Source of the DNA: Branchiostoma floridae
Taxonomy: Eukaryota; Chordata; Leptocardii; Amphioxiformes; Branchiostomatidae
NCBI RefSeq assembly: GCF_000003815.2
Contig: NC_049982.1
Location: forward strand, 33,213,494 to 33,277,493
Reading direction: 5' to 3'
DNA: 64,000 nt
Shown: positions 1 to 64,000 of the stretch, in pieces
How positions within the stretch are numbered: the first letter of the stretch is position 1
How the letters are laid out: each line of letters begins with the position of its first letter
The notes under the pieces: generated by a model
The model's database searches: none
Seen by the model: only the letters and a program-made list of their open reading frames with translations
Told to the model about the DNA's origin: nothing
Program-made: the position numbers and the translations under genes

Positions 1-1820
1 CTTAGTAACGATACATACTTTGTGAAGAAGATGGATCATTACCTCGTCCATCCCTCTATAATTAGGGTAAGGAGAAACAGAAACGGGAAACACTAGAAAA
101 GCTAATATTTTCCTTCGGATTCCCCCAGACGGGAGGGAATTGCAATCAAAAACGTTTCACACCGAAGGCAAAGAAGAGACACTATAATAAGTAACAATTA
201 TCTCTCAGAACAGTCCACCTCAGTAGAAGAAGAATTGGTTTGTGGCGTTGTAGAAGACGGAACTTGCTCACCCCTTGTATGATAACGGCAACGATGTGAC
301 TTCCTCTTGGCAGGGACTTTCTTGTGATCCCGGGTGCATACATCAAAATACATCAAAACGAAATTAAGATATTTTTACAAGTACGATAATCGAACGAGTA
401 CGCTTTGTGTCAGATCCCTCTGCCTGCTTACTTCTGTCATTATTCATGCTCGTCCGTACAACGGACTGCGAATGGGGGAAGAACTATAATTTGCGATTCT
501 ATCCTGTCACCAGCGGAAACTACGTTTCATACCAATGATTGTAGTGTCTCAAGTTTTCTTCTTTCAACAGTAATCACGTAAATACCGCCTTTCTTTTCGT
601 GTTCACACGGACCTAGGAAAGTTACTTTCTCATACACAATAAAAAATTAAAATAAAACATCAGTACGTTTCAACAGCATTTGTATACATGTAAGGGATAC
701 CAGCAGGCAAGACTTCCACTATGCACGGTTTCCAGAAAGGTATATATTTGTACGAACTCTTGTGTAGATGGTTGGAATAGATGTGTACAAGTAGAAATGT
801 GTTTTATTTAGGCGACTGCTGACTCTGTCATCAGACAGAAATACTGTACTGCTACATTTTCTCAGTGTACATATGGTAATAGCTAAAGTTCGGTACATTT
901 TCCTCCGTACTTTCAGAAGGAACGTTAAAGTCAAATGTGTCCGGCATTGCCTGACCATGGAGCACTGGAAACCATAAATCTTGCCCTCGACGTGACCCTG
1001 ACGTTTGATTTACAGTTTGTTTGACAGCCACAAGCGGTCAGGGATTAGACTCCAATCCTTCTCCCTAAATGAATCCACCACCCGCCCGCCGGAGACGGAT
1101 TCCATTACCATTTCTTCGGCAGGTTGACTTTATTGGAGCACATTCGGTGACCCAGGTCAGATTCTTTTTAGAGTTCACCCAAAGGTCAGGCATTCCCGAA
1201 GTAACAAGGAGACATACTGAAGACAGAACGGCAAGGAAACCATACAGAATAAGTCACCACTGTCGCACCACATAGTCTACCAAAACCTGTAGCTTGCGAA
1301 GATTAAGTTCTGTAGGATGAATTTTGCCAATCGGAAAACAAACAACGAAGGTTAGCAAGAGAGAGATTATAGATAAACATGGCGGCACTCAGATGCCAGG
1401 AAGAGTTGAGTGACAGGGGGCACTTTCCCATCGCCACATCTGTTATAAATCATCCAGAGCCACACGAGCTGTCAGGACGGCACAGGCGGGGGTATGCAGG
1501 TCCGGCTGGTGGAACCCTCACGGAGTCTCACGCTAAGGGGAGATCGAATTCATGGTGAAAGTCCGGCTCAAATAAGCACAGAACAGTCGACACAACAGCG
1601 ACTCCGCATTTTGCGTTGACGCCATTTTTGTCTCCTGGACCTCGATTCAAAATCGGAAAGCGTCGGCTTTGATTAAGTTAACTGAAGCAAAACATCTTTA
1701 CCTGACAAGGTGACAAGTAGACATTCATTGATGATATGTACCCTACAATCTGCTGAAATAGCAAGGACTAGTTGTAAGAGGTTTAATAAGAACAGGGAAA
1801 CCCGGCCAAATCCCAGCTTA
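1..1820. other. Stretch without a recognised gene
   Basis: No convincing exon, RNA gene or complete mobile element was seen on either strand. Open frames are short and lack coding-like composition. One small minus-strand frame at 198-353 is listed separately. The sequence is ordinary unique-looking intergenic or intronic DNA. Confidence 0.4.
198..353 (-). other. Short open frame, uncertain (51 codons)
   Basis: A complete ATG-to-TAA frame of 51 codons reads on the minus strand. The product would be basic in the middle (KKVPAKRKSHRCRYH) and Ser/Thr-rich near the end (SSTTPQTNSSSTE). The composition resembles the disordered tail of a real protein more than most random frames here. It has no visible acceptor site, no signal peptide and no recognisable domain. 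It could be a terminal exon fragment or chance. Confidence 0.12.
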
Positions 1821-2405
1821 AGCCCCCTTCACACGAGAGCACGAATGAGCCGGAATGCCGTCCGAATGAATTTTTTTTTCTATTCGTGGCAATTCCTCGC
1901 AATTCGTACTGTATTCTAAACATTCGTACTGCGTTCGAGATATTCGTCCCCGTTCTTTTGCCTGGCTCGAAAGTTTTTGACATGTTAAAAACTGTCGAGG
2001 TGCATTCGAAGTGGAGAAATATCGAATGGCATTCGTAGTGGATTCTTAGTCAGTGTATTCTAACTATTCTGACTGCAGTCTGACCGCATTCTACGGCATT
2101 CTAACATTATTCGAAACATTCTTATCTCATTCGATGGAGAACCGAAACGGCAAGCCACCTCGAATCCTGTCAGAATGTGGCCGAAAGAATATTTCGAATG
2201 CAGTAAGAATGTCTAGAATGCACTACGAATTCACAGGAATAGACAAGAATTTTCATTCTGACGGCATTCCGGCTCATTCCTTCTCGTGTGAAGGGGATTT
2301 AAAGCCTATTTGGAATTCCCACCCGAATGTGACACGAAGTTTGCAAATACTTCATTCCGGCTGGTTCGGCTTGATTCGTGCTAATTCGATTTCCGTGTGA
2401 AGGCC
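1821..2405. mobile_element. Terminal-inverted-repeat element, ATTCG-rich
   Basis: The left end (AGCCCCCTTCACACGAGAGC near 1821) is mirrored by CTCGTGTGAAGGGG at 2283-2296 and again by CCGTGTGAAGGCCCTA at 2391-2406. Inner arms also match: GAATGAGCCGGAATGCCGTC on the left, and its near reverse complement around 2258-2278. The interior is unusually full of ATTCG/CGAAT words. No coding capacity was seen, so this is a non-autonomous DNA transposon, possibly two nested copies. Confidence 0.7.
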
Positions 2406-2825
2406 CTATTAGAATACTTCACTACGGCGAGTGCCCTTTTAGAATGGCGCCATTCTGACTGATTTCGATGTTTCCCAAAGTAGTGAAGTCAGTACGCACG
2501 ATAGTGGTGTGTTGGGCATGGCTAGGGGAACTAATCATTACGTCATCTCTTTCTTCGCCTCATCTTGATGTCATTAATCATTTTCGCTATCCTTTTTTTT
2601 TCTTCATTCTAACGTAAATTAGTTAACAGGTGGGCGTTTCTCAATCTCATATCTCTATGATACTGTCTGAAGAATGTCTAATTTTGTCATTCATTGCGGA
2701 CTAGCCTGGGCACCATCCGATTACTGCCGGGATCCTTTTAATAATGCCCCTGTCACATTTGGCGATAATCGATCGGACGACGATTCTGCGCAATCGCCCG
2801 AGCCTCGCTTATCATAATAACTTAA

Positions 2826-2906
2826 TTGCACAACGATTGTACAAGGTACAAAGTATGTCTTATATATAGTTTTATTGTACAACAATTGTACGGGGTACAA
2901 AGTATG
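2826..2906 (+). repeat. Short direct repeat
   Basis: Two copies of a segment of about 30 bp (TTGTACAA or TTGTACGG, then GGTACAAAGTATG) lie about 50 bp apart. Each includes a small palindrome around TTGTACAA. No function is evident. Confidence 0.5.
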
Positions 2907-3117
2907 GCATCTAAATAACTACAGTTCTATAACTTAACGCTTATCTAACTAATACAGAAGTTGTAGTATGGGATAAATTTCTTACAGTTATTGGAGGCTT
3001 TATATGTGACAGGGACGGTTTTCAGGTGAAAATACGCGCAACCCTCTGTCGATCTTAAATATGGCCGATCATCCATCGATACGCCCGAAGATCGTGGATA
3101 ATGTGACAGGGATATAA

Positions 3118-4395
3118 GGCGCACTTTGAAGCGACCTAAAGATGCACTCTCACTGGACGTGGGGCACGCTTGCGGCATTGCTGCGTTCGAAAACACAGCC
3201 ATGATGTACCCCAACGGAACCTAGAGGCACCCCCGCGAAACCTAGAGGTGCCGCAAGCAAACCTAGAGGTGCCGGTTGCAAGCGCGACGTTTTTTTGGAA
3301 AGTTTAAAAATAACGCAAGGGGCAAGATACCCAACAGTGCCCCAACGGTGCTCCAACAATGCCCCAACAGTGCCCGCACCATGCCATCATCAGTATCAAG
3401 GTTACATTTTGCCTATTTTTCACCAAGTATTAAATGTTAACATCATTTGAACACTGAAAAATTAGTTTGTATGCACTTCTATAATCATTTTACAGCGGTT
3501 GTTGATACAGTTACAACACTGCGATTCAACAAAACTTGACTTGTATCAGTATTCAGACTAACTTAAAAAGTATATTTATATTTATTTGATGAAAAGTAGT
3601 TCAGTATTTTATACTTGAGAACACCAAATGAGTAACTGGTTATCGATTCGTGAACCTACAGATGTGGAGAAACAGAGTGTCGTACAACGTTGAAAAGAAA
3701 CATTGATGTTGGATGATAACGTTAGCTTTTGCGTTTGCGTTACAAGCAGTCTAATCATTCCTAGTAGCCTGCTGCAGCTGCCGATAGAACACCAAACGTG
3801 CAGTCATCGGACCCATAAAGCCAAGTTTTCTTCTCAAGTTTTGCAGATATGATAGACTTAGACAACAATGGTTTGGCAAGCCATCCGCCGACAATGAAAA
3901 TACTCCGCGTCATACAAAAACGTATGAAATATCAAACATTTTCATTTAAGAAATTTGAAAATTGTTTAATAAACTACACTACAAACGTACATCAGTACAC
4001 ATACATGGTGCAAAACACATAATTGATCGAGTCAAATCTGGTATACGGTTTGTGTCCGTTCATTAATTTGGATCCTTTCTTTTTCTGTAAAAGTCTTTTA
4101 AGGTTATAAGCAACATTATGTAAGATATAATTCATTATCATAAGGGAAATCATTTCATTACTTATCACATTTGGGAGCATTTTCATCATATGCAGTGATT
4201 TTTTCATCAAATGACAACCCTGCGATTTCCAATAACATGTTCATTTAGTCTAGAAACGCAGCAGTGCCGCACGTCAGTGTGAGTGCAAGACAAAATCGGC
4301 GAAATTAACACAACAGTGCCGCAGTGAACGAACGCAGCAATGCCGCAAGCGTGCCCCAAGCGCAGTGAGAGTGCACCTTAAGTCTAAAGTGCGCC
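3118..4395. mobile_element. TIR element with GGTGCACTCTCACTG ends
   Basis: Long inverted ends are visible. The left arm at 3137-3190 contains TGCACTCTCACTGG and GGGGCACGCTTGCGGCATTG. The right arm at 4330-4380 contains the reverse complements (CAATGCCGCAAGCGTGCCCC, CAGTGAGAGTGCACCTTA). Just outside, GGCGCACTTT (3118-3127) pairs with AAAGTGCGCC (4386-4395). Shorter relatives sit at 8318, 14511 and 44719. The inside also has a triple AACCTAGAGG motif and a CCAACAGTGCCC-type simple repeat near 3220-3370. No transposase frame was seen. Confidence 0.75.
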
Positions 4396-7300
4396 GTAGC
4401 ATTGCCAAATCGAGCCCCCCTAAACCCTAAATGGATCGATTAGCCGGGGAAATTCGTCATTTTGAGGATACGGCAATTTCATCATATCTAGCATACGGAG
4501 CGCATACTTCGCACAAATACTCTGTCTGTGCGTGTGGACCGGTTGTGTAATTTAATGTCTTAAAAGAAACAATCCATTAGATTTCTGTCATGAAACCTAA
4601 CTAAAACCCGGCCATGATATGTTCGTTTTCAAGAAGATACTTCGTCATCGTTCGTCGTTTTGAAATAATATTTTTGCCGTTTCCCTGCCGAGTGCGGCAA
4701 TCCGCCCGGCGCCCAGAAGGAACGCGGAGGCGAACGTTCTGCAATACAGGACCCAAATACTACCCTCAAAGTTTCTCTTGCATACAAGTGTGTCAATTAT
4801 CACTGTCGTTCACATTATCGGTTGTAGTTCAGTAAAGCGAATGTCGGACGACTCGGACCATAACCAACTCGGCTCAGTCAGCTCGGCCCATCGCCCTGGT
4901 CAACTCGGCCCATTATCCTGGTCAAATCGGCCCAATATCGAGGCATCAATGCGGACAAAATGCACCCAACGAGACAATGATAATATCATTGAACTTCATT
5001 AGACTTCAAAAACTTCAACTTCAGAAGTTCGAAGAACTGTCTGACAACAAGAGACGTTGTGCTGTTTGTACGGTGCTTTGACTGAGCTTTATTTAGAAGT
5101 ATGTATACGAAAAACAGAAGATTTCACAACGATCATTAGTATTCAGTATATCTAGATATATGCTTCTAGGTTATGTGCAGCTAACGATCGCACATGGCCC
5201 GAGACACAACGAGCCGACATTACCAGGCTCGACAGCGCATATGCGTATGAAGTGTTCAAAGAAAAAAAGGAAAACTTGGATTCACGAGGTTGCTGTTTAG
5301 AAAATGTTTGTGTAAATCTGATGGTAGGGCCTGTTTATTTCCATTTTACAGCCAAGCTGCGATCGGTTGGCCATGGTACGAGTCGCCCTGATACCCAGCA
5401 AAGCACCTCTTGGCACCATGAGTCAGCACACTTCTCAGCCTCCGTGGCAATGGATCTAGGTTCTTTAAAGTGTTTTTTTTTTACGTTTCACTTTTCTTTC
5501 GAAGAAAGTAGCAAAATTGGCCCGTGTGCTTATAGCCTGTTTGGGCTGTGTTAGAAGGATGAAAAAAATGTTGTTTCTTTCCATCGGCAGTTGGACACAT
5601 TTTTCAGGTAGGATCCTCAAACGTTCCTGTTTATATTCGGCTTCTTCTTACTTCAACACATATTGTTAATTGGCTGCATTTATAGATGATTTCGCCCCGT
5701 TCCTGGATGATTTTACACCACCAGTCTGTAAATTATTGCAGGTTCTTGACACCGTCACCAGACATCTTGTTGGTTTACAGAAACATTGAAGACAAAACAA
5801 CTGACCCAATGTCCTCCGAGCGGGCTGATCCGTACCACAGTTCCTAAACAAATACAGAACATCAAAGCAAACTGCACTGACGGGTTCCATCATCGAGTGG
5901 TTCTGTTCTCTCCGAGAAAGCCAAGCTGTGGGGTCAGCTAGTGGCCAACTGTTTGGTGTGGGGCGCATATTTTTCTCAAATGTTACCTTCAAGTGACTTG
6001 CCATATGCAGGGAATGATGGTTTGCAGTCACTCTGTGAAGTTGTGGTAATTTGAAGAAAATAGAATGCACAACGCCAGCAATTCCACTGTCTGTTATCTA
6101 CCGCGTTTTGAGTTGAAAAGTTCACATCACAGTAGGACAGGATTCCGCCTCTGCCCCATCTATACCAGGATGTTTATAGCGAATAAATGCCATAGCTATA
6201 CATGAGGTGGTATGTACAGAATTTGGCATACAAGGCGGTGAGAAAAAGGTACCTGGTTCGTGCAAACAACCCACACACCCCAAGGGCGTATTGAAGCAGT
6301 TGCAAGTGGAACTACCAAATCATCTAATTTCATAATTCAAAGGTGAATGAATAATCGCCTTTACCATGATTCACATGCCAGGCGCTGGAAACTGATAGTG
6401 GAAGTCTGACAAACAGACAAATAACACACCAAAAGAGATGGCCGTCTTAAAACGACAGAATATTGCAAACTATTTTCCGCCGACCTGTGGAGCCTGGTAG
6501 AGATGATGAGCAGTGTGTGGATTTATATAAGGGTCACAAAAATGGTTATTTTTACGTTATCCTCATCTATGCTGCGCCGGACATGAAGAAAACGGACGGG
6601 ATAAAATATAAAAGCCCGACAAAAACGCATAAAACACGTGAAAAACTAGCTGGAGCCGAATCTCTGCTCGGAGAGTAATGTTTCTTCAGAAGACATGTCT
6701 CAATGTAAATCATATTATGAATATCTACTTGAAGATTAAGTGTAAAGGGGGCACGGCGTCAAAGGCAACTTGCCTAGCAAAAAACAAAAATGATCATCCC
6801 ACAACCCACCTCTGACGACTCCAAATCTATGTCACTCAAGGTGAAGTTTACTTTCCGTTGACATGAGCTCAAAGGCAAGGTGATGTCATATTCATTAGAA
6901 GACATATTTCTGAGAATCCACGACCTTTCTAAGCAAATGTGGTGCTTTTCATAGTCCAGCGAAGTTGTCAGACAAGCCGTTTGAGGATGATTAATGCCCT
7001 GTGCCGTCAGCTCCGACGGGCTGGTTTGTAATGATTTACGGCTGTTTGGGTGGCGACCGGGGTCAGAGATGACAGGGACCTCTTACCACTGATATCCCGG
7101 GGGGAGCCATATTGAATTTCACAGCTTTGCCTGTTGATGCCAAACTTACAAACTTTCCTGTCAATCTTGGATCGGGTTCACGAAAAGGACAAGAGTGCAC
7201 TCAACTACGGCAGAGTGAAAGAAGATGCTGACGGAATGCCTCTACGCTGTCTCCACCTAGCCGCATCGGACTGGTAACAGTACATTCAGATATATAGATT

Positions 7301-8317
7301 TATGTTTAGAGTTTATGTTTGTGGGAGTTGTATGTATACATATATCTCTATTCTACAGGTGACAAGACATAACGAAGCTTTAGCGTCTGTTCGCAAGTCT
7401 TTAGAAGTCTCTTCAAACGGTTGTAATCCGCTTTTTTTTTAAATATCAAGTCAGTCTGAAAGGACTACAATGTGCCGACCTGTTTTTAAAAATGATATCA
7501 CAACGCACACAACCCGTACTTGTTTTAAGACGTAGTTTTACAAATCAGCCGATGTTTCCCATCTATTCTAACTTCTTCCCCATGTGTCATCAAGCAAGAC
7601 TAGGTCCTGACACCCGTGCGCATGCCCAGAGACCCATTCCATGTTTGTGTTGGGGGTAAACCGTTGAAGTCTGTTTTAGCAAGGAGGTTAAAAACCTCTT
7701 TTTGGTTTTAACTTTTACATTGTACATGTATACGTATTTGAATATATTCTTGCACTCGGGAATTACATGTTTTGGCGGTAACATTCCGGCTGTCCCATGC
7801 TAGACAAGGAAACATAAAAATCTTAAAATTGCAGTAAAGATAAACGAAAGAGGCTGGAGTGCACTTTGGTGCTATTGTTTTTCTTGTCAAAATTCCACCT
7901 AGCTTGTTTTCGGGTCAAGAGATTCTACATCCCGGCACCTGAATTGAGATGAACATCAGTGTTATAACCAGGCTTTCTTTTTTGGTGCGGCCACACGTTT
8001 CCATAGTGCACGACAGCAAGACCCTTCCCTAACATCAATCTTGGCCTTGCCAGGCATCCCGTGCCCGTTGATATACTACCCGTGTAGTGAGGTAGCGGCG
8101 GGTGGGAGTCAGGAAAACCTTCCCCCGCCCTCCTCCGCCCAGCACGGCGTACTGGCCGCCGACTCCCCGGAGAGACCACCGAACTTTGGAAACAGATCAA
8201 AGCTTTCAACTACGCAACCGGCCTGAGTTCATTCGCGGGTCGCGCATTCCGGAAAAAGACGTTTTAAGCGTGTGCGTGGACGTTTTTCTGTTGCTTGTTG
8301 TGAACGCCTTTCCAGTG
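4396..8317. other. Stretch without a recognised gene
   Basis: No exon with convincing splice sites and coding composition was found. A degenerate repeat of about 20 bp based on GGTCAACTCGGCCCAT occurs at about 4850-4945. The longest open frames (5666-6070 minus, 5252-5554 plus) look non-coding and match no family I know. Confidence 0.35.
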
Positions 8318-8556
8318 TAAAGGCACTTGGGGCACTTGTGCGGCACTGCGGCGTTCGTTCATCGAGGCACTGTTTTGTTATTTTCGCCGATCTTTTATAA
8401 TCTTAATATTGCGTGATACGTCAAAGCATGACTTAGAAGACAACAAAGTACAAAAACGTTTGAAAATTCCTTCTTTATCTCTGAGATTCGTTGAGAAATC
8501 ATTCTAACCCCACAGAGCCGCACCGGTGCCCCAAGCGCAGTGAGATACCACCTTTA
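8318..8556. mobile_element. MITE, GGTGCACTCTCACTG family (239 bp)
   Basis: The ends are TAAAGGCACTTGGGGCAC on the left and CAAGCGCAGTGAGATACCAC then CTTTA on the right. The internal sequence (GTTATTTTCGCCGATC, ATTGCGTGATACG, GACTTAGAAGACAACAAA) is shared with the copies at 14511 and 44719. The left end appears to have lost part of the inverted repeat. No coding capacity. Confidence 0.7.
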
Positions 8557-9039
8557 CATGTACTGCAACAATTGCGATGATCGTCTACTGACACTGTGAC
8601 AGTTTTGCGCCGTATCAGTCCGCATCCACATAACATCTAAAAAGTCTCAAGTCTCTCAAGGTTATGTTAAAATTTGATTGTGTAGAGTGACGTAGAAAAA
8701 AACAAATGGTCTTCTCAAACGCACAAGAATTGATTAAAATAATTCTTGACACAGAAGTGGAGCCTTCTCTTCGACGGACGACACTTCTCTGGGACGTCCG
8801 TCTGTAACGTTTTACCCCGCCTCGTCTCATAGCCATCACCGTCTGACATACACTAACAAATCAGAACCCGCGGATGGTGGACATGTCTTAAAACGTTACA
8901 TCATCCACATCGGTCAGACAAAGTGACATAGGCGTAAACGTGTCTTATCTCCTCTTGTGTAAAGGACAAAAACATCTCGAAAACACGGGGCTGTTACCCA
9001 TACGTCTATGACTGTTTGACGAATGACTCTTGCAAGTAA

Positions 9040-9870
9040 AATATATGATGTTTCTTGTAGCTATATCTTTGTTAGATAAATGCATTATAAGGACATCATT
9101 TGCATAATTAAATGTTCAACGATATTCACCTGTTCATAACTTCTAAATGCTACAAGTAAGAAGTTCCTGTCATTTACCACAATGACATTATAGCATGTTC
9201 TCATTAATAATGCAAATTAGGTCTTTATTTTGCATAATATAGTACCAAGTTTATTTGCAAAATCATGCCCGAAGGCTAATTGCAGGGACATTCTCGAGGG
9301 AAACAAAACACAAGGTAGTTAATAGTACTAATGTCTATTATAATTGATTAATATATATCTAATAATATTCGTCTCTTTCTCAGTTACAAATGTAACATGT
9401 TACAATGGTCCTATAATGGAATTGAGCGTGTATAGACTAATTTCCTAATTAACTATTCAAATTACATTCAATATGCATAATTAATTATCTAATTATGTAA
9501 TTATATGAAGCATCACTTAAGCCATCTACATACCAAAAATCCCTTCTTGGGTTATTATTTCCTTTCAAAGTCTGACACTAAACCTGCCCTGCAGTTCCAA
9601 AACAAGCCGCTAGGAGGCCAAACCTATACCACTTACTCTCTGCATCAATAGCTGTCTTCCACTCAAAAATCACAGCCGCGGCATGTCCAGAATTCGAGAT
9701 ATCAAACCCCAAAGTCACGGTGCAGTACCGTAACTGGCCGCTATGGGGCCCAAAATCTAATCGTTTCCAGGTCTCATCAAGACATACTCACATACTCACG
9801 CTACCCTGAACATAACCTTCTTGGCGAAGGTAAGAGATCAGATGCAGTACAACACAGCCCGCCTATAACA
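9040..9870 (+). repeat. Dispersed repeat, TGCATAAT/GCCGCTAGG family
   Basis: This shares landmarks with copies at 25.4, 29.7 and 56.1 kb (same strand) and at 18.7, 27.3, 42.4 and 50.2 kb (opposite strand). The order is ATTTGCATAAT motifs, AAAGTCTGACACTAAACC, GCAGTTCCAAAACAAGCCGC, ACCACTTACTCTCTGC, CCACTCAAAAATCA, GCATGTCCAGAA, and an end near AACCTTCTTGGCGAAGG. No open frame is conserved, so this is a non-autonomous interspersed repeat. Confidence 0.65.
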
Positions 9871-11915
9871 CAGTAGTAGGCGATTAACGCTGACAGGTCT
9901 ATTCTTGTCAGTTGCAAATATAAAATATTAAATACAGATGTAGAAGTTGGTGTCTCTCCGATGTAATCCCTCGAATTTTCACATGAACAATTTCATGTGA
10001 GGGCACCACATGGAATTACTACCTGTATAGGTGCAGTTCGACTCTGAAGGGAGCATCAAGTAAACAACAGTGTATCGAATAAAGACGAAAATTGGGCTTT
10101 TATAAGGATATAAGTATAAACAAGTATACGGGGATGTTTTTCTTTCCATCGCTGTCCGTCCCGTCCCCAGAAGTCTGGCAGTGAAGCATTTTGAAATTGA
10201 AACAGATAGAATGTTTCAGTAGCCGAATCTAAAAAAAAAAAACATAGACTGTGGGTTTGCATCTATGTCCCTGTATGAGTTGAACAGGTTTATGTAACTT
10301 AAACGTTAGCATGGAAAGAAAGTTGACGAGCAGTTTGACATGTGTGGTATTCAGAAGTACCGCCGACTCTCTAGGCTAGGGTTGAGCTTGCAGAATTGAC
10401 AGTTAATCCAGTGCAAAGGCACACAGGCGCCCATGCACAGTCTGAACTTATTCTGTTTGATTAGAAGAGAAAAATATACGGTCGCCGGTGCATTGTAGTG
10501 AGTGTAAAAAGTGAGTGGTTATAGTCGAATTACATGAGGTCTTGTCGGGTCAGCAGACGGAAGTGGTGCACGGTAGCAAAGAGCCATAAATCAGTCGGGG
10601 AAGCTGTCATGGCGGCCTGCTCCCGACACAGGCAGGTGGAATGTGTGCAGGTCAACAAGAGTTCACCGGCCCTTGTTCTTTTTAAAGTATATATATCAAA
10701 ATATAGCATCAGTGTAGTTTCACATAAACTGTAGAACTGTAGAATTGGGTCTGTTGGTCGAGTGAGTTCTTAGGACGATATAAGAGTACCTTACACGGGC
10801 ATAAACATGATAAAATAAACTTTGCTTTTCTACTCAACAGTTGAACAATACGCCATATAAGAGGACGCTATGAAATGTTAAGAATATTTCAGCCGTTGAC
10901 TGTGCTCAGCCCTAGGCCTAGCAGAAAACAGCACCGTTCACTATCCCTGTGGAACGCTACATTGCTATGAAGCCGCGCTTCTGAACACAAACTTACTGAC
11001 ACTTCAACAACTTGTGCCTGGAGTTAGCCAAGAAGCTGGCCTGCACTTCTCCCTACAAGGGCTGGCGACGTCCACAATCACACGAAACTCGGATAGGATC
11101 TTAGATACAGAAGTAGTTGATACAGAGGCTCACCCATCCCGTACCTTGTCCAACTCTAAAACACTAACCACTACTTGAAAATCTTCGTCATTATTCCATG
11201 TTTTCGTCATTTGCTATGTGCAAAATATTTATAGTAAGTTTTGAAAATACTTATTTTTCACCAATTTCAGCCAACTGGCTGCAAAATGTTTTAGTGAAGT
11301 TCCGCAATAAATCATTCATTTGTTCATTTGTGAACTGTAAAGTGCAGATATTTATCAATGTCACATAAACATACATTGATATACATATCATATACCGCTA
11401 AACCTAGGCCCACTGCAATACTTGTAGTACATCTGTATAATTCAATAATGGTTAGATTGTTGAAAATGTCAATATGTCTTATGGTTTTTACTTGATTTAT
11501 TGTCTTTGTTAGATCGCTTCCACCGACTAATTAAAAAAAGAGTAAGAAAATAATATTTCCTGACCTCAATCGGAATCAAAACATTTTCCCAGCTTGCATG
11601 TCGGAGGTTTCATGTAAACGTTATTGGCATAAACATTTCTTTAGCTGCCACATGTAAAATGGAGTTACAAGAAAAGCATTTATAACATTACATAACATAA
11701 CATACAGAATCTTGGAATGAATCCGCATGTGCCATGTCCTTATGTATAATACAAACCCGCATATCATATACCTCAAGGTTTCAGGTAAATTGTAACACTT
11801 ATGGGTCCTGATCCTGTCATGCCTGTAGTGTCAGTGTCATCACAGTTAATTGCACTGAAAAACATTTGATAATGTATTTTTTTTCTTCTGCAAAGTATCG
11901 TCACATTGTCGAAGT
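9871..11915. other. Stretch without a recognised gene
   Basis: No gene-like exon, RNA gene or delimited element was seen. Open frames such as 10534-10734 are short and without recognisable features. Confidence 0.35.
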
Positions 11916-12076
11916 TAGCCTCTACCAGGCTTCGTGGATCGGTGATCTAATTGTAGAAATTGGACAAATAGAGTTTAGTACGCTAGGGGAGTTAGCCGGC
12001 CAGAATAGTACGTTTCCTCACTCACTTCGTGGTGAGGATAATGATTCTACCGATCCACGGAGCCTGATAGAGGCTA
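11916..12076. mobile_element. Foldback MITE, 161 bp
   Basis: The left arm TAGCCTCTACCAGGCTTCGT plus GGATCGGT is the near-perfect reverse complement of the right arm ACCGATCCACGGAGCCTGAT plus AGAGGCTA, about 28 bp each side. The two 8-bp flanks do not match, so the insertion is old or was altered. The TAG start resembles hAT-type ends. Confidence 0.7.
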
Positions 12077-12161
12077 TGGTATTGCAGGCGGGAAACAAGC
12101 TGGCACTGCCGTGTCCGTGTGACCATCCTGACCAGGACCTGCCAACACTGAGGACTATAGC

Positions 12162-12905
12162 TAGGGGTGGGTACAGAAAAGTTAGGTGCCGGTCCTGTCC
12201 AGGTCCAAAGGATCAGGTCCTGCAGACCTGAACCTGGAGCTGATTCAGTATGTGAAAACTTGTGAATGGGCAATATTCAACAATTGTCCATTCCGCTACA
12301 AAGAAATCTGTTTGGTGGAGTATTTGAGTCCCACTGGCGTTTTAAAATTCTATCAAACTAGCTGCCACTACATGATTGACTGTAAGACTTAGTAGAGATA
12401 ACAATAACTTCACTCTCCATTTTTGATCATAGTGTAATATCAGACTGTACATATTCCTTAAGGTTCCCCAGATGTACTACATGTATTTGTCTCTTCTAAC
12501 TGTTCCACTACCCATATACTGCATGTAATTCGTCCAGACACACCAGTAGATGTTATCCCTCCATGTGCAATGGTACTCGACTGTACAAAATCTAGTCTTA
12601 GTTGTTGACAAATGTACTGCTGTTGTTGTTGTTGTTTTTAATAAAAAATAATAAAAAAAAAAAAAAAACTTCACTCGCGTGATATTTTCTTCAACCAACA
12701 ATCCCCAAACATCTGAATTTCTGCCCATATATATATATATATATACCCGATATTATTATTATTATATAACCTCTTCATTTTCTAACAGGTCCAACATCCG
12801 TTCCATCATCCGGTCTACCTAATTTTGTTAGGTCCGGTTTTTCTGGACCGGTCAAATAAGAAAAATCGGGTTTGTACCGGTACGGTGTACAGTTACCCAC
12901 CCCTA
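12162..12905. mobile_element. hAT-like non-autonomous element, 744 bp
   Basis: The ends are TAGGGGTGGGTA on the left and TACCCACCCCTA on the right, a perfect 12-bp inverted repeat of the TAGGGNTGGGNA type known in hAT elements. Inside are GGTCCAGGTCC-like and TTTCTGGACCGGTC arms shared with the copy at 13587. An AT-rich middle contains (GTT)n, poly-A and (AT)n tracts. The flanking 8-mers do not match. Confidence 0.75.
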
Positions 12906-13586
12906 CCAGCCTTACCAGCAGTTAACAGACTGACAATCAAGCTGGTCCCGAGAGGTCAGGCGGCACGGACAGACGACAGATGTCTGCCGGGCAGCAGGAA
13001 CATTCCTGCCGGTGGGAAAAGAACGGAACTTCTGGATAGGGAGAGAAGACTGCACTGGCAATTACAACTGTAGAACAAACACCCGGCGAAGAGCACTAAC
13101 AAGGGCTGTAGCAATAGCATGTAGCCCTGACTAGGACGTTTGATATCTTAAAGGTGACAGGAAATTGTAATATAAGTAATCAAATTCTTTGGGACATCAA
13201 TAATTTCAACAGTTCTCCCCCAATGCACGGTGAATAATTTACCTAAAACGTACCCTACAGTCTACTGATGTTCGTGCACTGAGCACAGCTATGAATTGAT
13301 TAGCAAATGGTGCAACCTGTATTGCACATACGACCATGGACAAAATTAATCAATTCTTTGACGTCGAAACACTGTTAACACCATAGTTAAGGTTACAGTT
13401 CCTCTTCGTCATCTTTGGGGGTAAAATACGCTCTTCTTTACACTGGTAAGCGATTCAAGTATCGCACTTCTCTACTGGTCAAAGTTGCAAAGGTCAAAGA
13501 TAGATAATGTTTCTAAGAACACACGTGTAAGGCTGTGGAATAAATGTCCCCGAAAGCTGCTCTCTGTGTCAGGGAATAATGTACAC

Positions 13587-14019
13587 TAGGGCTGGGTATC
13601 GGTACAGCGTACCGGTACAAAACCGGTTTTTCTTATTGGACCGGTCCAGAAAAACCGGACCTGAAAAAATTAGGTGGACCGGATGTTGGACCGATTAGAA
13701 AATTAACAGATTATTTTATCAGTCATTCACATGTTTTGGTGCTTGCATGTGGAAGAAAATAACAAGAGTGAAGTAGAGGAGAGTTTATAGTAAATTTCTA
13801 CCAAGTTTTACAGCCAATCGTACAGGTGCAGTTAGCGTTGTAGGATTTTAAAACGCCAGTGTAAGTCTAATACTCCACCAAACAGATTTCTTTGTAGTGA
13901 AATGGACCATGGTATGAGTCATACTGCATCAGGTCCAGGTTCAGGTCCGGACCTGGACCTGATCCTTTGGACCTGAACCGGACCTGGACCTGAATTTCCT
14001 GTACCGGTACCCAGCCCTA
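13587..14019. mobile_element. hAT MITE with 8-bp target duplication
   Basis: The ends TAGGGCTGGGTA and TACCCAGCCCTA are inverted repeats. ATGTACAC occurs immediately outside on both sides (13579-13586 and 14020-14027). An 8-bp target duplication with this terminus is diagnostic of hAT superfamily insertion. The interior has GGACCGG/CCGGTCC palindromic blocks and no transposase. Confidence 0.92.
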
Positions 14020-14510
14020 ATGTACACCCTTGAGTGACTTTTGTCAAGCTTGTAACAATCCTTTTCTCGCGGCGGCCTGCCTAGTGCCGGGCGGCGTGCA
14101 TGCTGAAGCCACGAGAGCCCTGCCCCGCACACGGAATGATTAATGATGTTCTAATGAAGTGAAGAAAGCAGTAGGTGTAGAGCTGCTGGTAAGTGCATGT
14201 AATGACACGCGTTGCTAAACTTTGCTCTACAACAGGAACTCAGAGGGGGTGTACTTCAAGACCTTTGCCGAAAACCTCAGAGTTATTTTACCATACTGAA
14301 CTGTGTCAACGATTTCTGAATATAGGGTACATCCCGCCACAGAACTACTGATGGCGGGGCGATGGAGATGTCTCTAGACGTCTAGTCGAGTAAAAAAGAA
14401 CTCAAGCTTTCAAGACATTATTTGCTCTCTTGTTCCCGATGGGAGCGTTACCAGAAAGTACTTAGCATTGTGTAGAAAGCAACGCCGCTAGCTGCTATGC
14501 TATGACACTA

Positions 14511-14746
14511 ACGGTGCACTCTCATTGCACTTGCGTCAAGCTTGCGTCACTGTGGGGTTCGTTCACTGCGTCACTGTTTTGTTATTTTCTCCGATTTTGG
14601 TATAATTTAGATATTGCGTAGTACGTAAAAGTATGACTTAGAAGACAACAAAATACACCAAAAAGTAAGAAAATTCGTTCTTTATCTCTGAAATTCAAAA
14701 TCCGCAGTGACGCAAGCATGACGCAAGTGCTGTGAGAGTGCATTTA
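14511..14746. mobile_element. MITE, GGTGCACTCTCACTG family (236 bp)
   Basis: The left end GGTGCACTCTCATTGCAC is matched by GTGCTGTGAGAGTGCATTTA on the right. Further in, GCGTCAAGCTTGCGTCACTG pairs with CAGTGACGCAAGCATGACGC. The interior matches the 8318 copy. Confidence 0.75.
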
Positions 14747-15961
14747 CAGCTTTTGTGACTTTGTTACCAAGCATATTGAAATCCCCATACAGACTTATTA
14801 GTGATTGGGAACGTAGGAGGCACTCGTCATAGCTGGCTAGACAACTGTTCTCTGTCACTCAGTGCCAGGCACTATCAGAGTGCCCCAATGTTTGACCTTA
14901 TAAGCTTTCCATCGCATTAGATTACAGGTACCGGTTGTAGCACACAGAACTTCACAACTACCTGGCCCGAATTTCCAACTGTTTTTGATATGACTGTCTG
15001 GAGCCAAGGTCCTCAAAAAGTCCTGGTTTGTAAACCAGTGATGTGTTTAACAATTCCACATTCTTGTTTTTCATCTTCACATGGAAAGCCAGCATTGTAG
15101 GGAACTGAACATTGAACGCGTAAAGGTAATATCTCGCTGCACTTTGGGTATTGGTGCGTCACTGTGGGGTTCGTCATCACAGATGAACCTTCACGGAACC
15201 TAGAGGTATACCGCTACGGACTCTCTCTACTCGCTGTACGGGGTAAGCCGTGTCGCCCGTACTGGCTCGTACGGGGGGCGAATCAGTGCACAGACCGATA
15301 GCAGAGAAAGTTCAATATGCACCAAGAGTTCTACGGCGTGTTTGTGCTCCCAAATCCGTTGGATTCCGTACGATTTCGTACGGGGGCGGTTCTTACCACG
15401 TACCTTCCAAAAGATCGCCCACGTGCGGCTGGTTGTGCCCTTACAAATGTAGCTTAACACACCAATATGAATAAAATAGAGATAAAATTGCAGAATGACG
15501 TACATTTTGTAGGTCGAGGATACAAAGTTTAGTTATAAACGTCCAATATACCTTAGTTAATTGAAAGCTTAAACTCTTTAAATCTTTGAAATAGGATGAA
15601 TATCAGGCTATAATTTTCGCACAAAATGTGTTTCAAAACGAAAAAGAAAACAGATATTCTGGCATCCAGTAAAGTTGGCCGTCTACCTCCAAAAAGTAAA
15701 CAAACACACCTAATATGTTACGTTGTTAATAGAGTGTTGGATGACTGGTTGTTATTTGAAAATCAACAAACTCACAGGCAATGACCGGTAGTTATCATCA
15801 TTACGGTAGCACCTTTATGTCCAGGTAACGTTAGCAAAAGCAGTGTCTGACAATTGCAATTCATTCCTGTCTGATGGATTAAAAGCGTCACCTAGCATTC
15901 ATCATTAAACTGCAAGAATTGCGTTCTGGCATAGCCAAAAAGCACTTTGTTGTACACTTTG

Positions 15962-15965
<4 letters not shown>
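14747..15965. other. Stretch without a recognised gene
   Basis: A fragment related to the GGTGCACTCTCACTG MITE family occurs at about 15136-15176 (TGCGTCACTGTGGGGTTCGT). Between 15230 and 15400 the word CGTACGGGG recurs. No exon was recognised. Confidence 0.35.
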
Positions 15966-15999
<34 letters not shown>

Positions 16000-16173
16000 G
16001 TGCTTGTGTCCGTGCCTATGTGTTGTGTTGTGTGTTTGTGCGCGCTCGCGCGCGTGTGTGTGTATGTTTCTGTGCTTTTGTGTGTGTGGTGTTTCTGTGC
16101 GTTTGTGTGTGTGTTTGTGTGCGTTTATGTGCGTGTGTGCGTGCGTGTTTATGTGTGTATGTTTGTGTGCGTT

Positions 16174-16209
<36 letters not shown>

Positions 16210-16496
16210 GGTAAGTTTGTGTGTATGTGCGTGTGTTCGTGTTCTGTGTTTGTGCGCGTGTGTTTGTGTGCGTTTATGTGTGTGTGCCGGTTTGTGTGCG
16301 TTTATGTGTGTGTATGTGCGCGCGCGTTTGTGTGCGTTTGTGTATGTTTGCATGCGTTTGTGTGTGTGTGTGCACATGTGTGTGTTTATGTGTGTGTGTG
16401 CGTGCGTGTTTATGTGTTTGTGTGTGTTGGCACGTTTATGTGTGTGCATGTTTGTGTGCGTTTATGTATGTGTATGTGTATTTGTGTGTATGTGTG
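15966..16496 (+). repeat. Long imperfect (GT)n microsatellite
   Basis: This is about 530 bp of GT repeats interrupted by GC, TT and TAT steps, with several GCGCGCG runs. All six frames are open over long distances because the sequence is simple; none is a gene. Alternating purine-pyrimidine DNA of this length can adopt Z-form. Confidence 0.95.
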
Positions 16497-16510
16497 ATAT
16501 TAGATACAGA

Positions 16511-18568
16511 TACACATAGCCGAATTTAGCTCCCGAACACCAGCCGACCCTTAGCCGACTCAGGTCGGCTGGTGTTCGGGAGCAGTCTGACCACGCCTAT
16601 CTTTTAGCGCCGAACATGTCCCGAACATGTCCCAACCATCTCCCGACCAGTAAATGACTTACTCTCGACTGTGTCCCGAATGCTAATTAACCTATTACCA
16701 ACCATACCGACCTCTAGCCGCAGACTGCCGAATCACTCCTGACTGATTCCCTACCGATTGTGACCCTCTTAAGCCCCCTTTACAAATCAATAATCTAGCT
16801 CGGCCTAGTTGTTGCCGAGCTCCAAATGGACATTTTCGGCCGGAGTATGACCGGCGTTTGGGCGATTATGAGGGCCTCGACCGATTTTTAGCAGCTCGGT
16901 CGGCGTTTGCGGGGCACTTGCAGCTGCGCTTAATTTCAGCGAGGCCTCGGCGGCGAGTGTTGAGCTCGGAGAGCTCGTCAATGGGTTGCCTGTAGCTCGA
17001 CCGGAGCTTGTCCGAGCAATGGCCAAGACTTGGCCAATACTCGGGAGGCTACCCTACGTTTTTTTACTCTTTTTTTTCGGTCGGAGTTTGCCCGAACTCT
17101 TCGGCCTCGCGCCAGACTCGTTCGGGCTTCCTGCAATAGCCGGACGATATTCCGTCCAACTTTTAACAAGTTTAGCTTGCTTTGGGCGAGCTTTGTGCTG
17201 GTGTCGCTGGGAGCTTGGGAGGGCTCCGGCAGAATTTTAAATGTCACCTAATCAATTTTTAAATTGATTACCTGTGTTGAACACGTGCCTTTGTTTTGGG
17301 CTTTCATCTTAAGTAAAGTTTGTTCCGAAATATAAGATAAATAAAGACTACTGTATGCACTTTTCTACGAAAGCTGCGTACAGTTAATAATGTAAGACGT
17401 TTGGACACCAAGACAGTACTTCCTATTCATTTTTTGCTATAGCTTTGAATGTGTGAGATCACATATAATTCTTCATGTCTGATGGCTTCCAGTCTAAAAC
17501 TCGGACGGCTCTTGCTGGCCTTCGCTCGAGGTTCGCCCAAGGCTCGCCCGAGGTTCGCCCGAGTTAAGCTTTGTCAAAATTATTGTATTATGCTGAATAA
17601 GACTGGTCTGTTCACTTTGTGGCTCTTGTGGTAGTTTTTGGATTGGTGTATCACAACATTCCTGTTGATAGTATCGTTTTCAGTGTGTTCATTCACCCCA
17701 CTCAGGTCCTACATATATCCCGCAACTCAGAAATTAAATTTTACACAAATACTCAGCTTTTTACAAGGTTTGTCAGTTCTGACTTCGTCCATGTTCAAGA
17801 CATAAAAAATCTCATTAACAAATTATAATCAGTTGTGTTGGACGGACGTCGGACGGGCTCCGTCCATTTGTAAAGGGGGCAGATTTTCAGCGAAAAATAC
17901 AGCCGATACTCGGGCGATGTTGAAATTCGGCGAGCTCTGGCCGATCTACAAATTCGGCCGGCGTCCGCATGAATTGTAAAGCCGGCTTTACGACTTGAAA
18001 TGGACATAATCAGCGATTTTCTAAAAAGTAGCCATTTTCATTTTTCATCAAAATAATCCTTTCTTCTATTATGTAAACATCACCAAGAGATCAAATTTGG
18101 ATCACAGATAGCTCTAATATGGTATTTATGCTTGTTTTTGCTTTTGGCTGGATGTCGGTCGTGTGAAGTTCGGGGGTGATTCGCCTACGCCCTGGTAATG
18201 GTAATTTTTCTTGGGATTGAGTTAGCAGAGGTTTGTCTACGGGTTTCGGGTGAATCGTTGGTAGGTTGAAAACAAGCGGGGAGTATTTATCAGTGTTTAT
18301 GGCTTGGTTAAACAGTTAAAATTTGACTGCTGAGTTACTCCCGAACACCAGCCGAACACTAGCCGACCATGCCGAACACCAGCCGACCACCAACCGACCC
18401 ATTCCAGACCAGCCATTCAGAGCCGAATGTTTTGAACAGCCGAACACCAGCCGACTCACCCGAACGCCAGCCGACTTACCCGAACGCCAGCCGACTAGCT
18501 CCCGAATCACTCCGAAACCATAGTCGGGAGAGAGTCGGGAGCCAAATTCGGCTATGTGTAACCTAGGC
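16511..18568. mobile_element. TIR element with ACACATAGCCGAATTT ends
   Basis: The left end TACACATAGCCGAATTTAGC is mirrored at 18541-18568 (GCCAAATTCGGCTATGTGTA then ACCTAGGCA). Both ends carry arrays of CCCGAACACCAGCCGAC-type words. Copies with the same ends occur at 41880-42270 and 57785-58500. A second TIR element is nested inside (16773-17993). No transposase frame was recognised. Confidence 0.7.
16773..17993. mobile_element. Nested TIR element
   Basis: AAGCCCCCTTTACAAATCA at the left pairs with the right end TGAATTGTAAAGCCGGCTT. A second match, ATTTGTAAAGGGGGC, lies at about 17866-17880. The outer element is interrupted here: its usual continuation ACCGATTG..GACCCT..GACTTGAAATGGACATAATC is split between 16772 and 17994. 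The interior is rich in CTCGGCC/GGCCGAG words. Small open frames (16805-17251) look non-coding. Confidence 0.6.
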
Positions 18569-18645
18569 ATTAGAAACACGGCCCATCCCCCGGGCATTTC
18601 CTTCTTAATAGGGCACATGTATAACGTCGTACAATGAGGCACATG
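18569..18645 (-). repeat. Repeat shared with the 5' flank of gene A
   Basis: The minus strand reads CATTGTACGACGTTATACAT, GTGCCCTATTAAGAAGGAAA, TGCCCGGGGGATGGGCCGTG. The plus strand at 26850-26912 carries the same text with few changes. The origin is unknown; it may be the end of an old mobile element. Confidence 0.65.
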
Positions 18646-18689
18646 CAGAGAGAATGTGGAGAAATGACCCTTTCATATACCATTCCATT

Positions 18690-19190
18690 CACCAATAAGA
18701 CACAGGCAAGACTATGTCGTATGAATAGCTATTACCTCTATGACAAATGGACCGTCTGTCCGTGTGTGTGTTAATGTTTAGTTTCCGAATGTTTGTGGTA
18801 AGCATTAAGTTTACAACTTCTGGATAAATTGTAATGATATTATGTATGTCGATCGGGATTTGGAAAGCAAAGGTCAAGTTTGATTTTGGCCCTCCTAGTT
18901 TGTGACCTTGGTAAGTCTGTATTAAATTTTGTATCATTTGTCCGTGGATGCAATGGTCTTGATATTTTGGTGGCAGCTAGCCTTTGTTGGAAGAGAGAAG
19001 CTGTGTCGGTTTTGCCACCTAGCAGCTTGCTCTGGCACTGCAGGTGCATGTTTTACTAAAGAACTAAACAAAATTTCCATGATATTCAGTATGCAGGTAG
19101 TTTCCATAGAGATGTACACAATGACATGACGATTGTGCAAATTAGGACATGATTTGCATAATTAAGACAAAAATTCTGTAATTTTGGCGT
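18690..19190 (-). repeat. Dispersed repeat, TGCATAAT family fragment
   Basis: This minus-strand fragment resembles the copies at 27.3 and 50.2 kb. Landmarks are GGCCCTCCTAGTTTGTGACC, GCCACCTAGCAGCTTGCTCT, a paired GATTTGCATAATT motif near 19150, and TAGTTTCCATAGAGATGTAC. It has no coding capacity. Confidence 0.5.
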
Positions 19191-19791
19191 TTTCCATGAT
19201 TGGCCTTGATGCATAGCAGGTGACAGATACCCATTATGGACATAAGAGTGTAATGTGCATAAATTTGAAAGTGTAATAATTCCATAGTGGTAAATAGTAT
19301 GGATTACCGACTTGAATGGCGTGTGTAAGCTTAGATTGATGTAATTTTTCATAAGTCTTTCTTACACTGTTTTAAATTTGATAAGGTAGAATAGACTTGA
19401 TAAAGATGTTTACAAGCAAAACTAACAGTTTCCCACCTTTCCCCGATTTTTAATTGCAAATGCGCTGAAAAGAGCCTAAATCTTATGACGTGGACGTTTC
19501 CTCTTTTGGTATCTTGAATTTTTACGTATCGCTAGTGACGTCAGTTCAAACAAACGAATGTGAATCGACCATGAGTCATCAACTGCCTTGATTAAATCCG
19601 GCTTTCATTTCTCGAATTCCAGCTATGAAACTGTTATTTCTTTTAAAACATCCATGTAGAATACATTGGACCCTAAAATGCAGCGGATTGTTATCTTGGA
19701 TTCTTTTCGTGTCATCACAGTGACTTCGGATAAACACACAAATTACTAAGAAATGATCATGCTTCATGAACTGCCGTAATGGCCGAGAGGA

Positions 19792-21698
19792 TTATATGTT
19801 TGATTTGAAATCAGGAGGACCATCACCACCATCAGCAGTTTGATATACTCCTCCTGTCCCGCCATCAGCGACTTGATCTGCTTCTCCTGACTCACCATCG
19901 ATATCTTGGTCTGCTCCTCCCAACCAACCATCAGCGACTTGTTCTTTTCCTCCCAACCAACCATCAGCGACTTGTTCTTTTCCTCCCAACCAACCATCAG
20001 TGACTTGTTCTTCTCCTCCCAACCAACCATCAGTGACTTGTTCTTCTCCTCCCAACCAACCATCAGCGACTTGTTCTTCTCCTCCCAACCAACCATCAGT
20101 GACTTGTTCTTCTCCTCCCAACCAACCATCAGTGACTTGTTCTTCTCCTCCCAACCAGACATCAGCGACTTGTTCTTCTCCTCCCAAACAACCATCAGTG
20201 ACTTGTTCTTCTCCTCCCAAGCAACCATGAGTGACTTGTGCTTCTCCTCCCGAACAAGCATCAGCGACTTGTTCTTCTCCTCNNNNNNNNNNNNNNNNNN
20301 NNNNNNNNNNNNNNNNNNNNNNNNNNNNNNNNNNNNNNNNNNNNNNNNNNNNNNNNNNNNNNNNNNNNNNNNNNNNNNNNNNNNNNNNNNNNNNNNNNNN
20401 NNNNNNNNNNNNNNNNNNNNNNNNNNNNNNNNNNNNNNNNNNNNNNNNNNNNNNNNNNNNNNNNNNNNNNNNNNNNNNNNNNNNNNNNNNNNNNNNNNNN
20501 NNNNNNNNTCCTCCTGTTCCATTACCAGCGACTCGTTCTACTCCTCCTGTTCCATTATTAACGACTTGTTCTGCTCCTCCTGTTCCATTATTAGCGACTT
20601 GTTCTGCTCCTCCTGTTCCATTATTAGCGACTTGTTCTGCTCCTCCTGTTCCATTATTAGCGACTTGTTCTGCTCCTCCTGTTCCATTACCAACGACTTG
20701 TTCTGCTCCTCCTGTTCCATTATTAACGACTTGTTCTGCTTCTCCTGTTCCATTATTAGCGACTTGTTCTGCTCCTCCTGTTCCATTATTAGCGACTCGT
20801 TCTGCTCCTCCTGTTCCATTACCAGCGACTTGTTCTGCTCCTCCTGTTCCATTATTAGCGACTCGTTCTGCTCCTCCTGTTCCATTATTAGCGACTTGTT
20901 CTGCTCCTCCTGTTCCATTATTAGCGACTTGTTCTGCTCCTCCTGTTCCATTATTAGCGACTTGTTCTGCTTCTCCTGTTCCATTATTAGCGACTTGTTC
21001 TGCTCCTCCTGTTCCATTATTAGCGACTTGTTCTGCTCCTCCTGTTCCATTATTAGCGACTCGTTCTGCTCCTCCTGTTCCATTATTAGCGACTTGTTCT
21101 GCTCCTCCTGTTCCATTATTAGCGACTTGTTCTACTCCTCCTGTTCCATTGCCAGCGACTTGTTCTGCTCCTCCTGTTCCATTACCAGCGACTTGTTCTG
21201 CTCCTCCTGTTCCATTATTAGCGACTTGTTCTACTCCTCCTGTTCCATTGCCAGCGACTTGTTCTGTTCCTCCTGACTCACCATCAGTGACTTGTTCTTC
21301 TCCTCCTGACTCACCATAAGCGACTTGATCTGCTCCTCCTGACTCACCATAAGCGACTTGTTCTTCTCCTCCTGACTCACCATCAGCGACTTGATCTGCT
21401 ACTCCCGACCAACCATCAGCGACTTGTTCTTCTCCTCCTGACTCACCATAAGTGACTTGTTCTTCTCCTCCTGACTCGCCATCAGTGACTTGTTCTTCTC
21501 CTCCTGACTTACCATCAGCGACTTGTTCTGCTCCTCCCGACCAACCATCAGTGACTTGTTCTTCTCCTCCTGACTTACCATCTACTCCACCGTTTTCATC
21601 GACGTCTCCCTTATCTTCACCCATTTGCTTTTCTCCTCCCCATTCCTGTCTGAAGTCTTCCCCTTGGTCTAACAGCCAAGCGCCGTCATCTTCATAAT
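19792..21698 (-). repeat. Gene A terminal exon: 33-bp coding minisatellite
   Basis: After a short unique lead (YEDDGAWLLDQGEDF) the frame consists of 11-residue repeats. Types are GGEEQVTDGES near the start, GGAEQVANNGT in the middle (20513-21262, 23 or so copies), and GGEEQVADGWL toward the end. It closes with PPDFKSNI and a stop. The middle type carries N-G-T in each copy, a potential N-glycosylation sequon. The reading frame is the same on both sides of the internal gap. Opposite-strand and off-frame openings in this block are by-products of the repeat. Confidence 0.88.
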
Positions 21699-24600
21699 CT
21701 ATTGGAAACAGATGAACATTTGAGCAATTGCTATTCAAACACAAAACAATGTAGGATATATGTCTCAATAACAGTGTTCAAGTATAGCATAGTCATTTTC
21801 ATGAGAATGACATCTGCTACTATGACACCAAACACTGGCGAAATTTGCTGTTACTCTGCAGTCTTTCGAAAACACTGACTTAAGGCTTCTTAAAAGATTT
21901 ACCCCAAAAAGAGTCCTCTTCCGATACGTTGACGCCTAGCTTCTTGAAGAAATGGTTCGTCCTCGCGTATTTGTCTTCTTCTTCCTCATCTATAGCTTCC
22001 TCTGCTGCCTCATCAAGCCATGGATCCTCTGTACAACAAAGCGCACGGCATGATCCATCGTTTGATGTTGTGCTGAGTCACAGCCATAAACACTAAGTAT
22101 AGATACCGTATACAAGTATACATGTATAGCTATTGCATTATTAAATCCACACGTTCGACTAATTGGGGAAATCTTTCGGACAAAACAACAGTTTTACATC
22201 TCGATCCGCATGGAAACTCGTTCTTGCGCTAGCTTAACATGGAAACTCGTTCTTGCTGTTAAGCTGATTAAGCTTCTTAAAAGATTTATCCCAACAATAG
22301 TCCTTAAAACAGCTTAACAGCATCCCAAAAAGGAATGATGGCAGATCTTGCCTATTCAGTTACGTTATATAGACCATGATCAAGTATACACGGGTCCTAA
22401 ATATAGTAGACCTTATAGAGTTTTTCTCTGACCCAAACACAAAAGGAAAGGTAGTCCTACCAATCGTTAGCCTAATTCAGTTTCATTTAAAGACGTTACA
22501 AGCAAATAACGAAACGAAATACTTCTTTTCCTAGCCCCCATAGCAGGCTCCCTGGGGCCTTTGTGCTCATAATACACTTTTGCTGGCCATTCCTTTTTGT
22601 ACTGGGTCGCTGATTCACCGGCCTTTGCTGATCTATTGGCCCCGCGGATCAGCAAAGGCCGGCAATCAGCGACCCAGTACAAAATGAAATGGCCAGCAAA
22701 AGTGTATTGTGAGCCAGAAAAGGCCCCAGAGAGCCTGCTATGGAGGCTATTCTTTTATTCTTTTCCCACCTTGCAGTAAGTATTCTGGAACATTTGCTCC
22801 AAGATGGTTCCAAAACTTTTTCTCCTCTTCTAGACCTTCCTCCCCCGGATCCAGCTCCGTTAGGTTCTTGTCTTGCCATTCGTTATCTAGTGTAATAAAT
22901 AGCAGGATAAAGGCTCGAATTTCTTTGTTGTTTTTTCTCTCAAATTTGCAAAGTCCCACTTGATATGAAGCAAATAAGAGGCACAATCAACACTGTCACC
23001 ATTTCCCGCAACACCTATAATTCTAATGTTTTATGAAAGATCCACCACAACATTAGTATTGGTTGATGGCTCAGGATAAACTTTAGCCACGGATAAAATA
23101 TTAATGGCAAATGTTACAAACACGCACTGTAAAACAGTACCGCTAATCAACAGAGGTGATAACATATACATAGTCGAAGATATGTTCACTTTGTCTTTTG
23201 TATCTGTATGATTTGCTATATTTATTTTAGACCAACGTTCACAACAACCTCCAAGTCAACACAATAACTGGCAGCTACCAAAAAAGTGGCCTGGATGCTG
23301 GAATTCCGAAAGTCAAACTCACCAATTTTGCTGTCTATAGCGTTGCGGATTTCGTTTATCTCGTCTAATAAGGCCCTGGCTTGCTCTTCGCCGAAAGTAT
23401 CGAAGAGAAGGGCTCGAACTGTGTGGAAGCAAGGGGAGTCATGCATTTTGATTTGTATCTTCATTAAAAAAAATACACATATTCATTGTTAGCCATAATC
23501 GATTTCTGAATGATTAGATTGTCTAGATTCACCTTTATGATACAGTACACCATAAATATGTCTAATTTGATATAGATGTAGTAGAAGGTATTTTCAACTT
23601 ACACCGCTGTTGTAGATCTGGCGGCAGGTTCATCACGTCTGTAGCAAGCTCTTCTATTCCATACTGTGTTTTTTCATCTGAAAGAAAAGAAAGCATGACA
23701 GGTCACCAATACATGAAATCACGGGACACCTCTTCATACCTTTGGAGACAGTCAATCTATCTTTCAATCAATCGATATGTATCGATACATTCCAATCTCT
23801 ATAGTTTGTCATTGTCGTGCTGGATGGTCAATCCTGAATCTTGCTAGGCAAATTTGAATTTGCCATTATGTGATTTCAGTCACATGATCATGACCATTGG
23901 GCACATGCAAATTTATTGAATTTACCAACATTGCGCATTGCAATATCAATCATTTTCGATTTGACTTTGGCAGGGACAGGGTCAGCGGAATTTTGAGACG
24001 ATCGCGACAACGTTTCTTGGTGAGAAAGATAAGTGGGTATAGAAATCATTTGTAACTGAAAACATTTTCTCTATAGTGGCCACCTGTCTATAGCGGCCAC
24101 ATTTCTCCAGCCCCTTGAGTGGCCGCTATAGACAAGTTTGACTGTACATACATGTACTGGTAGTAGTTTCCGCACACCTTCTTCCATTGGGTCCGCTCCG
24201 GTCTCCACGTCCTCAACCACAATTTCAAACGCCTCCGCCTCCTCCTCGTCTACCCATAATTCCTCTGCTAGGTCATCGATCTCTAGAACAAAGAATAGTT
24301 TCGCGATTCTGTCAATGATTTGATAATGGCACCTATGTTCATCTACTAGAATTCTTTCAGAAAAAACATGGGGGGTGCGTCTTGTCTGCCACATCTGGTA
24401 AATACCAGAAATAGTAAATACCTTAAATTTTGTATTTGACTCTACACACTGTATAGTGGATGAGTGCTTCAGTGTCCACTAGTGTAGTTTCCGGCAGGGT
24501 TTGGAAACTTCATAGCCTGTAGATGTAATATTACCGATTTGTAAGCATTCTAGTGGCTTTTCATAAAATACTGAATCAACACCGAAGGCTTCCAAAAATG

Positions 24601-26780
24601 GCTAACGTTCATAGGATGTTTAGACTTTTGTAAACATGACACAGAACATCATAAGCACGCTATAAGCACTATAACGACAAAGCACATTTACCTGGCAGTT
24701 CACTCATGTAGATTCGATATGCTTCATCGAAGATCTGCTGGGTTGCCTCCTCGCCCATTCTTTTGATGAATACTGACTTAACTGAAACAGGAAGTACATT
24801 CATAGCGAAGTTTCTAAAATAAAGATGTCTATATTTACATACGAGGTACAAAGCAATCGCTTTCAATATATTCTATTTAGACTAAAGGAAATATCTCAGA
24901 GGGACAGGTGTGTTCACCATAAACCCGACGCTGCTTCGCTTCTCTAACATAATAAACTCCTACGTAACAAAGGTCAGGCGAAGCAGCTGTAAGTATTGTT
25001 GCCGCAAAATTCGCTGAGTGATGATTAGTCATACAAATGGCATGTGTTTAGAGTGCTCACCTCTCTCAAGCTCCTCGTCGCTGAGAACCTGTAATCTTTC
25101 AAAAACTTGCATCACCTGTAGACGGAACGGAACGTCTGTGGAGAGAAATTTAGAACTGTTGCTTGATTCACTGAGCAATCTGATAGCAGAACACTACCCT
25201 GCCTCACTTTATTACAGTCAACCCAGTACAGATGACAACGTCTCCAATGTAACCACGTTTTGGTGTAATTTTCCCCATGGATACAAGCATTGATACACCG
25301 CAAGTACCGAAGACTGTGGTATTATCATGTTTTCTAGTAACCATGTAAATCCAACCATGGATATCATTTGATATTGATGTCCGCCCTGTCCATCAACTCG
25401 GTTGAAAGTCCTACCGTGAAAGTGGCGAATTGATAATTTGCATAGTCAACATCTTATCATGTCAATCATCACTTAAGCTGTCTACATGCCAAACAAAAGT
25501 CATGAGGGCCCCTTCGTGAACCATGTTGCTTCAAAATCTTTTAATCCCCCCCTGCCGTTCCATAAAAGCCACCTAGGAGCCCAACCCTGTGCAATGTCAT
25601 GACCATTGCATGTCCAGAGCACAGAGCAGAGACACCAAAACCAGAAGTCTTATCGCAGTACTATGGCAAACCACAAGGGGCCGTAATCTAGTAATTTCTT
25701 TCCTTAACCAACACCTACCATGTAAGAACATACTAGATAACTAACTTGCACACAGACACACAAACACACAACTCCGAACACATACCATTTTTGAGAAAGG
25801 TAACGGAGAAACCTACTGTCATTTTCGTGGTCCGTCTTCCCCTCCTCGTCGTCGATGAGTTCTTTGAAAACCTCCTCGTCTTCATCACTGAGGTTGTAGT
25901 CGTCTTTTAATGTTTTTATCACTGTAGGAAATTAGGAACCAATCGGTAGACAAAACTAATTCTGCTGATGCTTAACAGATGGAATGAATGAATAGCACGA
26001 TTACATTGGCACTTGTCTTTTGATCCGTGTGGTATTATTTAGCTATTTTTAAATTTTCTTCACCAATATTTTCATCTTTAATCGAAGCAGTTATCTGTGA
26101 TTAATAGTGCACGTAAAAGCTCGAACAGTGCATGTAAATGGCGCTCCACTGTTGTGGCATCATGTATAACTACACCCCATAATATCATCGGCGAAGGCTG
26201 CAACAACATCATACTCATGACTACACAATCAGTGACCTGTGCTGCCTTCTAAATGCCCTGTAGATCGTCTAAACCCTCGTAGACTTATTGCTAGTCGTGT
26301 TGAAGCTTTCGTCTTTCTTTCAGAAACAAACACGCTTGGCGTGACACAAACCCGCAGAAGGGAAGTGAACTGTGACAAAATTGTACATGTATACTCAATA
26401 ATGGTAAATTGCCGTGAAGAAGGACTGTCCTAGAAAGGTCACATATCTCGAAGGCACGTCCGCCATGATGGAAAATAACTTTGTAGGATACAAATTCATA
26501 TTACTTGGAAAACTTAAAGTGAAGTTATGTAACAGTGGTCTAGTTATATCAAAACGTTCTCAAATCAACTAGCTTCTTGCCATGTCATTCCCTCAATCTC
26601 TGATATAACTAATCCACAACTACATAACATCCTACGTGATAGTTCACCTGGATAACAAGATGTTTACTCACGTTGCTGTTCATTTTCCTCCCCCGACTGG
26701 GGGACTGGGATGCAGTGAACACTTTGTAGGACACACAGGGCCAAAATAACTATCAGGTGAAACTTCATTATCACTGCCAT
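19792..26780 (-). CDS. Gene A: secreted modular acidic protein with repeat tail
   Basis: Ten exons, all internal junctions phase 1: 26780-26672, 25921-25817, 25135-25061, 24781-24692, 24282-24178, 23677-23603, 23418-23323, 22886-22770, 22028-21903, 21698-19792 (TAA). The product is about 934 residues plus whatever an assembly gap hides. Exon 1 starts MAVIMKFHLIVILALC and encodes a classic signal peptide, cleaved probably after SVHC; a second Met at codon 5 could also start. Exons 2-4 and 5-7 are two copies of one helical module (for example FKELIDDEEGKTD; FRLQVMQVFERLQVLSDEEL). Exons 8 and 9 carry FWNHLG and FFKKLG motifs in acidic context. Exon 10 is a long 33-bp-repeat tail. If the last intron were retained, translation would stop seven codons past exon 9. 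The function is unknown; a secreted or extracellular-matrix role is inference. Exon sizes match genes B and C exactly up to exon 7. Confidence 0.87.
20283..20508. other. Assembly gap (226 N)
   Basis: Unresolved bases fall inside the gene A repeat array, between the GGEEQVADGWL and GGAEQVANNGT sub-arrays. The repeat number is therefore not known. Confidence 0.99.
22531..22749. mobile_element. Foldback MITE in gene A intron 8
   Basis: A long hairpin: CTAGCCCCCATAGCAGGCTC on the left mirrors GAGCCTGCTATGGAGGCTA on the right, and the arms continue inward through AATACACTTTTGCTGGCCAT and TGTACTGGGTCGCTGATT to a small loop near 22630. The flanks TTCTTTTC and TTCTTTTA match at 7 of 8 bases, suggesting an 8-bp target duplication (hAT-like). 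The right end lies about 20 bp from the exon 8 donor. Confidence 0.85.
24055..24144. mobile_element. Small pogo/Tigger-like MITE in gene A intron 5
   Basis: GTCTATAGCGGCCAC and GTGGCCGCTATAGAC form a perfect 15-bp stem. The minus-strand end reads TA-CAGTCAAACTTGTCTATA, typical of pogo-like termini inserted at TA. It lies about 33 bp downstream of the exon 5 donor in the gene's sense. Confidence 0.6.
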
Positions 26781-26849
26781 AACAAACGTTGGGCCTGCAA
26801 CGTGTCAGCTGGCTTCGTAGGAGAGTAGAACTAACTAGTTTTTCAAGTT

Positions 26850-26912
26850 ATTGTACGACGTTACATGTGTCCTATTGAGAAGGAAATGCCCGGGGGGATG
26901 GGCCGTGTATCT
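26850..26912 (+). repeat. Repeat just upstream of gene A
   Basis: This is the copy of the 18569-18645 sequence in the opposite orientation (GACGTTACATGTGTCCTATT, GAGAAGGAAATGCCCGGGGG). It starts 70 bp upstream of the gene A start codon, so it may lie in the promoter or 5' UTR. Confidence 0.65.
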
Positions 26913-26988
26913 GACCTTACATGCACATTGTTATCTTGTGCCTCACGAAAAATGCCACAGTAGTAAACACGATGTACGCTACCCAGAT

Positions 26989-27088
26989 GTGTGTGTATGT
27001 GTGTGCGTGTGTGTGTGTGTGTGCGTGTGTGTGTGTGCGTGTCTGTCTATTTGCTTGCTTGTTTGTTTGTTTGTTTATTTACTTATTT
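26989..27088 (+). repeat. (GT)n followed by (GTTT)n
   Basis: Simple repeat: GT dinucleotides, then TTTG/TTTA tetranucleotides. Confidence 0.9.
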
Positions 27089-27164
27089 ATTTAGTTACAC
27101 ATTGGAGGAAGTGTTGACAGGTGACTACCACCTTTTCAAGATGTCAACCCGGAGACGAGCTGCA

Positions 27165-27330
27165 GACTAAATTAAACCTGGGTGAAGTGAGGATGGTCGT
27201 GTAAAGTGCCTATCCCAAGGGCACAACGTTGGGGGCACGGTGGGTATCGAACTCAGGACCTATAGATTCCGAACTGAACACCACGCCCGATGCCACTCTA
27301 GCCACAATGAGGCTAGCGTCTGTGTGTCTG
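27165..27330 (-). mobile_element. tRNA-derived SINE
   Basis: The minus strand contains AGAGTGGCATCGGGC, then GGTCCTGAGTTCGATACCCA, a B-box-like promoter. The tail TGTGCCCTTGGGATAGGCAC then TTTACACGA is also seen in the plus-strand SINE at 57375. Together these mark a SINE rather than a functional tRNA, since no acceptor stem closes. Confidence 0.7.
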
Positions 27331-27339
27331 TTTGTCTCT

Positions 27340-27990
27340 GTGTCAACTAGAAAACTCTAGAACGGCTGAATGTATAGGTTACACACTTGATGGTGGGGTG
27401 TGACAAACACTGAAAATGATTAGATTTTGGAGCCCCTAGCGACTTTCCTTGGTACTGCAGCGGAACTTCCGGTTTCGATATCTCGCGTTCTGAACAAGCT
27501 ATGGTCACGATTTTGGAGCGTTAGATAGCTCTTGCGCTTGGATAGAAGTGACATGACTTTGGGCTCCCTAGCGACTAGGTTTGGAATTGCAGGGGCATTT
27601 TGTAAGCAAAATTCCAAAGAGGATAAGTCAACATAGGAATGACGGATTTTCAGGATTTCAGGAATCTGGGGAGCTTTGACAAAGATGTGTAAAATAGAAA
27701 TCATGCAAATAAGAAGCTAATTTGCATAATTATGAGAATATTTAATCATAGCAGTTTTTCTTTTTAGGTAATCAGATAGCTTGATGACTAAGCAAATGAT
27801 GACTTAATTTGCATAATTAATTAGGAGCTTACATAATTCCATTGTTTTCCATAACTGGACTTCAATAAATGAAACGAAATTGATTATAAATGATGGGATT
27901 TTTTTACTTGTGACATGCGTAAGCTAATCAATATCTAAATATGTAAATTATGTAAATGTGTATACCATTGTCCACAAAAGCTCAAAATAT
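27340..27990 (-). repeat. Dispersed repeat, TGCATAAT family
   Basis: Reverse-orientation copy. Landmarks include CCCTAGCGACTTTCCTTGGT and GGTACTGCAGCGGAACTTCC near the left, and paired AATTTGCATAATT motifs at 27718-27826. No gene. Confidence 0.6.
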
Positions 27991-28336
27991 TTCATGGAGA
28001 TATGAGGTCGCCGAACTCTAGTTTCCATTATTTTCACGGATTGGAAGTAAGTCTGATCTCTGAAAAAAGAAACGTTGTTACCTTACAGATCTACATCTCC
28101 ATGAACAGACGTTGCTTGAATACCGAAAACCTCAACATTTTATAGTGCTTTATCATATGACCAATCAGAACACCCCATTTAATGTAGGTTATGGCACCGT
28201 AATAATAATAATAATAATAATAACTGTTCTTAGTTATAGATAGACAGAAATAGAAACTGTCATCGATAATCAAATCAGTGTACGTCTTTGTACAACACCC
28301 CCCCCCCCCCATCGTCTTCTGTTTGCTGCTTTTTCC

Positions 28337-28684
28337 TTAGATCTCAAGTCTAATGTTCTGGTTGAGATGTAGCTTACAGTCGTCTGTCAGACTACTGAGG
28401 AGGCCTTCACGTGGCCTTCCTAGCCTTGGTTTGAGTTTCTTACCTTTTTGCGGCGGCAAGTCCAGTGGCATACGGATGATGTGGCCGAATAGGACCCATC
28501 TAAGACGGTGGACTGCATTTTGTAATAGTGAGGCTTTGCACTTGCTGTACAGCTTGATGTTGCTAATGTGGTATGGGTGACCTGTGAAACGTCGGAGTTG
28601 TTTTCGGTGCCATGTGTCGATCTTGTATGCCAGCTGCTCGGTGAGTCCCCACGTCCCGGCATTATAAATGCCACCGTAACACAT
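28337..28684 (-). mobile_element. Non-LTR retrotransposon C-terminal fragment
   Basis: A 115-residue minus-strand frame shows the conserved region downstream of reverse transcriptase in several LINE clades: GTWGLTEQLAYKIDTWHRKQ, then LRRFTGHPYHISN, then RLRWVLFGHIIRMPLDLP and LGRPRE. Upstream RT motifs are absent, as expected of a 5'-truncated insertion. The clade cannot be assigned by eye. Confidence 0.8.
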
Positions 28685-29110
28685 GGAAAATCATTATTAC
28701 ATTAACAACCATGCATTAGATAGTTTAATTAACAACCGGTTGTTAATGACTTTTGAAAGTTTGAACCAATCAGAAGGACAGACACACTGGACTCTGACCA
28801 ATCAGAATGAGAGATACATGAATCAGAGCAAGGAGGAAAGATAAGACCCCACAGGGAGGAATGATCATGAATACAGTACAGTAAAAGTCTGGGTACAGTA
28901 AAAGTTTGAAAGGCTTGACATGCCAAGACGGCAATGTTTCGAATGTTTTCTGTGGAAATTTTGACTCAAAATGCAATCTGTAATCTCCTCATGTACCAAA
29001 GAACAAATGTGAATTTTCAGAAATTCTACCAAGGAATTCACACGTATAGTACCAATGAATCAATGCGTCAAACAGGAGTTTGCAAGTTTGGGTAGGCTAT
29101 ATCATTTAAC
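28685..29110 (+). repeat. Dispersed repeat, CCAATCAGAA family, copy 1
   Basis: CCAATCAGAA occurs twice. The sequence from 28988 (TGTACCAAAGAACAAATGTG, AATTTTCAGAAATTC, TATAGTACCAA, AGTTTGGGTAGGCTATAT) is repeated nearly verbatim at 35917-36016. The element embeds or borders the LINE fragment at 28337. Confidence 0.65.
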
Positions 29111-29671
29111 GTTAATGACCCGTAATGACCCTGGTTCGCTTCGCTCACTCGTTGGTTTCATTCGGTGATTATAGCAAAGGACCAGTCGTTATCACACCAT
29201 ACATACCTTGGGGCGGGTCATTAACTCTTAATTATAGAGAAACACAGCACAACATTTGACATGTGTTTATTCAATTCAACAGGATATGTAACTCCTGATG
29301 TGTGTGCTGACAATTGTAACTTGGTTTGGTATTACGGTATAGATACGTTTTGCCTGATGTATGTTTTGTTCAGTGCAATACTTACACATTGGTTTGAAAA
29401 AGCCGTTTAAGGTGCCTGCCACTTCGTAATAGTTTATGTCGTAATCATTCTGTACTGCATAGCTGCAAAGTAGGGGAGAATTGTTATCAGTTATCCAAAG
29501 ATCAACTAAATGCCATTCTGCATGGCAAATTTGAACGTTGGTTGAGTGAAGTAGACAGTACGGCACTTCAAAAAGAAAACCCAGAGAAAAAGAAACGTAT
29601 GTCTTTCATACTATGACAAAATGTGTATAGGATAAGGCTACTGTGTGCATGATGTTTGCTTTGCCTATAAC

Positions 29672-31012
29672 TAACTAGAGTTCCACGAACACATACCTTT
29701 GCCAAATAAACCAGGTTTGTTATGTAGAATGATGTCTGTAGACAAATGCGTTACTCATTTCATTTTCTTCATAATTATATGCTTGGAGTTGGTTTATAAA
29801 ATTTCGGCATTGATTATGCAAATTAGATCCCAAGTTACAATTATTTGATATCAAATTGTATCAAGCATAACTTAAGCTATCAGCATACCAAAAATCATGA
29901 TGATCCTTTGATCCATTCTTGACTTATTCTCTTTCAAAGTCTTTAAATACACCTCTTACTCTCTTCCCTCTTTCTCAGTTACATATGTGACAACTTTGAT
30001 GAAAGTACTATAATGGAATGCAGTGGATTTATAAACTTTTCCTCATCAATTATGCAAATTAGCTGTTAATTTGCATAATAAGTATCACATTATATAAGTC
30101 TTCACTTAGGCTATCTACATGCCAAAAATCATGACGATCCGTCAACACGTTCACATTTTCTCATTAATTATGCAAATGAGATCATCATTTGCATGATAAA
30201 TATGTATTGACATTTCTCTCTTTCTCAGCTACATATGTGACAAGTTTTAAAGTCCTATCATGGAACGTAGTGAATTTATAAAATATCCTCATTAATTATG
30301 CAAATTAGCTGTTGATTTGCATAATTGGTATCTCATTATGTTTGTCTTCACTTACGCTACCTACATACCAAAAAACATGATGATCCGTCAACATCTTCAT
30401 ATTTTCTCATTAATTATGCAAATGAGGCCATCATTTGCATAATTGATATCTATCGACATTTCTCTCCTTCCCAGCTACGTATGTGACAAGTTTGAAAGTC
30501 CTATCATGGAATGCAGTGGATTTATAAATTTTCCTCATTAATTATGTAAATTAGCTGTTGATTTGCATAATTAGTATACCATTATGTAAGTCATCACTCA
30601 TTCTATCTACATACCAAAAATCATGACGATCCGTCAACACGTTGTAGAGTTATTCTCGTCCAAAGTTTGAAAGGAAACCGGCGCCTGCAGTTCCAAAAAA
30701 GCCGCTAGGGGGCCCAAACTCACAGCACTTACTCTCTGCCTCAAGGGCTATCTACCACTCAAAAATCATGATCACAGCATGTCCAGAAAAGGAGATATCA
30801 AAAATTGAGGTTCTGCTGCAGTACCTTAGCAAGCCGCTAGGGGGCCCATTATCGAACTTGACCTTCGTTTTCCCGACCCCTACCCACCTACCAAATATTA
30901 TCGGGATTCATCCAAGACTTCTTGAGTTATGCTGTTAACACACACACACACAGAAACACACACACAGACTCACAAGCCCAAAACATAACCTTAGCCATTC
31001 TGGCAAAGGTAA
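29672..31012 (+). repeat. Dispersed repeat, near-complete, with internal tandem array
   Basis: It starts TAGAGTTCCACGAACACATA and ends near AACATAACCTTAGCCATTCT then GGCAAAGGTAA. It has the same order of landmarks as the 9.0, 25.4 and 56.1 kb copies. Between about 29750 and 30680 a unit of about 248 bp recurs three times, marked by CAGYTACATATGTGACAA at 29977, 30227 and 30473. Each unit holds paired ATGCAAAT and ATTTGCAT words. A short (AC)n follows at 30938. Confidence 0.7.
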
Positions 31013-31568
31013 TAAGACCCAGATAAGATATAAAATTAATTAGAAGAAACATGGCGGTCTGTATGCAAAGATTTTCAATGTACTTTAATAGGGTAACTGT
31101 TTCTATCATAGGATCACGATACAGACTTGCAATATGTATATGCTTGGCGTGTAATATACATGATCTTATACAATCTGAAAATATATGCTCTAACAAAAGG
31201 AATACTGCATAATCTATTTGCTTTCATCAAAATGAATAATTTGATAGTATTACATTTTCAGTGCTAATCATTAGAGGCAGATTGTTGTATCCGAAACTAC
31301 CCAAATCTGCATAGACGAATGAAAGCTCATCTGTGTTGGTAGAGTCCATAGTGAATTTTGAATCTTTAGAATCTGAATTGACAATCATCGATATTCAAAG
31401 GAAATCTGTCAACTTCATGTTTCCTCGTAATTTATCGTTGGTTTGTCAAACTAAGAATAATAAACTCGTGAAGGTGATTTCCTCGTGAAATTCAAAGCCC
31501 TGTTTCCTCGTCCTTACTCCTCACTACTCTCCCTCACAGACCATTCTACTACGTGTCCATCATTAGCG

Positions 31569-34500
31569 TTATTCCTGGTGGCCCCCTGTAAGAAATAGAA
31601 ACACAATTTCAGCACATGGCTATCACAACAATCCAAATCTTTAGCTTCAAGGATCAATGCACGGCTTGCTTGTTCTGGGATTGCTCTGTTTGTATTTCTG
31701 GATACCTCCACATGATTGCCGATATTACGTTCTTCAAGAATCAAGGTCACAAGCAAGTTCGTCTCGTTATAATCGCTTTACTCAAAACATTTTGATAGCG
31801 CTCCATATACCGCTCTACATTAAATTTTTTACGGATTTACCTATTTTTTCTCACCAGGTGTCTCTATGCCTAACTTCTTCCAGAAACTCTTGGTTTCCTT
31901 GGCGTCGGCCGCTTCTTGTTCTTCTTCCTCCTCCCAAGCCTCCTCCAGATCCGGGTCATCAGTCGCCCACGGGTCCTCTGAGGACAAGACAAGCCAGTCC
32001 ATATTTTACGTTTCTCATCACTTGTTGTTTGCCCCATCTAGTGTGTTTTTTTACGCTCTCGCGTTAGACTTGGTTCTCGTAGAGAATATCATTCATGAAA
32101 TTGATATGCCGTGTGAATAATGCACCGTGTGTCAGCTTGGTAATGCCATGAAATTTACCTTCACCAGATGTAATGATCCATGACATCCATGTTTCCTCAA
32201 ACCGTACATAGTGTATTGTGATTGCTTTTATTTCAATCCAGCTATGAACATGCAGAATCAAGTGGCCATAATTCAACTGAAGCCATATATCATAAATCAC
32301 AAGCACACTTAGGAAAGAAGTCCTTCATACCTACTAACAAGGCGTCTGGAACTTCAAGTCCAAGGTTTCTCCAGAACCGTCTTTCCTCCTCGACATCCCC
32401 CTCCTCCGAGTCCAGTGCCATGTCGGTATATTCCCAGTCAGTTTCTGATATAACATTATGAATGAATGAATAAAGACCTTCATTGCACATTTTTGCCACA
32501 CCGGACTAAGTATAGGTCACAACAAGACATGTTGAAAAGATACAGTTCACAGATACAAAATGAGACTATTGCTGGATAAATTCAACTTCTCATCGCTTTT
32601 CTGTTATAGTGGAGATAAAAGAGCAGATATGTTTTATGACCGTTGGTTTGTCTAGTTGCATTGGGAATATGAATTTTTCTACAGAACTTATATTACGTGT
32701 ATGAAATAAGAAAATTGGTTTTGTATGACCTTATACAGCTCATTTCTCTCTGCGGTATACAATCTACACTCAATTACAAATTGACGGTCGTCCTCTATTC
32801 TATCTAAATTACAATATTTGCATAGTCTTTGTTCCAGAGGGATGCGAGTATGTCTTCCTGTTTCAATATAAATGGCAGTTAGACAGTGAGAATAGCAAAT
32901 CTGATCACAATCATAAAAGTGATAAAGTTGACATGTTACTTGTTCTTTTGTCTGATTCTGATAAAGATTTTATTGCAAATTCTTGCCCAGGGACTACATA
33001 CAAGTAACGACACGTGCTTCTGTGAGATATTTAGAGCTTTTGTGACTTTCTTATTTTCTTCATCAATCATGCAAGTACGGCTGTAATTAGCATAGGCTTT
33101 AAAGGACCCACCACAATTACGCAATTTGTATGAAAGACCTTGCTTTAGGCAGAATCCAGTTGTAAGATTTCATCATTAACACGTTATGTACAAGATGGCC
33201 TTGATTTCTTGATTCAGAAGTGTCACAAGCGTGAAGTTCCAATGATACATCACTGAGGAATTATGGTACTTTAATATCAATCAGGCCCTTGCTTGCATAA
33301 TTGTTATCTGCTCATGTCCCTCCCACCATGAAAAACGTAACATATGATGATGTACCTGAAGTTGACTTTTGATTCTCATCTGTATCATGTATTGTCTTCT
33401 TAGACTGACTGGCTATTCTATAGAAAACATTGTAATTGTAGAATTTCCTCAAGTCTTAATCATGCTTAAAAGCCCTAATTTGCATGATTTGTATCTAATT
33501 GTGTACATGTTGTCTTCGGGAATCCATCCTCAGTTATCTTAGCAAACACGCTACTGCAGTATCACAATTAGCTGCTAGGGGGCCAAACCGATACCACTTC
33601 CTTCTGACGTCAATAGCTATATGCCATCGGAAAGTCAGTACAATACCATGTTCACATTGGTATGATAGGATTTCATCATTGAGTATGCAAAATTAGTCGT
33701 AATTTGTATAATTTGCATTTCATTGTGTGCATTTCTGTCTAAGCTACCTACATTCCCAAAATCACAAGAATCCGTACCGCGAACAGAACATCCAAAGGTA
33801 ATAACATGATGTATAAAAATGACAATGTGATACAAGCGGTCACTCTAGTGGCAAATGTCAACATCTAAATATAAACTTGGAATTAAGTTGGCGACGAAAA
33901 AATCTTTTTACAACATGCGCGTGTTGTATGATTTGGGAGGACAGTAATATTCTACAAAGCTGCTACGCTTGCGTGTAGATATATTTTTCCCGCTACGAAG
34001 ATAAACCCTGTTTTGATGAAAGCTATGCAATAGTTTGCTATCGTCAAAAATGGCATTATAATGTTTCGAAGGCCAATGATAAGAATAATTTACATAAAAG
34101 GCGGGATCTTTAGCTTTCCACTGCCCCTGAGAAAGAAGTCGAACCCAATAAGTAGGAATTTTGGAGCATTTAGATTAGAGTAGAGACGTCCTCTATTGCT
34201 CTATATTATTTGTTCCTTTCATGTTACCTGCAATGAACCATCGGGCCAGAACTTGCAATAAACTATTATCATGATGTAGTGGTTGTGTAAAAAGAGTATC
34301 TTTACTCAGTGGCATACCAACCTAAAGAAACTATTTACGGATGTCCATAATCGTTTGCAAAGTCTGGGGCACAACTATTGAAATAAGACAGCTTACCTAA
34401 TAGGTTGTTCACGTGGATGTTAATTTCTCTCATCTTGTCCAACAGTCGTCTGCCCATGTCTTCACCATATCTGTTAATGATCAGGCCTCGAACTGCAGAC

Positions 34501-36264
34501 AAAACAAAGGCCACGACCTTGTTTACTTTTATACCTGTCGCACACTATATATTTACCTGTGATGGCAAGCTAGCTGGCTTGGTAAGTCTGAATGGAGACT
34601 TCTTGCTTCATTACACCATAATCAATACACGAGAAAATAAATTCCACCCGGAGCAATGATAGACAGACAGAGCTCATTGGTTTTGTAAAATCATAATGGG
34701 TAAATGTGTTTCATATATGTGCTTTTATAAGGCTAACTTTGAAGAAACTTGTTGAGTCAGAATCTGGTCTGGATGGCCTGGAACGTCTCGCAGCGATGAA
34801 AGACAGACTGTACTGGAAGTCAAACTTCATTTGCTGCACCTCAGAGGATGACAAATGATAATGATGATATGCCTGGCGCTTTTTGTCTCTCTTCCGTCTC
34901 GGCAAAGCAGCCGTGAAAAAGAGTGGCTTTATAAAATCTTCATGTCCAACACTACTATATAAACCTGTGGTGGTACAGCATTGTTCAATATACAATGTTG
35001 CCATTTGCCCACGTTGCTGATAAGAAGTCAACATGGAGACCGCAACCGGGCAACTCATATATCCCAAGAACCACTATCGACTGGAATAGTCTACCATATT
35101 CAACCACCCTTCAAGCTAATCCCGTTAAGTTCAAGGAAGAGGTGTTACAACACCTGAGGAATGGCAAATAAAACAGTAGTACTGCGCACTGGATGATTTG
35201 CCCCAACACTAAGGGGTGTTACCCAGTAACCTTACAAGAACAAGAATTGAATATGTTATATATGGCCTGTAGCCATACTTTAGTATAGCCTGAATGTAAT
35301 TCTAGTCAGTTTACTGGAGCCCCCATACCCCCCTCTCCATGGGAGTCCCGGTGAAGTAGCTAGTATGACATTCAGGTTAAAGTACGCGTTCGTTCAAACA
35401 GTGTGTCGCATTAAACATGTATATCATATCTCAGTCTCTGATTAAGAATCAACTCACCTAGTTCCTGTTCATCTTTAGGTAGGGCAGTCACTGAAGAAGC
35501 AAACAACCCTATTCCATAGAGAGTTTTGTTATCTGTGAAGACATGTGTACATGTAAGCTGTATTGATATCAAGAACATCACAGGAATGTTACGTCAAGCT
35601 TATACAACAACTTATACAGCTCGTACTGAAAGTAATAGTTGTTTAGGACAAACACGTCCCATAATATGGTGTGGTCATAATAGCTCGGTATAAGAAGTTG
35701 TTGTGTTTATACTATAAATTTTTATTATCATATAGCCAGGCGCTGTGGACCAATCAGAAGGCCCCATTCCATGTTGGTTATATAACGACGCCGTAACACA
35801 TAGATTCTGTCCAGCCCGGTGTTAAAAGAAATCAACAAAGGTGCTGATTCTTTTAAATACCTGACCAATCAGAAGGAGCGATACACAGGAAAGTAACCAA
35901 TCTCCCTACATATGTATGTACCAAAGAACAAATGTGAATTTTCAGAAATTCGACAAATGATTTCACTCGTATAGTACCAAGGAATCTATGTGTTATTCAG
36001 GAGTTTGGGTAGGCTATATGATAATAACGTTAACGCTCACTCGTTGGTTTTATTAACCGTTAGATATCGTTCCTAACGTTACATAGAGGTTATGTATTTA
36101 TTTGGCTGTGAGCGACGGCGCCGAGCAAAAAGGTTGTGACACACACAAACACACACACACACACACTCACACACAGACGCACACGCACACACACACACAC
36201 ACACATATACATACACACACACACACACATACGCACAAACACACACACGCTCACACACAGACGC

Positions 36265-36302
<38 letters not shown>

Positions 36303-39300
36303 TCACACACAGACGCACACGCACACACACACACAAACTCACACACACACACACTCACACACACACTCCACACACACACACACACTCACACACACACACA
36401 CACACACTCACACACTCACATACAAACATCCCCCACACACAAGTGTGTCATAAGTTGCATGAGATGTACGGATGCATATTATTGTGCCTCTCCCATTAGA
36501 AGAGCACAAGAATATAGAGAATAGAGCAGATCGAGTAAGAGGCAAAAATGGTACGGCAGTTATATTGGGCCACATTGGAATTCAACGAGATCCTAAAGAC
36601 ATTTTATCGTTAGGTTTAGGGACAATCAAACGTACAAATGTATTCAAGAAAGACACGAGGTGTTTGCTTTGATCAAATGGGCCTGAAGTAGTGTTCAAGA
36701 AAACGTATCGATAACGAACGTGTGCATGTAACTTCACGCGTAGTGTTATAGATGTGTGATGATATATTTACACATGTGTGTGTGGGGGGGATGCTAATGA
36801 TGATGTGGTTTCACCTTCTTTGTACGGGTCGTTTCCCGTCTCAATGTCTTCCACAAGTTTTTCAAACGCTTCATCTTCCTCCTTGTCCAACCACAGGTCC
36901 TCTTCTAATGCTCTGTTTGCTAGTTCCAGGAAAGATAAAACAGTGGTCTTCTCTCGTCATGCATTGAATAAGACGAAATACGATATACACTCTATATTTG
37001 TCAATACAGACAGGTGGCTACACAAGCTGTCTATCTGGCACATTTTATTCTATACTGAACTGAATAACTTGTCACAAGGTCAAACACGGAAGTAATTTCT
37101 ACTTTGAGGAAAGTTGCAAAGCCCAAAAGCTTGGCCAGTCTAGCCTCCTTGCAGCGTTTGTGCTACAAATAATTTCCTTCCAACCATCCCTGTTTGCTTC
37201 CAATGAAACTGTGACGATCTTTCTGTCGTCACGAAATCTTTTTGCTTAGTTGTGTCCCAATTTAAATACCCGCAGTCAAACTATAACCAAAGCTGATTTT
37301 AGTCGCTAAGATATGTTATAACTAACATCCATTGGCATAATACCGGCAGTAATACTTATACCGTCAAATGACATAAACGATAAATTTTCGGTGATCCACT
37401 AGCGCAGCAACAGTTATTTCCGAGGTATGCACACTTCAGACATCCACGTATTTCACACGTATTCTAAAAGGCTTCGATAACAGTGCATTCGAAGACAACA
37501 AGGCCAAAAGTTTTCAGTTCATTTTGGGGGCAGGCGAGCTTGTCGTGGGACGAACACACTGTCACGTTCATCGCAAGATTTGTAGATAATAATCACACGT
37601 GCTCACGGCACAAGACGAGCATGATTCAACAGCAATCTTGAATTTCTTTTGGTGACCTACAACTTGTGTGAAAGTGTGAAGAACCGTTGCATTATCGCCC
37701 GGATCTACGGCTGAATGGGTCAAATTGAACGTACGCCGCAATTTCCCCCGCCATTTTAATGCTACGCCAGCAGTAAAGTTTTACGTCATAGCGGTTATGA
37801 CGGACCAAAATTAAATGAAAATTCTTGTCAGTATACGCCCATTTTCTCATGACTCATGATTTTGTATGCTCATGCGGGTTTTTGTTTTGTGCAATTACTA
37901 ACAGGAAAGGAAGGAACAACAGAGGATATATAAAGGTACATAGCGGCAGTTAATTGTGCCGTGTTTCGTTCTGCCGGTATCATTGCGCCCCCTTCCAACC
38001 ACGCGCCCGTTCTCCGGCNNNNNNNNNNNNNNNNNNNNNNNNNNNNNNNNNNNNNNNNNNNNNNNNNNNNNNNNNNNNNNNNNNNNNNNNNNNNNNNNNN
38101 NNNNNNNNNNNNNNNNNNNNNNNNNNNNNNNNNNNNNNNNNNNNNNNNNNNNNNNNNNNNNNNNNNNNNNNNNNNNNNNNNNNNNNNNNNNNNNNNNNNN
38201 NNNNNNNNNNNNNNNNNNNNNNNNNNNNNNNNNNNNNNNNNNNNNNNNNNNNNNNNNNNNNNNNNNNNNNNNNNNNNNNNNNNNNNNNNNNNNNNNNNNN
38301 NNNNNNNNNNNNNNNNNNNNNNNNNNNNNNNNNNNNNNNNNNNNNNNNNNNNNNNNNNNNNNNNNNNNNNNNNNNNNNNNNNNNNNNNNNNNNNNNNNNN
38401 NNNNNNNNNNNNNNNNNNNNNNNNNNNNNNNNNNNNNNNNNNNNNNNNNNNNNNNNNNNNNNNNNNNNNNNNNNNNNNNNNNNNNNNNNNNNNNNNNNNN
38501 NNNNNNNNNNNNNNNNNNNNNNNNNNNNNNNNNNNNNNNNNNNNNNNNNNNNNNNNNNNNNNNNNNNNNNNNNNNNNNNNNNNNNNNNNNNNNNNNNNNN
38601 NNNNNNNNNNNNNNNNNNNNNNNNNNNNNNNNNNNNNNNNNNNNNNNNNNNNNNNNNNNNNNNNNNNNNNNNNNNNNNNNNNNNNNNNNNNNNNNNNNNN
38701 NNNNNNNNNNNNNNNNNNNNNNNNNNNNNNNNNNNNNNNNNNNNNNNNNNNNNNNNNNNNNNNNNNNNNNNNNNNNNNNNNNNNNNNNNNNNNNNNNNNN
38801 NNNNNNNNNNNGAGAAAATGATGTGTTGATCATTTGCCAAATTAGTATTGCTTGAGAAATTGCAGTAAGCTGATTTGAGTCGCTGAGACATGTTATAACT
38901 ATATCCATTGCGACTAAGAGGACAAATGGGTGATCGAAGAAAGAGAAGTGAACAATATCGAAACGGCGTTGTGATATACCGTTTACAGCGTTGGAGCCAA
39001 TAAATAAAAATATGATAATTACCATTCTGTTGGTCTTCATAGATTCGGTGTGCCTCCAAGAAGATCTTATCTGTTGCTACATTTCCCAACTTCTTGTTGA
39101 AAAGGTGTCTCACTGAAACGGAAGACCAACGCCTTGTTTCGTTTTTTTTTTTTGCAATATGGAGCCATAAACCTTCAACACCTCTCCCCGAACCCAATCT
39201 AACTGATGTCATCTAAAGATCAAGACCATACCATGTCCAGAACAGGGGTGTCCTGAAAGTACGAAGTTGAACAAAGTGAAACGAATTAAAATGAAATGCA

Positions 39301-41512
39301 ATAAAAAGATAACCCACCTTTCTGTATCTCGTCGTCCTTCAGAACTTTCAATTTCTCCACAATCTGATCTACTTGCATCCGAAAAGGGATATCTAAAGAA
39401 CATACAAATCATCATGTCCAATCATACGAATAGGTGTCTGCTCATTTATTGAATCAATGTTAATCAAAAGATTGCACTTTATGTCTCTTTTTACGGCTAC
39501 TGGGAGGACTTTAAGAAACGGCACAGCACTTACGGTACCAGCTACCCGTACACAAAGACTGAAAAATCTTTCTTGCACCAGGCCATACGCCTGTACAACA
39601 AGTCTTCTTAGTAATACTGTTCTGACGTTCCTGTCTTTACTTTAGTGTTCATTAAAAGGCATTTCGTATAACTTTGTAGGTGTGTTTCTTCGTCATGTAT
39701 TGTATTGTTGATTTTTTCGTATTTGCCGTACAACAATTGTATAGATCAGTGTTATTCAGCTTTTGTACATGCTGCGAAGCTGATTTTCTGAATGAAACTA
39801 TTAAACTATCAAGTTATAATATTCTGCGGCAGATTGTTGGAACTCACTGTTGCTTTCATTGTCCGTCTTTCCTTTCTCATCGTCGATCAGTTCTTCCACA
39901 GCTTTCTCCTCATTTTTGCTAAACTTCAATTTATCGCCCAATTGTTTTACAACTGCAAAGAATAAAGGCCATGCAGGCAGAAAGAATGAGCACGAAGACA
40001 GAAAATCTCTTCACAAATCAAGTCATAACAAGTTTGATAACTTGATTTCAGACAATACATCCCCGTTGTTACTCTACCAATACGTTAACTAGTACATATC
40101 ATTACAAACATCATTACTACCCTTTACCATGATACCCACATGTTTACGTCTGCCTCGCACATTTCGCTCTGGTGCTCGTGCCGCAAATCTGCAAGGTCCT
40201 AATTTTATAGAATTATCAACCTTTAATTAACAGACCTCAGACCTGCATGAAATGTATTGGGTGTTTGTGGGCTTATTGCGTAATCTGTTGTTGATGTTTT
40301 TAAATTATGGTGGAATTACATTGGGTCTGTTATGCGTGGTTGGATCAATTTTGTAAGACAAAGAGTTGCATTGTAGAGAATATATTTAACAAACGATACC
40401 AAATTCTAAGTCACCAACACTTACCAAACACTGCCTGTACAAAAGATTACGCAGGTCAAAAAAGTAACAGAAATTGGTGGCCCAAATTTCTTTCTCTACT
40501 TACATTATGAGGAAAACATCAATATAAAAAGGCTACAAGAAGTCCCATGACACAAAATGGATAACCAAATGCAGTAAATAAACATGAGACGCGACCTGAC
40601 GTGTGCGTGTCAACTTGCTTAGCTTGAAAGACAGATATCCACTTCTTTCTACTTGAAATAGGAAGGGAATCCTTATCAATCATTTTGACAATGTCTTCAG
40701 AGAATTTGCGGCCCTGGGGAACTCGACCCACACATGTCTGAACACAATTCACCCCTGTTTTTCTCTCAACTTACCTACTGATTTTCAAAAAGACGTTGCC
40801 TGGAAAGTAATGGCTGCAACGATTTGAAATTTGGAGGATATTGATAAAAGGTTTCAAGCTACGAAGTTGTACCTCGAAATTTGTGTTCTGCTTATTATTT
40901 CTGGATGAGGCTGAGAACTAATTGATCACCCCTCGTACATTGCGGTTGAAAAGACGATCTGCGACCAACAGAAATCAAATTTCCTGATTTCCGATATCAG
41001 CTGTATTTTAATATTTCAATTCAGTTAATGAAGATATTTTTGGTGGACGTCGACGATTATCGATTTGCCGCAAATAAAAGCCTACGGAAGTTACCAAATC
41101 TGAACGGTTGGGTCGACTTTTCTGCTGCGTCACCAGTAATTATATAACGGACGATAGTGCCACATATGCATCAACAAACAAGATGGCCGCCATAATTATA
41201 TAGCTGGAGGTTACAATGCAAGGTCAAACACCACATGATTTCTTCTGCTTGAAAAGTTTGCAAAACCTTGGTTGTTTAACATGCCAAACTTAAAAAACTG
41301 TATAAAAATACTTCTCGTTAGAATCAAGACAACATGAATACATATCTAAACTCTGTAAACTACCTGTATCACCAATAACGTCTAAACTAAAGGTAGGTCG
41401 ATATCTTTCATGACAAGTTTTACTTACGTTGATTCTCTCCTTTCCCGGCAGGGGCGCTATGGACATCTCTCAGCACACAAAGCAGAGCACAAAACGTAAC
41501 AAGGGACTTCAT
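31569..41512 (-). CDS. Gene B: secreted modular acidic protein, short tail
   Basis: Ten exons, all internal junctions phase 1: 41512-41428, 39952-39848, 39392-39318, 39112-39023, 36919-36815, 35532-35458, 34492-34397, 32444-32331, 31977-31855, 31585-31569 (TAA). The summed coding length is 885 nt, 294 residues. Exon 1 encodes [19 protein letters not shown], a signal peptide cleaved before APAGK. Exons 2-4 ([43 protein letters not shown]) and 5-7 ([46 protein letters not shown]) are two helical modules. Exons 8-9 carry [12 protein letters not shown] and [12 protein letters not shown] in strongly acidic sequence. The last exon adds only GGHQE. That tiny exon is the weakest part: a longer frame ([13 protein letters not shown]) exists there in another phase. 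The gap 38019-38811 lies in intron 4. Function unknown. Confidence 0.86.
32465..32885 (-). mobile_element. LINE 3' end with Cys-rich C-terminal motif
   Basis: Within gene B intron 7, the minus strand reads [20 protein letters not shown] then [17 protein letters not shown] before a stop at 32688. This is the C-x2-C...C element found at the C terminus of many non-LTR retrotransposon ORF2 proteins. It is 5' truncated. A degraded copy lies on the plus strand at 62745-63160 and matches over about 380 bp, including the 3' untranslated part. Confidence 0.85.
33050..33800 (+). repeat. Dispersed repeat fragments
   Basis: Degenerate pieces of the TGCATAAT/GCCGCTAGG family occur here: TTAATCATGCTTAAAAGCCC, ATTAGCTGCTAGGGGGCCAA, ACCACTTCCTTCTG and ACCTACATTCCCAAAATCA. 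They lie in gene B intron 7. Confidence 0.45.
34995..35171 (+). mobile_element. Non-LTR retrotransposon tail
   Basis: A 58-codon plus-strand frame contains [20 protein letters not shown] then [14 protein letters not shown] and TAA. The pattern R-T-x-x-[DE]-WNSLP...FK is the C-terminal signature of several RT-bearing elements. The frame upstream is broken. It lies antisense in gene B intron 6, between exons 6 and 7. Confidence 0.8.
35680..36060 (+). repeat. Dispersed repeat, CCAATCAGAA family, copy 2
   Basis: It shares CCAATCAGAAGGCCCCATTC, CCGTAACACAT, the GAACAAATGTGAATTTTCAG block and GTTTGGGTAGGCTATAT with copy 1 at 28685. It lies in gene B intron 5. Confidence 0.65.
36138..36440 (+). repeat. 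Long (CA)n microsatellite
   Basis: About 300 bp of CA repeats with TC, GC and AT interruptions, in gene B intron 5. The open frames it creates on both strands are not genes. Confidence 0.95.
38019..38811. other. Assembly gap (793 N)
   Basis: The gap lies in gene B intron 4. Exons 4 and 5 on either side are consecutive in the paralogs, so no known exon is missing. Confidence 0.99.
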
Positions 41513-41879
41513 GCCACCACTGTGCCTGGTAACAATCGTTTGGAATCGTCTCAAGATGATGTGAAGGACACCTTGGGTGTGATCCCGTATCGTGCTTGTG
41601 TCTGTCTAAAACTAGATTTTCAAGTTGACGCTGTGACGTGCAGAACACCAATTATGACGCACGTGCCCGCGGAAATGAGTAAGGCCCATTTCACCACCAG
41701 ATTGGGCGAGCGACCTTAATTGGTTTTGTGTGACCTTATATCATAATCAGGCAAGGTGTTAAGGTATCATTCAAGCAAGAAGTCGCTATGCAGTTGTAGC
41801 TTCTAGAGAAAATGGGTGTAACATTCCCAACATAATGCCGCCACTAATCATAGCAAAAAACCAAACAGAACCATACATG

Positions 41880-42270
41880 CCGTATTAGAGCTATCTGTGA
41901 TCCAAATTTGATCCTTTGGTGATGTTTACAAAATAGAAGAAAGGATCATTTTGATTAAAAACGAAAATGGCCACTTTTTTTTAAATCGCTGATTATGTCC
42001 ATTTCAAGTCGTGAGAGGGTTAGCAATCGGTGGGGAATCAGTCAGGAGAGATTCGGCAGTCTGCGGCTATAGGTCGGGATGGTTGGGAATAGGTTAGATA
42101 GCATTCGCGACACAGTCGGGAGATGATTAGGGCATGTTCGGGACATGTTCGGCGCTAAATGATATTCGTGGCCTAAACTGGTCAGATTGCTCCCGAACTA
42201 CTGCCAACCTGAGTCGGCTGAGGGTCGGCTAGTGTTCGGGAGCTGAATTTGGCAATGTGTAAGGTAGGCA
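41880..42270. mobile_element. TIR element fragment, ACACATAGCC family
   Basis: The right end is GTTCGGGAGCTGAATTTGGC then AATGTGTAAGGTAGGC. Internal words (CGCTGATTATGTCCATTTCA, GATTCGGCAGTCTGCGGC, GGGCATGTTCGGGACATGTT) match the 16511 and 57785 copies. The left end is not recognisable. Confidence 0.65.
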
Positions 42271-42439
42271 CATACACACACACGAGCGCGCGCACATACA
42301 CACACACAGAGAAAGACAAGCACATGAACATACAGAAAAGCCGAAAACAACACCGAAGATGAAGTGAAAAAAAGATTGAATGGTCGACCGGTCGGTTTGA
42401 CGTGAACCACATATTAGAACCAGGAATTATTCTCTTCGC

Positions 42440-43540
42440 CAAGAAGAGTATGTTTTTGGTCGACTTGGGTCTGTATGTAGGTCAACAGCATATAACTCGA
42501 GAAATTGTGGATGGAACTTTGTGATTTTTGGTAGGTGTGTAGCGGTTGCCGAAAGGAATGCCAAGTTTGAAAACGGTTTACCTGGCGTCTTCCTACGGTA
42601 GTGCAGCGAGCTTGGTATGTTTTTTGCGGTTTGTTTTGGGCAGCATAAGTCAAAATCTAGCTGGGCGATTTTCACGAAACTTAGTAGGTGTGTAGCAGTT
42701 TTGGAGAGGAAGGTCAAGTGCGAAAATGGTTTACCTGGCTCTTACCTACGGTGCTGTAGCGGGATTTGTATGTAAGTGCGTTTGTCTGTATGCAAGATAA
42801 CTCGAGAACCCTTGAATGGATCCTGATTATATTTGTTAGGTGGATGGGGGTTAGGAAAACGAAGGTCAAGTTCGATAATGGGCACCCTAGTGGCTGCCTA
42901 AGGTACTGCAGCAAAACTTTTAATTTTGACACTTCGTGTTCTGGACATGCTGTGGTCATGATTTTTGAGTGGTAGATAGCCCTTGGAACAGAGAGTAAGT
43001 GCTGTGAGTTTGGACCCCCTAGCGGCTTTTTGGAAACTGCAGGCACCGATTTCCGTTCAAACTTTGGACGAGAATAACTCGAGAACGTGTAAACGGATCA
43101 TCAGGATTTTCAGTATGTAGATAGAATGAGTGATGACTTATACAATGTAATACTAATTATGCAAATCAGTAGCTAATTTGCATAATTAATGAGGAAAGTT
43201 CATAAATCCATGCTAACAGCATATAATTCAAGAAGCTGTGTATGGATTTTCATGATATTTGGCATTTAAGTAGCGGTTGCGGAAAGGAAGGTTGTGATCG
43301 AAAATAGTTGACGTAGCATTTTCCGTTAGGACGGTAGCAGGCCGAGTGTGTGCGTCCGTTTGTTTGTGGAATGCATAACTCGAGAAGCCTTGAAAAAATC
43401 CTGATAATATTTGGTAGGTGGGTAGGGGTCAGGAAAACGAAGATAGATTATGATAGTGGGGCCCCTAGCGGCTTCCTAAGGTACTGCAGCAAAACTTATT
43501 AACAGAAAATAAACTGTGCTCTATATATATCTCATTTTGA
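42440..43540 (-). repeat. Dispersed repeat, TGCATAAT family, long copy
   Basis: Minus-strand copy with repeated CGAGAA...GGATCNTGATNATAT segments, GGACCCCCTAGCGGCTTTTT, TACTGCAGCAAAACTT (twice) and paired TATGCAAATCAG/AATTTGCATAATT at 43150-43190. It runs into a 100-N gap at 43541. Confidence 0.6.
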
Positions 43541-43640
43541 NNNNNNNNNNNNNNNNNNNNNNNNNNNNNNNNNNNNNNNNNNNNNNNNNNNNNNNNNNNN
43601 NNNNNNNNNNNNNNNNNNNNNNNNNNNNNNNNNNNNNNNN
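43541..43640. other. Assembly gap (100 N, size unknown)
   Basis: Exactly 100 N, the usual placeholder for a gap of unknown length. It separates a dispersed repeat from the mariner element. Confidence 0.97.
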
Positions 43641-43690
43641 TTTGAACCTAGCAATCTCTTTCTAACCAACATATTATTCACACATTAGTA

Positions 43691-44266
43691 CGAGGGGCGT
43701 GCAATAAGTAATGGTCCTGACCCACTTCCAGTTGTCTGATCTAAATGAAATTTTGTATGTGTAATAATTCATATCTCTATGGGTTATGTTGCAAAAGACA
43801 GCTCTGAACTAATTGTGGTTTCTGATTTACTGGTGTTTGAACTTAGTCAGGTGCGAAATGGACCAGGTGTGAAATGGAACCAGTTGAGTGTCGCGCAGTG
43901 ATCCGGTTTTTGTATTTGAAAGGACGCACACCAAAGAAGACTTTTGATGAAATAAATGAAACTTATGGTGATGATGCCCCATCATATGACCTTGTAAACG
44001 CTGGCATCCTGAATTCAAACGTGGCTGGAAGTCTGTGGAAACAGCTCCCAGACCTGGTCGTCCCTCTTGTGCCATTGATGAGGCATCAGTTGGAGGACCA
44101 ACCTGGGGTGTCCTACAAAATCGGTGTCCAGAGCTGCATCAAACGATGGGAGAAATGCATAACTCTGGGTGATTCCTATGAAGAGAAAGACTAATAACTG
44201 TGCCAAGTTTCATTAATCTCCTGCTATGGGAAATGGGTCAGGACCATTACTAATTGCACGCCCCTC
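43691..44266 (+). mobile_element. Mariner-type element, internally deleted
   Basis: The inverted ends are about 34 bp with one mismatch, beginning CGAGGGGCGTGCAAT. TA dinucleotides flank both ends, the Tc1/mariner target. An open frame (43874-44194, 106 residues) keeps the transposase N terminus (VECRAVIRFLYLKGRTPKK, TFDEINETYGDDAPSYD) and C terminus (CIKRWEKCITLGDSYEEKD). The DNA-binding remainder and the catalytic DDD core are missing. The element cannot move itself but could be moved by a full-length relative. Confidence 0.93.
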
Positions 44267-44464
44267 GTATGTGATACAATTTTGATGCCAATATATTCTG
44301 AGAATATGTATGTAATATTTTCCATATCTGACATGATTTACCATCACATTGAATCGATTTGATGAAGAGTATGATAATGTGCATATTTGCGCCTGCGTCG
44401 CTGTTGACGTCATGACGTAAGTTGTCATGGGTCGGATCGTAAAGTCTCAATGGTCCCATAGTGG

Positions 44465-47400
44465 TCAGTCGTCATCATCAGCAAACTCATCATTGGACCC
44501 GCCGTCTTGGTCGTTCTTGTCCCCTTCTTCACCGGTCAGATCCTCCAGACCTGCAGGGAGAAAACTTAGGTGTTACATTCACAGTTGGATACAAAAGCTT
44601 TTTCCTTGTAAGTCACTTTGCTGTACTATGTCCTTTTATGGTAGACAGGTCAGTCTGCTCCATCAAAACAGATTCGTCATCTTTATAAAATGTCAATAGC
44701 ACTCAAGCCGACAACTTCTTATCTCACTGCACTGGGGAACGGTGCGGCACTGCGGGGTTCGTTCACTGCGGCACTGTTGTGTTATTTTCGCCCATTTTTC
44801 ATAACTTGGATATTGCGTAATACTTCAAAGTATGACTTTATCTCTGAAATTCCTTGAGTATCTTTCGAATACCGCATTGTCACACCGATACCGCAAGTGC
44901 AGAGGGATACCACCTTAACTTACCTATTGTAACATTTGCTGCCGAGGCACGATTTTCTTTCACGTTATCATTTGCTGTCTGGTCGGCGCCCACTGTAGCA
45001 TTAGTTGGCCCCGAGTCAGCTGCAGTTGTTTTCTGTGCACTGGTATCGTTCCTACTGTTTTCCATGTCCTTAGATGGCAACTCTGTGGAGCTACTGTTGT
45101 TCCTGACTGGTGTAGGAACTGTACCATCTACGACATCTACAGCGTTGGTTACATTACTTTTAGCAGGAAACTCGTCTGATGTAGCGTTAGTCTTCACTGT
45201 GGAGATGATCATCTCAGATATTGCAGTTGGTGTGGTTATGGGTTTGCTAACATCTTTGCCACCTTTTGTTGAATGTTCGTCTTTGCTCACAGCAGTAGAC
45301 CGGACTAACACAGAATCTACAGTAGGCGATGGCGTGGCTGAGATTAGGGTGCCAACTAGGAAGCCTCCTTCTGACGAACTGTCATCCTTATCCTGTCCAG
45401 ACGTGTTGACGTTTGAATAGACTTCAGTTTCTATGACAGTCACATTGTCGGCAATACCCTGATCATTTGCTACAGAACTGTTACCTCTGCTTGGCGAATT
45501 TGTGGTGTTGTTCAATCCATTCGTCTCGTCATTGCCCACTGTAGCAGACGTCAGTGAAGTATCAACGTTTCTCCCTGGGGTAGCGGTGGTGACCCGGATC
45601 ACTGCAATGTTCTCCACGTTACTTATCGTGACATTTGTTTCAGTTGTCTCACTCCAAATATCAGTGTTTCCATTATCATAGCTCTCCATCGCTGTGATTG
45701 TGTTCGGCCGTTTGGTAGAAGCAGTGGCTGTATTATTGTCGATCAGGCTTGCGTCTGAAACAGCAGTGGTGCTGAATGTGTGATGTGTTTTCTCCTCCTT
45801 TGCCGTCAACTCTTGGGGAGGATTTGCACCTGCAGACTGCGCTTGAGAAGGATTTGCACCAGCAGACTGTGTTTGAGAAGGGTTAGCACCTGCAGACTGT
45901 GCTTGAACAGGGTCTTCACCTGCAGATTGCTCTTTAACCGGGCTTACACCTGCAGACTGTGTTTGAGAAAGGTTAGCAGACTGTGCTGGAACAGGGTTTT
46001 CACCTGCAGACTGCTCTTGAACAGGGTCTGCGCTTGCAGACTGTGCTGGAACAGGGTTTGCACCTTCAGACTGGGCTTGTGAAGAGTTATCACCAGCAGA
46101 CTGAGCTTGAGAAGAGTTTGCACCTGCAGACTGCGCTTGAGAAGGGTTTGCACCTGAAGACTGCCCTTGAACAGGATTTGCTCCTGCAGGCTGCTCTTGA
46201 ACAGAGTTTACACCTGCAGACTGTGTTGGATTATTGTTTGTACCTGCGAACTGTCCTTGAATAGGGTTAGCATCTGCAAACTGCTCTTGAACAGGATTTG
46301 CACCTGCAGGCTGCTCTTGAACAGCATTTGCACCTGAAGACTGTGCTTGAGAAGGGTTAGCAACTGCAGACTGCTCTTGAACCGGATTTGCACCTGCAGA
46401 CTGCGCTTGAACAGGGTCTGCACCTGCAGACTGCGCTTGAACAGGGTCTTTATCTGCAGATTGCCCTTGGACAGGGCTTGCACCTGCATACTGTGTTGGA
46501 GAAGGGCTTGCACCTGCATACTGTGCTTGAACAGGGTCTTCACCTGCAGATTGCTCTTTAACCGGGCTTGCACCTGCAGACTGTGTTTGAGAAAGGTTAG
46601 CACCTGTAGACTGCTCTTGAACAGGATTTACACCTGAAGACTGTTCTTGAACAGGGTCTGCACCTGCATACTGTGCTGAAACAGGGTTTGCACCTACAGA
46701 CTGCGCTTGAACAGGGGTTACACCTTCAAATTGCTCGTGAACAAGGTTTGCACTTGCAGACTGTGCTGGAACAGGGTTTGCACCTGCAGACTGCTCTTGA
46801 ACAGGATTTACACCTGAAGACTGCGCTTGAACAGGGTCTGCACCTGCATACTGTGCTGAAACAGGGTTTGCACCTACAGACTGCGCTTGAACAGGGGTTA
46901 CACCTTCAAATTGCTCGTGAACAGGGTTTGCACTTGCAGACTGTGCTGGAACAGGGTTTGCACCTGCAGACTGCTCTTGAACAGGGTTTGCACCTGCAGA
47001 CTGTGCTGGAATAGGGTTTGCACCTGCAGACTGTAGTGCATTGGATTTCCAAAGTCTTGGACTTCTTCCATCCCGTTGTCTCTGTTACTACCGAGGTCAC
47101 CGTTACTTTCACCTCCCTCATCAGGCACGTCTACATTCAACTCGCCCCAAAACATCTTGTTTTCCTGATCGTCAGCTACTTTGTCGATTTTCTCCGCGGC
47201 TAAACTGATCCCATTATCTCCGTTAGGGTTCTCTGAAAGGGAAGTACATAAAATCTGGTCATACGTTCGTAGAATGGTGCAAAATATTCCATTCTACTGT
47301 GACAGGATCTAAACCCATTATACCGTTGGTTACGCATGTTTAGTATAACGCATTTCCCTACCCTTTAACGTCTCCATTTCCTCGTGGATCGCCCTGATTT

Positions 47401-50400
47401 CCTGGAATATCATGGCTGCCTCCTCCGATCCAAATTCTTCCTCTACCAGGCTTCTAACTGTAATGTTTATAGAACTATTAGCGTTTCCGCCATCTATTGT
47501 TGCATATCATGTGTATAAAAATTAGTTTGCAACATTTATAACATATAACCAGTGTGGATAAGAATTGTAATGTGCTAATTTGCAAATAGTGAATTGTACT
47601 ACTGTATCTTATTGCTGATTTGCTTTCATCTGTTTTGCAAGTTATCTTAAGCAGTAGACCATGATGTATTATAAGTATTTTATTGCGCAGTAAGTATTGT
47701 CGGCGTCATACTTTGAATGAATATGTGACCATGTAAATTTTGATACCGTTTACGTACATCGCTCTTCCTGCTCTGGGGACAGTTGATCATAGCTGTCTGC
47801 CAGTTCGGAAAGTCCGAGCTTGAACTCCATATCTGTCAGAATCAATTGAAGGTCAAAGATAGCTTAAGTATCTAGTATCTAATTCTTCTTCATTACATTT
47901 ACATTCACATTTCATCGTCAACGATAAAAGTGAGCAAACTAAAAGGCAACAATCATGTTACAGTGCTTACAACATACACGTGATTTCCCACTCATATGCT
48001 CGCTTTTGATAATAACACTTGAAAACGCAACAATATGGCATCGTTTAACCCTTGAACACCATTCAACACTCTCAGGTTGACCAGAGTATTATCACTTGTT
48101 GGAAATTGGATAGCGGTTTCCTGGATTGCCCTGGGGATTCAAAACATGCATCCAAACAATGCAACGGTCTTTTGTCGCCTTGCGTCAAGAAGGTCGGGTA
48201 AACAGTCATACCAGAGACGTGAAAAAATAGTACATGATCATTTCTCTTCTTAGCACTCAGAGAAGGACAATAGGATATGAACACACTACATCACCATTAG
48301 ACGTTATTGGCTCCTGTAGGGGCCTATTTGGGACTATAAACGGAGATAAGCACATCGGAGGATTTTGACTTTTAACTAGGAAACACATTCCCTCTATAGC
48401 CTAGTCTCTGAATGGTAGAGAAACACAATTATATCTAGAGTAGCGTTAGAGATGTTACTCAAAGTGCGAACCTTCCGTTTCTACATCCTTTCCATCTTTG
48501 GTATCCTCAACGAGTTCTTCAAAAGCATCCTCTTCCCCTTCATTTAGTTGGAAGGATTGTCGCAACTCTTCATTTGCTGAGGGCAGAATTCATAGACAGA
48601 AATCTGAGTTTAAGTAGATAGAAACATGCCCAGACTTCGATGGGTCTAAAAGTTCTCTAAAACAAGGAAGAAATGTATTTTGTTCCATGCAATTCAATCA
48701 AATTGAACGGCATTTGGGGAAAAGGTTAAATAAACATCCAGTTATAAGTTATTGCTGGTTTTCGGGGCAAGGGGTTGAGGGGTGGCTATTTGCAACTTAT
48801 TTTCAAACAGTTCCGGGCAGCACCCTTCTGTAACAGAAACACAGGTGTTGAAACTGTTAAGTGTGTAATACAGGTAACCATTAGAACCTGAGACAAGTCT
48901 TACATGTCCACAACAAACCAGGGTTAGTAATAAGCTCGCTGATAATATTGCACAAAGACCCTTCACTCTGAGATGAAATAAAAGCACGTGTACTCGTGGT
49001 GACTCCATATGTCAGAAGAATTACGGTTACATGTATTCTGTTAACTCTTTTCAATATGTGCCTTCATGCCACACCGATTTGATTCATGCTTCCCGGATTT
49101 GCAATTTGCTTATTTGAAAGGAAGGTACCAATGTACCTGACACGCATCAACCTCAAATGTTTGTTCCAGAGCTTTAGAATGGCCTTAATATTCTAGTGAA
49201 ACATCAACATAAACGTTTATGTTCTACTGTTGCTTCAGTCATTGAAACTGTCTGTACAGAGAAGCGCAGTGCATCGGTGTCTACGACAGAATACTTGGTC
49301 TTACTCACATTCTATTTTTGCCTGCTCGTTTAATTAACTTTCTACAAAAATCCAAGAACCAAGAAATCTGTCATGTCTTACTTCTTACAGAACCTGATCA
49401 AGGATAACATTTCCTGAGCTATGTAATTGGCTTACCTTCTTTTTCGCTCTCAAATATTTCTTCCGCCGCCTCGAAGACTTCGTCTGCTCTGACTGCCCCC
49501 ATCTTACGACTAAAAAGCTTTCTTACTGGAAAAATTACAGTCGACAATAAGACTTCTTGTGAACAAGATATCAAGAATTTACACAATCAAACTTTTGAAA
49601 TATCGAATTGGAAATATTGTGAGATCTATTATAGAAGGTCATTCATTTTTGATTAACTTCAAGGCCTGTATTTTCCATATGTGTGTGTGCAATGCAGATG
49701 AATAAATGTACGATCAGCGTGAATGAATGAATGGTTTAACGCTAGTTCACCTTTATCCGTTGGGTAACCTTTATCCGTTCCCTTTTAAGAACAATGTATT
49801 TAGGGGTATTAAGTCAGATGGTGGTTTCAAACTGCAATATTTTCAAAATAGTACAATTTGAAACTACCGTCCATCGACTTGATACATTGATACCCTTTCT
49901 CTGAAGACCATATTTAGCAACACAACGAAGATAGGTTACCTCGCGGATAAAGGTGAACTAACGTTACCTCTGACATACTCACCATCATCATAGAGGAACA
50001 TACAGGTCTTGAGATTGACATATTAGGGGATAGCGAATTCGAACATATGAATATATCCATAGCATGAATATGTGTCGAATTATTATTGAAGGTTACTTAC
50101 TTTTTTCCATTTCCTCGTCGCTCATCGTTCTTAGTTTTCTCACGATTTCTTCAACCTGGAGCCTGAAAATTATTTCTACACGAAGTGATAAAATGTGTTA
50201 GCCTTATAAGGGCAATAAAGTACATCTATCTCGTTCATGAACTTATGAATGGATTGTCATGAAGTTAGGTATGTGGTTGATTCTGGTTCAATTGCAAAAT
50301 TGATTAGATTTCGGACCCCTGGCAACTTTTCTAGGTATTGGAGCAGAATTTCTGGCTAGCGTTCTGGCTAAGTTATGGCGAAGATTTTGGTCTGTGTAAT

Positions 50401-52931
50401 GGTAGATATCATTTTTTACTTGAAAAGAAATGACTCAAGTTTGGGCTCCTAGCATCTTTATTTTGAAGGCCGATTTTGGCCCCCTGGTGTGTGATCGTGG
50501 TACTGTGGCAGAACTTCCCGTTTTTGTATATTCTGACCTTAACGTGCTGTGGTCTTGACATTTTTGTGGCATTGTGATGCAAGCAAGAAATTGTGTAGGT
50601 TTCGGCCGCCTAGTAGCTTGCTCTGGAACTGCTGGGTCTTTTTTGTCAAAATCTTCTTTGAAAAATAACTGAAAAAAGGAACGACGGATTTCCATAATAT
50701 TTAGTGGACATAGTTGTACATAATGAAGTGTAAAATATGAAAACTAGGATTTGATTTGAATAATTAATGAAAAACATCTATATTTGTTTCTATTATAGGA
50801 CTCAATAGTATGGAGAATATATAGATTATGGCAGGTGGAACATTAATTGATACCAGTTATGCAAACATTACGCACACATGTTCCTAATTTACATAATGAG
50901 TACATTAGTGCCACAATTGTCATAACTAGTAAGATTTGACTGTCAACATTTTACCTGTGTAAGGTAGTTAACGGTGTATATAACCAGGCATAGCTTATGT
51001 GTAAGGCATTTGCATAATCAGAATATTTCATTATTTTATAATATTAGAACTCTTGTTACATATGTAACTTGATTCAAGAGGAACATTCCTGATACACATA
51101 ATCGAAACCATAAATTGTATCATACCTTTACTGATATAAAACGATATCATATCGTAGTGTATAAATGTGATTTTAAACGAGGGAATTTTACTGAATTCAT
51201 CTAAAGTTTGCTACTAACATCTTTGCATATTATTTGTATTGTAAACAGGGCTCGAGATACCACCTGCATATGCAGGTTAATGCAGGTAATATTGGAGCTG
51301 TGCAAGTATTTCTGGTGTCTACCTGCACCTAACCTGCACTGGTCCATGTACTAGGTTTTATAGATACAAATCCTATAATGTAGGTGTATATGGATTGTTT
51401 TGACTGCATTGACTGTTACCACCTATAGATTATAAAATAGGAATGGTCCCTGAAGAAATTTAGTCTAATCCATACTTCTTAAATCCAGAATGGTGCAAAT
51501 AAAATTTGTCTGTTGCAGGTTATTTCAAATATTACCTACACCAGTGCTGGTATGCAGAGAAAAGTATTTCGAGCCTGTAAAGAAGCATTGCTTGGCGAAG
51601 GTATAAGGTCGTTGAATTCTAATTACTTACTGTCTTGTTTAGGGTCAACGTCATTCTCCTCATCTTCGATCAGCTCCTTTGTTGCTTCCACTTCTGCAGC
51701 GTTGAAGTGATATCTTCTCTGTAGCCATGACAGCACTATTTCATGTAAATATGATGATGTAAATATAAAGAATAAGTAAATAGCAGCTAAATGACTCGTT
51801 CGTGTACATTATTGGGTTCATTACGTTACATGACATACTTCCGGTAACCAGAAGTGCCAGAAGTCACCTTTACTGTCTCTCATCCCGAAATACGACCCCC
51901 CCCCCTCCCTCCCATTTCAACACTGGACGAAGCTTGAAGTTTAAACGCTAGATTCATTACTCCAGTCCAAAGGCAATGATAATAACATACTCTTATAGAA
52001 GGTACACACAAAATTTTGATTTGAAAATTCCCTTGCCGACGTCATGTGTTGACCGGGGATTTCGGCACTTACATTACTACATAGTCAAGTTTGGTGTTCG
52101 ATCTTTAATGCAAGACATGAAATATAGTATCATTGTAAATGGTTGTAAATACGTTTTTTGGGAGTGCCTAATACTTAACTTTTCAATTAACATAGGATAT
52201 ACAGTAGAAGCCGTTTAATTTCACGGCCTATTTGCCAGTGAATTTCGTGCAATTATCCGAATGGTGCAATAATGCGAAGTTATCTGGCTGGACCGCAACG
52301 GTTTGGGATTTGGGGATTCCGTGCAGTTAACAGAAGTGTGCGTTAATCCGTTGTGCAATTAACTGGCTGCTACTGTATGATTGATAAAATATTATTTTCT
52401 TATTGCTTTGGAATAATGTACAACGCTGCTGTATGTTTCGCACTATACTCAGTATACATCACCAATAAGGTTATAAAAGAACGTTGCTTGTACCCTTCAA
52501 TGTATAGTCGCTTGTGTCAATGTTATCCTGTTTATGTAGATCTCAAATGAGAAACTGTTCAAAACTATTGGGTTGAGGATTTGTTGCAGACAAGTCAGGA
52601 TTAATGGTGATGAGACTTGTACCAGATAGACTGGAAAACCCAAGTCATGCTGGTCTCCACGGGGTAAGAGACGTGGAGCAGTCATGGACCTCCAAGCAGC
52701 CAACATCAGCCGAAAGGATGCGAGGAGGATGGCTGCTGACAGAGCCTGACTGCCTCATGTTTCGGAAGACACGGGAGCCCCTAAGTCTTAGTAAGTATAT
52801 AAAGAAGTAAAGAAGTCAAACGTACGTGTATTTTCCTGTCTTGACAAGGTGGACCCGTTGACAGCAGCCGGGAAACACTTCACTTCACATGTAAACCCCA
52901 AGAACAGGATAATAAGTACGACTGACACCAT
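44465..52931 (-). CDS. Gene C: secreted modular protein with mucin-like repeat tail
   Basis: Ten exons, all internal junctions phase 1: 52931-52826, 51735-51631, 50175-50101, 49525-49436, 48576-48472, 47832-47758, 47457-47362, 47232-47113, 47023-44924, 44550-44465 (TGA). The product is about 985 residues. Exon 1 encodes MVSVVLIILFLGFTC then EVKC, a signal peptide. Exons 2-4 (TKELIEDEENDVD; FRLQVEEIVRKLRTMSDEEM; VRKLF-like IRKLFSRKMG) and 5-7 (FEELVEDTKDGKD; KLGLSELADSYDQLSPEQEE; VRSLVEEEFGSEEA) are the paired modules. Exon 8 has KMFWGELNVDVP. Exon 9 is a 700-codon repeat and Thr/Asn-rich exon. Exon 10 is acidic, ending DEFADDDD. The exon 5 donor (GTTCGC) is weak. Intron 8 is only 89 bp; its acceptor was chosen because it alone restores the repeat frame in phase 1. 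Confidence 0.86.
44719..44917. mobile_element. MITE, GGTGCACTCTCACTG family, in gene C last intron
   Basis: The interior (GGTGCGGCACTGCGGGGTTC, GTTATTTTCGCCCATTTTTC, ATATTGCGTAATACTTCAAA) matches the 8318 and 14511 copies. The right end GCAGAGGGATACCACCTTA directly abuts the exon 9 donor hexamer (918-923, GTAAGT on the minus strand). The left end is truncated relative to relatives. Confidence 0.75.
44924..47023 (-). repeat. Gene C exon 9: 30-bp coding repeats plus mucin-like stretch
   Basis: From 47023 to about 45826 the frame consists of about 40 copies of a 10-residue unit, AGANPVQAQS with variants (EQ for AQ, SGVNP, AGADP). One unit lacks 6 nt in frame. Then follow about 300 residues rich in Thr, Ser, Asn and Val with at least a dozen N-x-S/T sequons (for example TETNVTISN, LNNTTNS, RNNSSST). 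The exon is exactly 2100 nt, phase 1 at both ends. Every repeat holds TCTGCAGGTGCAAAC, which resembles a splice acceptor and donor. Confidence 0.85.
48577..49435. other. Gene C intron 4
   Basis: No extra family exon was found. A minus-strand 88-codon frame (48742-49008) with a hydrophobic start is discussed under rejected items. Nothing else was recognised. Confidence 0.4.
49744..49959. mobile_element. MITE with AGTTCACCTTTATCCG ends (216 bp)
   Basis: Left AGTTCACCTTTATCCGTTGG with GGTAACCT is mirrored by AGGTTACC and GCGGATAAAGGTGAACT. TAACG-like flanks occur on both sides. It lies in gene C intron 3. A relative sits at 59526 in gene D intron 4 by family numbering. Confidence 0.8.
50240..51030 (-). 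repeat. Dispersed repeat, TGCATAAT family
   Basis: Minus-strand copy in gene C intron 2, with GGCCCCCTGGTGTGTGATCG, GTACTGTGGCAGAACTTCCC and degraded TTTGCATAATCAG motifs. It resembles the 18690 copy. Confidence 0.55.
52202..52375. mobile_element. Pogo/Tigger-like MITE (174 bp)
   Basis: The ends are CAGTAGAAGCCGTTTAATT and AATTAACTGGCTGCTACTG, flanked by TA on both sides. TA target and CAGTA-type termini fit the pogo/Tigger group of Tc1/mariner elements. The interior has no frame. It lies in gene C intron 1. A related, interrupted copy is at 60035. Confidence 0.85.
52600..52790 (+). mobile_element. Probable LINE 3' fragment
   Basis: The plus strand encodes MDLQAANISRKDARRMAADR then A-stop, resembling the last residues of LINE polyproteins, where a basic helix ends in A-x-D-R. 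The upstream frame is broken (SHAGLHGVRDVEQ in another frame). It lies antisense in gene C intron 1. Confidence 0.5.
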
Positions 52932-52988
52932 TGTTGCTTCCAATTGAGGTAGCGCACGGTTACTTGGAAGACCCTGAGTTCACAGGTC

Positions 52989-53003
52989 GGGGGGGGGGGG
53001 GGG
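52989..53003 (+). repeat. Poly-G tract (15 G) upstream of gene C
   Basis: A run of 15 G lies 58 bp 5' of the gene C start codon (poly-C on the coding strand). Its length may be imprecise in the assembly. Confidence 0.9.
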
Positions 53004-53719
53004 TAGGAACCGGTTTGACACGTCTGACCAGAGGAAGATGCAAATCAGTCACAGATTCCGACACCATTCTGCCGGTAGAACACGCCTTAAGCCAATGATA
53101 ATTTCGGTCGCGAGGATGTGAATCTTACCGAAACAAAGATAGCTGTCATTTAAGCTGGCCCGCAATCTAAAGAGGTTAGGTGTGACACATTGTTCAGTTT
53201 AATATACCAGACACCGGGCGCTTAAGCGGCTACAGGGGAGGGGTCACTAGATGAACTTTACAATGCCATATATGCAGGTGGAAATCACGAAAAACATCAT
53301 AGCGAAGCCGCATTGAGCTAACAAAATAGCGCCATGCTCCGTCTCGGCCACAGCAAGGCCACAGCAAGTAAATTTTATCGATGATATCAGCGCGCGCATT
53401 AATTTTCGCCTGATTTCAGAAAAAAAACAAGAATTTTTCTTCTGCAGGGATGGTCAACATGACGATAAAGTATCAAAATGAGCAAATATATTGTGTTGTA
53501 GCCTAATAATTGTACTTGTAGAAGTGACACTTGCGAGGTACCCAGGACTGTAGTTGTAGAAATGAAACTTATTGGATAGTTGTAAAAGTGACACCAATAT
53601 GGAAGCTATGAGTATGGTTACCAACTTTGTTGGTGATGCCCGTCTACCACACTAGTGTCACTTTTACCACACCAGTACATGTCTTGAATACAGGAATGAA
53701 TGCCTTGTTGGCTCTGATA

Positions 53720-54111
53720 CCATTTCTCACGCGGCGGCCATGATAGATCGAAGAGGAGGTCAATGAGGCAAACAGACAAAACTTATTTCTAAAATCAGGT
53801 CCCATTTAGTTTTCCCCCAAACCACACAAATTTTCATGATATAAAATAAAATAATAAATATTACAAGAAGTGTTATGCACCGAAAGATGTAGCAATTTAG
53901 AGTATTGTAGACTGACCCCATAGTCCCTTAAGAGATGCAAAATGAAAACATAATAATGCAAATTTTTAACGAATTTGCAGCCATTCACTTATTGGTCGAT
54001 TTCCTAATTGGCAGGCTACCATTGGTCGAACTGCTAATTATGATGGACAGCCTTTTGTTTGCCACATTGAACTCGTTTTAGATCCATCATGGCCGCCGCG
54101 TGAGAAAGGTG
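53720..54111. mobile_element. MITE with CTCACGCGGCGGCCATGAT arms
   Basis: Left TTTCTCACGCGGCGGCCATG, ATAGATC and right GATCCATCATGGCCGCCGCG, TGAGAAAGG form inverted arms of about 30 bp. TA flanks both outer edges. The interior is AT-rich with no coding content. Confidence 0.75.
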
Positions 54112-54267
54112 TATACCATCAGTTTTGTCTCTTTAATTCTTTGTACAACAGTCATCACAACTTTATGGTGCCTATCTTTGAAAATATAGCCATCTTGTTT
54201 TTTTCACCCATCTTGTTTTTTTTCGCCCTATCGCACTATTTTTGCAGTCTGCAGGGGACGTCATCCA

Positions 54268-54452
54268 TAGTCTCCAAGCAGACCCAAGGGTGCCTTAGAG
54301 ATAGTATCAAAGCTGGCCAGGGACTTAGTACGGCACCAAGTGTGCCGGTGCCCGTTTGACTCCCTTAGCCGGCTATCTCCCTTTGGCCGGCTATACTCCT
54401 TTGCCAGCTTTGATACTATTTCTAAGGCACCGTAGGGTCTGCTTGGAGACTA
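54268..54452. mobile_element. hAT MITE with perfect 8-bp target duplication
   Basis: TAGTCTCCAAGCAGACCCAA at the left is mirrored by GGGTCTGCTTGGAGACTA at the right. The arms continue through GCCTTAGAGATAGTATCAAA / TTTGATACTATTTCTAAGGC. GTCATCCA flanks both sides (54260-54267 and 54453-54460). The interior contains further GCCGGCTAT inverted blocks. Confidence 0.95.
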
Positions 54453-54519
54453 GTCATCCATAAAATTTACTTGGTGTGGCCTCATGGTGATTTCGTATTT
54501 TTATTGAGTGCGCCGACTA

Positions 54520-56090
54520 CTCTCTCTTCGCACCCTGGGGCTGCATTGCAAGGAGCATACAATAGATGGGGCTGATTCGCAAGAGTCTGGGGCTGACTCA
54601 AGTGACCTCATTACGACAGCAATTGCCCCAGGTACGACCATGGGGCTGTAGGTTTTAAACCGTGTGCCCCGGGAAGGACCCTACTTCGATAAGCGTGGTG
54701 GGTTCTTTAACGTGTCGAATGTGTGGCTCTCCTCAAAAGGGTACGTTCATTTAACGTCCTATCCGAGGGACGTCCTTGCCCAGAGCTAGGTACTCATTTT
54801 AACCCGAGTGAAGTGAGGAAAGTAGTGCGACCTATTCATCACATCATTTTAGTTCAGGAGAGCTTTTCAGCCAAAAAACATATTAACTACTTTTACACGT
54901 GATAATGGTTGTCACAATGGTATCACATTATTTCCCCAATTCATTTTCATCGCACCCCTCTATCACATTAATTCAGTAGTAAATAAATAATCATTTGTTA
55001 ACTGTTCGACAATAGTTTAAATAACACCTTTTCCAACTATCACGATTTCTGTCCTAAAATACTATGTCTATGAAAGTTGCGTTAAGTGCCGTCACAAAAT
55101 GGGTGCATATCAGTGGATTGGAGCACAGAACCTCTGGGTTTTTGTTGGTGGTGTTTTTATTGGTATACATATCAGTGAAAAAGACACAGTGGTGATGTAC
55201 TCTAGCAAAGCAAGCTAATTATCTTGTCCATTTATCTATGCGTGATTCGGTATCACCCGCACACTTTTCTCAGTGGTCAGATACTTAATGGTCGAACTGA
55301 AATGCAAGTGATAACCGCCGTCACAGGCTCAACTTTCTCATTATTTGTTGATACTTATGATCCGGTTTGTTTTCAGACTAGTTCAAAGATAAAGAGAATT
55401 TTTATTGTTGACATTATTTCCGAAAATAGTTTCATCAGGTTGGTAGATCATAGGACATAAGAGTTTTCTTTTACACATCCAGTTTTTTTCATACCTGCTG
55501 ACGTTTCGATGCCTGTCAGACATCTTCCTCAGAGCGTCTAACTGCAGTTCTGTTTCTCGCCGCTATATGTAGCCGATGTACATGTAGGTGGCGCTTTTCT
55601 TATTTTTGCTACTAATTGAAATGTCAATAGGTCATAGATGCGATACGTCATAAAGCAGATAGAAAATATACGAATTGGTCCAGCACAAATCTTTATTAGA
55701 ATTACTATATTACGTTATATACAGTACAATGTTTCAATATACAGTAAACTATTTACTTGTAACTTCGGTTATATAACTTACTTTCCCATCTCATTCTTGA
55801 AGACATTTAGAGATTTGATGAATGTCTTCAGATTGCAGCGAGACGTCTATTGATTATGTAGAAGAATGCTCGACTCTGTAGTTTGTAGTATAACTAGTGT
55901 AACTAGAGTTCAGTAGTACATGATATGCAGCAAAGCGTAATTAAGCACAGTGCCAAGGAGCTGAATGATTAGTTTTGTGCCAAATTCCACTGCTTAAAAA
56001 GTAAAGCAACCATCAAAATAAGCCTATCATCATTATTTCGATTGTCACGTTTTCAAGCAAAATTTATTTTCTGAAGCAACTAAATGTGAT
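54520..56090. other. Stretch without a recognised gene
   Basis: A segment at about 54520-54840 (GGGGCTGTAGGTTTTAAACC, CCCGGGAAGGACCC, TTTAACCCGAGTGAAGTGAG) has the look of a degraded SINE or LINE tail. The last motif resembles the SINE ends at 27165. The remainder to 56090 shows no exon, RNA gene or delimited element. Confidence 0.35.
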
Positions 56091-56099
56091 AAATAACTA

Positions 56100-56960
56100 G
56101 AGTTCCACGACCCCATACCTTCGCCAAATGATTTAACCTTTACAACTGAAAATTGTGTTTGTCATTAATCATGCAAATAAGTTCTTTATCTACATAAATA
56201 ATATTAGTTGATCATCTCAATCTGTATTCAGAAAGAAGGCTTTAATCGCATTTTCTGACAATTTATGCAAATGAGGTCCTCATTTGTATAACAAATTTAT
56301 GTTCAGCGATGTTCATCATTTCCATAACTTCCAAATGTCACAAGTAAGAAATTCCAGTCATTTACCAGTCTGATTATAGCGATTTCTCATCAACTATGCA
56401 AATCAGGTCTGTCTATTCCTTATTGAGGCATTCTCCTTCAAAGTCTGACACTAAACCGGCTCCTGTAGTTCCAAAGTCTGACACTAAACCGGCTCCAGCA
56501 GTTCCAAAGTCTGACACTAAACCGGCTCCAGCAGTTCCAAAGTCTGACACTAAACCGGCTCCAGCAGTTCCAAAGTCTGACACTAAACCGGCTCCAGCAG
56601 TTCCAAAGTCTGACACTAAACCGGCTTCTGCAGTTCCAAAGTCTGACACTAAACCGGCTCCTGCAGTTCCAAAGTCTGACACTAAACCGGCTCCAGCAGT
56701 TCCAAAGTCTGACACTAAACCGGCTTCTGCAGTTCCAAAGTCTGACACTAAACCGGCTTCTGCAGTTCCAAAGTCTGACACTAAACCGGCTTCTGCAGTT
56801 CCAAAGAATCCGCCCAAATATACATCACTAATCTCTGCCCTAAGAGCTATCTACCACTCACAAATCACGGCCGTAGCATGTCCAGAACTAGAGTTGCAAG
56901 CTAGCTCAGCGCTTTACCAAATCACACATCTACGTGTCATATCTCGTACATAGAAGTATA
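56100..56960 (+). repeat. Dispersed repeat, TGCATAAT family, with minisatellite
   Basis: It begins TAGAGTTCCACGACCCCATA and follows the family order (ATGCAAATAAG, TTATGCAAATGAGG, AAAGTCTGACACTAAACC, CTACCACTCACAAATCACGG, GCATGTCCAGAACTAGAG). One family segment has expanded into an 11-copy array (56441-56803). Confidence 0.75.
56441..56803 (+). repeat. 33-bp minisatellite, 11 copies
   Basis: The unit is AAGTCTGACACTAAACCGGC then TCCAGCAGTTCCA with few variants. It matches a single-copy segment of the dispersed repeat at 9563 (AAAGTCTGACACTAAACCTG). Because 33 is divisible by three, both strands show long open frames; they are artefacts. Confidence 0.95.
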
Positions 56961-57109
56961 CGATCATAGTAGTATATCTTTCGCAAGCAGAGGGTTTCCG
57001 CATCTATGGTCAAGCCTTGTTTTAAAAACATCCGCAAGCCTTGTTAAAAGGACTTGAATACGAAATTCGAATTTAAATAGCTATAAAAAATATTTGTTAA
57101 CAATCTTGT

Positions 57110-59849
57110 TCAGCCCTGGGTAGTCCCGATGTATTCTTCCATGGCCTTTTCAGCGTCTGCTTCAGCGTGGGCTAGATGCGGAAAAAAGGCATGGAATAAA
57201 TGAGTTAGCTGAACGCTTGATATTTTCACAGCCACAATATAAACTATCAAGTGCCTAATAAATATGTATATAAACTATAAAATAATAGTGTATATGAATA
57301 CTAATTGAAAGAATTGCTATTCTGTTGATATATAATGTTAGTAATACACTAGTATTCATATTGCTAGTCGAAAAGTGGGACCGCATGGCGCAATCGTCAG
57401 CGCGTTTGACTCTGGTCCAGAAGGTCCTGAGTTCAAACCCCGACGTGTCACCGATCTTGTGCCCTTGGGAAAGGCACTTTACACGACTTTCCTATATAGG
57501 CTACAAAAGTCTTCAGCAAATTGAAGTTGGTAGCCTCAAAAACGGAAGAAAACGATATCATGGTTCAGGCTATGTTGATCACCTTTTTCCTGGACTTCCT
57601 TGCGTATAACCGTGATGGCGTCCCAGATCTGCTGTGCAGTTTCTTCTCCGTAGGTTGCCGTCAGTAGTGCTTTCTCTGTAAAGAGGTGGTCACTTCATGT
57701 AAATGCCCCTTAGTCACGTTCTGTGCATGTTTTGTACATACGATTATGTTTTGACATCATATGTTGTCTATGTTATGTGCGTCTGTAATGCCTAGGTTAT
57801 GCCTAGGTTACACATAGCCGACTTTGGCTCCCGAACACTAGCCGACTCTTAGCCGACCCAAGTCGGCAGTAGTTCGGGAGTAGGCTGGTGTTCGGCTGTT
57901 CCATTTTTTTGCGCCGAACATGTCCCGAACATTCGGCTCTGAACGGCAACTCTGGAATGGGTCGGTTGGTGGTCGGCTGGTGGTCGGCACGGTCGGCTAG
58001 TGTTCGGTTGGTGTTCGGGAGTAAGTCAGCAGTCAAATTAAATCTTAACCACGCCATAAACATTGCTGATTTACTACCAGATTGTTTCCAACTTACCAAT
58101 GATTCACCCCAAGACCCTAGACAAATCTCTGCTAACTCATTCCCAAGCAAAAAGACTATTGCCAGAACGTAGACGAATCACTCCCGAACTTCACACGACC
58201 GACATCCAGCCAAACTGAGCAAAAAGACCCATAAATGCCGCACGGGAGCTATGGTCGATCTAATTTTGCTCTCTTGGCGAAGTTTACAAATAGACCAAAG
58301 GACATTCTTGATTAAAACCGAAAAGGTGCCCTCTTTTGAAAATCGCTGATTATGTCTATTTCAAGTCGAAAAAGGGTCGGCAATCGGTTGGGGATTAGTC
58401 AGGAGTGATTCGGCAGTCTGCGGCTAGAGGTCGGGATGGTTGGTGATAGGTTAGTTTAATAGTTAGCATTTGGGACATAGTCGGGAGTAAGTCATACTGA
58501 GATTGGTCACTATGGCTAAATAAAACAGAAATAGATAAAAAGAAGTTAATGAATAGTGACCAAAGAAGATAACTGTGCTGTCTTTTCGGCGGTGATCTTT
58601 TTGTTCGTGAATGATTACATAAAAATATGCTATGGATTCGTCCTATGCACTGACATGAAATGATGCTTAATATTCATATTATGGGTTTCATAAATGATGC
58701 GAAAGCTACATGCGAGTTGAGATAGTGATAAGTAGTACAGTTGCTAACCCGTGTCCTGTTCTTCAGGCGTCAGACGGAACAGCTTGGCGCCGTCCTTGTT
58801 GATCCTCCTCATGATCTTAGCGCCTGGAGAGAGCGACAAAATCAGCCAATATAAGGGCGATTATACCGGCTATATAGATACAGATACAGTATGAAGCAAA
58901 CCTTTCTATTTAGAAAATACCTCGCGGGTATGAGACAAGCCGATGGCGTGCGTCTGTCGGTCGTCCTGATAATTATATTAAAAATTCCCACAACTAAGAC
59001 ATCAAAATTTATTGAACTATGCCTGTTTTGCAAGGAGCGTTTTGTCTTGCCTGGTCCGAGGGCAAGAGGACATAGGCGGTTCATTATCATGACAGGGATG
59101 ATTTTTTTAAATACATTTTTACGTGAAACATACATTTGTATGCGCGACGCTCTGTTGACCATAAAATCGGCCAACTTTTCAGCGATCATGAAGTACGCCC
59201 AAACCTCGTCAAGAATGTGACAGAGGTATAAAGACGCCACTGAACGACTTTCTGAAAGCAATATGATTTCTTACTTTCGTCGAGTGGATCCTTTCCGTTC
59301 ACAACATCCTTCTCCAGCTTTTTGAGAGCATTCTTCTCATGGTAGTTCATCTGGAAATCACTTTGAACTTGTGCCTTCGCTGTAAAGACAGGATGTAGGT
59401 TTCAGCAGTCTCCACATAAGATACAAAATTAGACTCTTCAACACTGTTGGAATGATCCAATTTATCAACAATTAATGCTAGGTGAGGAACAACAACACAA
59501 GCGTGAATAGGGACGTAGGCAATACTAGCTTACCTTTTATCCGTGGGGTAACCTATATCCATTGTATTAAAAACAGGGCATTTAGGGCCGGCATTTAGGG
59601 TTATCAAGTGGTTTCAATACTTAGTAAAGTGTTACAATTTGATTCCACCGTCCGTCGACTTGATATCCTAAAACCATGTTCTTAAAACAAGGGAAATAGG
59701 TTCATGACTTCGCGAATAAAGGTACACCCGGTCTAAAACAAGAAACATCACCTGTATACCTTTTAACTCAGCCTCCATGATTTTTTCGCTCACATCAAAG
59801 AGTTGTTGAGCAAGGTTTGGTCCGAGGTTTCTACGGAATTCTTCCTTTA
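57110..59849 (-). CDS. Gene D: family member, 5' exons not found
   Basis: Five exons, phase 1 throughout: 59849-59760 (90 nt), 59379-59275 (105), 58823-58749 (75), 57675-57583 (93), 57171-57110 (terminal, TGA). They correspond to exons 4-7 of genes A-C plus a tail. Seen: VKEEFRRNLG-like start with LAQQLFDVSEKIM; NALKKLEKDVVNGKDPLDE; RRINKDGAKLFRLTPEEQD; KALLTATYGEETAQQIWDAI; tail HAEADAEKAMEEYIGTTQG. There is no FW-x-x-LG exon and no repeat tail. The signal exon and exons for the first two segments were not found up to the 61155 gap. The gene is either incomplete in the assembly, truncated, or too diverged upstream to see. The donor of the 75-nt exon (GTTAGC) is weak. Less acidic than its relatives; function unknown. 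Confidence 0.76.
57375..57500 (+). mobile_element. tRNA-derived SINE
   Basis: GGGACCGCATGGCGCAATCG resembles a tRNA start with A box (TGGCGCAATCGTCAGCGC). GGTCCTGAGTTCAAACCCCG supplies the B box. The tail TGTGCCCTTGGGAAAGGCAC matches the 27165 SINE. It lies in the last intron of gene D. Confidence 0.8.
57785..58500. mobile_element. TIR element, ACACATAGCC family
   Basis: The left end is AATGCCTAGGTTATGCCTAG then GTTACACATAGCCGACTTTG. The interior matches the 16511 copy (CGAACATTCGGCTCTGAACG, CGCTGATTATGTCTATTTCA, GATTCGGCAGTCTGCGGC). The right end is degraded. It lies in gene D between the 93-nt and 75-nt exons. Confidence 0.7.
59526..59730. mobile_element. MITE, TTATCCG family
   Basis: Relative of the 49744 element: TTACCTTTTATCCGTGGGGT and AACCTA on the left, CGCGAATAAAGGTACA on the right. 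Shared interior words are ACAATTTGATTCCACCGTCC and GTCGACTTGATA. It is located 30 bp upstream of the acceptor side of the 105-nt exon's neighbour, between gene D exons at 59379 and 59760. Confidence 0.7.
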
Positions 59850-60034
59850 CTAAAAGACAAAGAAACGTACACTACAATCGTCACAAAACGTCGTTGCATC
59901 AGCATTGTAAATCTATAGCTAGATATTCTTCCTGGAGTCCATTAACATTACAAAAACAATCAAATAACTTAAGTCAACATACGTGTGCATAAGCATAACA
60001 TGAGAAGAACTGAAAGAAAACTGAATGTAAAATA

Positions 60035-60126
60035 CAGTAGAAGCCATTTAATTGCACAACGGATTAACGCACACTGTTAATTGCACGGAATCCCAAATCC
60101 CAAACCGGTGCGGTCAAGCTAGATAC

Positions 60127-60179
<53 letters not shown>

Positions 60180-60640
60180 GTTTATTTGTATCACAGCCAA
60201 CTTGCGGCTCGAAAGCCGAATTATCAGGCTTGTTTACATTGTTCACCGTTACATAATTGCTATTCACAAAAACATTGTAACATAAACAATACACATAAGA
60301 CGTATAGCATGAATATTATAATGAATAAATATACGAATTACAATGTCTAAAATGCAGATGCGAGTACAATGGTCGAGTACAATGGCTAAAAGTCAAATTG
60401 AAATAGCATTAAAACTATTAAAAGTCTGATCGTAGCAAAACTGTTTGACTTGTCTTACAAAGTTAGTTAAAAACAGATTGTCCTGGTGGAGTATATACAT
60501 AGAATCTACAGTTCGTTCAATGATTTGATCATTGCCGGTATAGCGCTGGTTAAGTAGCGGTTACCTTCGCATTATTGCACCAGCAGGATAATTTCACGAA
60601 ATTCACTGGCAAATAGGCTGTGCAATTAACACTACACGAA
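60035..60640. mobile_element. Pogo-like MITE interrupted by an insertion
   Basis: The left part CAGTAGAAGCCATTTAATTG then CACAACGGATTAACGCACAC and the right part ACCAGCAGGATAATTTCACG, AAATTCACTGGCAAATAGGC match the 52202 element. Between them lies about 400 bp of foreign sequence starting with a (GA)n tract at 60129-60176. The right terminus is damaged. Confidence 0.65.
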
Positions 60641-61154
60641 AGCTCTTATTTCCGGGTGTTTCAAGGAACTTACACACCTGTGAAATTTTCTGTGTCCTGG
60701 CTGTGTACATGACTTTCCTGGTTTGGCGTGTAATGTCCTTGACATTTTCTTACATACCTGGACTCGCGCTTGTACCGGAATTTCTAGGACCCTTACACCA
60801 GACGTGTGGGGGAAATAGGCAGACAAAAGCCTGAAAGCGCCTAATCTCCAAGCAGAACTTGGCTCGCGGGGAATGTAGTTACCGTTTTTTTTACTGTTTT
60901 CCGGTCACTACTACCCCCGCAACCCAACGTATGTCTGGGAAATAAATAAGCAATACGGTTTACATTTTGCATAAAAACTTTTTTTGTACAAAAATCGATT
61001 TCAGCCTCCTTCGTGTGAGCAATGACGTTTTATCACGAAAAAACTCCTTGGTGTGAGAAAGAATGAAGCATAACATCATTGTATGGACTTGAATGTCGAG
61101 TGCTGGGACACTTGCATACCTGACACATACTACTAAATACCCTTTGTTTGAACN

Positions 61155-61496
61155 NNNNNNNNNNNNNNNNNNNNNNNNNNNNNNNNNNNNNNNNNNNNNN
61201 NNNNNNNNNNNNNNNNNNNNNNNNNNNNNNNNNNNNNNNNNNNNNNNNNNNNNNNNNNNNNNNNNNNNNNNNNNNNNNNNNNNNNNNNNNNNNNNNNNNN
61301 NNNNNNNNNNNNNNNNNNNNNNNNNNNNNNNNNNNNNNNNNNNNNNNNNNNNNNNNNNNNNNNNNNNNNNNNNNNNNNNNNNNNNNNNNNNNNNNNNNNN
61401 NNNNNNNNNNNNNNNNNNNNNNNNNNNNNNNNNNNNNNNNNNNNNNNNNNNNNNNNNNNNNNNNNNNNNNNNNNNNNNNNNNNNNNNNNNNNNNNN
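61155..61496. other. Assembly gap (342 N)
   Basis: Unresolved bases upstream of gene D, where its missing 5' exons could lie. Confidence 0.97.
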
Positions 61497-61732
61497 TAGC
61501 TTATTGACCCGTGCAATATTCTATGACTATGCATTTTCCGATGCCGCTAGTGGCATCTTACGGTAATTTTTCGAATATGTTTGTATTGGTACATTCATGG
61601 ATTCGCAAGCTACACATGTATAGAGAACAGCATTCATAATAATGATACATCTGGTGTGTTATTTGCAGCCAATAGGTACACAATATTTTTAGTACGTAAT
61701 GAGGTTGATTTACGTGTTGTTTTTGTAAGTGA

Positions 61733-62740
61733 CCCTGGAAAAATTACACCAGAAGACTGAATTTCTAACATTGGCTATAGAATATCGATTGTAGAATAGC
61801 CTATATCTTTTAGTAGAAAAAATACATTCGTAATAATTCTCTGCTGTCTTTTAGTAAATTTGCCAGTAGATTTATTTGTACATTTTTCCTAGAATTTTGT
61901 GAAGTTGTAAATTCCTTTGTCTAAATCAAAGCTCGGCTTGGGGCGCCATTTTGTAAGCACAGTAGAGTTGGAAAAATGACGCCAGAAAACTGAATTTCTA
62001 ACATTGGCTATAGAATATCGATTGTAGAATAGCCTATATCTTATAGTGAAAAAATACCTTCGTGATAATTTTCTACCGTCTTTTAGTAAATTTTTCAGTC
62101 CATCTATATGTACCCTTTTCCTAGAATTCTGTGAAGTTATAAATTCCTTTGTCTAAATCGAAGCTCGGCTTGGGGCGCCATTTTGTAAGCACAGTAGAGT
62201 TGGAAAAATGACGCCAGAAAACTGAATTTCTAACATTGGCTATAGAATATCGATTGTAGAATAGCCTATATCTTATAGTGAAAAAATACCTTCGTGATAA
62301 TTTTCTACCGTCTTTTAGTAAATTTTTCAGTCCATCTATATGTACCCTTTTCCTAGAATTCTGTGAAGTTATAAATTCCTTTGTCTAAATCGAAGCTCGG
62401 CTTGGGGCGCCATTTTGTAAGCACAGTAGAGTTGGAAAAATGACGCCAGAAAACTGAATTTCTAACATTGGCTATAGAATATCGATTGTAGAATAGCCTA
62501 TATCTTATAGTGAAAAAATACCTTCGTGGTAATTTTCTACCGTCTTTTAGTAAATTTTTCAGTCCATCTATATGTACCCTTTTCCTAGAATTCTGTGAAG
62601 TTATAAATTCCTTTGTCTAAATCGAAGCTCGGCTTGGGGCGCCATTTTGTAAGCACAGTAGAGTTGGAAAAATGACGCCAGAAAACTGAATTTCTAATAT
62701 TGGCTATAGAATAACGATTGTAGAATAAGCTATATCTTTC
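61733..62740 (+). repeat. 232-bp tandem repeat, about 4.3 copies
   Basis: GTTGGAAAAATGACGCCAGA starts at 61967, 62199, 62431 and 62663, exactly 232 bp apart; a diverged first copy begins near 61734. The middle copies are almost identical, the outer ones diverged. Each contains GGCTATAGAATATCGATTGT then AGAATAGCC, an inverted-arm motif, and CTTGGGGCGCCATTTTGTAA. Confidence 0.95.
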
Positions 62741-62744
62741 ACAG

Positions 62745-63160
62745 TCACAAGACTAAGGATTAGCTGCCATCAAGTTCATATTGAAACAGAAAGACATAAC
62801 TGCACCCCTCTGGAACTCAGACTATGCAAATATTGTAATTTAGATAAAATAGAGGACGGACGTCATCTTGTAGTGAGAGTGTAGATTATATACCGTAGAG
62901 AGAAATGAACCCAATGAACCCAATTTCCTTATTTCATACACCTCTAGAGAAGTTCTGTAGAAAATTCATATTCCTAATGCAACTAGACAAACCATCGATC
63001 ATAAATAATGTCTGCTCTTTTATCTCCACTATAACAGAAAAGCGAGGAGAAGTTGAATTCATTTAGCAATAGTATTTTGTATCTGTTAACTGTATCTTTT
63101 CAACCGATGTCTTGAAACATGCCTGGTGTGGCCAAAATGTGCAATTAAAGGTCTTCATTT
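62745..63160 (+). mobile_element. Degraded LINE 3' end
   Basis: Plus-strand copy of the element at 32465. It still reads [17 protein letters not shown] before in-frame stops. The 3' part matches (TGTCTGCTCTTTTATCTCCA, CTATAACAGAAAAGCG). It directly follows the 232-bp array. Confidence 0.8.
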
Positions 63161-63394
63161 AATATACTTGTATTTACAGTACATTGATGACAGTATATGA
63201 CAAGCCTAAATCGATAATTGTAGTCTTGACGATGATCACGTGAATATGATTGACGACCAATCCTATCTCACTCTCAATGAGATCAACCAATGAGAGCTGT
63301 GATCAGTAGTTTTACCGGTTAGTTTAAATCTGGCCGCGTCATAACGGCATAGGTTCCTCCCGACGCGAAGACAACACATCTTGTATCGTTGAGA

Positions 63395-63775
63395 ATGTCG
63401 TCAAACTTCACGTCTCGTAGATTCTATCAAAGTTCTCGCAACGGTAGAAACGACGACTCATCACGGACCGAAAACATGCCTCCGGCACGGTCTACGCCGC
63501 AGCGTTACGGAGTGTTGACCGACCACCGCACACCGCCGGGTTCACCAGCAGTGACAACCGAGAAGATTTATCGGGCCCTGATGAATCTCACCCGGGAAAT
63601 GCAGGAGGGTCGCCGGAAGCAGGCCGAAGAGAGGCAGTCCATGGAGGCAAAGAGTTCCGACCTGACAGAAGAAGTGTTTCATCTCCGCCAGCGTGTCGAA
63701 GAAACGACCCGGGACGACGAGGTTGCGCCTCCTACAGGAAAGCGCAGAAAAAAGGCGAAGTCCCCACAACTATCG
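63395..63775 (+). CDS. First coding exon of an unidentified gene
   Basis: ATG at 63395 opens 127 codons to a good donor (TCG|GTGAGATA at 63775/63776), phase 0. The gene continues outside the window. The N terminus is Ser/Arg/Asn-rich and disordered-looking (MSSNFTSRRFYQSSRNGRN). Residues of about 57-105 form a charged helix likely to coil (REMQEGRRKQAEERQSME; LTEEVFHLRQRVEETTRD). A basic cluster GKRRKKAKS near the end looks like a nuclear signal. The frame would run about 33 codons into the intron without splicing. No family was recognised. It may be a host gene or part of a mobile element's accessory protein; the disordered start plus coiled coil fits either. Confidence 0.6.
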
Positions 63776-64000
63776 GTGAGATATATATATTACATGTTTA
63801 CATATACGTCGTATGGTTTACGTCTCACGTACAGTCCTATCCTTAGCCGTATCTACAATGTCTTGTGTGTGTGAAGTGTGTGTTTATAACCCCTCTTTAC
63901 AGAATTTTTTTTCGTTCACATTAAAAAGGCTTGCTGAAACACCGCAAACTGTATTGTTTTGGGAAGATTTAAGCGTCTGTTTTCTCTTTGTTTGTTTAGT

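Follow-up and report, generated by a model that had tools for sequence, protein, structure and literature searches.

An Array of Paralogous Genes in Branchiostoma floridae

The window, a stretch of 64,000 nucleotides of the Branchiostoma floridae genome, carries on its minus strand four paralogous genes (g1 to g4), each encoding a signal peptide and two modules of ~91 residues, with the g4 signal peptide lying outside the window. The exon plan is the same throughout, each module being built from three phase 1-1 exons, of 105, 75 and 90 nt in the first module (B, C and A) and of 105, 75 and 93-96 nt in the second (B', C' and A'). The window yielded 22 module exons, each of them open, in phase 1-1 and bordered by AG and GT; exon B measures 105 nt and exon C 75 nt in seven of seven copies each, and exon A is 90 nt in all four copies of module 1 and 96, 96, 96 and 93 nt in those of module 2. 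As a chance control, each gene was left out of the profile by turns and its exons were scored against other-class candidates, from a pool that took in both strands and comprised 2730 AG..GT stretches, all open and 60-129 nt long. In this held-out test, 19 of the 22 exons beat all candidates outside their own exon class (B 7/7, A 8/8, C 4/7), and the three failures were the C' exons of g2, g3 and g4, which occur in the independently predicted proteins P0001, P0016 and P0005, respectively.

Exon 1 of g1 (26672..26780; all feature coordinates are window positions on the minus strand) contains the start codon and signal peptide (MAVIMKFHLIVILALCVLQSVHC...), with a hydrophobic leader and a phase-1 donor, GTGAGT. 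It is followed by module 1 exons B (25817..25921), C (25061..25135) and A (24692..24781) and module 2 exons B' (24178..24282), C' (23603..23677) and A' (23323..23418), all of which passed the held-out test. Beyond them lie a phase 1-1 exon with an FW motif (LEEEKKFWNHLGANVPEYLLQ; 22770..22886), identified by its likeness to the FW motifs of g2 and g3, given hand-counted borders and absent from the g1 gene model used, and a tail exon (19792..21698) of 11-aa repeats of the NNGTGGAEQVA type at 33-nt spacing. The g1 tail has 23 N-glycosylation sequons, counted in known letters only, with a run of N at 20283-20508.

The signal peptide exon of g2 (41428..41512) is identical in P0001, and exons B (39848..39952), C (39318..39392), A (39023..39112), B' (36815..36919) and A' (34397..34492) match LOC118414701 and passed the held-out test, while C' (35458..35532), which failed it, is present in P0001. 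The FW-motif exon (32331..32444) has hand-counted borders, and the acidic last exon region (EDPWATDDP...; 31850..31987) was placed by a genome match at 33245343-33245480; the final residues of P0001 may be encoded in an additional exon beyond it. In g3, exon 1 with its signal peptide (MVSVVLIILFLGFTCEVKC...; 52826..52931) is the same in P0016, as are exons B (51631..51735), C (50101..50175), A (49436..49525), B' (48472..48576) and A' (47362..47457), which passed the test, and C' (47758..47832), which did not. The g3 FW-motif exon (44924..47232) runs on into 10-aa repeats of the SAGANPVQEQ type at 30-nt spacing and then a stretch rich in S, T and N, and its frame shifts close to the exon start relative to its relatives; the last exon (LEDLTGEEGDKNDQDGGSNDEFADDDD, then stop; 44465..44550) was drawn from P0023 with hand-counted borders. 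For g4, exon A of module 1 (59760..59849), B' (59275..59379) and the 93-nt A' (57583..57675), all of which passed, and C' (58749..58823), which failed, agree with P0005, and the last exon with its stop (HAEADAEKAMEEYIGTTQG; 57110..57171) is like the end of P0005. Its signal peptide, B and C exons lie to the right of the window at +72214, +69470 and +68984 in window coordinates.

Annotated and predicted proteins agree closely with these models: g2 is 100% identical to NCBI LOC118414701 across its 210 aa, g4 is identical to P0005, a protein from a B. floridae x B. japonicum assembly, at 198 of 202 positions (98%), and residues 1-258 of g3 equal LOC118414900 (P0016) as judged by eye. The original prediction of same-strand paralogues with a common exon order and exon length was thus borne out by all 22 exons and by the matching NCBI and lancelet proteins, and so were its three signal peptides, seen in g1, g2 and g3, with that of g4 found outside the window at C4:33285591-33285707; signal peptides are likewise present in full-length P0005 (g4 type) and P0009 (g6 type). 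The four genes that it described as an array are real, but they are a part only of an array of at least six genes that extends, in window coordinates, to +84.6 kb or beyond. Two further members and part of a ninth, with identical exon lengths, are on two other chromosomes. The array is one of paralogous genes for secreted two-module lancelet proteins.

Relatives and Annotation

The 26 proteins that were retrieved all come from Branchiostoma, and in precomputed annotation none of the 26 has a Pfam domain. That the proteins belong to no nameable family also held up in our searches, in that no match listed in Pfam scans of the models and members reached its cut-off, where one was shown, a PDB sequence search gave no significant match and fold comparison gave no clear one. 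Two sub-threshold Pfam candidates were set aside: the Decapeptide repeat region (PF25296; cut-off 45 bits) scored 26 bits with the g3 model, 17.4 with P0020 and 22.1 with P0021, and the Tri-helical domain (PF24465; cut-off 27 bits) scored 21.3 bits (E 0.00038) with the g5 model only, one of 13 members. Existing annotation labels the proteins variously as 'uncharacterized', 'Hypp', 'mucin-22-like' (the label of a B. lanceolatum g3 relative in one source) and 'abhydrolase domain-containing-like'. Exon anatomy, then, defines a single family that automatic annotation had divided among differing labels, and named genes are now at hand for expression and structure work.

Evolution of Modules, Heads and Tails

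In a tree of 16 module rows, the copies of module 1 and module 2 were split by one branch with support of 79/89; the split recurred in 78% of 200 bootstrap trees and in 0 of 500 shuffles, and two of the 13 inner branches of the tree were strong. The separation of the two modules on the tree has only moderate support, and we infer that module duplication preceded gene duplication. Almost certainly, the tandem array of at least six genes and the members on two other chromosomes go back to an ancestral gene of lancelets, which encoded a secreted protein of two tandem helical modules with three phase-1 exons per module. The family offers a clean example of a secreted module encoded by several exons of almost constant length, for which duplications within the gene, in tandem and to other chromosomes can be inferred.

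The proteins had been described as fast-changing, which suits their tails better than their helical heads. The g2 heads are 81-85% identical among the lancelet proteins compared, and in seven pairs of the g3 type the heads are 71-81% identical versus 37-54% for the tails. Values of dN/dS for g3-type heads (0.32, 0.34 and 0.38 in three gene pairs; 0.23-0.59 with the modules taken separately) indicate that these heads are under purifying selection. Such values weigh on the idea that the proteins are soluble humoral or mucosal immune effectors whose heads bind microbes or toxins and whose copies are retained by gene birth-and-death. The tandem arrangement, the further copies on two other chromosomes, secretion, relatives found in lancelets only and the small soluble proteins g2, g4 and g6 would all suit immune effectors, but the selection on the g3-type helical part is purifying and not diversifying, full-length identity is 77-87% in six orthologue pairs and the Pfam scans show no immune domain above cut-off, and we consider an immune role unlikely. 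A reproductive or egg-coat role, with repeat tails diverging between species, could draw on the faster divergence of tails than heads and on the variation in repeat number among relatives. However, the heads are conserved with dN/dS far under 1, and low-complexity tails diverge anyway through repeat slippage, which counts against such a role and leaves it distinctly unlikely.

Structure, Composition and a Possible Function

The AlphaFold model of P0005 consists of helices only, in two modules (pLDDT 80.9, pTM 0.72), and that of P0001 was poor (pLDDT 62.8). The pI is 4.05-4.50 for g1, g2-type and g3-type proteins, 4.54 for P0009 and 4.80-5.58 for the g4 type, whose proteins are only mildly acidic. 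The low pI of most members, and two turn aspartates invariant in the seven modules compared, could point to secreted acidic Ca2+ binders in which the helix - D-x5-D (often D-P-x-x-E) - helix turn of each module holds a cation. With more members, though, some of these aspartates are just nearly invariant, the second is missing from module 2 of g6, and the EF-hand pattern (canonical 12-residue loop) occurred in none of 14 proteins, nor was an EF-hand among the listed Pfam matches. D-P-x-x-E is an ordinary helix cap, a simpler reading of the turn than a metal site, and Ca2+ binding seems improbable.

Behind the head, the peptide FW-x-x-L-x-x-x-V/T-P is conserved in g1, g2 and g3. A short motif, present twice in g2 and among acidic spacers, might be taken for the active peptide of a hormone precursor, and a Gly-Lys/Arg-Lys/Arg triplet is found in six of 14 proteins, in P0003 directly before the first FW; yet no triplet stands behind an FW motif, the position required for an amidation site, and dibasic sites number 1-8 per protein in the 14, making hormone precursors a highly improbable identity.

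The best explanation overall, which we hold tentatively, is that the lancelet two-module family comprises structural or barrier glycoproteins of mucus or extracellular matrix. Still a little more tentative is a joint mechanism for this role. Secretion, predicted from sequence, would take the proteins out of the cell, where the two helical modules, on the model, would form a compact head that may assemble or dock, and the FW peptide of g1, g2 and g3 may be an attachment segment. The long acidic repeats of g1 and the g3 group, with many predicted N-glycosylation sites, would serve as a hydrated spacer, which is not a common function of the family because g2, g4 and g6 are without a long repeat tail; the short tailless members g4 and g6 might be partners or caps. 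Together the members would have a structural or barrier role, as glycoproteins, in lancelet mucus or matrix, the tissue being conjectural. That the family is specific to cephalochordates and has a new helical fold of two five-helix units, with heads that polymerise or dock through the FW peptide and tails that differ among members, one array thus supplying the parts of a mucus or matrix specific to lancelets, is a narrower proposal and an unlikely one.

The tails of the g3 type are 256-713 aa long; that of g3 itself has 18 sequons, a figure from a doubtful splice. The helical part is without cysteine in the members inspected, the g1 modules included, and hardly any cysteines would be available for gel cross-linking in the tails (three in g1; none in g3, by the doubtful splice), which sits poorly with mucus or matrix, as do the pI of the g4 type and the low Ser plus Thr content of the tails.

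Comparison with Known Systems

The original prediction had pointed to the nematode SXP/RAL-2 domain (PF02520). SXP/RAL-2 proteins are secreted and helical, and the profile, at 109 positions, is roughly the length of one module; this hint was not upheld, as profile scans of modelled and member proteins listed no PF02520 match (at E<=1 for four models and E<=0.1 for ten proteins), and it was not among the best 25 of 28 families listed for 13 members. Mucins, like this family, are secreted and repeat-rich, and the family has predicted glycosylation. Mucins are O-glycosylated proteins of gels or surfaces with dense Ser/Thr(/Pro) tandem repeats; here, Ser plus Thr make up 9% of the g1 tail, 21% of the g3 tail (by the doubtful splice) and 15-19% of four full g3-type proteins, and 9-21% is low against a classical mucin; no mucin-type cysteine-rich domain was among the listed Pfam matches for family members. 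Spidroins have a helical N-terminal domain of five helices plus a repeat tail, and g1 and g3-type proteins, also secreted, resemble them in layout, with a long repeat tail of low complexity behind a predicted helical head.

Amphioxus has 4559 lineage-specific orthogroups, mostly common to three species, and tandem duplicates are commoner in B. lanceolatum than in vertebrates (PMC9673378). The part of that paper drawn on here handles such orthogroups in bulk and does not describe the two-module family, which, with relatives retrieved from lancelets only and with its genes duplicated in tandem, resembles amphioxus lineage-specific orthogroups in general.

Gene Anatomy and Extent of the Array

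The original prediction of same-strand paralogues with a common exon order and length was borne out. Comparison of six-frame translations, together with a reading of splice borders, yielded models for four minus-strand genes, each with two three-exon modules (B, C and A, then B', C' and A'): g1 at about 26.8-19.8 kb of the window, g2 at 41.5-31.9 kb, g3 at 52.9-44.5 kb, and g4, which starts right of the window and ends at 57.1 kb. Within the window, exons B and C are 105 and 75 nt, respectively, in 7/7 copies each, exon A is 90 nt in all four module-1 copies, exon A' is 96, 96, 96 and 93 nt across the four second modules, and all 22 module exons have phase 1-1. When one gene was left out of the profile per round, 19 of the 22 held-out exons scored above every out-of-class candidate among 2730; the three that were missed are all C' exons, one each from g2, g3 and g4, and occur in the predicted proteins P0001, P0016 and P0005, respectively. 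The window, at C4:33213494-33277493, is Florida lancelet DNA, and the spliced g2 model built from it matches the Branchiostoma floridae protein LOC118414701 isoform X1 (NCBI) at 100% identity.

The window's exon profiles were then run over 70 kb of flank on both sides. On the same strand, the right flank held the remainder of g4 and two extra genes, g5 and g6, and the scan of the left 70-kb flank produced no additional exon of comparable quality. In g4 and g5 the opening B exon measures 111 nt, and a GC donor follows the final A' exon of g5. The C exons at 68984 and 75724 were first sought at exactly 75 nt, so that length is not independent evidence; both were listed at 75 nt again by a scan allowing 60-129 nt, the profiles of which already included them, and the exon at 68984 is present in P0005, a g4-type protein. 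For g6, neither the first B exon nor the signal-peptide exon could be placed, nor could the signal-peptide exon of g5. At window +118644 (~+118.6 kb), about 34 kb from the remaining g6, a 19-residue piece has a beginning similar to that of g6's first B exon in the g6-type protein P0009, and may reflect a misplaced exon, a long intron or a partial duplicate.

Family Members and Relatives

A whole-genome search flagged two further chromosomes. At C5:7.54 Mb there are two complete g3-like genes with exons of 105/75/90/105/75/96 nt, and at C2:32.95 Mb a g4-like second module with 105, 75 and 93-nt exons in order. Across three chromosomes the family thus numbers at least eight genes plus a partial ninth, a lower bound because the genome-wide search ran without g3 and g6 queries. 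In one C5 gene, a long ORF (C5:7534092-7535885) that, by eye, reads like a LINE-element reverse transcriptase separates the A' exon from the tail. A weak match to g2 exon B' (36%, E 5.42) stands at C2:32640665-32640796, about 0.3 Mb away from the g4-like module on that chromosome.

Three protein searches (E ≤ 10), in which candidates needed shared words and a length range and 192, 8000 and 8000 were scored, gave 4, 15 and 11 proteins. All 26 different ids were named Branchiostoma: floridae, belcheri, lanceolatum, or floridae hybrids with belcheri or japonicum. Six orthologue pairs were 77-87% identical at full length; for g1, no counterpart was recognised among database proteins. The belcheri-hybrid proteins of g2, g3, g4 and g6 type share the same listed contig size (30,621,613 bases), and the array therefore appears to be conserved in that hybrid.

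Evolution of Heads and Tails

A tree was built from 16 modules, equivalent to eight genes, one of which is a B. lanceolatum g2; neither the second of the C5 genes nor the partial C2 member was included. One branch of this tree parts all module-1 copies from all module-2 copies (support 79/89; 78% of 200 bootstrap trees). This split, which is only moderately supported, suggests that the internal duplication preceded the gene duplications. Pairwise dN/dS values for g3 and the two C5 genes were 0.34, 0.32 and 0.38 for the six exons together, and 0.23-0.59 by module. In seven pairs of g3-type proteins, the two-module heads were 71-81% identical, as against 37-54% for the repeat tails, which ranged from 256 to 713 residues; in two g2 pairs, head identity was 81 and 85% and tail identity 68 and 73%.

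Where the repeats begin (window 47023-47113), g3 as assembled here changes frame relative to its relatives, and the other frame is the one used by NCBI's two longer g3 isoforms, P0016 and P0018. Directly downstream of the g4 stop is a 33-bp minisatellite (window 56373-56872), open in minus and plus frames. Read in the same sense, its consensus agrees with that of one stretch of the g1 repeat at 19/33 positions (reached by 3/5000 shuffles) and is unlike that of the other stretch (15/33; 2035/5000 shuffles); it is possibly a lost repeat tail of g4. Other repeats in the window include tandem 232-bp units at 61736-62811 (roughly 4-5 copies, most of them 93-95% alike), which sit in the long g4 intron separating exon C from exon A of module 1, and inverted 444-bp copies at 30517-30960 and 42767-43210, 85% alike and probably copies of one mobile element. 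On one or both strands, long CA/TG-rich simple repeats at 15883-16519 and 36087-36447 contain extended open frames that are very likely meaningless.

Function and Standing

Our best reading, a tentative one, is of a putative set of secreted structural or barrier glycoproteins. Counted against it are the moderate support for the module split, the failure to recognise a g1 counterpart among database proteins, the frame change in g3, and the g4-type proteins, which are short and only mildly acidic (pI 4.80-5.58). That the family instead comprises putative immune effectors seems unlikely, a role as reproductive proteins is more doubtful, and putative metal binding is the least probable of these. 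A comparison of amphioxus with vertebrates gives 4559 lineage-specific orthogroups for amphioxus, and finds tandem duplicates to be commoner in B. lanceolatum than among vertebrates (PMC9673378). Amphioxus being rich in lineage-specific families, the array is interesting as a family and, as a kind, ordinary.
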